Origin: Nautilus pompilius
Taxonomy: Eukaryota; Mollusca; Cephalopoda; Nautilida; Nautilidae
NCBI GenBank assembly: GCA_018389105.1
Contig: JACATO010000089.1
Coordinates: 1 to 64,000, forward strand
DNA: 64,000 nt
Direction of reading: 5' to 3'
In this document: positions 1 through 64,000 of the stretch, one piece after another
Numbering within the stretch: position 1 is the first letter of the stretch
Layout: the number at the start of each line of letters is the position of its first letter
Position numbers and translations under genes: made by a program
Notes under the pieces: generated by a model
What the model saw: the letters and a program-made list of their open reading frames with translations, nothing else
Databases searched by the model: none
What the model was told of the DNA's origin: nothing

Positions 1-138
1 GAGAGCTAGGGAGATGAAGACTCGCAAAGGGTTCGCGTGTGTGACATTAGCTGGTGTATCACACGTTATACGGTGACTGGTTGGTGCTGTGCAGCCATGT
101 GTACTCTCGCCTGAACTTACAGCTGTTTATATACTATA
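1..138. repeat. Segmental duplication landmark, copy 1
   Basis: It matches about 32250-32380 with few differences, and its first 21 bases are identical to 63980-64000. It marks the edge of a roughly 32-kb tandem unit. By position it belongs to the upstream region of a further gene copy to the left of the window. Confidence 0.85.
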
Positions 139-249
139 TTATGCATATTACAATTAGGTTGTTACATGTTTTTTCTGTTTTTTACGGTAATCATGAGACT
201 TCATATCGTTGTTGAACGTTAAGTTTTTTAATCAAAATAAATTCCAATA

Positions 250-780
250 CTTTTCAATACAATTTGCCCCAAAGACTCACAATCGCATTTACATCATTTT
301 GAAAAGGAATCTGGATTTCTGGAGTCGATGAACTGTTGAAATGCAGTTTTAATTGCTGTTTGGATGCAGAAGGATTCCATACGGCGGGAAAGCTGTCGAC
401 AAATTGAAAAGTGGCAGTCTGTTGGAGGAAGGTCTGGTGTATAGGCTGGGCGAGGAAGAACATCTTGCCCCAACCTGTTCAGTTTCTGAAGATTTACTTT
501 TTGCAACATGAGGACGAACATTGTCCTGGAGCAGGACTGGGCATCTTCGTTTCCCCATTGCCGGCTGTCGTTGGTAGAGTTTCTGATGAACAACGTTTTA
601 ATTCACGACAGTACCTTTAAGCTGTGATAGTTTCGCCAGGTTGCAAGAAGTTATTGTGGATGACCCTAGTTGCTGTCCACCGCAGCCAGAGACCATGACC
701 GTCTTTGGGTGGAGACTTCGTTTTGGAAAGTGGTTAGGCGCCTTGTCTCTGTCGAGCCACTGTGCTGATCGTTTGCGATT
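250..780 (-). mobile_element. Mariner-family transposase fossil
   Basis: Minus-strand translation shows, in two or more frames, the mariner catalytic-core signatures DNVRPHVA and YTPDLPPTDCHF, preceded by PKDGHGLW and HNNFLQPGETIT-like segments and followed by AFQQFIDSR. Frames change several times and stops are present, so this is a dead C-terminal two-thirds of the element. No terminal repeats were recognised. It lies in the DNA present only in the left 32-kb unit. Confidence 0.8.
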
Positions 781-1725
781 GTCTTAAAGGATCCATATTT
801 CATTAAATGATTATAAAGCAAACGCTACGAAACGATATATAACTTATCTACACCTACACACCTTCACAAGCATGCACAATATGAACCTCAGATTAGCATA
901 ATAAAAAACCGACAAAACTTTTGTAACGACCTAATAAGTGACTGAATTCTTGTTGGAATAATAAAGAATGGTTTCAGAGACAGTGAGTCGATGAAAGTAA
1001 CTGAAAAATCTCTGCACCTGGTTAAAGAGACCGAAGCAGAGTTGAACCAACTCAATGAGGATCTGTTGTTTATGCAGATAAATATGACAGATGCAGTTGT
1101 AGATTACACACAACTTAATCACCTTGGGGAAACGCATCCGGGTGACTGGATGAAAATCATACTGTCTCTAAATGACGCAAGAACAATCTAACTGATAGCA
1201 TTTGTCTTAATCACCGAGATAAAATATGAGCTAAAATCAGGCTTAAGCAAATTAATTTTCTTTGCTGTCAGAATTTAGTTCTATTTTGTGCCAATCAAGT
1301 TTTACCATTTTTCAGTTTGGTGATTGCTTTTGTCTGTTGTTGTCTGGTGAGCGCAGAGTATCAACTTATGTAATGGTCAATTTTAAATTGTCTATGAGAG
1401 AACCATTGTTCAGGAGATCACCATTTTATCTTATGAAAAGTGGAGACCTAATTCTGGCCATTCTTATTAATCTAAATGTCTGTTGGCATGTTTTCCCTTC
1501 ATCTAATTTTATAGAGAGTCTTGGAATAAAAAATGGAAATAGAATACACTCAGACGTGTTAACATCACATGATACCTGTTGTGTTCTTGTCTTATGTCAG
1601 TTATTGGTAGAATGACAGCTGCCCCAAATGTTACATTCCGAACCTCGTTTGTTGTTGGGAATAGGTCAAATAATTTGCGTTTATATATTTCAATACTTTT
1701 CAAATTTTTTTCTTTGTTGTGTTGT

Positions 1726-1769
<44 letters not shown>

Positions 1770-2253
1770 AAGGCACTGAAACATATTTTACGACGACTCC
1801 CAACTAATTTTTTCTTTTTCCTTATGCTAACCTCCGCTTTTCCATTTTTAAATATTCTCAGATACTTTCATATATCTGTGATGATAATCACCAAACCTTC
1901 ATTCCAGGCCTTTGACCAAATGACCTTCATTTGCTCCTGTTTTTCTTTCAAGAAAAACTTGCCACTTATTCCTGTTAGCCGAGTTTATAAGATCAACTCC
2001 CCAAAACTAATTATTTCTATCCAAAACGTTATTTAATGGCTGATTCCTTTCCTGTTCTATTTCATCATCGAAGCACAGATTCGTCTCGTTCTCCAACGAT
2101 CTGTATTTATGTTCAGTGAGTGAGAGTTACTGTTTATTAAAGGTATATAGCTATTGACCTTCACCTGTTTGCCTTTTATCTTATCTTTGAGGATGGGACC
2201 TCACTTCCTATTTAAGGGTAGAATCTTGTCGAATCCCGGTCATATGGCAGTCT
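781..2253. other. Unique DNA beyond the end of the left gene
   Basis: No convincing exon was found on either strand. A plus-strand 66-codon open stretch at 991-1191 looks protein-like (acidic and Leu-rich) but matches nothing I recognise. The lower edge of unit similarity is at about 2254. If the left gene has a proper terminal exon it would have to be here or beyond the window. Confidence 0.5.
1727..1767. repeat. GT microsatellite
   Basis: About twenty uninterrupted GT dinucleotides. Confidence 0.95.
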
Positions 2254-2517
2254 AGATAAATGTATTCAACAAACAGTCTGTCTTTAAGATTATTCGTCTG
2301 TTCACTTTAAGGAATTGAACTCGTTTTCTGTAAAAATATGGTAAATCATTTGAAGAAGACACTAATTCTCAAGGAATCAATACTTTTCAAATGTGAAGCC
2401 CGCAGACATCTTTAATAGCCGATTTTGAACTCAACCCTAACCCTGGTATTGCTACAGAGAGGTTTATACCAAAGGAGCGTAAATCATAGCAGAGTGGAGC
2501 ACGGGGACCAGACGTAC

Positions 2518-3508
2518 CGGGATGTAGATGTTGTACCCATTTTTGGAATAGGTGCAGCCGCAGTCTCTCTTGGCTATGCACTCCTCACCGCTCAGAACAA
2601 AGCCGGGCTTACACACGCATCCCTCTACATCCGGAAGATCGCATTCCGTTTGCAAGCTGGAGCAGGTGGATTGGCAGGCGCTTGTCTTGTATTTGTACAC
2701 CATGTTCTTCCCACACTCCATTGCTGCAGAAAGATTCTTGATTGATATAGCGAAAGAAAGTGAAAGCTAACATCTAATAACAAGTTAATTTATTGCTTTC
2801 ATTTAGAACGTCATTAATGAATATTATTGAAAACACGGTTGAGCTTATTTGTAATTCCATGGTTGTGCGCTGATGAGAAATAAAAATGCCTTTAAAATCT
2901 GCAAATATTGCAACTTATATACTTTAAATTTTTTATCAATTTGTAATAATATTGTTATTATTGAATCTATCTCTAAAATAGCTCCCATTGTAATCTTTAT
3001 TCTTTAGTTCATTTATGTCTTAGGTCTAAAGTTCAGCCAGTAAATCGTTCAGCGCATCATGAACCAAAATGTTTTAGTTAGAAAACCAAACACAAGCATA
3101 AAGCTTCTCTTTTACTTGGAGATCCTAGTGTCCAAGAACACAGTACTCACGACACTTGGCTCTGGCTCTCCAGTTCACATTTATGCCGTGGATTTCACAA
3201 GCTGCAGACAAACCTTCCACCGCCTGGCACCACACTTTAGATAAGGTCGGAGCCGTCGCGTATGCACACACATCAAAGACGCAGTCTTCGTAATAGGAAT
3301 CAAATATCTGTTTTGTCAGCTTCCCAGCGCAAGACGCGAAAAGGGATCTGAGAAGGTTGCATTTTCTTTTGCCAAGATCACAGTGGCTCTTAATGTCTTT
3401 CTTCCTCCTGCACTCACACTAAGCTAATAAGATAATAATCAATAATAATAATAATTAATAATATAATAATAATAATACTAATAATAATAAATAATAATAA
3501 TAATATAA

Positions 3509-3540
<32 letters not shown>

Positions 3541-5336
3541 TAATAATAATAATAATAATTAATAATAATAATAATAATATTAAACCCCTGACGAAATCTT
3601 CAACCTATTCCAGGATTATTCCCGTTTTTCACGAAGCTTCCAAACGTAAACGATCAGAGTTGAGTTCACTTACCGCAGCTTTAATAAACGACATCTATTA
3701 TGGGAAACACAGAACACATTTGGTCCTCCGGGTGAATTATATAAATAATATGTTGTCTGTGGCTGACGGAAGCAGGTATTTAGGGATGACATGCGTAAGA
3801 AGAGACAACAACTGCCCAGCCGACTTGCCAATTTTACTGAAATGTTGGATGGATGCTCTTCAGCGAGTCACTCGTAAGTTTTCGCTATTCTCCGTCACCG
3901 TCTTTCATTAAGGGACGTGGGTTTATTTAGACTTGTCATCATGCGCCTGTGTCCCTGTTGCAAAGACTGAACCAATCGAATGCAGACCTATGTGCATCTT
4001 CTACGTTCCAAATCATCTTTGATTAATTACTAAGTAAAAACGACTCGTTAGATTTCTAATTTTTCTATAATGTTTTGAAACACAACTCACTGTTTGAAAT
4101 TAGAGTCATCCCGGACTCTGTAGCTTTCCCCGATGATGGAGAACTTGTTATTCACTCGAGAAACATCTTTCCCTCCTTTCGTCTTATAGTCGTCCTTTAT
4201 TCCATTGCAGTCTCCACAGAGGCCAGTCAGGTGCTTGCGGTATCTGTCGCGGTACGAACACCTCCACCCGGTGGTGACCATCGAACCGGACCTTCAGATC
4301 CCAGCCAGTGGTCACAGTGACCCATCCGGAAGAACTTGCTACAGTAACTGAGAAACTGCCCACAGACTGTCTGAATGGCAGGGTTACTGCTGCACCGTTT
4401 ACCTGTAATTGATAAAAAGATAACAAAAAGTCTGACTTCAAAAATACGACGGAAATAATTTGTTCTCGTATCCATTATCTTAAAACCTAAAATATTTTCA
4501 TATTACAGATCATCAATCTGGCTGACCAATGCAGTTACTTCTCTCGTATTTTGTCAACGTTATTCCTGGTAGCTGAAGAAGCAGATGATGTCGGAAACTT
4601 GGCTGTCCATTTAATTACAGGAAACTGTGCACATACACACGCACACATCACTTAATTTATTTGTCCCCAAATTTCTTTCCACTGGATATAAAATATTTGT
4701 CACTAAATTTTATTAATGAAGCTGTGAAGGAAAAAAAACAACATAAAAGGAAAACAGTACGGCCGGTAACCTTCCCGATTAATTAAAGATGTTTTTTGTT
4801 TACATGTATACAAATAAGACCTCTCTGTTGATGGTTCTTGCTCTTATGTCATCGCCAGAAGACATATCATTCAATGAAAGTATATAGAGAACATCCAAAC
4901 ATTTGTTTGCTTGATTTCTTCGTTTTTCGTTTCCAAACTCTCCGTACTTACAAAATAATCTCTGAGTTTAAACTAAGTCTTACTTTCTTCAATGTTCCAC
5001 AAGAGTCCTATCTTGGCAGAACTAGTTCCACACGTTATTGTATGAAGAAAGCAACAAAAAACAGTAATTTTAACTTTTCAAAAGCACAAAATACCTGGAC
5101 ACTTCTCTGTGGATTGATCCGAACCGTCAAGCCCTTAAATTTGACGTCGACCAAACGGGTGTAGGATACCCTGGTGTTTCGACCCCGGTGCTCGTTCTTC
5201 ACCTCCACACTGAAGTATTGGCCGAATTCAGCAGACTGGCTCAAGATATATTTGCAGGTTCCCATAAAGTGGATCATTTGGCCGTCGAAGGTCTTATAAT
5301 GCGGATCCCCGGAGACTTGGCATCTACAAGGCTTCT
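2518..5336 (-). CDS. Left gene module 6: VWD-C8-TIL, no E exon
   Basis: Exons are A 5095-5336 (242 nt), B 4091-4402 (312, one extra base), C 3151-3407 (257) and D 2518-2723 (206). The extra base in B is near 4250 and shifts the frame before the CGDC motif. The start of C is rearranged. The usual acceptor is replaced by GTGCAG/GAGGAAG, which keeps phase but removes the first cysteine of the exon. No exon E follows. Unit similarity ends near 2254 and unrelated DNA begins. Confidence 0.75.
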
Positions 5337-8300
5337 CTGCAATATACAGAAACAAAGTTCTATCATTTAGGATCAGTTCGTCACTTCAGAGACTGAAAAG
5401 ACTTCAAGCTGACAAACAATAGCCATGAATCTTGTCCCCTGTTAAGGTGGACACATAAATTGTTAAAACACTTATTACTGACAAGGGAGAGACAAGTCAG
5501 AATTACACGTGTCAGTGTCTGTGGTTATCCTCAAAATACAGCCTTTACAGTTAAAACACTTATTATGACACGAGAGACAAGTCAGAATTACATGTGTCAG
5601 TGTCTGTGGTATTCTCAAAATACAGCCTTTACAGGAACCGTATATACCTCCATAACGGGTCATATTCTTTATCTGCGAAAGAAATTAAAGGAACACTTCC
5701 TGTCATGGTTACTGATGTAGCTCCGCGCCTACAGATGAAGAGCTGAACTGGTAGGATTTAGTAATTTACGGTGGTAATCAATAGAGAATGAGTCAGGAAA
5801 TATTAAAATAAAAATCTCCTGAAACTAATGCTTTTCTGCTAACATCAAAGAACACAGGATCTTCAATAATTTGGAACGATACTCAATAAGCTTTTGATAA
5901 ATGAATACAGATAACCCATCAGTGTCGGGGGATAGTATTTGTTAAGTGCCTGCCTGAATCCTCGGCAAATACAACTGGTCCAGTCTTTACCCTCAGAAAA
6001 TATTCCGCGATACCAACCAAATGCCACAAACATAGAAAAAAGCTGGTAGACCTCTGTAACCAGGATATACTGACCGGAGATTCTGTCTGTTCGTGGGTGA
6101 GTTCCACGGAATAATTCAGCTTGGCACGAGACAAGAAATTACGTTGATCGGAAATTTTCATACCACCTCACTTTGTGTGGAAGCTCCCGTCGTCAACACC
6201 GCCATTGTGATTAATTTAATAAGAAGTCGCACTGGTTTAACATCTCATCCAAAACTTCAAATTAGTCAACCCTTATTTTCCACGATTGTTGAAGCTACTC
6301 ACTTCCCCAAGATTCCATGATTGGCCGTCTGAGTTAATGTCCACTGCGACACAAAATGTGATATATCGCAATTTCTTAGTGACAGAGAGCATAATGATAA
6401 ATGATTGTTGCTTGCCAACAATGAAACACGTGACTTACTCAACACACACTTGGATCCTACCAGCACATAGCCTTTTGCACATTCGCATCCTCTCTGACCC
6501 TTCACACTGCCGCACACTTGGTTCGAGCCGCAGGAATGTTGGACGTATTTCAAAGACCCACGTCCAGATGCCAGTTTACAATGGGCCACGTACTTACAGC
6601 CCGGAAGAAGGATGTGTGTCCCCAACTGTAATAAATAGCACGAGGATAGTCAGTACTTCGCGTAACTATCGACTTGGCAGGAGTCTGATGAAACAAGAGA
6701 GAAAACTATGTCGATGTCAAAAGTATCGAGGGAAAACAACATCAATAACGGTAACGAATAGCAGTGAGGTGATTCATCTCAATAGAAGATGAGGTCCAAC
6801 GTGAAAATATTCAGGATCATTTATTCAAACCGATCAATGGAGACAGGCGTGAACTCTGAAGTGGCTAAAACGATAATGGTGGTAATATGGCTACCCTAGA
6901 CCACAACCTGGTTAGTCCTCCTGCAAACAAGAGATTACTATTGCTGATTACACTAGCAACCTGTCTCCCTCTCTGTACTTCTACATTTCGAGCGTCTCCG
7001 TATTACGCTGCAGTCATCTCTTTTAGAAGCAGATATTTCTTTTTATTCTCTTCTGTTTTGTTTGTTTACATCGAAAGGAGCCATAATCATAGCAGAGTGG
7101 AGCACGGGGAGCAGACGTACCGGGATGTAGATGTTGTACCCATTTTTGGAATAGGTGCAGCCGCAGTCTCTCTTGGCTATGCACTCCTCACCGCTCAGAA
7201 CAAAGCCGGGCTTACACACGCATCCCTCTACATCCGGAAGATCGCATTCCGTTTGCAAGCTGGAGCAGGTGGATTGGCAGGCGCTTGTCTGTATTTTGTA
7301 CACCATGTTCTTCCCACAATCCTTTGCTGCAGAAAGAATCATTGAGTTGATACAGAGAAAGTGAAAGCTATTGCATCTAATAACAGGTTAATTTATTCCG
7401 GTATTTGCATTGTCATTAAAGAATATTTTAATAAATGACAAAGAATTGGAACACGGTTGATCTTCTTTATAATTCGGACGTTTTATTCTGGGCTTGATGA
7501 GAAATGGAAACGTTTATAATCTACAATATTTACACATTTAAAGTTTAAATTGCTTTCAAAAAAATTATTAACATTTTATTGTATTTATCTATAACAGAGG
7601 ACCCATTGTAATCTTTATTCTTTGTTCATTTATGTCTTAGGTCTAAAGTTCAGCCAGTAAATCGTTCAGCGCATCATGAACCAAAATGTTTCAGTTAGAA
7701 AACCAAACACAAGCATAAAGCTTCTCTTTTACTTGGAGATCCTAGTGTCCAAGAACACAGTACTCACGACACTTGGCTCTGGCTCTCCAGTTCACATTTA
7801 TGCCGTGGATTTCACAAGCTGCAGACAAACCTTCCACCGCCTGGCACCACACTTTAGATAAGGTCGGAGCCGTCGCGTATGCACACACATCAAAGACGCA
7901 GTCTTCGTAATAGGAATCAAATATCTGTTTTGTCAGCTTCCCAGCGCAAGACGCGAAAAGGGATCTGAGAAGGTTGCATTTTCTTTTGCCAAGATCACAG
8001 TGGCTCTTAATGTCTTCTTTCTCCTCACACCTGCAAATAATAATAATAATAATAATATTAAAACCCCTGACGAAATTTTCAACCTATTCCAGGATTATTC
8101 CCGTTTTTCATGAAGCTTCCAAACGTAAACGATCAGAGTTGAGTTCACTTACCGCAGCTTTAATAAACGACATCTATTATGGGAAACACAGAACACATTT
8201 GGTGGTCCTCCGGGTGAATTATATAAATAATATGTTGTCTGTGGCTGACGGAAGCAGGTATTTAGGGATGACATGCGTAAGAAGAGACAACAACTGCCCA

Positions 8301-11300
8301 GCCGACTTGCCAATTTTACTGAAATGTTGGATGGATGCTCTTCAGCGAGTCACTCGTAAGTTTTCGCTATTCTCCGTCACCGTCTTTCATTAAGGGACGT
8401 GGGTTTATTTAGACTTGTCATCATGCGCCTGTGTCCCTGTTGCAAAGACTGAACCAATCGAATGCAGACCTATGTGCATCTTCTACGTTCCAAATCATCT
8501 TTGATTAATTACTAAGTAAAAACGACTCGTTAGATTTCTAATTTTTCTATAATGTTTTGAAACACAACTCACTGTTTGAAATTAGAGTCATCCCGGACTC
8601 TGTAGCTTTCCCCGATGATGGAGAACTTGTTATTCACTCGAGAAACATCTTTCCCTCCTTTCGTCTTATAGTCGTCCTTTATTCCATTGCAGTCTCCACA
8701 GAGGCCAGTCAGGTGCTTGCGGTATTCTGTCGGTACGAACACCTCCACCCGGTGGTGACCATCGAACCGGACCTTCAGACCCCAGCCAGTGGTCACAGTG
8801 ACCCATCCGGAAGAACTTGCTACAGTAACTGAGAAACTGCCCACAGACTGTCTGAATGGCAGGGTTACTGCTGACCCGTTTACCTGTAATTGATAAAAAA
8901 GATAACAAAAAATCTGACTTCAAAAATACGACGGAAATAATTTGTTCTCGTATCCATTATCTTAAAACCTAAAATATTTTCATATTACAGATCATCAATC
9001 TGGCTGACCAATGCAGTTACTTCTCTCGTATTTTGTCAACGTTATTCCTGGTAGCTGAAGAAGCAGATGATGTCGGAAACTTGGCTGTCCATTTAATTAC
9101 AGGAAACTGTGCACATACACACGCACACATCACTTAATTTATTTGTCCCCAAATTTCTTTCCACTGGATATAAAATATTTGGCACTAAATCTTATTAATG
9201 AAGCTGTGAAGAAAAAAAACAACATAAAAGAAAAACATTACGGCCGGTAACCTTCCCGATTAAATAAAGATGTTTTTTGTTTACATGTATACAAATAAGA
9301 CCTCTCTGTTGATGGTTCTTGCTCTTATGTCATCGCCAGAAGACATATCATTCAATGAAAGTATATAGAGAACATCCAAACATTTGTTTGCTTGATTTCT
9401 TCGTTTTTCGTTTCCAAACTCTCCGTACTTACAAAATAATCTCTTTCAAATAAGTGCGCAGCGCTTACTTTCTTCAATGTTTCACAAGAGTCCTATCTTG
9501 GCAGAACTAGTTCCACACGTTATTGTATGAAGAAAGCAACAAAAAACAGTAATTTTAACTTTTCAAAAGCACAAAATACCTGGACACTTCTTTGTGGATT
9601 GATTCGAACCGTCAAGTCATTAAATTTGACGTCGACCAAACGGGTGTAGGATACCCTGGTGTTTCGACCCCGGTGCTCGTTCTTCACCTCCACACTGAAG
9701 TATTGGCCGAATTCAGCAGACTGGCTCAAAATATATTTGCAGGTTCCCATAAAGTGGATCATTTGGCCGTCGAAGGTCTTATAATGCGGATCCCCGGAGA
9801 CTTGGCATCTACAAGGTTTCTCTGCAATATACAGAAACAAAGTTCCATCATTTAGCATCAGTTCGTCACTTCAGAGACTGAAAAGACTTCAAAGCTGACA
9901 AACAATAGCCATGAATCTTGTCCCCTGTTAAGGTGGACACATAAATTGTTAAAACACTTATTACTGACAAGGGAGAGACAAGTCAGAATTACATGTGTCA
10001 GTGTCTGTGGTTATTCCTCAAAATACAGCCTTTACAGTTAAAACACTTATTACTGACAAGGGAGAGACAAGTCAGAATTACATGTGTCAGTGTCTGTGGT
10101 TATTTCTCAAAATACAGCCTTTACAGGAACCGTATTATACCTCCATAACGGGTCATATTCTTTATCTGCGAAAGAAATTAAAGAGAACACTTCCTTTCAT
10201 GGTTACTGATGTAGCTCCGCGCCTACAGATGAAGAGCTGAACTGGTAGGATTTAGTAATTTACGGTGGTAATCAATAGAGAATGAGTCAGGAAATATTAA
10301 ATAAAAATCTCCTGAAACTAACGCTTTTCTGCTAACATCAAAGAACACAGGATCTTCAATAATTTGGAACGATACTCAATAAGCTTTTGATAAATGAATA
10401 CAGATAACCCATCAGTGTCGGGGGATAGTATTTGTTAAGTGCCTGCCTGAATCCTCGGCAAATACAACAGGTCCAGTCTTTACCTTCAGAAAATATTCCG
10501 CGATACCAACCAAATGCCACAAACATAGAAAAAAGCTGGTAGACCTCTGTAACCAGGATATACTGACCGGAGATTCTGTCTGTTCGTGGGTGAGTTCCAC
10601 GGAATAATTCAGCTTGGCACAGAAGAAATGTTGAGACAAGAAATTACGTTGATCGGAAATTTTCATACCACCTCACTTTGTGTGGAAGCTCCCGTCGTCA
10701 ACACCGCCATTGTGATTAATTTAATAAGAAGTCGCACTGGTTTAACATCTCATCCAAAACTTCAAATTAGACAACCCTTATTTTCCACGATTGTTGAAGC
10801 TACTCACTTTCCCAAGATTCCATGATTGGCCGTCTGAGTTAATGTCCACTGCGACACAAAATATGATATATCGCAATTTCTTAGTGACAGAGAGCATAAT
10901 GATAAATGATTGTTGCTTGCCAACAATGAAACACGTGACTTACTCAACACACACTTGGATCCTACCAGCACATAGCCTTTTGCACATTCGCATCCTCTCT
11001 GACCCTTCACACTGCCGCACACTTGGTTCGAGCCGCAGGAATGTTGGACGTATTTCAAAGACCCACGTCCAGATGCCAGTTTACAATGGGCCACGTACTT
11101 ACAGCCCGGAAGAAGGATGTGTGTCCCCAACTGTAATAAATAGCACGAGGATAGTCAGTACTTCGCTAACTATCGACTTGGCAGGAGTCTGATGAAACAA
11201 GAGAGAAAACTATGTCGATGTCAAAAGTATCGAGGGAAAACAACATCAATAACGGTAACGAATAGCAGTGAGGTGATTCATCTCAATAGAAGATGAGGTC

Positions 11301-14300
11301 CAACGTGAAAATATTCAGGATCATTTATTCAAACCGATCAATGGAGACAGGCGTGAACTCTGAAGTGGCTAAAACGATAATGGTGGTAATATGGCTACCC
11401 TAGACCACAACCTGGTTAGTCCTCCTGCAAACAAGAGATTACTATTGCTGATTACACTAGCAACCTGTCTCCCTCTCTGTACTTCTACATTTCGAGCGTC
11501 TCCGTATTACGCTGCAGTCATCTCTTTTAGAAGCAGATATTTCTTTTTATTATCTTCTGTTTTGTTTGTTTACATCTTAAGGAGCCATAATCATAGCAGA
11601 GTGGAGCACGGGGAACAGACGTACCGGGATGTAGATGTTGTACCCATTTTTGGAATAGGTGCAGCCGCAGTCTCTCTTGGCTATGCACTCCTCACCGCTC
11701 AGAACAAAGCCGGGCTTACACACGCATCCCTCTACATCCGGAAGATCGCATTCCGTTTGCAAGCTGGAGCAGGTGGATTGGCAGGCGCTTGTCTTGTATT
11801 TGTACACCATGTTCTTCCCACACTCCATTGCTGCAGAAAGATTAATTGAGTTGATACAGAGAAAGTGAAAGCTATTGCATCTAATAACAGGCTAATTTAT
11901 TCCGGTATTTGCATTGTCATTAAAGAATATTTTAATAAATGACAAAGATTTGGAACACGGTTGATCTTCTTTATAATTCGGACGTTTTATTCTGGGCTTG
12001 ATGAGAAATGGAACGTTTTATAATCTACAAGAATTACAAAATTTAAAGTTTAAATTGCTTTCACAAATAATTATTAACATTTTTATTGTATTTCTATAAC
12101 AGAGGACCCAGTGTAATTTCTTCTTTGTTCATTTATGTCTTAGGTCTAAAGTTCAGCCAGTAAATCGTTCAGCGCATCATGAACCAAAATGTTTCAGTTA
12201 GAAAACCAAACACAAGCATAAAGCTTCTCTTTTACTTGGAGATCCTAGTGTCCAAGAACACAGTACTCACGACACTTGGCTGTGGCTCTCCAGTTCACAT
12301 TTATGCCGTGGATTTCACAAGCTGCAGACAAACCTTCCACCGCCTGGCACCACACTTTAGATAAGGTCGGAGCCGTCGCGTATGCACACACATCAAAGAC
12401 GCAGTCTTCGTAATAGGAATCAAATATCTGTTTTGTCAGCTTCCCAGCGCAAGACGCGAAAAGGGATCTGAGAAGGTTGCATTTTCTTTTGCCAAGATCA
12501 CAGTGGCTCTTAATGTCTTCTTTCTCCTCACACCTGCAAATAATAATAATAATAATATTAAAACCCCTGACGAAATCTTCAACCTATTCCAGGATTATTC
12601 CCGTTTTTCATGAAGCTTCCAAACCTAAACGATCAGAGTTGAGTTCACTTACCACAGCTTTCAATAAACGACATCTATTATGGGAAACACAGAACACATT
12701 TTGGTCCTCCGGGTGAATTATATAAATAATATGTTGTCTGTGGCTGACGGAAGCAGGTATTTAGGGATGACATGCGTAAGAAGAGACAACAACTGCCCAG
12801 CCGACTTGCCAATTTTACTGAAATGTTGGATGGATGCTCTTCAGCGAGTCACTCGTAAGTTTTCGCTATTCTCCGTCACCGTCTTTCATTAAGGGACGTG
12901 GGTTTATTTAGACTTGTCATCATGCGCCTGTGTCCCTGTTGCAAAGACTGAACCAATCGAATGCAGACCTATGTGCATCTTCTACGTTCCAAATCATCTT
13001 TGATTAATTACTAAGTAAAAACGACTCGTTAGATTTCTAATTTTTCAAAATGTTTTGAAACACAACTCACTGTTTGAAATTAGAGTCATCCCGGACTCTG
13101 TAGCTTTCCCCGATGATGGAGAACTTGTTATTCACTCGAGAAACATCTTTCCCTCCTTTCGTCTTATAGTCGTCCTTTATTCCATTGCAGTCTCCACAGA
13201 GGCCACTCAGGTGCTTGCGGTATTCTGTCGGTACGAACACCTCCACCCGGTGGTGACCATCGAACCGGACCTTCAGATCCCAGCCAGTGGTAACAGTGAC
13301 CCATCCGGAAGAACTTGCTACATTAACTGAGAAATTGCCCACAGACTGTCTGAATGGCAGGGTTACTGCTGACCCGTTTACCTGTAATTGATAAAAAAAA
13401 TAACAAAAATGTGACTTAAAAATACGAAGGAAATAATTTGTTCTCGTATCCATTATCTTAAAACCTAAAATATTTTCATATTACAGATCATCAATCTGGC
13501 TGACCAATGCATTTACATCTCTCGTATTTTGTCAACGTTATTCCTACTTCCAGAACAATAAGGTGTTTTCTGAAAATTGGCTGTCTTCCTATTTATAGCA
13601 GGCAAAACACACACACAAACAGAGAGAGAGAGAATGGTATCTCCGATAATTTATTTGTCAACAAAATTCTTTCCTGGATGTTAGAAAAATATCTGGCCCA
13701 CCTTCTATTATTGGAGCCTCTCAGACGAAATACCTTAATGGAATCCATCCCGGCCGACAGAGGACACCTCTGTTCTTGGTTCTTTCTGTTTTCTCAGGGA
13801 GACCAGATATCATTCAAGAAAATCATGAAGACGAAACCCAAACATTTGCATGTTTACTTTATTCTTCTCTCCTTTCCAAACTTTCTGTATTTACTAAATC
13901 ATCTTCCAGTTTCAGGTGAGTGTAAACCGCTTCCTCTCTCCGGAGTTTTCAAGATAATCTCCTCTCCGACAGCTAAACACCTGCAGTCGCCTATCTGTAG
14001 TTTCAGACATTCGCCAAGATTCGTTCGGACAGATATCAAGAAAATATTTGTTTTTCTCTCCTTTACAAACAGAATGATGACGAGTGGACTAAAAGACCGA
14101 CTATTGTAGGTGATGGAGACAGATGCACAAAACTTGCGGCCGTTCGTTTTCCACAGAAATTTTGCCCTTGTTATAACTAAATTTTAATGTGTGTAATTTA
14201 ATGTTTTTTATGTTTTAAATTTGTTTAGAGCAGATTATTAGGTATCATGATAATCCGCATAAAATGCGCTTCTGAAAGAAGATCGAGCTAGATTTGCACC

Positions 14301-17300
14301 ATCATGACAGTAGATTACCCGAAGTCCTCTTCACTGACGCATGCGCCATGGGTCAAGACGTTTAAAGGTGAAATGAGGCCGATCATAAATGCAGAAGTAC
14401 ATGAATAATAGAAGGAAGCAAACTACGGAGATAACGATAAGATTCGGTCAACATATCGGTTTATAATCATCTTTTTCAAGACTTCTATTCAGGCTACAAA
14501 ATGTGTGTAATTAATGCTTTATGATTCAAATGAGGATAGAGATGCCGATTATGAACTTAGCAGTTATATTTAGAGATAATTCAAGGTTTAAATGTCGTCT
14601 CTTTCGAATGTTAAAATTAAAATTCTCCGCCATATTTAAAATATAAAATTTTTTTCTTGCCAACAAAATCACCCGCAGTAATTTTTTAACCATACATCGA
14701 TCTTTTTATTGTAGTAGATGTTAGAGCATACAACGAGGAGAGTACGAGTCCAGAACAGTATTATACAACGGTCGCCGCATAAGGATAATTAAATAAACTT
14801 ATAAAAAGGTAAATAAATTTGCTGAGATTTTTTTCAGATGTCGCCTGAGACTGCGCTTGGTGTTGTACCCAATTCGAGCCTAATAAAGAGCTGGAGTATT
14901 AAAGTCCAGCACTAAGGAAGATTGACGGTAAATTAGGTTGTCACACCAATAACAATATTAGTTCTACAACTTTCCGTTAATAGACCGAGAGGAAATATAA
15001 AATTATGTAAATGTAACTTATCAAAAGCATAGAATACCTCGACTCTTCCTTGTGGATTGATCCGAACCGTCAGGCCCTTAAAGTTGACGTCGACCAAACG
15101 GGTGTAGGATACCCTGGTGTTTCGACCCCGGTGCTCGTTCTTCACCTCAATACTGAAGTACTGGCCGTATTCAACAGACTGGCTCAAAATATATTTGCAG
15201 GTTCCCATAAAGTGGATCATTTGGCCGTCGAAGGTCTTATAATGAGGATCCCCGGTGACTTGGCATCTACAAGTCTTCTCTGCAATATACAGAAACAAAG
15301 TTCCATCATTTAGCATCAGTTCGTCACTTCAGAGACTGAAAAGACTTCAAGCTGACAAACAATAGCCAAGGATCTTGTCCCCTGTTAAACTGACACAAAT
15401 TTGTTCAGATTGCAGCAAACGGTAGCATCGCCTCACCGGCGTTGGCCCTTTTGTTATACTTGTCACTGGCGCAGTGAGATAACACATGGTGTCTGTTGTT
15501 TGTGGGTTGTATTAAAGTAAACTGTTACAGGTACACTTCTTATTATTAAACACTTATTACTGACAAGGGAGAGACAAGTCAGAATTACATGTATCAGTGA
15601 CAGTGGTTATTCCTCAAAATACAGCCTTTACAGGAACCGTATTATACCTCCATAACGGGTCATATTCTTTATCTGCGAAAGAAATTAAAGAGACACTTCC
15701 TTTCATGGTTACTGATGTAGCTCCGCGCCTACAGATGAAGAGCTGAACTGGTAGGATTTAGTAATTTACGGTGGTAATCAATAGAGAATGAGTCAGGAAA
15801 TATTAAATAAAAATCTCCTGAAACTAACGCTTTTCTGCTAACATCAAAGAAACACTGGATCTTCAATAATTTGGAACGATACTCAATAAGCTTTTGATAA
15901 ATGAATACAGATAACCCATCAGTGTCGGGAGATAGTATATTTGTTAAGTGCCTGCCTGAATCCTCGGCAAATACAACAGGTCCAGTCTTTACCTTCAGAA
16001 AATATTCCGCGATACCAACCAAATGCCACAAACATAGAAAAAAGCTGGTAGACCTCTGTAACCAGGTTATACTGACCGGAGATTCTGTCTGTTCGTGGGT
16101 GAGTTCCACGGAATAATTCAGCTTGGCACAGAAGAAATGTTGAGACAAGAAATTACGTTGATCGGAAATTTTCATACCAGCTCACTTTGTGTGGAAGCTC
16201 CCGTCGTCAACACCGCCATTGTGATTAATTTAATAAGAAGTCGCACTGGTTTAACATCTCATCCAAAACTTCAAATTAGTCAACCCTTATTTTCCACGAT
16301 TGTTGAAGCTACTCACTTTCCCAAGATTCCATGATTGGCCGTCTGAGTTAATGTCCACTGCGACACAAAATGTGATATATCGCATTTCTTAGTGACAGAG
16401 AGCATAATGATAAATGATTGTTGCTTGCCAACAATGAAACACGTGACTTACTCAACACACACTTGGATCCTACCAGCACATAGCCTTTTGCACATTCGCA
16501 TCCTCTCTGACCCTTCACACTGCCGCACACTTGGTTCGAGCCGCAGGAATGTTGGACGTATTTCAAAGACCCACGTCCAGATGCCAGTTTACAATGGGCC
16601 ACGTACTTACAGCCCGGAAGAAGGATGTGTGTCCCCAACTGTAATAAATAGCACGAGGATAGTCAGTACTTCGCTAACTATCGACTTGGCAGGAGTCTGA
16701 TGAAACAAGAGAGAAAACTATGTCGATGTCAAAAGTATCGAGGGAAAACAACATCAGTAACGGTAACGAATAGCAGTGAGGTGATTCATCTCAATAGAAG
16801 ATGAGGTCCAACGTGAAAATATTCAGGATCATTTATTCAAACCGATCAATGGAGACAGGCGTGAACTCTGAAGTGGATAAAACGATAATGGTGGTAATAT
16901 GGCTACCCTAGACCACAACCTGGTTAGTCCTCCTGCAAACAAGAGATTACTATTGCTGATAACACTAGCAACCTGTCTCCCTCTCTGTACTTCTACATTT
17001 CGAGCGTCTCCGTATTACGCTGCATTCATCTCTTTTAGAAGCAGATATTTCTTTTTATTATCTTCTGTTTTGTTGTTACATCTAAGGAGCCATAATCATA
17101 GCAAGTGGAGCACGGGGAACAGACATACCGGGATGTAGATGTTGTACCCATTTTTGGAATAGGTGCAGCCGCAGTCTCTCTTGGCTATGCACTCCTCACG
17201 CTCAGAACAAAGCCGGGCTTACACACGCATCCCTCTACATCCGGAAGATCGCATTCCGTTTGCAAGCTGGAGCAGGTGGATTGGCAGGCGCTTGTCTCTA

Positions 17301-20300
17301 TTTGTACACCATTTCTTCCCACAATCCTTTGCTGCATAAAGAATCATTGAGTTGATACAGAGAAAGTGAAAGCTATTGCATCTAATAACAGGTTAATTAT
17401 TCCGGTATTTGCATTGTCATTAAAGAATTTTTAATAAATGACAAATAATTTGTAACACGATTGCTCTCCGTACTTACAAAATAATCTCTGAGTTTCAAAT
17501 AAGTGCGCATCGCTTACTTTCTTCAATGTTTCCACAAGAGTCCTATCTTGGCAGAACTAGTTCCACACGTTATTGTATGAAGAAAGCAACAAAAAACAGT
17601 AATTTTAACTTATCAAAAGCACAAAATACCTGGACACTTCTTTGTGGATTGATCCGAACCGTCAAGCCATTAAATTTGACGTCGACCAAACGGGTGTAGG
17701 ATACCCTGGTGTTTCGACCCCGGTGCTCGTTCTTCACCTCCACACTGAAGTATTGGCCGAATTCAGCAGACTGGCTCAAGATATATTTGCAGGTTCCCAT
17801 AAAGTGGATCATTTGGCCGTCGAAGGTCTTATAATGCGGATCCCCGGAGACTTGGCATCTACAAGGTTTCTCTGCAATATACAGAAACAAAGTTCCATCA
17901 TTTAGCATCAGTTCGTCACTTCAGAGACTGAAAAGACTTCAAAGCTGACAAACAATAGCCATGAATCTTGTCCCTGTTAAAATAGACACATAATTGTTTA
18001 AAACACTTATTACTGACAAGGGAGAGACAAGTCAGAATTACATGTGTCAGTGTCTGTGGTTATTCCTCAAAATACAGCCTTTACAGGAACCGTATTATAC
18101 CTCCATAACGGGCCATATTCTTTATCTGCGAAAGAAATTAAAGAGAACACTTCCTTTCATGGTTACTGATGTAGCTCCGCGCCTACAGATGAAGAGCTGA
18201 ACTGGTAGGATTTAGTAATTTACGGTGGTAATCAATAGAGAATGAGTCAGGAAATATTAAATAAAAAATCTCCTGAAACTAATGCTTTTCTGCTAACATC
18301 AAAGAACACTGGATCTTCAATAATTTGGAACGATACTCAATAAGCTTTTGATAAATGAATACAGATAACCCATCAGTGTCGGGGGATAGTATTTGTAAGT
18401 GCCTGCCTGAATCCTCGGCAAATACAACAGGTCCAGTCTTTACCTTCAGAAAATATTCCGCGATACCAACCAAATGCCACAAACATATAAAAAAGCTGGT
18501 AGACCTCTGTAACCAGGATATACTGACCGGAGATTCTGTCTGTTCGTGGGTGAGTTCCACGGAATAATTCAGCTTGGCACAGAAGAATGTTGAGACAAGA
18601 AATTACGTTGATCGGAAATTTTCATACCACCTCACTTTGTGTGGAAGCTCCCGTCGTCAAACACCGCCATTGTGATTAATTTAATAAGAAGTCGCACTGG
18701 TTTAACATCTCATCCAAAACTTCAAATTAGTCAACCCTTATTTTCCACGATTGTTGAAGCTACTCACTTTCCCAAGATTCCATGATTGGCCGTCTGAGTT
18801 AATGTCCACTGCGACACAAAATGTGATATATCACAATTTCTTAGTGACAGAGAGCATAATAATAAATGATTGTTGCTTGCCAACAATGAAACACGTGACT
18901 TACTCAACACACACTTGGATCCTATCAGCACATAGCCTTTTGCACATTCGCATCCTCTCTGACCCTTCACACTGCCGCACACTTGGTTCGAGCCGCAGGA
19001 ATGTTGGACGTATTTCAAAGACCCACGCCCAGATGCCAGTTTACAATGGGCCACGTACTTGCAGCCCGGAAGAAGGATGTGTGTCCCCAACTGTAATAAA
19101 TAGCACGAGGATAGTCAGTACTTCGCTAACTATCGACTTGGCAGGAGTCTGATGAAACAAGAGAGAAAACTATGTCGATGTCAAAAGTATCGAGGGAAAA
19201 CAACATCAGTAACGGTAACGAATAGCACTGAGGTAATTCATCTCAATAGGAGATGAGGTCCAACGTGAAAATATTCAGGATCATTTATTCAAACCGATCA
19301 ATGGAGACAGGCGTGAACTTGAAGTGTCTAAAACGATAATGGTGGTAATATGGCTACCTAGACCACCACTGGTGAGTCCTGCCAACAAGAGTATTACTGC
19401 TGCCGATTACTTTCATTGCATCATCTAGCTCTTCTGTCTTCTTCATCTCCCGCTTCTCCGCTTTACGCTGCGGTCAGCTATTTTGGACGAAATATTTAGT
19501 TGACCCAAAAATTTAACAGAAATCAGTTTTCTATGCTGCTGTCCGTTATCCAGAACCTTCCCTGCCAGGTGAACCATCAATAGGTTCACGTTTGCAATTC
19601 CATTGAAGATAAATGTATTCAACAAACAGTCTGTCGGTTTGAAAGATTAAGTCTCGTCTGTTCACTTTTAAGGAATTGAACTCGTTTTCTGTAAAAATGA
19701 AAATGGTAAATCATTTGAAGAAGACACTAATTCTTCAAGGAATCCAATACTTTTCAAATGTGAAGCCCGCAGACATCTTTTAATAGCCGATTTTGAACTC
19801 AACCCTAACCCTGGTATTGCTACAGAGAGGTTTATACCAAAAGGAGCCGTAATCATAGCAGAGTGGAGCACGGGGACCAGACGTACCGGGATGTAGATGT
19901 TGTACCCATTTTTGGAATAGGTGCAGCCGCAGTCTCTCTTGGCTATGCACTCCTCACCGCTCAGAACAAAGCCGGGCTTACACACGCATCCCTCTACATC
20001 CGGAAGATCGCATTCCGTTTGCAAGCTGGAGCAGGTGGATTGGCAGGCGCTTGTCTTGTATTTGTACACCATGTTCTTCCCACAATCCTTCGCTGCAGAC
20101 AAAACATTTCTTCCATTGATACAGCGAAACAGAAAGCTAAACGGCTAATATCAAGTTAATTTATTGCTTCATTTAGAAGTCATTAATGAATATTATTGCC
20201 ATGAACACGGTTGAGCTTATTTGTATTTAATTCCTATGATTGGGCGCTTGATGAGAAATAAAAATGCCTTTAAAATCTGCAATATTGCAACTATATACTT

Positions 20301-23300
20301 TAAATTTTTTTATACATTATCAATAATATTGTTATTTATTGATCTATCTCTAAAATAGCTCCCATTGTAATCTTTCTTCTTTTGTTCATTTATGTCTTAG
20401 GTCTAAAGTTCAGCCAGTAAATCGTTCAGCGCATCATGAACCAAAATGTTTCAGTTAGAAAACCAAACACAAGCATAAAGCTTCTCTTTTACTTGGAGAT
20501 CCTAGTGTCCAAGAACACAGTACTCACGACACTTGGCTGTGGCTCTCCAGTTCACATTTATGCCGTGGATTTCACAAGCTGCAGACAAACCTTCCACCGC
20601 CTGGCACCACACTTTAGATAAGGTCGGAGCCGTCGCGTATGCACACACATCAAAGACGCAGTCTTCGTAATAGGAATCAAATATCTGTTTTGTCAGCTTC
20701 CCAGCGCAAGACGCGAAAAGGGATCTGAGAAGGTTGCATTTTCTTTTGCCAAGATCACAGTGGCTCTTAATGTCTTCTTTCTCCTCACACCTGCAAATAA
20801 TAATAATAATAATATTAAAACCCCTGACGAAATCTTCAACCTATTCCAGGATTATTCCCGTTTTTCACGAAGCTTCCAAACCTAAACGATCAGAGTTGAG
20901 TTCACTTACTGCAGCTTTCAATAAACGACATCTATTATGGGAAACACAGAACACATTTTGGTCCTCCGAGTGAATTATATAAATAATATGTTGTCTGTGG
21001 CTGACGGAAGCAGGTATTTAGGGATGACATGCGTAAGAAGAGACAACAACTGCCCAGCCGACTTGCCAATTTTACTGAAATGTTGGATGGATGCTCTTCA
21101 GCGAGTCACTCGTAAGTTTTCACTATTTTCCGTCACCGTCTTTCATTAAGGGACGTGGGTTTATTTAGACTTGTCATCATGCGCCTGTGTCCCTGTTCAA
21201 AGACTGAACCAATCGAATGCAGACCTATGTGCATCTTCTACGTTCCAAATCATCTTTGATTAATTACTAAGTAAAAACGACTCGTTAGATTTCTAATTTT
21301 TCTATAATGTTTTGAAACACAACTCACTGTTTGAAATTAGAGTCATCCCGGACTCTGTAGCTTTCCCCGATGATGGAGAACTTGTTATTCACTCGAGAAA
21401 CATCTTTCCCTCCTTTCGTCTTATAGTCGTCCTTTATTCCATTGCAGTCTCCACAGAGGCCAGTCAGGTGCTTGCGGTATTCTGTCGGTACGAACACCTC
21501 CACCCGGTGTTTACCATCGAACCGGACCTTCAGATCCCAGCCAGTGGTAACAGTGACCCATCCGGAAGAACTTGCTACATTAACTGAGAAATTGCCCACA
21601 GACTGTCTGAATGGCAGGGTTACTGCTGACCCGTTTACCTGTAATTGATAAAAAAAATAACAAAAATGTGACTTAAAAAATACGAAGGAAATAATTTGTT
21701 CTCGTATCCATTATCTTAAAACCTAAAATATTTTCATATTACAGATCATCAATCTGGCTGACCAATGCATTTACATCTCTCGTGTTTTGTCAACGTTATT
21801 CCTACTTCCAGAACAATAAGGTGTTTTCTGAAAATTGGCTGTCTTCCTATTTATAGCAGGCAAAACACACACAAACAGAGAGAGAGAGAATGGTATCTCC
21901 GATAATTTATTTGTCAACAAAATTTCTTTCCTGGATGTTAGAAAAATATCTGGCCCCACCTTCTATTATTGGAGCCTCTCAGACGAAATACCTTAATGGA
22001 ATCCATCCCGGCCGACAGAGGACACCTCTGTTCTTGGTTCTTTCTGTTTTCTCACGGAGACCAGATATCATTCAAGAAAATCATGAAGACGAAACCCGAA
22101 CATTTGCATGTTTACTTTATTCTTCTCTCCTTTCCAAACTTTCTGTATTTACTAAATCATCGTCCAGTTTCAGGTGAGTGTAAACCGCTTCCTCTCTCCG
22201 GAGTTTTCAAGATAATCTCCTCCCCGACAGCAAAACACCTGCAGTCGCTTATCTGTAGTTTCAGACATTCGCCAAGATTCGTTCGGACAGATATCAAGAA
22301 AATATTTGTTTTTCTCTCCTTCTTTACAAACAGAATGATGACGAGTGGACTAAAAGACCGACTATTGTAGGTGATGGAGACAGATGCACAAAACTTGCGG
22401 CCGTTCGTTTTCCACAGAAATTTTGCCCTCGTTATAACTAAATTTTAATGTTTTTTTATGTTTTAAATTGTTTAGAGCAGATTATTAGGTATCATGATAA
22501 TCCGCATAAAGTGTTCTTCTGAAAGAAGATCGAGCTAGATTTGCACCATCATGACAGCAGATTACCCGAAGTCCCCTTCACTGACGCATGCGCCATGGGC
22601 CAAGACGTTTAACAGGTGAAATGAGCCGATCATAAATGCAGAAGTACATGAATAATAGAAGGAAGCAAACTACGGAGATAACGATAAGATTCGGTCAACA
22701 TATCGGTTTATAATTCATCTTTTTCAAGACTTTCTATTCAGGCTACAAAATGTGTAATTAATGCTTTATGATTCAAATGAGGATAGAGATGCCGATTATG
22801 AACTTAGCAGTTATATTTAGAGATAATTCAAGGTTTAAATGTCGTCTCTTTCGAATGTTAAATTAAAATTCTCCGCCATATTTAAAATATAAAATTTTTT
22901 TCTTGCCAACAAAATCACCCGCAGTAATTTTTTAACCATACATCGATCTTTTTATTGTAGTAGATGTTAGAGCATACAACGAGGAGAGTACGAGTCCAGA
23001 ACAGTATTATACAACGGTCGCCGCATAAGGATAATTAAATAAACTTATAAAAAGGTAAATAAATTTGCTGAGATTTTTTTCAGATGTCGCCTGAGACTGC
23101 GCTTGGTGTTGTACCCAATTCGAGCCTAATAAAGAGCTGGAGTATTAAAGTCCAGCACTAAGGAAGATTGACGGTAAATTAGGTTGTCACACCAATAACA
23201 ATATTAGTTCTACAACTTTCCGTTAATAGACCGAGAGGAAATATAAAATTATGTAAATGTAACTTATCAAAAGCATAGAATACCTCGACTCTTCCTTGTG

Positions 23301-26300
23301 GATTGATCCGAACCGTCAGGCCCTTAAAGTTGACGTCGACCAAACGGGTGTAGGATACCCTGGTGTTTCGACCCCGGTGCTCGTTCTTCACCTCAATACT
23401 AAAGTACTGGCCGTATTCAACAGACTGGCTCAAAATATATTTGCAGGTTCCCATAAAGTGGATCATTTGGCCGTCGAAGGTCTTATAATGCGGATCCCCG
23501 GAGACTTGGCATCTACAAGTCTTCTCTGCAATACACAGAAACAAAGTTCCATCATTTAGCATCAGTTCGTCACATCAGAGACTGAAAAGACTTCAAAGCT
23601 GACAAACAATAGCCATGAATCTTGTCCCCTGTTAAAATAGACACATAAATTGTTAAAACACTTATTACTGACAAGGGAGAGACAAGTCAGAATTACATGT
23701 GTCAGTGTCTGTGGTTATTCCTCAAAATACAGCCTTTACAGGAACCGTATTATACCTCCATAACGGGTCATATTCTTTATCTGCGAAAGAAATTAAAGAG
23801 AAAACTTCCTTTCATGGTTACTGATGTAGCTCCGCGCCTACAGATGAAGAGATGAACTGGTAGGATTTAGTAATTTACGGTGGTAATCAATAGAGAATGA
23901 GTCAGGAAATATTAAATAAAAATCTCCTGAAACTAATGCTTTTCTGCTAACATCAAAGAACACTGGATCTTCAATAATTTGGAACGATACTCAATAAGCT
24001 TTTGATAAATGAATACAGATAACCCATCAGTGTCGGGGAATAGTATTTGTTAAGTGCCTGCCTGAATCCTCGGCAAATACAACAGGTCCAGTCTTTACCT
24101 TCAGAAAATATTCCGCGATACCAACCAAATGCCACAAACATATTAAAAAGCTGGTAGACTTCTGTAACCAGGATATACTGACCGGAGATTCTGTCTGTTC
24201 GTGGGTGAGTTCCACGGAATAATTCAGCTTGGCACAGAAGAAATGTTGAGACAAGAAATTACGTTGATCGGAAATTTTCATACCACCTCACTTTGTGTGG
24301 AAGCTCCCGTCGTCAACACCGCCATTGTGATTAATTTAATAAGAAGTCGCACTGGTTTAACATCTCATCCAAAGCTTCAAATTAGTCAACCCTTATTTTC
24401 CACGATTGTTGAAGCTACTCACTTTCCCAAGCTCCATGATTGGCCGTCTGAGTTAATGTCCACTGCGACACAAAATATGATATATCGCAATTTCTTAGTG
24501 ACAGAGAGCATAATGATAAATGATTGTTGCTTGCAAACATGAAACACGTGACTTACTCAACACACACTTGGATCCTACCAGCACATAGCCTTTTGCACAT
24601 TCGCATCCTCTCTGACCCTTCACACTGCCGCACACTTGGTTCGAGCCGCAGGAATGTTGGACGTATTTCAAAGACCCACGTCCAGATGCCAGTTTACAAT
24701 GGGCCACGTACTTACAGCCCGGAAGCAGGATGTGTGTCCCCAACTGTAATAAATAGCACGAGGATAGTCAGTACTTCGCTAACTATCGACTTGGCAGGAG
24801 TCTGATGAAACAAGAGAGAAAACTATGTCGATGTCAAAAGTATCGAGGGGAAAACAACATCAATAACGGTAACGAATAGCAGTGAGGTGATTCATCTCAA
24901 TAGAAGATGAGGTCCAACGTGAAAATATTCAGGATCATTTATTCAAACCGATCAATGGAGACAGGCGTGAACTCTGAAGTGTCTAAAACGATAATGGTGG
25001 TAATATGGCTACCTAGACCACAACCTGGTGAGTCCTGCAAACAAAGATTACTGCTCCGATTATTTCATTAGCATATCTAGCTTTCTTGCCTTCTTATCTC
25101 CCGCTTCTCCGCTTTACGCTGCGGCAGCTATTTTGGACAAAATATTTAGTTGACCCATTTAACAGAAATAAGTTTTCTATGCTGCGTCCGTTATCCAGAA
25201 CCTTCCCTGCCAGGAACGATCTAGGTCACGTATGCAATTCCTGAAGATAATTTATCCAACAAACAGTCTGTGGTTAAGATTAAGTTTCGTCTGTTCACTT
25301 TCAAGTATTGAACTCGTTTTCTGTAAAAATTAAAAATGTAAATCATTTAAGATGCACTAATTCCTCAAGGACCAATACTTTTCAAATGTGAAGCCCGCAG
25401 ACATATTTTTAATAGCCGATTTTGAACTCAACCCTAACCCTGGTATTGCTACAGAGAGGTTTATACCAAAAGGAGCCGTAATCATAGCAGAGTGGAGCAC
25501 GGGGACCAGACGTACCGGGATGTAGATGTTGTACCCATTTTTGGAATAGGTGCAGCCGCAGTCTCTCTTGGCTATGCACTCCTCACCGCTCAGAACAAAG
25601 CCGGGCTTACACACGCATCCCTCTACATCCGGAAGATCGCATTCCGTTTGCAAGCTGGAGCAGGTGGATTGGCAGGCGCTTGTCTTGTATTTGTACACCA
25701 TGTTCTCCCCACAATCTTTGCTGCAGAAAGAGTCATTGAGTTGATACAGAGAAAGTGAAAGCTATTGCATCTAATAACAGGCTAATTTATTCCGGTATTT
25801 GCATTGTCATTAAAGAATATTTTAATAAATGACAAAGAATTTGGAACACGGTTGATCTTCTTTATAATTCGGACGTTTTATTCTGGGCTTGATGAGAAAT
25901 GGAAACGTTTTATAATCTACAAGAATTTACAAATTTAATGTTTAAATTGCTTTCACAAATAATTATTAACATTTTAATTGTTTTTATCTATAACAGAGGA
26001 CCCATTGTAATCTGTATTCTTTGTTCATTTATGTCTTAGGTCTAAAGTTCAGCCAGTAAATCGTTCAGCGCATCATGAACCAAAATGTTTCAGTTAGAAA
26101 ACCAAACACAAGCATAAAGCTTCTCTTTTACTTGGAGATCCTAGTGTCCAAGAACACAGTACTCACGACACTTGGCTCTGGCTCTCCAGTTCACATTTAT
26201 GCCGTGGATTTCACAAGCTGCAGACAAACCTTCCACCGCCTGGCACCACACTTTAGATAAGGTCGGAGCCGTCGCGTATGCACACACATCAAAGACGCAG

Positions 26301-26459
26301 TCTTCGTAATAGGAATCAAATATCTGTTTTGTCAGCTTCCCAGCGCAAGACGCGAAAAGGGATCTGAGAAGGTTGCATTTTCTTTTGCCAAGATCACAGT
26401 GGCTCTTAATGTCTTCTTTCTCCTCACCTGCATAATAATAATAATCAATAATAATAATC

Positions 26460-26491
<32 letters not shown>

Positions 26492-29400
26492 TTAAACCCC
26501 TGACGAAATCTTCAACCTATTCCAGGATTATTCCCGTTTTTCATGAAGCTTCCAAACGTAAACGATCAGAGTTGAGTTCACTTACCGCAGCTTTCAATAA
26601 ACGACATCTATTATGGGAAACACAGAACACATTTTGGTCCTCCGAGTGAATTATATAAATAATATGTTGTCTGTGGCTGACGGAAGCAGGTATTAGGGAT
26701 GACATGCGTAAGAAGAGACAACAACTGCCCAGCCGACTTGCCAATTTTACTGAAATGTTGGATGGATGCTCTTCAGCGAGTCACTCGTAAGTTTTCACTA
26801 TTTTCCGTCACCGTCTTTCATTAAGGGACGTGGGTTTATTTAGACTTGTCATCATGCGCCTGTGTCCCTGTTGCAAAGACTGAACCAATCGAATGCAGAC
26901 CTATGTGCATCTTCTACGTTCCAAATCATCTTTGATTAATTACTAAGTAAAAACGACTCGTTAGATTTCTAATTTTTCTATAATGTTTTGAAACACAACT
27001 CACTGTTTGAAATTAGAGTCATCCCGGACTCTGTAGCTTTCCCCGATGATGGAGAACTTGTTATTCACTCGAGAAACATCTTTCCCTCCTTTCGTCTTAT
27101 AGTCGTCCTTTATTCCATTGCAGTCTCCACAGATGCCGGTCAGGTGCTTGCGATATTCTGTCGGTACGAACACCTCCACCCGGTGGTGACCATCGAACCG
27201 GACCTTCAGTTCCCAGCCAGTGGTAACAGTGACCCATCCGGAAGAACTTGCTACAGTAACTGAGAAATTGCCCACAGACTGTCTGAATGGCAGGGTTACT
27301 GCTGACCCGTTTAACTGTAATTGATAAAAAAATAACAAAAATGTGACTTAAAAAATACGAAGGAAATAATTTGTTCTCGTATCCATTATCTTAAAACCTA
27401 AAATATTTTCATATTACAGATCATCAATCTGGCTGACCAATGCATTTACATCTCTCGTGTTTTGTCAACGTTATTCCTACTTCCAGAACAATAAGGTGTT
27501 TTCTGAAAATTGGCTGTCTTCCTATTTATAGCAGGCAAAACACACACACAAACAGAGAGAGAGAATGGTATCTCCGATAATTTATTTGTCAACAAAATTT
27601 CTTTCCTGGATGTTAGAAAAATATCTGGCCCCACCTTCTATTATTGGAGCCTCTCAGACGAAATACCTTAATGGAATCCATCCCGGCCGACAGAGGACAC
27701 CTCTGTTCTTGGTTCTTTCTGTTTTCTCAGGGAGACCAGATATCATTCAAGAAAATCATGAAGACGAAACCCAAACATTTGCATGTTTACTTTATTCTTC
27801 TCTCCTTTCCAAACTTTCTGTATTTACTAAATCATCGTCCAGTTTCAGGTGAGTGTAGACCGCTTCCTCTCTCCGGAGCTTTCAAGATAATCTCCTCTCC
27901 GACAGCTAAACACCTGCAGTCGCCTATCTGTAGTTTCAGACATTCGCCAAGATTCGTTCGGACAGATATCAAGAAAAATATTTGTTTTCTCCTCTTTACA
28001 AACAGAATGATGACGAGTGGACTAAAAGACCGACTATTGTAGTGATGGAGACAGATGCACAAAACTTGCGGCCGTTCGTTTTCCACAGAAATTTTGCCCT
28101 CGTTATAACTAAATTTTAATGTTTTTTAGTTTTAAATTGTTTAGAGCAGATTATTATGGTATCATGATAATCCGCATAAAGTGTTCTTCTGAAAGAAGAT
28201 CGAGCTAGATTTGCACCATCATGACAGTAGATTACCCGAAGTCCCCTTCACTGACGCATGCGCCATGGGTCAAGACGTTTAACAGGTGAAATGAGCCGAT
28301 CATAAATGCAGAAGTACATGAATAATAGAAGGAAGCAAACTACGGAGATAACGATAAGATTCGGTCATCATATCGGTTTATAATTCAAATTTTTCAAGAC
28401 TTTCTATTCAGGCTACAAAATGTGTAATTAATGCTTTATGATTCAAATGAGGATAGAGATGCCGATTATGAACTTAGCAGTTATATTTAGAGATAATTCA
28501 AGGTTTAAATGTCGTCTCTTTCGAATGTTAAATTAAAATTCTCCGCCATATTTAAAATATAAAATTTTTTTCTTGCCAACAAAATCACCCGCAGTAATTT
28601 TTAACCATACATCGATCTTTTTATTGTAGTAGATGTTAGAGCATACAACGAGGAGAGTACGAGTCCAGAACAGTATTATACAACGGTCGCCGCATAAGGA
28701 TAATTAAATAAACTTATAAAAAGGTAAATAAATTTGCTGAGATTTTTCAGATGTCGCCTGAGACTGCGCTTGGTGTTGTACCCAATTCGAGCCTAATAAA
28801 GAGCTGGAGTATTAAAGTCCAGCACTAAGGAAGATTGACGGTAAATTAGGTTGTCACAACCGATAACAATATTAGTTCTACAACTTTCCGTTAATAGACC
28901 GAGAGGAAATATAAAATTATGTAAATGTAACTTATCAAAAGCATAGAATACCTCGACTCTTCCTTGTGGATTGATCCGAACCGTCAGGCCCTTAAAGTTG
29001 ACGTCGACCAAACGGGTGTAGGATACGCTGGTGTTTCGACCCCGGTGCTCGTTCTTCACCTCAATACTAAAGTACTGGCTGTATTCAACAGACTGGCTCA
29101 AAATATATTTGCAGGTTCCCATAAAGTGGATCATTTGGCCGTCGAAAGTCTTATAATACGGGTCTCCGGAGACTTGGCATCTACAAGTCTTCTCTGCAAT
29201 ATACAGAAACAAAGTTCCATATTTTACCATCTGTTCGTGACTTCAGAGACTGAAAAGACTTCAAAGCTGACAAACAATAGCCATGGATCTTGTCCCCTGT
29301 TAAGCTGGACACAAATTTGTTCAGATTGCAGCAAACGGTAGCATCGCCTCACCGGCGTTGGCGGCCCTTTTGTTATACTTGTCACTGGCGCAGTGGAGAT

Positions 29401-30533
29401 AACACATGGTTGTCTGTTGTTTGTGGGTTGTATTAAAGTAAACTGTTACAGGTACACTTTCTTATTATTAAAACACTTATTACTGACAAGGGAGAGACAA
29501 GTCAGAATTACATGTGTCAGTGTCTGTGGTTATTCCTCAAAATACAGCCTTTACAGGAACCGTATTATACCTCCATAACGGGTCATATTCTTTATCTGCT
29601 AAAGAAATTAAAGAGAACACTTCCTGTCATGGTTACTGATGTAGCTCCGCGCCTACAGATGAAGAGATGAACTGGTAGGATTTAGTAATTTACGGTGGTA
29701 ATCAATAGGGGATCAGTTATACAACATTAAATTAAAAATCATGTTATTAATTCTTAAATGTTAAGATAAAAGTACTTTGAATTTTAAATAATTTGGATAT
29801 ATATGTATTCCTAATAAAATTTCAATAAATAAACACAGATAACCCATTAGTGTCTGGTAAAGTATTAATTAAAATCCTTGGTTCCACGTGAAATACAACA
29901 GGTTCAGGCTTTACCTTTAGAAAATAAGTTTTACTTACAGCGGGCTTTCGTTTCGCTGTCCCCGCCCTTTCTCTGATGAGCCACTTTTCCGGAATATGCT
30001 CTTTCCCTTATTAATCGACCATCGTGATTTCTAACTAAACCGTTTATTTATAGTTATATTAATTTATTTGTTTGTTTTCTTGTTTTATCAGTTGATAGTT
30101 TACAGGAACAATGACATTTTTTTTAAAAATTAAAAAAACAGCTGCAAGCATGAGGCCGATTGTGGACGAGTCGTCTTGCAAGCTGAGAGGGATCCCAGGG
30201 GTCTCCTCGCCTTTCTAGGGCAGATTTGGCAGGGAAAGACTCGACTCTTCTTAGCCGATTTCCTGTGCAGCCGTCGATCCGAAGCCCGGATAACGTGGAA
30301 GGTCGGGTGGGGCGGATAGTTAAGGACCCGGCGTCGTAAAGCAGCAACAATATTGAACCTCTTTGAGGTTTGGATACAACCTCCATGAATGGACTGAATC
30401 TGGCCTCAGCAAGGAATGGAACCAGGTTGTGAACTCGTGAAAAGATTTAAATAAACACAGAGACAAAATTGGACGTTTTACCTGATGTCGTGGCCACCCC
30501 AATGGAGAGAAGCAGAAGGATGACGGCCTTCAT
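2518..30533 (-). CDS. Left gene: FCGBP-like multi-VWD protein, truncated at both ends relative to its neighbour
   Basis: The inferred exons are a signal peptide (30482-30533) followed by six VWD-C8-TIL-E modules. The signal exon ends in phase 1 and the first module starts in phase 1, so they can splice directly. No linker, EGF or vWA exon was found. Module 3 lacks exons B and C, and module 6 lacks exon E. Similarity to other units stops near 2254. No terminal exon or stop codon with good splice support could be identified between 800 and 2500, so the 3' end is unknown. The product would be secreted and cysteine-rich, as for the right gene. Given the deletions and frameshifts it may be a decaying copy or a mis-assembled one. 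Confidence 0.7.
3424..3581. repeat. Interrupted AAT microsatellite upstream of C8 exon, left module 6
   Basis: About 155 bp of imperfect AAT repeats in the B-C intron, ending next to the altered C8 acceptor. Confidence 0.93.
5463..5634. repeat. Tandem 84-88 bp duplication in intron upstream of left module 6
   Basis: Two adjacent copies (5463-5550 and 5551-5634) both begin TTAAAACACTTATTA and end CAGCCTTTACAG. Other units except module 5 have one copy. Confidence 0.88.
6439..9821 (-). CDS. Left gene module 5: intact VWD-C8-TIL-E
   Basis: Exons are A 9580-9821 (242 nt), B 8573-8883 (311), C 7768-8030 (263), D 7121-7326 (206) and E 6439-6625 (187). All are full length and in phase. Exon D reads MVYKIQTSAC where other copies read [10 protein letters not shown], produced by two compensating indels. 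It has the short A-B intron (about 0.7 kb). The intron upstream of exon A carries a tandem 88-bp duplication shared only with module 6. Confidence 0.88.
9949..10125. repeat. Tandem 88-bp duplication in intron upstream of left module 5
   Basis: Two nearly identical adjacent copies (9949-10037 and 10038-10125) of the same segment as at 5463-5634. Confidence 0.9.
10944..15279 (-). CDS. Left gene module 4: intact VWD-C8-TIL-E
   Basis: Exons are A 15038-15279 (242 nt), B 13071-13381 (311), C 12271-12533 (263), D 11625-11830 (206) and E 10944-11130 (187). All phases agree and no exon is broken. Exon A reads [16 protein letters not shown] (Ser to Thr before GDPH). It has the long A-B intron (about 1.65 kb), which contains only non-coding DNA with a short CA/GA run near 13601-13634. 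Confidence 0.88.
16452..17871 (-). pseudogene. Left gene module 3: internally deleted (exons B and C missing)
   Basis: Only exons A 17630-17871, D 17129-17331 and E 16452-16638 remain. A junction near 17460 joins the C-D intron of one unit directly to the A-B intron, removing the second half of VWD and the whole C8 domain. A ends in phase 0 but D begins in phase 1, so skipping from A to D breaks frame. Exon D has also lost three separate single bases (203 nt instead of 206) and its donor is GTATGT instead of GTACGT. Exon A itself is intact with GDPHY. This module cannot make a normal VWD fold. Confidence 0.82.
18904..23525 (-). CDS. Left gene module 2: intact VWD-C8-TIL-E
   Basis: Exons are A 23284-23525 (242 nt), B 21328-21638 (311), C 20528-20790 (263), D 19887-20092 (206) and E 18904-19090 (187). 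All are full length and in phase, giving an open 403-codon module. It shows [22 protein letters not shown], the C8 cysteine set and a 10-Cys TIL exon. Exon B reads DGKHRVEV, a His-to-Lys change unique among copies. It has the long A-B intron. Confidence 0.88.
24557..29193 (-). CDS. Left gene module 1: VWD-C8-TIL-E with GDPY variant
   Basis: Exons are A 28952-29193 (242 nt), B 27004-27314 (311), C 26167-26427 (261), D 25516-25720 (205) and E 24557-24743 (187). Exon A reads SGDPYYKTFDG, so the His of the GDPH motif is replaced by Tyr. Exon B begins with Leu (acceptor CAG/TTAAAC) where all others begin with Val. Exon C has lost two bases right at its start and would meet a stop at once. Exon D lacks one base near its acceptor. 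It has the long A-B intron (1.6 kb). It is the first module after the signal peptide. Confidence 0.75.
26432..26491. repeat. AAT microsatellite next to C8 exon, left module 1
   Basis: About 60 bp of slightly interrupted AAT repeats abutting the C8 acceptor at 26427. Confidence 0.92.
30482..30533 (-). CDS. Exon 1 of left gene: signal peptide
   Basis: ATG at 30533. It encodes the same 17 residues as exon 1 of the right gene ([17 protein letters not shown]), with a donor at 30481 leaving phase 1. The identity over this exon and the neighbouring promoter shows the two genes are duplicates. Confidence 0.85.
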
Positions 30534-30572
30534 GATTTCTGCTGCGTCAAGGAGACAAACTGGTTCGTCCTC

Positions 30573-30601
30573 CTTATATTGAGTCCGGGTGTCCCCCGGA
30601 C
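30573..30601 (-). promoter_or_regulatory. Core promoter of left gene: TATA box plus inverted repeat
   Basis: A TATAAGG box (30573-30579) is about 40 bp upstream of the ATG. The same inverted repeat gtccgggtgtcccccggac (30583-30601) lies immediately upstream, as in the right gene. Confidence 0.6.
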
Positions 30602-32249
30602 GTTTGAAAGGAAAATAATACTGAAGTTTCTCTTTGTATTAATTTACTATTTAAGCAATCCTTATCTAGTTACACAATAAAAGACGATCTGGTGTAATCA
30701 ATGTAATAAAAGAATTTCAAAATCTTGAAAGAGAAAAGCTGTATAGAGCATTCGATAATCATAAAATTAATGGCAGAACTAGTTATTGAAATAAGAGCAA
30801 CATCTGTTGTTGAATATTTAAAGTGTCTTTTAATCAAAAGGTTTAGATATCTATTAATGATTAAATCTGAATTAAATATATCAATAAAATGTACCAAACG
30901 TTAAAAACGATTTTTATACCTTCGCAGATAAATCCTCAAACTCGCGCATAATGTGAATTATCTTTTTATCCCAGTGTCTACTACCTGCCATTCATTTGCA
31001 TTCTAATAACCGGCAAATTTATATTACTCGGCTCAGGTTGAGTCGCAAACTCTGTGACGTATACAGGCTCTTTCCTCATTAATTAAAACCCATTGTAACA
31101 ACAAACGGCCGCAACTCCACGCACGCGATTTGTATTACGAGTTTGTCGACTAAATATACAGCCAGTTCAACAGAAATATTAACTGGTCAGATCTCGTTAG
31201 CTGGGTTATGTGATGGTCTAATAAGTGAGGGGAGAACTGACGTGGAATGCGGAGGGTTAACCGTCGCGTCTAGAGGCCATCGTCTTTTGATCTATACCGG
31301 GATAATAATTTTTAAAAAGGCAAGGAATGCTAGCCATTTTTATAGACAAATCCAGATCAAAGAGAGCTCTTGGGTTCCGGATACTCCACAAATCCTCTTC
31401 TAGGGTACTAAAATAATTTAATAATTTTTCTACAATATCTCAATGAAGCATCTCCACCTCAAGACCCGGTATAATTAGGGGTCGCATAGAATACTAACCG
31501 ATAATGAGGCCATGTTACGAACAGGCTGCAGTATCTATTGAACTAGTTAGCTGGCGGTCTGGAGGAAATTAGGAGATATCAACTGGTAAAAGGATATGAA
31601 ATAAGACATCCAGCCTAAAATTTATTTGCATAAGTTTTGAGAAAATAATGATTTTAACAAAAAACAGAAACACAGGAAAAGTGGAACCGAAAAGGATATT
31701 TAAAAGGGTTTTTCAGACACTAATTTATTAATTGGCTACCAAAAAATAACTGAACAAATTACACAATACGATTAAACAAGGAAAGCAAATTAGGCTTAAA
31801 GGTTGGTAAATGAATACGTAATTATATGAATCATTAATGGAAAAAACCCCAGAAAATCCCTGATTATTTGTTCGTCAATTAGGTTGCTAGATAAAAGAAT
31901 ATCCCATAACTTTAAATTTCGAATTAACAGAGGACTTGGCCAAAGGTATTCGTGCCTTTAAGGAGAAAATCTAATTCATATTCTTGCCACTGTTGTTCCG
32001 TCTAGTGAAACTGTTCAGCTGGCTGGCTAAATAAACAATATTCCAGTTTAAGTTTTACATTAGAGAGGGCGAGGGATGGTCAGCTCTCCTGTCTCGATCT
32101 TCTACCTTCACTCGATCAATTGATCTTCCCAATTTAAGAAAAGCTAAATCTACCGGCTTCATTATGGAGTCACACACATCCCCAGGTTATATAGACCCGA
32201 TTTTGTGTTCATCTTAATAATTTAAGACTATAAATACCATAAAATCTGA

Positions 32250-32380
32250 GAAAGATGAAGACTCGCAAAGGGTTCGTGTGTGTGACATTAGCTGGTGTGT
32301 AACACGTTATACGGTGGCTGGTATTGGTGCTGTGCAGCCATGTGTACTCTCGTCTGAACTATACAGCTGTTTATATACAG
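32250..32380. repeat. Segmental duplication landmark, copy 2
   Basis: Near-identical to 1-138 except for small indels. Similarity stops abruptly after CTGTTTATATAC on both sides. Confidence 0.85.
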
Positions 32381-32820
32381 GTGTTACTGCATGAATTCAG
32401 CCATCAGATTGCTGTTAGCCATAAGCAAGGCTCCAACCGAACTCCAGTCAACCCTCGCTGCTCTCGATGGCGGATGGTGAACTTCTATAAATGTGAGATT
32501 CCTGGAGACCATAATTCCAGCAGCACAGGCCTCGGCGGCTACTCGAGAAATCCATCCTTTGGTTGTTCCACAAATAACGCGACGATCGAAGCGATTCTTC
32601 GATGAACGACTTTCCAATCCAGAGGAAGAAGCATTGAATTCCACACATTCTATCCAATTAGAGACCCAGCACTGGGGCATTTAAGGCTCGCATTGAGGCT
32701 CAATAGACTCAGTTACACGTTTGTATTCCTCCGCCCAATTAGCCGTGTGGCTTCACTATCGATGTGGAGTAGGAATTTACTGTGGCGACACCATTTCCGG
32801 TCTCGTGCAGAAAGTGCGGT

Positions 32821-33293
32821 CGTCCAGGTGAGAGGTTCAGGAAGATTTAAAGCTGAGGCTCGTCCAGGTGAGAGGTTCAGGAAGATTTAAAGCTGAGGCT
32901 CGTCCAGGTGAGAGGTTCAGCAAGATTTAAAACTGAGGCTCGTCCAGGTGAGTGGTTCAGGAAGATTTAAAGCTGAGTCTCGTCCAGGTGAGAGGTTCAG
33001 CAAGATTTAAAGCTGAGGTTCATCCAGGTGAGAGGTTCAGCAAGATTTAAAGCTGAGTCTCGTCCAGGTGAGAGGTTCAGCAAGATTTAAAGCTGAGTCA
33101 CGTCCAGGTGAGAGGTTCAGGAAGATTTAAAGCTGAGGCTCGTCCAGGTGAGAGGTTCAGCAAGATTTAAAGCTGAGGCTCGTCCAGGTGAGAGGTTCAG
33201 CAAGATTTAAAGCTGAGGCTCGTCCAGGTGAGAGGTTCAGCAAGATTTAAAGCTGAGGCTCTGAGAGGTTCAGCAAGATTTAAAGCTGAGGCT
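32821..33293 (+). repeat. 40-bp minisatellite, about 11.8 copies
   Basis: Eleven full 40-bp units run from 32821 to 33260, with a final 33-bp partial unit to 33293. Each unit begins CGTCCAGGTGAGAGGTTCAG. Variants differ at a few positions (GAAG/CAAG, GAGGCT/GAGTCT). Nearly every unit contains CAGGTGAG, a perfect splice-donor consensus on the plus strand. It lies in intergenic DNA between the two genes and is absent from the left-hand unit. Confidence 0.95.
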
Positions 33294-36200
33294 CGCGGTT
33301 CTCGTTCTACTTCAATTTCTGCTCGTGAAAAGCTATCGTCATCTATGTCTCGGCTCCCTGTTCTCTATATGCTTCTGGTGATGCTGCCCGTAAAAGGTGC
33401 GACGGCTGAGCTGTTATTCTCTCACCTGTAGATAATTAACCCCACCTTCGTCTATCCGTGGCACAAAGTCGCCTGGATGATTTGGCTGTACTGGCAGACG
33501 ATAGCCGCGAGACACAGCTGCTGGGGGAGAGCAGCAGAACAGACAAGTTGGAGACACGGTCAGAAAGATGGAGATTTGTGTCGAGAGGGTCTCCTCCCGT
33601 CGGGTCGGTTACTCAGCGTGTTGTACTTCTGCATTTACATTAAAAAACACCAACTGATTCAGAATCTTTTAAAAACTTTTATTAATAAAAAGAAGACAAC
33701 TGAACACCAAATCCGACATTGCAACAATACGTGGCTCCTATAATTAAGCTGTGCAGGGCTCTGGGCTGCAGTGCCACGCTACTTCCGGTGTGAATACAAT
33801 AAGAGGTATAGATATCTTCTATGATAATGTGTGTTTTATAAAAGGACTTATGCGCTTGATGTTTGTTGTCTCCTTCTATAAATGTTAAACCTTTATGCAA
33901 TGCAACCCTTATTCTGGATTATGAAAAACTGTGATATATAACAGACACCTGGAACTATGTAACATATTAATGTAGGACTCTCATATCATACACCTTCATG
34001 GTGCTGTTGCGCGATTTCAAATTTCTGACTCTTTCATTTACATTTCTCAATCTATAATTTGAAAATAATATATAATTTGTTATAGTAATTTATATTTAAT
34101 CTAAATATATCGTTGATTAAAAATTATTCAGTGCTTATTTTTGGTTTTCTTTCAAAAAGAATTGAGCCCTTTTTAATCTTACGAAGCGATAATTTACATG
34201 TGATACTTTGTTGTGTTGTCTAGGGACCTCACTGTAAATATTTCAATTAATTATGTTTGTTTTTTGTATTTTTATATGTATATAGACATTGAATAATTAT
34301 GCATTTTGGGCCCCTCAGAATTTACTACGATGGTATCGTGTAGCTACACTAATCGGGTAGTTACATATATGCAGTTTGTGTGTTAATACACGACATATTT
34401 TTTTGTGTATTTGAGATAGGGGTATCAACTATTATAAGAGACATACATTATTATGAGATATATATAGTCATTCACGTTGAGTAGAAAATTTATGATTTTT
34501 TTTAGTTCATATGAAGATAAATGTGATATAATAACTGGAGGGCGTCAGTGAATTCAATGTTTTTTTAGGCTATGGCAGTGAAACCAAATTTCTGGACATA
34601 GTAAGCTTGTTTGAACATATATTTATATCAGAGTTTAGACAAAGATTGCACACATAAAGAAAGGCATAAAATACAGGTAATAGTTGGCTTCATATATACA
34701 GGGACATTATGGATTCTTGGTGACTTAACACTTGAAGTACTAGGCCTCGTTGCAAAGATGGAATGTGATAATTTTGATTCTATACATTTTCTCGAGCAGG
34801 CAGGAAGAATATCAGAATGTTTCAAGAACTGCCACCAATTTAAACGTAGCACCTCGAGAAATTCTTTTAGAAACCAGAAAAGTAAACGCATTGAATGTAT
34901 ATTTAACACATCTGAGGATCTGGTAGACCGTGATCATAGGAAAAGAATATAAGATCAGAAAGATAACCATAAAATCATATGTAATAACGCTTGGATCACA
35001 CCAGCCACAGCTAAAATCATTTCTAAAAACAAAACTCAGAAGTCAAGATAACAAAGCAGTGTAAATTTTCTGCTTGGAATAAGGAGTTTGTTTGTTTGCC
35101 TAGAATGTGGCATTTAAAAACATGATGCATTTTGTTTTGCATGTAGCTTATTTTCTCATGGTTCTGGTCATAGTAAGGCAGGTAATTCTTGGGTTTATGA
35201 CAAGTTGAGAGCATGTGTTTCTTTTATTTCTAGCAATAAACGCTACAAGATTCTGGGTGATATGTAGGCCAATGTGGATCCAAAATCCACTGGATATTAA
35301 AAAAAACAAAAAACAGAATCCGTTGAAGGTGTGTTGAGAGGGTAGGACGAGAGAGTAGAGGCCCTAAGAAAAAACTCCAAGAGAAACATTTTTTGTTGCC
35401 ACTGATAAAAATTAAAAATAGTTCACATATTTTTTGTTTGTTTTACCTCGTATCTTTCACGTTACTATTTACTGCTTTTTCTGAAGAATTGTTATTTTTT
35501 TGTTAATTAAAAAATTGTAAAATACATATATATTTTTAACGATTCATACAAGAATCTCGATTCTCTTCCCGCTGGATGGACGCTGAGGCGAGTAATTGTG
35601 AATTCCGATGTTGATGTGGTAGACACATCACTGACTCAGTATTTCGTCTCGTCGATATTCGTCCACGTACGCAGAGGTTTCCATGGCGCAATAACCTCTC
35701 TGCATGACGCCCGCTGGCTGTCAATAATATTCCTGTTCTTATCTCTGGACAAACAGGTAAACAGAAATAACGTTTTTTTTATGCAAGCCTCGTCTCCTCT
35801 TGAGGTGCTGGCTCGCTGGACTGTTTCTTCTTGGCCTGACTTGTATTCTCGTTAACTGAGCAGGAGGCTGGAACATCTACATCTTATGACTACATTTATT
35901 GACCTTACTCGGTCATGTTACCAATGTATAAATTCACTCACCTTCCATATTTACAGAAATAACCTAGAATTATTGAATGTCCATTAAAGAATCTGTTGAC
36001 ACAACATGCCACTGTCAGTCGGCCAGATGGATGCTAAGCCAAAGAAATAGTTTGGCTGGCTCCATCATTATGGCAGAGCTATTTAGAAACCGCACAAGAT
36101 GTTGGAATTATATTGTTTTATTGTCGCCTTTGTCTATGATTTATTGCTGATACAAATTAAAGCGACAAGAGATTATGGGAAGTTTTATTACAACATTCCA

Positions 36201-36900
36201 AAGAAAAGGTGCGTGTTATTACCTGTGGTAACAGAGCGAGGATCTCAGGTGAAAGTCGCCTATTCGGTTACAGGAAAGAAATGTGTGGCTGTTACCTGGG
36301 CAGTAAACAAAATAATGATGGGGTAGGTTTTTTTTTCTACAAATAAACAAAGTCTTTGTCTTAGTTAGGATTCATGAGATAAACAACGATCACGTCGACA
36401 AAGAGAATATGAGATTCAAAATAAACAATTTTGAAATCGAGCTCCGGCCAGGTCAGCGTGACCTGACGTTCTGGAAGGTCTCATGATTGACAAGGGATTC
36501 AGCCTAAGATCAAATCAGAACTTTGCCAAAGCGAAGTTCAAAAGACTTGCAATATAACAGCAATCATCTGTTTTTTTGCTTGTTTCCTTAGCTCCGGATG
36601 AAGTTGAATTTATTATTAAACAATAAATTAATTCTTGGTACTCTACTAATTTTCTCCACACGTGAGATGATATATATTATATATATATTTATAATGTAGA
36701 TTCCTTTTGGTTAGTATCTATAATATAGTCGCTTTATATCATGCAGATAAATAGGCATTATCTGAATTTAATCAATGATATATATTCACAATCAAAAAGT
36801 AATCTTTTTAACCTTTCTTAATTATATACTGCCTTGATAAAAATGGTGTATAACAGAAAGCCTTAGATAAACAATACCAAGAAATAAGTCAATTTAGTTT
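33294..36900. other. Intergenic region between the two genes
   Basis: AT-rich DNA with no recognisable exon on either strand. Short open stretches at 34611-34952, 35598-35855 and 36099-36326 (plus strand) match no family I know and lack supporting splice or start context. A TA-rich run is at 36669-36690. Confidence 0.5.
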
Positions 36901-36912
36901 TCAAATCTTGCA

Positions 36913-36922
36913 TTTATTTATT
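36913..36922 (-). terminator. Candidate polyadenylation signal of right gene
   Basis: AATAAATAAA on the minus strand lies about 170 nt downstream of the stop codon. It is a canonical hexamer in two overlapping copies. The region is AT-rich, so chance occurrence is possible. Confidence 0.5.
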
Positions 36923-37091
36923 TTCGAATAATGTTTTATAATTTTCAAAGGTTTAGCCGCAGTAGTGATATCATAATCTTTTGTTACAATAAGCAATAGA
37001 AAAATTAAATTACAACAAAAGCTTTTTATGGAGGTGTAGTAAAGTTCGTGTAGCCACTTCCGGTCGGATACGGAAGGTGTGACTTCTCGCG

Positions 37092-37651
37092 TTATTCACA
37101 CACCACCTGGTTTAGTGTATGCAGGAAAGCTTTCAGCTTGTCAAAGCTGGTCACCATGAAAACGTTTTTGCTATCCGTCAGCTGTAACAGCTGATATTTA
37201 TTTGCTTTTGCAATTCCAACAGCAACAATTTTCGCATTTATTTTCGTTCTGATCAGTTTGGCGTATTTTCTGGCTCTCCAAAGATCAGAGGTTCTGCCGT
37301 CCGTTAGAATCACCACAATTTTGTCTACTTTATTTCTTCCTCCGTGTTCGGCCGTGAAGCTGTTGGTGTACACAAACCTCAGAGCAGTTCCCAACATTGT
37401 TCCGCCAGTAGAACGTGGCAAATTCTGAATGGCTTTTATCACCTGCTCCTTGTCGAAATAGTCGTTTAGCCAAAACTGGTTTTGGGTTCCACTGTTAAAG
37501 GTCACCACGCCAATTCTGGCTTTGGTTTCGCCGACATCTGTTGATTTGATGAATGTTTCCAAGAAACTTCTAATCTGTGCCATACCCTTAGAGCCAATGC
37601 TTCCGGACCTGTCGACGGTAAACACGATGTCTTCTGCTTTCTGTCCGCACA
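37092..37651 (-). CDS. Terminal exon of right gene: vWA domain with intact MIDAS
   Basis: The acceptor CCTCCTTTAG precedes 37651. The exon runs 560 nt to TAA at 37092-37094, giving about 185 residues. It is a single complete von Willebrand factor A domain. The metal-binding motif is present in all three parts: [11 protein letters not shown] (DxSxS), a Thr in [11 protein letters not shown], and Asp in [10 protein letters not shown]. vWA domains with this motif bind divalent cations and protein ligands such as collagen, so this end probably mediates adhesion or assembly. A terminal cysteine (VVCE-stop) could pair with the cysteine at the domain start (VCGQKAED), a common vWA arrangement. No copy was found in the left gene. 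Confidence 0.92.
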
Positions 37652-40600
37652 CTAAAGGAGGGGGGGAAATGGTAAAAGATGGAACTTCTATTAAAATCAT
37701 GGTTAAAATATACAATTTAGTGTCAGACAATTCAGATAAAGGATATTAATCTTTTTCTAAAAGAAAATAGAAATAATTTGCTTGATCTCCATTCAAGTTA
37801 CAAATAAATAACACGATGACGAGAAGTTTGGTATCAGTTCTTTGATTGAAAGCCAGCAATTATTACAGCCATCGTCATTTAGATTTCTGTTTCCTTATTA
37901 ACTCTTAGAATAGGAGTCATCCTCCACCTCGGTGAACTGGCTGTAACAATTACTAAAATAACAGTTAAAAACATCTAACGTATACCGTTAAACAGAGGAA
38001 TAAGGTAATGACTCTAAACGTTCCCCTGTCCAAGACATCATTCACAATCTCACCTTTTTTAAATGTTTACAAAAAGATTAGCTGTTTCTTTAATAAGTGA
38101 AGTCCTGTTTGGGTTTTGATCAGATAACCAGATTCTAACAAACTCTACACTACCGGGGATTAGGCGTAGTAGTCCAAGAAATTAAAGGTAAGAAATAATT
38201 TAGAATAAAAGGATGGGTAACAATATCTGGCTAAAGATTCATCTTTGCTTCGTCTAACCGATCTTTATTACAGCAATAAATAATAAATTCAATACAATTC
38301 ATTTTATCCGATGATATAAAAATAAATTAAAATATGGAACGAATTGAAAATCTACTAATTTGGTTCAAGATATTTCTACAATTTTAAAGAAAGCATTTAG
38401 AATCCAATAATCTTTTATTTTTCTATCTTTTCTGATATCCACAAGTGCACAAATATTTCGAGACTTTGAACCTTTCAGTTCATGGCATTTAAGACAAGTA
38501 ACCTCCAGCTATTGTTAATAAGTTTACCTTTATTCTTTTTACAGCTGTGCCCTTCTCTGGTGTAGTCTTTCGGGCAGACACACTGCCTTAGTCCATCCAA
38601 GATGTCGCATCCATGTTCACACTTAAGCGAATCGGTCTTCAATGTTCCACGTCCATTCACATCAGCAACACAGCTGGCTACTGACTGGCATCCAGGTAGC
38701 ACGATATTCTGGCCCAGCTGAAATATCAGGGAGAACTGTTATTAGAAACTGAGCTTAAGAATGTAGATTATTACTTTATCTTAGTAAATTAATCTAAAGA
38801 TCAAACCTGAGTGAAGAGAAGTCGAGCGAGGAAATATAGTTATCTACACGCTGCGCTCATAAGCTGACGTCCCACACACCTGATACCTTCTCACCGCTAT
38901 GAGATCTAGAATTCACCTGAGTGTTAAGTGTTTAGCGCTTCTTTAACCATTCAGTGCAGTTTAAAATATCATCTTTATTAGAAAAGGACAGGAGGAGTGA
39001 CTTCAGACTACAACGGACATAAAAGGAGAGTCAGGAGGTGAAGATAGGTACAATGATGATGTCTGAACTTACTGGGATGTAGGAGCTTCCCTTCCCATCT
39101 TTGTACACACAGCCACAATCTTTTTGGGGGATGCACTGGTCGCCGCTCAGAACGAATCCTTGTTTGCACACGCAGCCTTCTATGTTCTTCAAGCTGCACT
39201 GGGACTGCGACTGCGAGTCGGAACAGGTTGGCTGACAGCCGCTCGTCCTATACTGGTATTCCAGGTTCTTACCACATTTCAAGGCTAAAATAAATTAGCA
39301 GAACTGGATTAAATAGCATCCCTAATTCAGGGGAAGGGATAACAAAAAACAACAGATATCAGATGTCTGACTTCAACTGATTTTTCTCCAATCTGCAGTC
39401 GAAACCTCTCCTTTCTGATGTCTTAACTCTCTGGCACACAAAATTAGGCTGAAGTTGGTTAATTTTTACATTGCAGTAGAGGTCAGCCACATAATGATAA
39501 TAAAATATAAAACTTTGTTATCAGGTAAACAGGATTTGGTGTGGAAACTCTTTCCCTTAAATTATCGACTGACAGCAAAGTGAAAATGTAGCTGAACAGA
39601 ATAACATCTGCCAGTAATGAGACAAAGTGGGTAATTCATGCTGGTATATCTCCCATAAGACTTTGGTGAGGCCTGTTTTAAGAGGAATTCAGATTATTAA
39701 ATAAGCAATTTTTAGTTTAAATTGCATTTTCCAAAAAACAATTATTATATTATATCAGCTATAGGTGATGATCTCACCCAAACGCTCAGCCATACAAGAT
39801 GGGAGGCTGGATTGGAAAGATTTATCCCCCTTGTTAGATCCTCAAAGTAAAACTGCGGACGATCCAGTCGGACCTCGTTAAACGGGAAGGAAACTCAATT
39901 ATCGAGTAAAATCTGAACACATTCTTCCATTTTTTAAAAACGAAAAAAACTGCATATTTTACCCCAATTCTCTTGCGAATGATAATTCTGATTGTTTGCA
40001 TAAATGAGCCTTAACTTTTCTTAAATTAAATAATGAAAACCTGAATTAAGAAATCACTGACAAGAAACAGAAAAGACTTGTTTCCAGTCGGACTGTCTTT
40101 AAATAATTGTGTTCTATCCCTGCTTAGTAACCAACCAGTAAACGAGGATCTTAATTATTTACTTTTCCTTATTGAATAGAAACAAGCGAACTGATTGTGT
40201 ATCAATAAGGAAAATATGTACAGAATTTAAAAAGTCGTCGTAATTTCTCCTCCTCGCTGTTAATAAAGAAGGAAAGATTTGGTTGGTAAGACTGCAGTTT
40301 CTTTAACATCAGCAGGGAAGTTCAGGATTCATGAGGCTAAACCGATATCGAGGCGCACCATCCGAAATGGGCTGGCAACAGGTCCAGCGCTCAGGCAAAC
40401 TTAGACACGGATGAACAGCGATACCGCGGTCCACTGCTCACCTGAGGAAAAGTCTGCTAATCAGTGAAGACGACGCCCCCCAGCGATAATTTGTCACTGT
40501 TCGCTATTTCCAGTCCTGCTCGAGCCATTCGGGGAACGGCTCGAAGATGTACAGGACCTTAATTGAGACGTTGAGGATCCCATTGGAGCCAACGAGTCCG

Positions 40601-43600
40601 GTCAGCAAGAATTTTGAGTCAGAATTGCAGGAGGAATATTTGGAGCGGGTCAGTCATCAAACGATTCAAGAGTGCGAAAATGTCACTATGCCACCGTTGT
40701 TCGGCTGCGTGGCAAGCACGCGGAAGCAGGATGTACTGGCGACAGTTGTTACGTCAACACGAAACACCTACTGACTGCAACTGAGGGATACCGAGCGTAG
40801 CCGCTTCCGTGAGATGGCTGTCTGCCAGACCTCCACCTATCGGACCCATTCTTTCACCAAGGCGCCTCGTCCTGTTGGTTCTATGGCCAGCAGCTTGAAG
40901 AAATGTCCTCTTCAGTGAGTGGAATGCAAGGGTGTGTCCCTGTTGGAATCGCCGGTCCGAGGGAATGTGTTTTTATGTCTTGGGATATGCTAGGATGGCC
41001 GCATGTCCAGTGAATTTGGACTCATAGGCGGCGCTGTGTTCCTCTTGTAGAAAACCCTGGAGCACAGAGATGCTCGGCCTTGACGCCTGTCAAGGCAGAC
41101 ACTGAATGTGGGAAACTGTTTTTACCGTGTCATCAATACTGAAGAAGATCCTATCAATAAAATGCTTTGTTAATGAAGACAAAATGATTGTTTGTAGACG
41201 ATAAAAGATAACATCAATTTGATATCACATGATGTAGATCGATTGTTACACAGAGATCTTCTCATTCTACCAAATGCATACTCAGACCCATATCTAGATC
41301 TTCTAATTCATTGTCCTGAATTACTTGCCTGTAATCGACTCTGAGATCTTATATTACAAAAAGGGAGCCGGGAATCCTTGCTTACCACAGTTTGTTTGAG
41401 GCCTCCAGTTTATGTAGACACCTCGCGATTCACAGAACGCAGACAGACTCTCGGCAGCGGGGCACCACCAGACCGACTGCTGATTCCTATTGGCTGAATA
41501 AGCGCACACATCGTAGACACAGTCTTTGTAAAAGGCATCGAAAAATGCTTTGGTATTTTCATTAAGGCACTGAAGGAAGACTTTCTTAATAAGCCTACAT
41601 CTCAGCTGTCCCGCACGACAACTGCTCGGAATGTCTACGGTTTCTTTACACCTGTGAATAAATAATAGTGGGCACAGTAAGGAATTTTCTAAAAGGAAAC
41701 AAAAAATATATTTTTTTATAAATTGGTTCTGCTAATATTCATCAGAAAATTAGTTTAACTTAATTTTGCAATTAAAGGCAGGCAAGGATTCATTATGGAT
41801 GAATCAATGTCGCCGGGCAAATTAATTATTTATCTTTGACTTATATATTGGTTTCCATTATCAGAATCAACAAAAATAGTCGATAACTGATTCTATTAGT
41901 TTGTTTACCAATAAAATGTTTTTCTAGTATCAAACTGAGCTGACAATTGAGCCACTTTGTAATATACCGCTCTACCATTCTAAGAGAACCTAAGCAAAAA
42001 TTATCTTCCTGTCCACAATTCATATGGAAACACACACTGGCAGGCCACTTTATTAAAATATTTCAACCGTTTGAGACTCGGCCATCACCTGAACTGCGGA
42101 TGAAAACTAGGTTTATCGCATAATGTGACAAGCTATTCCTCGAGACCTGTATACGACTTGGGCTAACAGCTAAGGAGAAAGACGAAGATGGTAGAGCGTT
42201 CAAAGAGGCGAGATAATGGAGGCACACACAGCAGGTACCACAGAGGTCAAAGCAGTTTCATCGGTAGTCTTCTCTAAGAAATCGAACATTTAAGTCTATT
42301 AATAATGGAAAAAGATAGAAAAATGAATGTTTGTTGAAAAGGGGAATTATAGCCGCAGACGCGTATAGAGAAAGAGAAAACACTATAGACATATTGCTAT
42401 AAAGCATAGGACCAAATGACAGAAACTTTGACATCTCCAGACGGAAGATAGTAAAAAATAAGTCCATTGTGAAGCTTCATTTGTACACTGATAGGGACAA
42501 ATACGCCCAGGACAACCATGATCTCATCCACTGTGTCCACATTGTATGTTGATAATTTGTTAAATACATGCCAGTTATTTTTTACAGCATCTTCCATGGC
42601 CAGCCACTGAATATACATGAAATGAACTAGACAAATGCATTTGCCATCACGATCCATTGTCTACGTAGCCTCATACATTCCGTAGGATATTAAATGCCTG
42701 AATGGGAAAATATCTCACAAAAAAGCTATCAGCATCTGGAAGATTCGATGCCATTCCGTTTAATGTCTGTTATTCTGACAAACGATAGGCCAACCCGTCA
42801 ATACCTACAGTCCAGGATAACGTGGCCAGGCAGTTTATGTAAGGAGTGATACATAACCCTCACAGACAGAATGTATGCTGTTCTTCCGTGTAATAAAGTT
42901 GTCAGTACTTCAAACCCAGCACAATCTCTCCACTGTTAACTTACCGTTGATTTCTTCACTTACCGAAAATTCACCGACTGGATACTTACTGGTTAATGTT
43001 TGAGTTGTCCTTCACTCTGTAACTCTCGCCTATCAAACTAAACTTGTTTCTGTTATTGGAGACGTCTTGGCCGGTTCTCGTCTTGTAATCGTCTTTCCTA
43101 CCGTTGCAGTCTCCGCAGATTCCGGTGAGATGGCTTCCATATTCCTGAGGAACCACCACTTGAACTCGGTGATTCCCGTCAAAACGGACCTGTAGGCCCC
43201 AGAGAGTGGAAACGGTGACCCATCCGCCGGAATATGCCACCGATACCTTGCTGTTTTCAACATAAAACTTGGCAGGAAGAACTGAAGCCACTCCATTCAC
43301 CTGTTACGAAACAAAATTATTTACCTGTTTGTCTGGAAATTAACGTGACAACCTGGTGGGCTTCGGTTTGTTCTTTGAAGAGTTCTGAATTTTATAGATA
43401 CAATAAACTGTTGTAAAGGAAGCCAATCGGCTCGTTGGTTTATCACTATTTTTGTTATGCTTGCAATCAATAATTATCCAATACGTAAAAGGGGTACGTA
43501 ATTTAAATATTCTAATATTGGGACTCATCAGACTGATAAATATTTCTTGGTCTTCAATAAGGAATATAAAAGGTAATAACAATGAAGCTGAGGACCGTAC

Positions 43601-46600
43601 AGCACAAAGATCGCCCAACAATGAAGCCCACCGTATATATAATCTGCTACCATACTTTGCCCTTAGTTCCAGCAGAGAGATTTTTTATTCACTGGTTAAT
43701 AAAGAAAGTCTTAACCTAAAATAACAAATAAAGTATGGGATGTGCTTACCTGAACCTTTCCTCTCGGATTGATCCTTATTTTCAGATTTTCAAAGTTCAC
43801 ATCAACTAGACGGGTGTACGATACCCTGGTGTTTCCACCTCGGTGCTCGTTCTTAACCTCCACGTTGAAGTCGTGACCGTATCCAACAGACTGACTCAGC
43901 GTGTACTTGCAGGTTCCCATGAAATCAATTGTCTGGCCATCAAATGTGTGATAGTGAGGATCCCCTGACACCGTGCACCTGCAATTTCTTTCTGAAATAT
44001 AGAGATACGAAAGTCCAGCTTTTATCATCAGGTCGTGACTTCGTTGACTCAAAAATCTTTCAGGTTGACAAACCAAAGTCTGCGTCTTGTTGCTGTTGTG
44101 CTGGACACATGACGCCGTTCAGATTGCTCTAAGCGGTAACACCGCCTCACCGGTTATAACGGCCCTTTGTTATATTTATCACTGACAGAAAGGAGATAAA
44201 ATGTGTGTGCGTGTTTGTGTTTATTCCAAAAAGTACCTCTTTACAAAAACCAACTTAAGTAACTGGTCATATTCTCTATCTGTCAATGTAATAGAAAGTA
44301 TGGTGACATCAGAGCAGCTTTACAAATACTGTATCATCTGGCTAAAGGAACACTTCCTGTCATGGTTACTGATGTAGCTCCGCGCCTACAGATGAAGAGC
44401 TGAACTGGTAGGATTTAGTAATTTACGGTGGTAATCAATAGAGAATGAGTCAGGAAATATTAAATAAAAATCTCCTGAAACTAATGCTTTTCTGCTAACA
44501 TCAAAGAACACAGGATCTTCAATAATTTGGAACGATACTCAATAAGCTTTTGATAAATGAATACAGATAACCCATCAGTGTCGGGAGATAGTATTTGTTA
44601 AGTGCCTGCCTGAATCCTCGGCAAATACAACAGGTCCAGTCTTTACCTTCAGAAAATATTCCGCGATACCAACCAAATGCCACAAACATATAAAAAAGCT
44701 GGTAGACTTCTGTAACCAGGATATACTGACCGGAGATTCTGTCTGTTCGTGGGTGAGTTCCACGGAATAATTCAGCTTGGCACAGAAGAAATGTTGAGAC
44801 AAGAAATTACGTTGATCGGGAATTTTCACACCACCTCACTTTGTGTAGAAGATCCCGTCGTCAACACCGCCATTGTGATTAATTTAATAAGAAGTCGCAC
44901 TGGTTTAACATCTCATCCAAAACTTCAAATTAGTCAACCCTTATTTTCCACGATTGTTGAAGCTACTCACTTCCCAAGATTCCATGATTGGCCGTCTGAA
45001 TTAATGTCCACTGCGACACAAAATATGATATATCGCAATTTCTTAGTGACAGAGAGCATAATGATAAATGATTGTTGCTTGCCAACAATGAAACACGTGA
45101 CTTACTCAACACACACTTGGATCCTACCAGCACATAGCCTTTTGCACATTCGCATCCTCTCTGACCCTTCACACTGCCGCACACTTGGTTCGAGCCGCAG
45201 GAATGTTGGACGTATTTCAAAGACCCACGTCCAGATGCCAGTTTACAATGGGCCACGTACTTACAGCCCGGAAGCAGGATGTGTGTCCCCAACTGTAATA
45301 AATAGCACGAGGATAGTCAGTACTTCGCTAACTATCGACTTGGCAGGAGTCTGATGAAACAAGAGAGAAAACTATGTCGATGTCAAAAGTATCGAGGGAA
45401 AACAACATCAATAACGGTAACGAATAGCAGTGAGGTGATTCATCTCAATAGAAGATGAGGTCCAACGTGAAAATATTCAGGATCATTTATTCAAACCGAT
45501 CAATGGAGACAGGTGTGAACTCTGAAGTGGCTAAAACGATAATGGTGGTAATATGGCTACCCTAGACCACAACCTGGTTAGTCCTCCTGCAAACAAGAGA
45601 TTACTATTGCTGATTACACTAGCAACCCGTCTCCCTCTCTGTACTTCTACATTTCGAGCGTCTCCGTATTACGCTGCAGTCAGCTCTTTTAGAGGCAGAT
45701 ATTTCTTTTTATTATCTTCTGTTTTGTTTGTTTACATCGAAAGGAGCCATAATCATAGCAGAGTGGAGCACGGGGACCAGACGTACCGGGATGTAGATGT
45801 TGTACCCATTTTTGGAATAGGTGCAGCCGCAGTCTCTCTTGGCTATGCACTCCTCACCGCTCAGAACAAAGCCGGGCTTACACACGCATCCCTCTACATC
45901 CGGAAGATTGCATTCCGTTTGCAAGCTGGAGCAGGTGGATTGGCAGGCGCTTGTCTTGTATTTGTACACCATGTTCTTCCCACACTCCATTGCTGCAGAA
46001 AGATTAATTGAGTTGATACAGAGAAAGTGAAAGCTATTGCATCTAATAACAGGTTAATTTATTCCGCTCCTCTTGAACGTCATTAACGAATATTATAAAA
46101 TAGATAAAGAATACTGAACACGTGTGAGCTTATTTATAATTATGTCCTTTTTATTGCACTTGCTGAGAAATAAAATGTTTTATAATTTGTAAATATTGGA
46201 ATTTATTGAATCTATCTCTAAAATAGCTCCCATTGTAATCTTTATTCTTTTGTTCATTTATGTCTTAGGTCTAAAGTTCAGCCAGTAAATCGTTCAGCGC
46301 ATCATGAACCAAAATGTTTCAGTTAGAAAACCAAACACAAGCATAAAGCTTCTCTTTTACTTGGAGATCCTAGTGTCCAAGAACACAGTACTCACGACAC
46401 TTGGCTGTGGCTCTCCAGTTCACATTTATGCCGTGGATTTCACAAGCTGCAGACAAACCTTCCACCGCCTGGCACCACACTTTAGATAAGGTCGGAGCCG
46501 TCGCGTATGCACACACATCAAAGACGCAGTCTTCGTAATAGGAATCAAATATCTGTTTTGTCAGCTTCCCAGCGCAAGACGCGAAAAGGGATCTGAGAAG

Positions 46601-46662
46601 GTTGCATTTTCTTTTGCCAAGATCACAGTGGCTCTTAATGTCTACTTCCTCCTCACACTGCA

Positions 46663-46747
<85 letters not shown>

Positions 46748-49700
46748 TTAAAACCCCTGACGAAATCTTTAACCTATTCCAGGATTATTCCCGTTTTTCA
46801 CGAAGCTTCCAAACGTAAACGATCAGAGTTGAGTTCACTTACCGCAGCTTTCAATAAACGACATCTATTATGGGAAACACAGAACACATTGTGGTCCTCC
46901 GGGTGAATTATATAAATAATATGTTGTCTGTGGCTGACGGAAGCAGGTATTTAGGGATGACATGCGTAAGAAGAGACAACAACTGCCCAGCCGACTTGCC
47001 AATTTTACTGAAATGTTGGATGGATGCTCTTCAGCGAGTCACTCGTAAGTTTTCGCTATTCTCCGTCACCGTCTTTCATTAAGGGACGTGGGTTTATTTA
47101 GACTTGTCATCATGCGCCTGTGTCCCTGTTGCAAAGACTGAACCAATCGAATGCAGACCTATGTGCATCTTCTAGGTTCCAAATCATCTTTGATTAATTA
47201 CTAAGTAAAAACGACTCGTTAGATTTCTAATTTTTCTATAATGTTTTGAAACACAACTCACTGTTTGAAATTAGAGTCATCCCGGACTCTGTAGCTTTTC
47301 CCGATGATGGAGAACTTGTTATTCACTCGAGAAACATCTTTCCCTCCTTTCGTCTTATAGTCGTCCTTTATTCCATTGCAGTCTCCACAGAGGCCAGTCA
47401 GGTGCTTGCGGTATTCTGTCGGTACGAACACCTCCACCCGGTGGTGACCATCGAACCGGACCTTCAGACCCCAGCCAGTGGTCACAGTGACCCATCCGGA
47501 AGAACTTGCTACAGTAACTGAGAAACTGCCCACAGACTGTCTGAATGGCAGGGTTACTGCTGCACCGTTTACCTGTAATTGATAAAAAAGATAACAAAAA
47601 GTCTGACTTCAAAAATACGACGGAAATAATTTGTTCTCGTATCCATTATCTTAAAACCTAAAATATTTTCATATTACAGATCATCAATCTGGCTGACCAA
47701 TGCAGTTACTTCTCTCTATTTTGTCAACGTTATTCCTGGTAGCTGAAGAAGCAGATGATGTCGGAAACTTGGCTGTCCATTTAATTACAGGAAACTGTGC
47801 ACATACACACGCACACATCACTTAATTTATTTGTCCCCAAATTTCTTTCCACTGGATATAAAATATTTGGCACTAAATTTTATTAATGAAGCTGTGAAGA
47901 AAAAAAAACAACATAAAATGAAAACAGTACGGCCGGTAACCTTCCCGATTAAATAAAGATGTTTTTTGTTTACATGTATACAAATAAGACCTCTCTGTTG
48001 ATGGTTCTTGCTCTTATGTCATCGCCAGAAGACATATCATTCAATGAAAGTATATAGAGAACATCCAAAATTTGTTTGCTTGATTTCTTCGTTTTTCGTT
48101 TCCAAACTCTCTGTACTTTCAAAATAATCTCTTACTTTCTTCAACAGTTCCACAAGAGTCCTATCTTGGCAGAACTAGTTCCACACGTTATTGTATGAAG
48201 AAAGCAACAAAAAACAGTAATTTTAACTTTTCAAAAGCACAAAATACCTGGACACTTCTTTGTGGATTGATCCGAACCGTCAAGCCATTAAATTTGACGT
48301 CGACCAAACGGGTGTAGGATACCCTGGTGTTTCGACCCCGATGCTCGTTCTTCACCTCCACACTGAAGTATTGGCCGAATTGAGCAGACTGGCTCAATAT
48401 ATTTGCAGGTTCCCATAAAGTGGATCATTTGGCCGTCGAAGGTCTTATAATGCGGATCCCCGGAGACTTGGCATCTACAAGGTTTCTCTGCAATATACAG
48501 AAACAAAGTTCCATCATTTAGCATCAGTTCGTCACTTCAGAGACTGAAAAGACTTCAAAGCTGACAAACAATAGCCATGAATCTTGTCCCCTGTTAAGGT
48601 GGACACATAAATTGTTAAAACACTTATTACTGACAAGGGAGAGACAAGTCAGAATTACATGTGTCAGTGTCTGTGGTTATTCCTCAAAATACAGCCTTTA
48701 CAGGAACCGTATTATACCTCCATAACGGGTCATATTCTTTATCTGCGAAAGAAATTAAAGAGAACACTTCCTTCATGGTTACTGATGTAGCTCCGCGCCT
48801 ACAGATGAAGAGCTGAACTGGTAGGATTTAGTAATTTACGGTGGTAATCAATAGAGAATGAGTCAGGAAATATTAAATAAAAATCTCCTGAAACTAACGC
48901 TTTTCTGCTAACATCAAAGAACCACTGGATCTTCAATAATTTGGAACGATACTCAATAAGCTTTTGATAAATGAATACAGGTAACCCATCAGTGTCGGGA
49001 GATAGTATTTGTTAAGTGCCTGCCTGAATCCTCGGCAAATACAACAGGTCCAGTCTTTAACTTCAGAAAATATTCCGCGATACCAACCAAATGCCACAAA
49101 CATAGAAAAAAGCTGGTAGACCTCTGTAACCAGGATATACTGACCGGAGATTCTGTCTGTTCGTGGGTGAGTTCCACGGAATAATTCAGCTTGGCACAGA
49201 AGAAATGTTGAGACAAGAAATTACGTTGATCGGAAATTTTCATACCACCTCACTTTGTGTGGAAGCTCCCGTCGTCAACACCGCCATTGTGATTAATTTA
49301 ATAAGAAGTCGCACTGGTTTAACATCTCATCCAAAAGTTCAAATTAGTCAACCCTTATTTTCCACGATTGTTGAAGCTACTCACTTTCCCAAGATTCCAT
49401 GATTGGCCGTCGTCTGAATTAATGTCCACTGCGACACAAAATATGATATATCGCAATTTCTTAGTGACAGAGAGCATAATGATAAATGATTGTTGCTTGC
49501 CAACAATGAAACACGTGACTTACTCAACACACACTTGGATCCTACCAGCACATAGCCTTTTGCACATTCGCATCCTCTCTGACCCTTCACACTGCCGCAC
49601 ACTTGGTTCGAGCCGCAGGAATGTTGGACGTATTTCAAAGACCCACGTCCAGATGCCAGTTTACAATGGGCCACGTACTTACAGCCCGGAAGAAGGATGT

Positions 49701-51080
49701 GTGTCCCCAACTGTAATAAATAGCACGAGGATAGTCAGTACTTCGCTAACTATCGACTTGGCAGGAGTCTGATGAAACAAGAGAGAAAACTATGTCGATG
49801 TCAAAAGTATCGAGGGAAAAACAACATCAATAACGGTAACGAATAGCAGTGAGGTGATTCATCTCAATAGAAGATGAGGTCCAACGTGAAAATATTCAGG
49901 ATCATTTATTCAAACCGATCAATGGAGACAGGTGTGAACTCTGAAGTGGCTAAAACGATAATGGTGGTAATATGGCTACCCTAGACCACAACCTGGTTAG
50001 TCCTCCTGCAAACAAGAGATTACTATTGCTGATTACACTAGCAACCCGTCTCCCTCTCTGTACTTCTACATTTCGAGCGTCTCCGTATTACGCTGCAGTC
50101 AGCTCTTTTAGAGGCAGATATTTCTTTTTATTCTCTTGTGTTCTGTTTGTTTATATCGAAAGGAGCCATAATCATAGCAGAGTGGAGCACGGGGAGCAGA
50201 CGTACCGGGATGTAGATGTTGTACCCATTTTTGGAATAGGTGCAGCCGCAGTCTCTCTTGGCTATGCACTCCTCACCGCTCAGAACAAAGCCGGGCTTAC
50301 ACACGCATCCCTCTACATCCGGAAGATGCATTCCGTTTGCAAGCTGGAGCAGGTGGATTGGCAGGCGCTTGTCTTGTATTTGTACACCATGTTCTTCCCA
50401 CACTCCATTGCTGCAGAAAGATTAATTGAGTTGATACAGAGAAAGTGAAAGCTATTGCATCTAATAACAGGTTAATTTATTCCGCTCCTCTTGAACGTCA
50501 TTAACGAATATTATAAAATAGATAAAGAATACTGAACACGTGTGAGCTTATTTATAATTATGTCCTTTTTTATTGCACTTGCTGAGAAATAAAATGTTTT
50601 ATAATTGTAAATATTGGAATTTATTGAATCTATCTCTAAAATAGCTCCCATTGTAATCTTTATTCTTTTGTTCATTTATGTCTTAGGTCTAAAGTTCAGC
50701 CAGTAAATCGTTCAGCGCATCATGAACCAAAATGTTTCAGTTAGAAAACCAAACACAAGCATAAAGCTTCTCTTTTACTTGGAGATCCTAGTGTCCAAGA
50801 ACACAGTACTCACGACACTTGGCTCTGGCTCTCCAGTTCACATTTATGCCGTGGATTTCACAAGCTGCAGACAAACCTTCCACCGCCTGGCACCACACTT
50901 TAGATAAGGTCGGAGCCGTCGCGTATGCACACACATCAAAGACGCAGTCTTCGTAATAGGAATCAAATATCTGTTTTGTCAGCTTCCCAGCGCAAGACGC
51001 GAAAAGGGATCTGAGAAGGTTGCATTTCTTTTGCCAAGATCACAGTGGCTCTTAATGTCTACTTCCTCCTCACACCTGCA

Positions 51081-51138
<58 letters not shown>

Positions 51139-54100
51139 TTAAAACCCCTGACGAAATCTTAACCTATTCCAGGATTATTCCCGTTTTTCATGAAGCTTCC
51201 AAACGTAAACGATCAGAGTTGAGTTCACTTACCGCAGCTTTCAATAAACGACATCTATTATGGGAAACACAGAACACATTTTGGTCCTCCGGGTGAATTA
51301 TATAAATAATATGTTGTCTGTGGCTGACGGAAGCAGGTATTTAGGGATGACATGCGTAAGAAGAGACAACAACTGCCCAGCCAACTTACCAATTTTACTG
51401 AAATGTTGGATGGATGCTCTTCAGCGAGTCACTCGTAAGTTTTCGCTATTTCGTCGTCACCGTCTTTCATTAAGGGACGTGGGTTTATTTAGACTTGTCA
51501 TCATGCGCCTGTGTCCCTGTTGCAAAGACTGAACCAATCGAATGCAGACCTATGTGCATCTTCTAGGTTCCAAATCATCTTTGATTAATTACTAAGTAAA
51601 AACGACTCGTTAGATTTCTAATTTTTCTATAATGTTTTGAAACACAACTCACTGTTTGAAATTAGAGTCATCCCGGACTCTGTAGCTTTTCCCGATGATG
51701 GAGAACTTGTTATTCACTCGAGAAACATCTTTCCCTCCTTTCGTCTTATAGTCGTCCTTTATTCCATTGCAGTCTCCACAGAGGCCAGTCAGGTGCTTGC
51801 GGTATTCTGTCGGTACGAACACCTCCACCCGGTGGTGACCATCGAACCGGACCTTCAGACCCCAGCCAGTGGTCACAGTGACCCATCCGGAAGAACTTGC
51901 TACAGTAACTGAGAAACTGCCCACAGACTGTCTGAATGGCAGGGTTACTGCTGCACCGTTTACCTGTAATTGATAAAAAAGATAACAAAAAGTCTGACTT
52001 CAAAAATACGACGGAAATAATTTGTTCTCGTATCCATTATCTTAAAACCTAAAATATTTTCATATTACAGATCATCAATCTGGCTGACCAATGCAGTTAC
52101 TTCTCTCCTATTTTGTCAACGTTATTCCTGGTAGCTGAAGAAGCAGATGATGTCGGAAACTTGGCTGTCCATTTAATTACAGGAAACTGTGCACATACAC
52201 ACGCACACATCACTTAATTTATTTGTCCCCAAATTTCTTTCCACTGGATATAAAATATTTGGCACTAAATTTTATTAATGAAGCTGTGAAGAAAAAAAAA
52301 CAACATAAAATGAAAACAGTACGGCCGGTAACCTTCCCGATTAAATAAAGATGTTTTTTGTTTACATGTATACAAATAAGACCTCTCTGTTGATGGTTCT
52401 TGCTCTTATGTCATCGCCAGAAGACATATCATTCAATGAAAGTATATAGAGAACATCCAAACATTTGTTTGTTTGATTTCTTCGTTTTTCGTTTCCAAAC
52501 TCTCTGTACTTTCAAAATAATCTCTTACTTTCTTCAACAGTTCCACAAGAGTCCTATCTTGGCAGAACTAGTTCCACACGTTATTGTATGAAGAAAGCAA
52601 CAAAAAACAGTAATTTTAACTTTTCAAAAGCACAAACTACCTGGACACTTCTTTGTGGATTGATCCGAACCGTCAAGCCATTAAATTTGACGTCGACCAA
52701 ACGGGTGTAGGATACCCTGGTGTTTCGACCCCGATGCTCGTTCTTCACCTCCACACTGAAGTATTGGCCGAATTGAGCAGACTGGCTCAAGATATATTTG
52801 CAGGTTCCCATAAAGTGGATCATTTGGCCGTCGAAGGTCTTATAATGAGGATCCCCGGAGACTTGGCATCTACAAGGTTTCTCTGCAATATACAGAAACA
52901 AAGTTCCATCATTTAGCATCAGTTCGTCACTTCAGAGACTGAAAAGACTTCAAAGCTGACAAACAGTAGCCACGAATCTTGTCCCCTGTTAAGGTGGACA
53001 CATAAATTGTTAAAACACTTATTACTGACAAGGGAGAGACAAGTCAGAATTACATGTGTCAGTGTCTGTGGTTATTCCTCAAAATACAGCCTTTACAGGA
53101 ACCGTATTATACCTCCATAACGGGTCATATTCTTTATCTGCGAAAGAAATTAAAGAGAACACTTCCTTTCATGGTTACTGATGTAGCTCCGCGCCTACAG
53201 ATGAAGAGCTGAACTGGTAGGATTTAGTAATTTACGGTGGTAATCAATAGAGAATGAGTCAGGAAATATTAAATGAAAATCTCCTGAAACTAACGCTTTT
53301 CTGCTAACATCAAAGAACACAGGATCTTCAATAATTTGGAACGATACTCAATAAGCTTTTGATAAATGAATACAGGTAACCCATCAGTGTCGGGAGATAG
53401 TATTTGTTAAGTGCCTGCCTGAATCCTCGGCAAATACAACAGGTCCAGTCTTTACCTTCAGAAAATATTCCGCGATACCAACCAAATGCCACAAACATAG
53501 AAAAAAGCTGGTAGACCTCTGTAACCAGGATATACTGACCGGAGATTCTGTCTGTTCGTGGGTGAGTTCCACGGAATAATTCAGCTTGGCACAGAAGAAA
53601 TGTTGAGACAAGAAATTACGTTGAGCGGAAATTGTCATACCAGCTCACTTTGTGTGGAAGCTCCCGTCGTCAACACCGCCATTGTGATTAATTTAATAAG
53701 AAGTCGCACTGGTTTAACATCTCATCCAAAACTTCAAATTAGTCAACCCTTATTTTCCACGATTGTTGAAGCTACTCACTTTCCCAAGATTCCATGATTG
53801 GCCGTCTGAATTAATGTCCACTGCGACACAAAATATGATATATCGCAATTTCTTAGTGACAGAGAGCATAATGATAAATGATTGTTGCTTGCCAACAATG
53901 AAACACGTGACTTACTCAACACACACTTGGATCCTATCAGCACATAGCCTTTTGCACATTCGCATCCTCTCTGACCCTTCACACTGCCGCACACTTGGTT
54001 CGAGCCGCAGGAATGTTGGACGTATTTCAAAGACCCACGTCCAGATGCCAGTTTACAATGGGCCACGTACTTACAGCCCGGAAGAAGGATGTGTGTCCCC

Positions 54101-55498
54101 AACTGTAATAAATAGCACGAGGATAGTCAGTACTTCGCTAACTATCGACTTGGCAGGAGTCTGATGAAACAAGAGAGAAAACTATGTCGATGTCAAAAGT
54201 ATCGAGGGAAAACAACATCAATAACGGTAACGAATAGTGAGTGAGGTGATTCATCTCAATAGAAGATGAGGTCCAACGTGAAAATATTCAGGATCATTTA
54301 TTCAAACCGATCAATGGAGACAGGTGTGAACTCTGAAGTGGCTAAAACGATAATGGTGGTAATATGGCTACCCTAGACCACAACCTGGTTAGTCCTCCTG
54401 CAAACAAGAGATTACTATTGCTGATTACACTAGCAACCCGTCTCCCTCTCTGTACTTCTACATTTCGAGCGTCTCCGTATTACGCTGCAGTCAGCTCTTT
54501 TAGAGGCAGATATTTCTTTTTATTCTCTTCTGTTCTGTTTGTTTATATCGAAAGGAGCCATAATCATAGCAGAGTGGAGCACGGGGAGCAGACGTACCGG
54601 GATGTAGATGTTGTACCCATTTTTGGAATAGGTGCAGCCGCAGTCTCTCTTGGCTATGCACTCCTCACCGCTCAGAACAAAGCCGGGCTTACACACGCAT
54701 CCCTCTACATCCGGAAGATTGCATTCCGTTTGCAAGCTGGAGCAGGTGGATTGGCAGGCGCTTGTCTTGTATTTGTACACCATGTTCTTCCCACACTCAT
54801 TGCTGCAGAAAGATTAATTGAGTTGATACAGAGAAAGTGAAAGCTATTGCATCTAATAACAGGTTAATTTATTCCGCTCCTCTTGAACGTCATTAACGAA
54901 TATTATAAAATAGATAAAGAATACTGAACACGTGTGAGCTTATTTATAATTATGTCCTTTTTATTGCACTTGCTGAGAAATAAAATGTTTTATAATATGT
55001 AAATATTGGAATTTATTGAATCTATCTCTAAAATAGCTCCCATTGTAATCTTTATTCTTTTGTTCATTTATGTCTTAGGTCTAAAGTTCAGCCAGTAAAT
55101 CGTTCAGCGCATCATGAACCAAAATGTTTCAGTTAGAAAACCAAACACAAGCATAAAGCTTCTCTTTTACTTGGAGATCCTAGTGTCCAAGAACACAGTA
55201 CTCACGACACTTGGCTGTGGCTCTCCAGTTCACATTTATGCCGTGGATTTCACAAGCTGCAGACAAACCTTCCACCGCCTGGCACCACACTTTAGATAAG
55301 GTCGGAGCCGTCGCGTATGCACACACATCAAAGACGCAGTCTTCGTAATAGGAATCAAATATCTGTTTTGTCAGCTTCCCAGCGCAAGACGCGAAAAGGG
55401 ATCTGAGAAGGTTGCATTTTCTTTTGCCAAGATCACAGTGGCTCTTAATGTCTACTTCCTCCTCACACCTGCAAATAATAATAATAATAATAATAATA

Positions 55499-55539
<41 letters not shown>

Positions 55540-58500
55540 TTAAAACCTGACGAAATCTTTAACCTATTCCAGGATTATTCCCGTTTTTCACGAAGCTTCC
55601 AAACCTAAACGATCAGAGTTGAGTTCACTTACCACAGCTTTCAATAAACGACATCTATTATGGGAAACACAGAACACATTTTGGTCCTCCGGGTGAATTA
55701 TATAAATAATATGTTGTCTGTGGCTGACGGAAGCAGGTATTTAGGGATGACATGCGTAAGAAGAGACAACAACTGCCCAGCCGACTTGCCAATTTTACTG
55801 AAATGTTGGATGGATGCTCTTCAGCGAGTCACTCGTAAGTTTTCGCTATTCTCCGTCACCGTCTTTCATTAAGGGACGTGGGTTTATTTAGACTTGTCAC
55901 CATGCGCCTGTGTCCCTGTTGCAAAGACTGAACCAATCGAATGCAGACCTATGTGCATCTTCTACGTTCCAAATCATCTTTGATTAATTACTAAGTAAAA
56001 ACGACTCGTTAGATTTCTAATTTTTCTATAAAGTTTTGAAACACAACTCACTGTTTGAAATTAGAGTCATCCCGGACTCTGTAGCTTTCCCCGATCATGG
56101 AGAACTTGTTATTCACTCGAGAAACATCTTTCCCTCCTTTCGTCTTATAGTCGTCCTTTATTCCATTGCAGTCTCCACAGATGCCGGTCAGGTGTTTTCG
56201 GTATATTCTGGAACGAACACCTCCACCCGGTGGTGACCATCGAACCGGACCTTCAGACCCCAGCAAGTGGTAACAGTGACCCATCCGGAGGAGCTCATTA
56301 CTGTAATTTCGTTTTTGCCCACAGTCTGTCTGAAGGGCAGCTCTACACCTGCACCGTTTACCTGCAATTGAAAAAAATATAAAACATCGAAATTTGACTT
56401 CTTATTTGCCAAGGAAATATTTTGTTCTTATATTCGTTATCTGTATACCAAAAAACAATTTTATATTACAGATAATATATCTGACTGACCAAAGCAGTTA
56501 CTCCGATCACAGTTTCTTAATGTTAATCCTGGCTCCAGAACAGTCAGGTGTTTTCTGAAACTTGTCTGTCTAATTACTTATACAAAAACCTGCACACACA
56601 CACACGTCAATGAGATTTCTTTCCTGGATGTTAGAAAAATATCTGGCCCCACCTTCTATTATTGGAGCCTCTCAGACGAAATACCTTAATGGAATCCATC
56701 CAGGCCGACAGAGGACACCTCTGTTCCTGGTTCTTTCTGTTTTCTCAGGGAGACCAGATATCATTCAAGAAAATCATGAAGACGAAACCCAAACATTTGC
56801 GTGTTTACTTTATTCTTCTCTCCTTTCCAAACTTTCTGTATTTACTAAATCATCGTCCAGTTTCAGGTGAGTGTAGACCGCTTCCTCTCTCCGGAGCTTT
56901 CAAGATAATCTCCTCTCCGACAGCTAAACACCTGCAGTCGCCTATCTGTAGTTTCAGACATTCGCCAAGATTCGTTCGGACAGATATCAGAAAATATTTG
57001 TTTTTCTCTCCTCTTTACAAACAGAATGATGACGAGTGGACTAAAAGACCGACTATTGTAGGTGATGGAGACAGATGCATAAAACTTGCGGCCGTTCGTT
57101 TTCCACAGAAATTTTGCCCTCGTTATAACTAAATTTTAATGTGTGTATTTTAATGTTTTTTATGTTTTAAATTTGTTTAGAGCAGATTATTAGGTATCAT
57201 GATAATCCGCATAAAGTGTCCTTCTGAAAGAAGATCGAGCTAGATCTGCACCATCATGGCAGTAGATTACCCGAAGTCCTCTTCACTGACGCATGCGCCA
57301 TGGACCAAGACATGAAGTAGGTGAAGAGAGCGGAACTTAAATGCAGAAGTACATGAATAATAGAAGGAAACAACAAGAAATGATGATCAGAATCATTCAT
57401 TTTTCCTGCTTATATTTCGTCTCTTTGTAGATTTTCTATGTAGCTAATAATATGGATATTTAATCTTTTATGATTCAAATGAGAATAAAATGCTTACTGT
57501 GAGCTGAGCAGCTATATTTTGAGAAAATTCATTGTTACAAATGTCGTCTGCTGTAATTATTAAAAGAAAAAATTCTCCGCCATATTTAAAAAATAAATTA
57601 TTATCTTGCCAACAAAGTGACCTACTAATTTTTTAACTACACGTCGATATTTTTCGCGTAGTAGGTTGTATAACATACAACACGGAGAGTATGAGTCCAG
57701 TACAGTATTATACATCAGTCTCCGCAGAAGGATAATTTAATAACTCGTAAATTGGTGAATAAATGAGCAGAGACTTTCAGTCGTCGCCTGAGACTGCGCT
57801 TTCTGTTTTACCAAATCGAGTCTAATAAAGATCTGGAGTATTAAAGCGCAGCGTTAAGGAAGATTGACAGTAAATTAGGTTGACAATCCAATAACAAAAT
57901 TAGTTCTACACCTTTCCGATAATCCAAAGAGAGGAAACTTAAAATTATGTAATTTTGACTTATATAAAAGCACAAAATACCTGGACTCTTCTTTGTGGAT
58001 TGATTCGAACCGTCAGGCCCTTAAAGTTGACGTCGACCAAACGGGTGTAGGATACCCTGGTGTTTCGACCCCGGTGCTCGTTCTTCACCTCCACACTGAA
58101 GTACTGGCTGTATTCAACAGACTGGCTCAAAATATATTTGCAGGTTCCCATAAAGTGGATCATTTGGCCGTCGAAGGTCTTATAATGCGGATCTCCGGAG
58201 ACTTGGCACCTACAAGGCTTCTCTTGCGGGGATGGTTTCGGAACTTCTAAAACGAATGGTTAATTTACAGTAAGGAAGAGTTGCGTCCCTTAGGTAACTG
58301 GCGCATGTGCAATATTCTAGATCACACCCATGAACATTCCTTAAAATGTTTGAAAAAATATGCCACATCTAAGTCTTTTTTAAAAAAAATTTTCCTTCAT
58401 TTCTATTTTTAAAGTAAAACTTTTCGTCAAATTATTTAGATATACAGTAAATGAAGTTATGCTAAAGATATTCAGAAATAACCTAATTAACTTTCACTCT

Positions 58501-60754
58501 ACCTTTGCTTAAAGATCTAATTCCAGGAAGCGATGGCAGCTTCACTGATGCCGGCCAATATTTCCTGAGATTAAGCGTTAAAGGTTGATAGATACTTCTT
58601 TTTTTATGCGGAAAAGGAATTGTTATCTTCGTACCCGTGATGCAAGACAGGTCAGCATAGTAAACACACCTGACATTTAGAATTATACAGAATAAAAGTG
58701 AAAAATACAGTTCGTAATATGATATTTTCTCAGGTCTGGTAATTTGTCGGTGATTTAATCCACGAAGTTTCGAACAAATAATGGAAGACATGGAATAGTG
58801 GATCAGAATATTACATTTTTTATTTATGCATATATGTATATATATATATTACCTGTTAATACACACGTTCGTCCGTTAAAAGTGTAGCCACTGTTACAGC
58901 GACAGCTCCATTTTAGTCCCCAAAAACCTTTTCTCTGGCATAAATATGTCGATGTTTTACAAAACCTTTGGTTTATGTGACAGGCGACATTCCTCACTGG
59001 ATAGATAAAAACAAATTGTTTGCGTACAAAAAACGCCACAAGCACACACTCTGCTGGCCAATACCATTACCGCATCAGTTTCCTGAAGAACTAGCGATAC
59101 TTTTAAAAAATAAATAAATAATAATGGGTAATTAATTAAACTTTTTCTAATTTTGGAAATAGAGAAAGATCGTGTATCGTAAACCTTCCAACATCTCATC
59201 TCTCTTTCTCTTTATATCCCCGATTAACTTGGACAGAGATGCCTGCTTCTTTTAACATCAGTATTCGGAGGGAAAACAGCCGCTTGCGTAATTAAGGTTT
59301 GGCACCCGCTTATCACCAGGAATAGGCGAGGTACCGCAGCAGAGACTGAGCGGTGTAGCCTCGGTTTTTGTATCGATTCCAATTTGAACTCTCGTCACCG
59401 CACATCTTCGCATGGAGACAGAAAACTGAGAACGTCGACTTTTATGATTAAAAGAAATCATGACTTATAATTAGACAATTCCTTCTTCTGCTGCTTTTCA
59501 AGGTAGAAAAACGTGCATTTGTATTATTTTTCATTAAGTTCCTATCATTTAACGAACTGTGACAAATTTGAAAATACAAGACAAATTAACAAGGAATAGA
59601 TATTTTATCAGTTCATGTTTTGCTTCATTCAAGACATGAATTATTCTGCTTTTCTTTCCCAGGTTTTCCTAAAAGGGGCAGACCCTGTTTTATTGTTTCT
59701 TCCAAACTAACTCCCTCCAAATTTCTTATGTCTACGCAAGTAAGTTTTCGATAATGAGACTCGCACTGAACATTTCTGTTTGTCTCTTTTCCCAAATTTA
59801 AGATTAGGCTCCAAAAATAATAAGAATCTCTTGGTAACCAAGTAGAGTTTCATGAACATCTGTGAATAGTTGACGGACTGTCTCCTATGTTTGGTCGTCA
59901 TTGTACTACCGAGTTAAAACAGAAAGTAGAAAGGATGGAGATTAAAGGTGAGTCCACTTACAAAGCTGCATCAGTATATGCTTCTTTGGCGTAAACCATC
60001 CAGAAATTTTAGTTCCAGAATTAGGATGAGGACGATTGTGAGAATTATGGTGACCTCTCCATGAGTGGAAAAAACCTAAAATAAACAAATAAATACCATT
60101 TCTTATTACGGAAATTACAAACAAAATGTTACTTTGTGTGTATTATAGCCGGCTTTCGTTTCGCTATGATCAGCTGTCGCCGCCCTTGTCTGATGAGCCA
60201 CTTTTCCGGAAAATACGCTTTCCCTTCGTAATCGACCATCGTGATTTCTAACTAAACCGTTTATTTATAGTTATACTAATTTATTTGTTTGTTTTCTCGT
60301 TTTATCAGTGGATAGTTTACAGAAACAGTGACATTTTTGTTTTTAAAATTTAAAAAAACAGCTGCAAGCATTAGGCCGATTGTGGACGAGTCGTCTTGCA
60401 AGCTGAGAGGGATCCCAGGGGTCTCCTCGCCTTTCTAGGGCAGATTTGGCAGGGAGAGACTCTTCATCCCTTTAGCCGATTTCCTGTGCAGCCGTCGGAT
60501 CGAAGCCCGGATAACGTGGAAGGTCGGGTGGGGCGGATAGTTAAGGACCGGGCGTCGTAAAGCAGCAACAACATTGAACCTCTTTGAGGTTTGGATACAA
60601 CCTCCATGAATGGACTGAATCTGGCCTCAGCAAGGAATGGAACCAGGCTGTGAACTCGTGAAAAGATTTAAAGAAAAAGAGAGACAAAATTGGACGTTTT
60701 ACCTGATGTCGTGGCCACCCCAATGGAGAGAAGCAGAAGGATGACGGCCTTCAT
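37092..60754 (-). CDS. Right gene: secreted FCGBP-like multi-VWD protein with EGF and C-terminal vWA
   Basis: This is a multi-exon gene of 24 inferred exons read on the minus strand. The order is signal peptide, linker, EGF-like, four VWD-C8-TIL-E modules, and vWA. Splice phases agree at every inferred junction: 1 after the first three exons, then the repeating 0/2/1/0/1 pattern. If the small indels noted per module are ignored, the product would be about 1900 residues. Known proteins with repeated VWD-C8-TIL units (FCGBP, zonadhesin, gel-forming mucins) are secreted, disulfide-rich mucus or extracellular-matrix components, so that role is inferred here. The assembled sequence carries frameshifts in modules 1-3, so as written it is not one open reading frame. 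The single-copy exons and the diverged module 4 are intact. The domain reading is strong; the exact exon set is inferred without transcripts. Confidence 0.85.
38528..43991 (-). CDS. Right gene module 4: diverged, fully intact VWD-C8-TIL-E
   Basis: Exons are A 43750-43991 (242 nt), B 42990-43300 (311), C 41386-41651 (266), D 39073-39284 (212) and E 38528-38717 (190). All have consensus splice sites and the same phase pattern as the other modules. The protein differs clearly from the amplified modules ([54 protein letters not shown]) but keeps all domain hallmarks, including GDPH and CGDC. Introns are unlike the other copies. This is probably the older module, not touched by the recent amplification. 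No indel breaks any exon. It joins in phase 1 to the vWA exon. Confidence 0.88.
40300..41120. other. GC-richer segment inside an intron of right module 4
   Basis: Within the 2.1-kb C-D intron (39285-41385), a stretch of about 800 bp is clearly richer in G and C than its surroundings and contains a short inverted repeat (cgagcc ... ggctcg near 40520-40545). It resembles a transposon remnant in composition, but no motif identifies it. Confidence 0.35.
45106..48487 (-). CDS. Right gene module 3: VWD-C8-TIL-E
   Basis: Exons are A 48248-48487 (240 nt, two bases missing near 48396), B 47262-47572 (311, intact), C 46396-46657 (262), D 45787-45992 (206, intact) and E 45106-45292 (187, intact). In C one base is missing exactly at the acceptor: the sequence reads GCAG/TGTGAG where intact copies read GCAG/GTGTGAG. 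The phase therefore breaks at the C8 start. GDPHY and CGDC motifs are present. The adjoining AAT microsatellite is the longest uninterrupted one in the window. Confidence 0.78.
46664..46746. repeat. Pure AAT microsatellite next to C8 exon, right module 3
   Basis: About 28 uninterrupted AAT units within a few bases of the C8 acceptor. Confidence 0.95.
49524..52882 (-). CDS. Right gene module 2: VWD-C8-TIL-E
   Basis: Exons are A 52641-52882 (242 nt), B 51653-51963 (311), C 50814-51075 (262, one short), D 50206-50410 (205, one short) and E 49524-49710 (187). Exon A reads [16 protein letters not shown] and B reads [11 protein letters not shown], both VWD hallmarks. C contains the C8 cysteines through AYATAP and WCQAVEG. 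The missing base in C is in a T-run near 51027; that in D is near 50326. Both shift the frame. It belongs to the short-intron subtype and is nearly identical to module 3. Confidence 0.78.
51079..51138. repeat. AAT microsatellite next to C8 exon, right module 2
   Basis: About 20 uninterrupted AAT units beside the acceptor at 51075. Shorter versions of roughly 5-8 units are at 8036-8058, 12538-12557 and 20797-20814. Confidence 0.94.
53916..58246 (-). CDS. Right gene module 1: VWD-C8-TIL-E (frameshifted)
   Basis: Exons are A 57981-58246, B 56052-56361, C (C8) 55206-55468, D (TIL) 54598-54802 and E 53916-54102. Exon A is longer than in other modules: its acceptor TTCGTTTTAG lies further upstream, adding EVPKPSPQ before the conserved EKPCRC. 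It carries the [11 protein letters not shown] motif. Exon B is 310 nt instead of 311. A rearranged stretch near 56205-56215 gives a net -1 shift and an early stop before the CGDC motif. Exon D is one base short near 54797, just after its acceptor. This module has the long A-B intron (1.6 kb) and is the most diverged of the amplified set, as expected for an array edge. Whether the shifts are real or assembly errors cannot be told from the sequence. Confidence 0.75.
55472..55539. repeat. AAT microsatellite next to C8 exon, right module 1
   Basis: About 68 bp of AAT with a single interruption, beside the acceptor at 55468. Confidence 0.93.
58853..58996 (-). CDS. Exon 3 of right gene: EGF-like domain
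   Basis: The acceptor TTTTTATCTATCCAG precedes 58996 and the donor GTAATA follows 58853. The exon is 144 nt (48 residues), phase 1 to 1. Six cysteines follow the EGF pattern, with a final CRC-NSGY-x6-C block (Cys-x-Cys-x2-Gly-Tyr). A symmetric 1-1 exon is typical of shuffled EGF modules. It lacks the Asp/Asn-x-Asp calcium-binding start. It is absent from the left gene. Confidence 0.72.
59962..60075 (-). CDS. Exon 2 of right gene: basic His/Asn/Pro linker
   Basis: The acceptor TATTTTAG precedes 60075 and the donor GTAAGT follows 59962. The exon is 114 nt, phase 1 to 1, encoding 38 residues. The peptide is rich in His, Asn, Pro and Lys (for example [18 protein letters not shown]) and contains no cysteine until the splice. 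No domain is recognised. It may be a spacer or a metal- or glycan-interacting segment, which is speculative. No counterpart was found in the left gene, whose similarity to this intron ends just upstream, near 29941 (about 60151 here). Confidence 0.6.
60703..60754 (-). CDS. Exon 1 of right gene: signal peptide
   Basis: The exon starts at ATG 60754 and encodes 17 codons plus one base: [17 protein letters not shown]. This is a short basic n-region followed by a Leu/Ile/Val core and small residues, a standard secretory signal. A donor (GTAAAACG) follows at 60702, leaving phase 1. The start is supported by a TATA-like box about 40 bp upstream and by an identical exon in the left gene. Confidence 0.88.
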
Positions 60755-60793
60755 GATTTCTGCTGCGTCAAGGAGACAAACTGGTTCGTCCTC

Positions 60794-60822
60794 CTTATAT
60801 TAAGTCCGGGTGTCCCCCGGAC
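60794..60822 (-). promoter_or_regulatory. Core promoter of right gene: TATA box plus inverted repeat
   Basis: A TATAAGG-like box (60794-60801) sits about 40 bp upstream of the ATG, implying a very short 5' UTR. Just upstream lies gtccgggtgtcccccggac (60804-60822), a perfect 7-bp inverted repeat with a 5-bp spacer. Both elements are retained at the same spacing in the left gene although the surrounding upstream DNA has diverged. Confidence 0.6.
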
Positions 60823-62650
60823 TTTTGAAAGGCAAATAATACTGAATTTTTGTTTGTATTAATTTACTATTCAAACAATCCCACCCTTTTTAACAATAAA
60901 TGATGATCTGATGTATAATGATTTAAACAATCGTTTAATTAATCGACGAATCCAACATACTTCAACCTTTTAGAAAGAGACAAAGCTGTATACCATTCAA
61001 TAATCGGTAAACAAATGGCAGAATTAGTAAATGATATTTTAGCAACACCTGCAATTGAATATTCTGGGAGATTTGTAATCAACAGGATTGGATTGTTGTT
61101 GATGCTGAAACCTAAATTAAATATTGAAGTAAAATGTACCAAACCTTAAAAACGAACTGGATACGTGGGCAGATAAATCCACAAGCTGACGATTACACTT
61201 TATCTTTAACCCTCTGTGTGCGACCTGCGATACATTTTCATTCTAATAACCACGAAATTTATATTACTCAGCACGGGTTGAGCCATAAGGGCTATGACGT
61301 ACACAGTCCCTTTCCTCATTATTTTTATCCCGTTGTAACATCAAATGGATCCAACTCCACGTGATATGCAATACGAGTTTTTGGCTTAAATATACAGCCA
61401 GTTCTACAGAATTACTAACTGGTCAGATCTTGTAAACTGGGATAGGTGCTGGTCTAACAAGTGAGGGGAGAACTGACGTGGAATGCGAAGGGTTAACCGT
61501 CCAGTCCTGTAGCCATCACTTTATGTTCTATACCATGACAATAATTTTTATTAGTAAGGGCTGATAGGGTCGCAAGGGTTCTAGATACCCAACAAACCGT
61601 CTACTAGGGTGCCAAAATAATTTTTCTACAATATCTCACTGAAGCCCCTCCGCTCAAGACCCGGTATAATCAGGGGTCGCATAAATTACTAACTGATAAT
61701 GAGCCATGTTATGAACGGAGGACAGTATCTACAGAACTAGTTCGCTGGCGGTCGGGAGGAAATTAGAAGACACTAACGGGCGAACCAAGGCAGTGCAGCA
61801 CTAATTAGCCACGATACCAGACCGCATCTGAATGTGGAGACTGTTCAGAACTGGTGCCGGACACCGGGAGAGAGTTCAGCCGGGATCTCTCTGGCTGTAT
61901 CAAGCGCCTGGCTCTTAAACAGCCCAATTTTCAGTCCATGTTCCATTTCCCTGATTCCTTATGAGCGATAAATAAATTTCCCTTGCACTGAGGTGATTTT
62001 AGTTTCTCCATTTTAGTAAATGTAAAAGATTAAAAATTATTCACATAAAAATACGAGCCAATTATAACTTTAACAAGAAGCAGAAATGGATATTTAGAGG
62101 AATTTTTCAGACACAAATTTATTTAGTTCCTAACCAAAAATAAATCAAAAATTACAGAATGTGATTAAAAGAAACAGAGGCGATTAGGCCAACAAGGGGG
62201 GAGTAAGTGAGTACGTAACTTCTTTGAATCATTAATGGTGAAGAACAGAAGATGTTTTATTATCCGGCTGTGACTTAGGTTGCCAGAGGAACGAATAATC
62301 CATATTTTAAAGCTTTGATTTAACACAGGACATGGCCAAACGTCTTCCTGCCATTAAGGAGAAACCTAATTCAGATCCCTGTCACCTTTTCCGTCTTCTG
62401 AAACTGTTGAGCATTCTGGCTAATTAAACAACATCCAAATTTAAGTTTTACGTTGGGGATGGAGAGGAATGGTCAGCTCTCCTGTCTCGATCTTCTGCCT
62501 TCAGTCGATCACTTAGATGATGTGCATCTTTTCGCTTTAAGGAAACCTGCATCTACCGGCTTCTCTATGGATGGGACACTTCTATCCCCAGGTTCTATAA
62601 TCTCGATTATGTGTTCATGTTAATATTTATTACTGAAATGTTTAAGACGG

Positions 62651-63979
62651 AACGAATTTATTATTTCTGTTATTCGGTGCCTCATCCGCGGAGATCTGTG
62701 TAAACCGTGGAATTCAGAACTTTCTGCACAAACCGCACGTGAAAAGGCAGATCCTACCCTGTGCAACTAGAAAGGCGAACGGTCAAGGCATTGACAATGT
62801 TTCTCTAATTTAGTCTTTAAAATCTGCATCACTACTCCTTAATCTATCGCTCAACTGTTAAAAAGGGGGGCAAGGGAGAGACTAGACTTCTGTTCGTATA
62901 ACATCTCCTCCCCGGATTTTACCTACCTGCTGAAAATGCAAATAGTATTATTGATCTCAAATTTATCGATATGGAGCAGACAGGGGAATAAGCCACAGGA
63001 TGGGCTGTTTCTTATGGTAATTTTTCGCATTTGTTTTATTGATAAATAGAAGGGACCGCGTGCTCTCTCCTGTTGAGAGTATTGATGGCTTTAATGTGTA
63101 TTCTATAGCCCTTTTATCAGTATTGTTTCAACGGTTGGAGGAGCAAATACGGGTAACGGTTTAGGAGATGTCACTCATCCCTGCTGTCTCTACAGGTGGG
63201 GATAACCCCACCCCAAATTCACGGGTGGAGAGGGTAGGGTCGCCAGTTTAGAAGAGTTTCGTTTAAGGACAGAATCTTCATCACTGACAGGCCGCTTGCC
63301 GTTAATCTGTGCATCGTCAGTGCTCAGGGCCCACACACAACGGCTCGACCATCCCGTGTATAAAGGTATCATCTCTCAGGGTAGAGAATTTCGCCCTTTT
63401 ACACAATTTGCCACTCATCCTTCGTAACCGATTCCTATTGAAAAACATAAGGATCCCGGCCAGATCCTCTACAGATCTCAAGTTACAAATCACAGAATCT
63501 CTCTCTGGTAAACATTCCATATCCATCCTAAATGACCAGATTCCCTTCGTTCTTCCATTTCTCCTCCACTACAGACCTCGCAGGTAATCTGCATTCAGTT
63601 ATCTTCCGTTACTTATGTTTCTTGGAGCTTCTACAGGACATCGCAGTTCTCCCCCTTTGTTATTTCGGAGGTTGTCTATCTGTGGCCGGTAATGAGCCAG
63701 AGCAGATCGACCCCAGACACTGATCATTATAAAAGAGCTTTTGTGTTTTTAGGAAGTGTTTATGTTCTTTAAAATGTTCGCGTGTAAAGTGTTGGTCCGT
63801 CCACAGGTGATTAGCTGAGGTTAAATCTGCCGCCGTGTATGCTATGTGTTATCACATTGTTTTGTCCTGTCAGGGTTAAGGGAGAGAAAGGGCTGCGTAT
63901 GTAGATCCAGAGCCGACTGCGCTACATGACAGAGGGCACGATTATAGGGGAAGTAAGACATCTGTACGCGTGGAACACT
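62651..63979. other. Upstream DNA unique to the right unit
   Basis: About 1.3 kb between the end of similarity with the left upstream region and the 21-bp match to the window start. Nothing recognisable was found. Open stretches at 63309-63587 (plus) and 63317-63526 (minus) overlap each other and have no domain. Confidence 0.5.
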
Positions 63980-64000
63980 GAGAGCTAGGGAGATGAAGAC
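63980..64000. repeat. Segmental duplication landmark, copy 3 (start only)
   Basis: 21 bases identical to 1-21. The rest lies beyond the window. Confidence 0.7.

Follow-up and report, generated by a model that had tools for sequence, protein, structure and literature searches.

The window, a stretch of 64,000 nucleotides that begins with the first base of a 392.5-kb contig (C89), carries two tandem genes, left and right, on its minus strand (Table 1). Open stretches of the right lengths between AG and GT also occur on the plus strand, where many run antisense to the repeats, and the plus strand was rejected as the coding strand. Both genes start in an identical way, with a signal-peptide exon followed by five-exon VWD-C8-TIL-E blocks ("D assemblies"). 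The plan as a whole is signal peptide-(VWD-C8-TIL-E)n-terminal D assembly-VWA. The 3ʹ end of the left gene was not found within the window and, since the window begins at the contig end, six is not the final count of left modules.

Table 1. Positions of the features in the window (E1-E5, module exons; length changes relative to the standard module)
Feature	Positions	Strand	Details
Right gene, signal-peptide exon	60703..60754	-	ATG at 60754; 52 nt; ends in phase 1 with GT
Right gene, module R1	53916..58222	-	E1-E5; E2 -1 nt, E4 -1 nt
Right gene, module R2	49524..52882	-	E3 -1 nt, E4 -1 nt
Right gene, module R3	45106..48487	-	E1 -2 nt, E3 -1 nt; closest relative R2
Right gene, R4 (divergent terminal D assembly)	38528..43991	-	Exons 242/311/266/212/190; phases as in the module
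Right gene, last exon	37092..37651	-	VWA domain (PF00092, 3.4e-41) and stop codon; fits phase 1
Left gene, signal-peptide exon	30482..30533	-	
Left gene, module L1	24557..29193	-	E3 -2 nt, E4 -1 nt; GDPY replaces GDPH
Left gene, module L2	18904..23525	-	5/5 exon lengths exact
Left gene, module L3	16452..17871	-	E1, E4 (-3 nt) and E5 only; without E2 and E3
Left gene, module L4	10944..15279	-	5/5 exon lengths exact
Left gene, module L5	6439..9821	-	5/5 exon lengths exact
Left gene, module L6	2518..5336	-	E1, E2 (+1 nt), E3 (disturbed acceptor), E4; without E5 before the contig end
Contig end	1..1737		By homology, matches DNA upstream of the C756/C1866 sister genes, not a left-gene 3ʹ end

The exons of the standard module measure 242/311/263/206/187 nt, have phases 1/0/2/1/0/1 and add up to 1209 nt (3 x 403), in full agreement with the original prediction, and the limits that it gave for the array, 2518 and 60754, coincide with the end of the last E4 and the ATG of a signal-peptide exon. 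With phase-1 introns as borders and a length divisible by 3, the module falls into the class 1-1 symmetrical module arrays, and for the same reason a whole module can be gained or lost with the frame kept. Such neutrality comes with every in-register tandem duplication of a read-through coding block and is therefore not itself evidence of variability.

The original prediction had also assigned six modules to the left and four to the right gene, all ten sharing the five exon lengths. Ten were located, but L3 and L6 are incomplete, the fourth on the right is the divergent terminal assembly, the left array meets the contig end, and all five standard lengths were found in three copies (L2, L4 and L5). 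Exons are present at 47 of the 50 expected places, and 33 of the 47 are length-exact. Three of the 14 deviating exons are E3-E5 of R4, whereas the other 11 come from standard copies and deviate by -5 to +1 nt, the value of -5 nt (E3 of L6) being dependent on the chosen non-AG acceptor. Among the nine standard copies, six contain altered exons or lack some; an alignment-based tally, which is blind to changes beside splice sites, counted indels in 7 of 42 C89 exons. R1, R2, R3 and L1 carry two length changes each, and neither gene of the window reads through as assembled, which could mean decay of these copies or an error in the contig.

Domains and structural relatives

The predicted VWD-C8-TIL-E content was borne out for VWD, C8 and TIL, which scored above the Pfam cut-offs in the standard module, but Pfam called no E domain in the standard module or in R4, and no C8 in R4. 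The alignment of the module with a D assembly of FCGBP spans residues 4-388 of 402, with the E region included. Among solved structures, the D assemblies of FCGBP come closest to the module (8rde, matched in six stretches; E of 1.1e-228 for the whole sequence), and NCBIfam gave no match for the module. The GDPH motif is present in nine of the ten first exons. At the position of the vertebrate CGLC site, the first cysteine is replaced here by T or S (GLCGDCNG). R4 is about 57% identical to L5 in protein sequence, a value obtained with an approximate R4 protein, about two residues off at exon ends.

The VWA exon that ends the right gene was absent from the original prediction. The list of PDB matches to its domain is headed by collagen VI alpha 3 (five stretches), followed by proximal thread matrix protein 1 (1.5e-35, over two stretches of 4cn8). 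Its NCBIfam matches were below cut-off only.

Sister genes and exchange between copies

What had been described as a two-gene array does comprise two tandem genes in the window, but the family is not limited to them, as sister genes are present on C756 and C1866. Close family members were found on five contigs (C89, C756, C1866, C1884 and C2357), and the last four of these begin or end inside a gene. Within the five contigs examined, the signal-peptide exon occurs at six gene starts on C89, C756 and C1866, with 96.6-100% identity (one of the six matches covers 54 of 59 bases). The C756 gene at 33606 has zero standard modules and is open in the exons tested, and the C756 gene at 10770 has one. 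With incomplete modules counted, the number of standard modules per paralogue varies between 0 and at least 6, and the predicted difference in copy number between genes was thereby confirmed. C1866 departs from the plan: a standard module joins the terminal part at intron 4/E5, without terminal E1-E4.

We considered C1866 as a second haplotype of C756 and rejected it: the two are 98.2% identical over 7.5 kb, the tandem copies within C756 are 98.6% identical over 6.5 kb, and the upstream parts differ. Because the identity is no higher than between the C756 tandem copies, allele and paralogue are indistinguishable for this pair. Two hemocyanin contigs, tried as a haplotype yardstick, were 88% identical over 1.6 kb; they are either paralogues or strongly diverged alleles, and of no use for that purpose. 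In the genome, 14 matches belong to the molluscan hemocyanin beta-sandwich family, and each of the 14 PDB matches of one unit (E up to 1e-20) bears the name hemocyanin; these matches speak for a mollusc. COX1 features had suggested an annelid instead. The annelid erythrocruorin-linker family was without a match, but as its controls gave no signal either, this does not demonstrate that the family is absent. In the one assembly covered, flank probes from C756:65000-68000 and C89:97000-99000 had one full-length place each, among the 40 of 89 and 40 of 119 candidates scored.

Matches between copies extend up to 5.5 kb at about 97% identity and are therefore not due to chance. Pairwise divergence was calculated for the seven comparable copies (L1, L2, L4, L5 and R1-R3; 21 pairs), with L3, L6 and R4 left out and E3 of L1 entered 2 nt short. 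Exons diverged less than introns in all 21 pairs, and gap openings per kb were 0-3.3 in exons and 3.7-18.7 in introns. The dN/dS ratios ranged from 0.14 to 0.88, and the upper end shows weak constraint between some copies. Between L4 and L5 the difference amounts to 27% over the alignable part of intron 1 and to only 0.8% in intron 4; L1 and L4 differ by 1.8% in intron 1 and by 10.9% in intron 4, and R1 and R2 by 32% in intron 1. A PHI-type statistic was 0.103 against a permuted mean of 0.278, with 0 of 2000 permutations as low. The copies are mosaics of intron classes, which indicates that modules have been exchanged. Frame-neutral exchange, as originally proposed, was thus correct as to the neutrality of the module and is supported by the mosaic copies, but the frame is broken in L3, where E1 ends in phase 0 and E4 starts in phase 1, and at the C1866 joint near 1791, which is without the first 189 nt of E1.

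Our preferred reading, to which we give a probability of roughly 0.77, is a cluster of tandem genes encoding a secreted, multidomain extracellular protein built on the above plan, with modules exchanged by unequal crossing-over and conversion. The number of D assemblies would have grown and shrunk by these two processes, acting between modules of the same gene and of neighbouring genes.

It is a serious possibility, somewhat short of even odds, that the standard-module arrays are partly misassembled, and that long-read errors and false joins account for wrong counts, the gap in L3 and the small deletions. Among the 11 deviating standard exons, shortening prevails over lengthening by ten to one; several of the exons lack one base of a short run, and such small length lesions may be consensus errors. 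The module-only contigs are worse (by the alignment-based tally, indels in 11 of 16 exons of C1884 and 6 of 12 of C2357), four of the five family contigs break inside a gene, and all 14 hemocyanin matches elsewhere are without an internal stop, although this is a rough control only. On the other hand, three modules are exact, and the neighbours R1/R2 and L4/L5 are so distinct in intron 1 that false duplicates are unlikely.

The genes of the window could instead be decaying pseudogenes, the working members being sisters such as the C756 gene at 33606, but we find this fairly unlikely. The open exons of that gene, the frame-shifting lengths in R1-R3, L1 and L6 and the loss of E2 and E3 from L3 are in its favour. 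Against it, no damage is seen in L2, L4, L5 and R4 or in the signal-peptide and VWA exons, gaps and substitutions are less frequent in exons than in introns, and the lesions look like consensus errors. That the likeness of the copies stems mainly from very recent serial duplication with little module exchange is very improbable, for although R2 and R3 differ at only 3 of 1205 exon sites and 18 of 2147 intron sites, the histories of segments conflict across the same copies, and this explanation was already disfavoured.

Known relatives and putative function

The order of domains in von Willebrand factor is D1-D2-Dʹ-D3-A1-A3-D4-C-CK. The cluster resembles it in that D assemblies and an A domain are combined in one secreted protein, but, unlike in the D-A-D4-C-CK arrangement, the reading frame here stops after a single VWA. 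Proximal thread matrix protein 1, a mussel byssus protein, shares the VWA with the cluster and is not known to have D assemblies.

FCGBP likewise has tandem VWD-C8-TIL-E assemblies, with GDPH reported in 11 of 13, and in the human protein 12 D assemblies plus a lone VWD are described, including three nearly identical three-domain repeats (PMC10880436). The presence of GDPH in most VWDs is shared by our genes; the lone-VWD end is not, as the right gene stops in its VWA exon, and the IgG binding of FCGBP cannot be carried over to the cluster. In limpet, the adhesive-mucus proteins P-vulgata_1 to _4 are listed with vWFD, to which P-vulgata_3 adds C8 and TIL, and the BLAST hits given for P-vulgata_1, _2 and _4 include zonadhesin and IgGFc-binding protein (PMC7333891). 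They resemble the present case as molluscan mucus proteins with vWFD and differ in that EGF, LDLrA or lectin, but not VWA, are among the domains listed for them in that account.

The in-frame duplication of phase-1 VWD blocks was already published for zebrafish zonadhesin (zan), where two sequences have two and three blocks, respectively, and the account leaves open whether this is an assembly collapse or a population variant (PMC1325057). The zan blocks are described there as having 17 exons and 85-87% identity, with MAM domains in the protein, whereas in the cluster the blocks have 5 exons, a VWA lies at the C-terminus and there are several tandem sister genes. The exon plan of the cluster leads from the signal peptide to E1. 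As a case of protein growth by gene-segment repetition, the cluster is clear but has precedents. The close family, with five contigs of which four break inside a gene, also makes a suitable test case for long-read assembly.

Most likely the protein forms a long rod, rich in disulfides, within mucus, matrix or adhesive, and the number of modules would set the length of the rod. Its VWDs are predicted to self-cleave at GDPH, probably with the halves kept together by disulfide; cleavage at Asp-Pro with disulfide retention is reported for FCGBP (PMC10880436). Collagen or some other matrix component is the probable ligand of the C-terminal VWA. Individuals might even differ in rod length and so in the tuning of the mechanics of their mucus, byssus or adhesive, with recombination continuing to yield genes and alleles in which the signal peptide and the VWA anchor are fixed but the number of self-cleaving D assemblies between them varies; we regard this as speculative and quite unlikely, but, if true, it would be a modular, length-polymorphic biomaterial gene family. 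Nature provides the same protein here in paralogues that have 0, 1, 3 and at least 6 standard modules, which makes the effect of D-assembly number approachable with real paralogues.

Module plan and length lesions

The modules are encoded on the minus strand of the window (bases 1-64,000 of the 392,500-bp contig C89, in a genome assembly of 728 Mb and 2558 contigs). The computed exon lengths bore out the plan of five exons (E1-E5) of 242/311/263/206/187 nt, with phases 1/0/2/1/0/1 and a total of 1209 nt, and our exon tally recovered the ten predicted copies, six in the left gene (L1-L6) and four in the right gene (R1-R4). The original prediction that all ten share the same five lengths held for three copies (L2, L4 and L5, exact throughout) but not for the other seven; over the ten copies, 47 of the 50 expected exons were present, 33 of these 47 at the standard length. 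L6 is without E5 and L3 without E2 and E3, and L3 would lose the frame because its E1 ends in phase 0 while E4 begins in phase 1. In R4, the divergent terminal copy, E3-E5 measure 266/212/190 nt with the phases of the module.

The altered or missing exons fall in six of the nine standard copies. Eleven exons of standard copies were off-length: R1 E2 and E4, R2 E3 and E4, R3 E1 and E3, L1 E3 and E4, L3 E4 and L6 E3 (whose length depends on the chosen placement, where the acceptor is not clean) were shorter, and L6 E2 was longer. These lesions may be consensus errors, as indicated by the direction of the deviations (10 of 11 shorter) and by the module-only contigs C1884 and C2357, where 11 of 16 and 6 of 12 exons, respectively, carry indels. 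The lack of internal stops in all 14 hemocyanin matches points the same way, as a rough control in which indels were not counted directly. These 14 matches, on two contigs, came from a genome search with the profile of the hemocyanin beta-sandwich family PF14830, a molluscan family; one unit compared with PDB gave 14 matches at E up to 1e-20, all named hemocyanin. On this basis we take the animal to be a mollusc. The two contigs, C557 and C1362, each carry a hemocyanin gene with seven matches, about 88% identical over 1.6 kb. Alternatively, the length lesions may represent real decay of the copies.

The same 52-nt exon, ending in phase 1, opens each gene and encodes a putative signal peptide, as read from its 18 protein letters. 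VWD, C8 and TIL reached Pfam cut-offs in the module, and the alignment to an FCGBP D assembly spans module residues 4-388 of 402; in R4, Pfam called VWD and TIL and made no call of C8. A VWA exon following R4, absent from the original prediction, closes the right gene, which at standard lengths would amount to 52 + 3 x 1209 + 1221 + 560 = 5460 nt, or 1819 residues; as assembled, it has no read-through. GDPH is present in nine of the ten E1 exons, with GDPY in L1. In FCGBP D10, GDPH is reported to be cleaved between Asp and Pro, and replacing its His by Asn had an inhibitory effect (PMC10880436). In eight of the nine E3 exons present, R4 being the exception, the splice acceptor is immediately preceded by an (ATT)n stretch whose length varies and could affect splicing.

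Positions of repeats and other features on C89 and C756
Feature	Location	Strand	Copies
(ATT)n	window 3432-3583		
(ATT)n	window 26432-26495		
(ATT)n	window 46663-46751		
(ATT)n	window 51081-51142		
(ATT)n	window 55474-55543		
40-bp minisatellite	window 32820-33295		about 12
40-bp minisatellite	C89:64519-64834		about 8
40-bp minisatellite	C756:45676-45838		about 4
Stop of right gene	window 37092	minus	
Degenerate reading frame	window 257-602	minus	

Exchange between modules and the frame argument

The comparison covered seven copies (L1, L2, L4, L5 and R1-R3), without the incomplete L3 and L6 and the divergent R4. Exon divergence was lower than intron divergence in all 21 pairs, and the intron classes conflict from segment to segment of the module. 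For intron 1, L1, L2, L4 and R1 have a long form (R1 differing by 14% from the others) and L5, R2 and R3 a short one; for intron 3, L1, L4 and L5 resemble one another, as do R1-R3, and L2 stands alone; for intron 4, the long form occurs in L1 and L2 and the short form in the other copies. Introns 1 and 3 show about 13-33% differences between classes, whereas intron 2 differs by 0.6-1.9% among all seven copies of both genes. A PHI-type statistic over 259 informative sites came to 0.103, whereas permutation gave a mean of 0.278 and none of 2000 permutations reached so low a value. These data fit exchange between modules by unequal crossing-over as well as by gene conversion, without distinguishing between the two.

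The 1-1 frame neutrality stands for in-register exchange at any position, but not as independent support for variability: read-through of an array needs equal end phases, and the symmetry therefore follows from the array itself. The frame is broken by out-of-register events, of which L3 is an example. Of 89 and 119 candidates for flank probes of C756 and C89, respectively, 40 each were scored, and each probe had one full-length place plus short repeat matches. C1866 is 98.2% identical to C756 over 7.5 kb, compared with 98.6% over 6.5 kb for tandem copies within C756. In zebrafish zonadhesin, symmetrical 17-exon VWD blocks of about 5 kb each lie between phase-1 introns, and two versus three blocks in two sequences were left undecided between collapse and variant (PMC1325057); the same question over block number arises for the window array.

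Sister genes and other matches in the genome

A genome search with the E2 protein gave 40 rows. Five contigs account for 28 of them, at 56-100% identity (C89, 11; C1884, C2357 and C756, 5 each; C1866, 2), and seven further contigs for 12, at 32-47%. The five close-family contigs hold six signal-peptide exons and six VWA ends (C89, 1; C756, 4; C1866, 1). The C756 gene at 33606 has zero standard modules and consists of a signal peptide, a single D assembly of the terminal type (with 242/311/266/212/190 among its open options) and a VWA; the exons tested are open, with a presumed VWA acceptor. The C756 gene at 10770 combines one standard module with a terminal one; the E1 of either gave no open exon in the expected phase, and the terminal E5 appears to be frame-shifted. 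The gene at 46512 retains mere pieces of one standard module, and one C1866 gene passes from standard modules to VWA without terminal E1-E4. The claim that module number differs between genes was thus upheld, as paralogues hold from zero to at least six standard modules, incomplete ones counted. The left gene of the window is without a 3ʹ end, and C756 begins partway through a VWA exon, with the 5ʹ part lost; possibly the former continues into the latter.

Within the five close-family contigs, three gene starts have the 40-bp minisatellite in their upstream DNA. The degenerate frame, also repeated upstream of sister genes, has a motif that we take to resemble a mariner-type transposase. Contigs C600, C904 and C1077 carry clusters of more distant VWA-domain matches. 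Matches to the COX1 family numbered at least 117 genome-wide (e.g. on C112, C327 and C1801; 96 of 180 candidates scored), many of them fragmentary and with TGA codons, which suggests abundant nuclear mitochondrial copies.

Known relatives and possible function

The VWA carries DRSGS and TDG, which are MIDAS-like. Its best match in a PDB sequence search was collagen VI alpha 3, followed by proximal thread matrix protein 1, a mussel byssus protein. Proteins with vWFD are reported from limpet adhesive mucus, and one of them also has C8 and TIL (PMC7333891). In listings of the open-access literature we found no paper on this D(n)-VWA gene family. The combination of D assemblies with a C-terminal VWA suggests a secreted mucus, matrix or adhesive protein.
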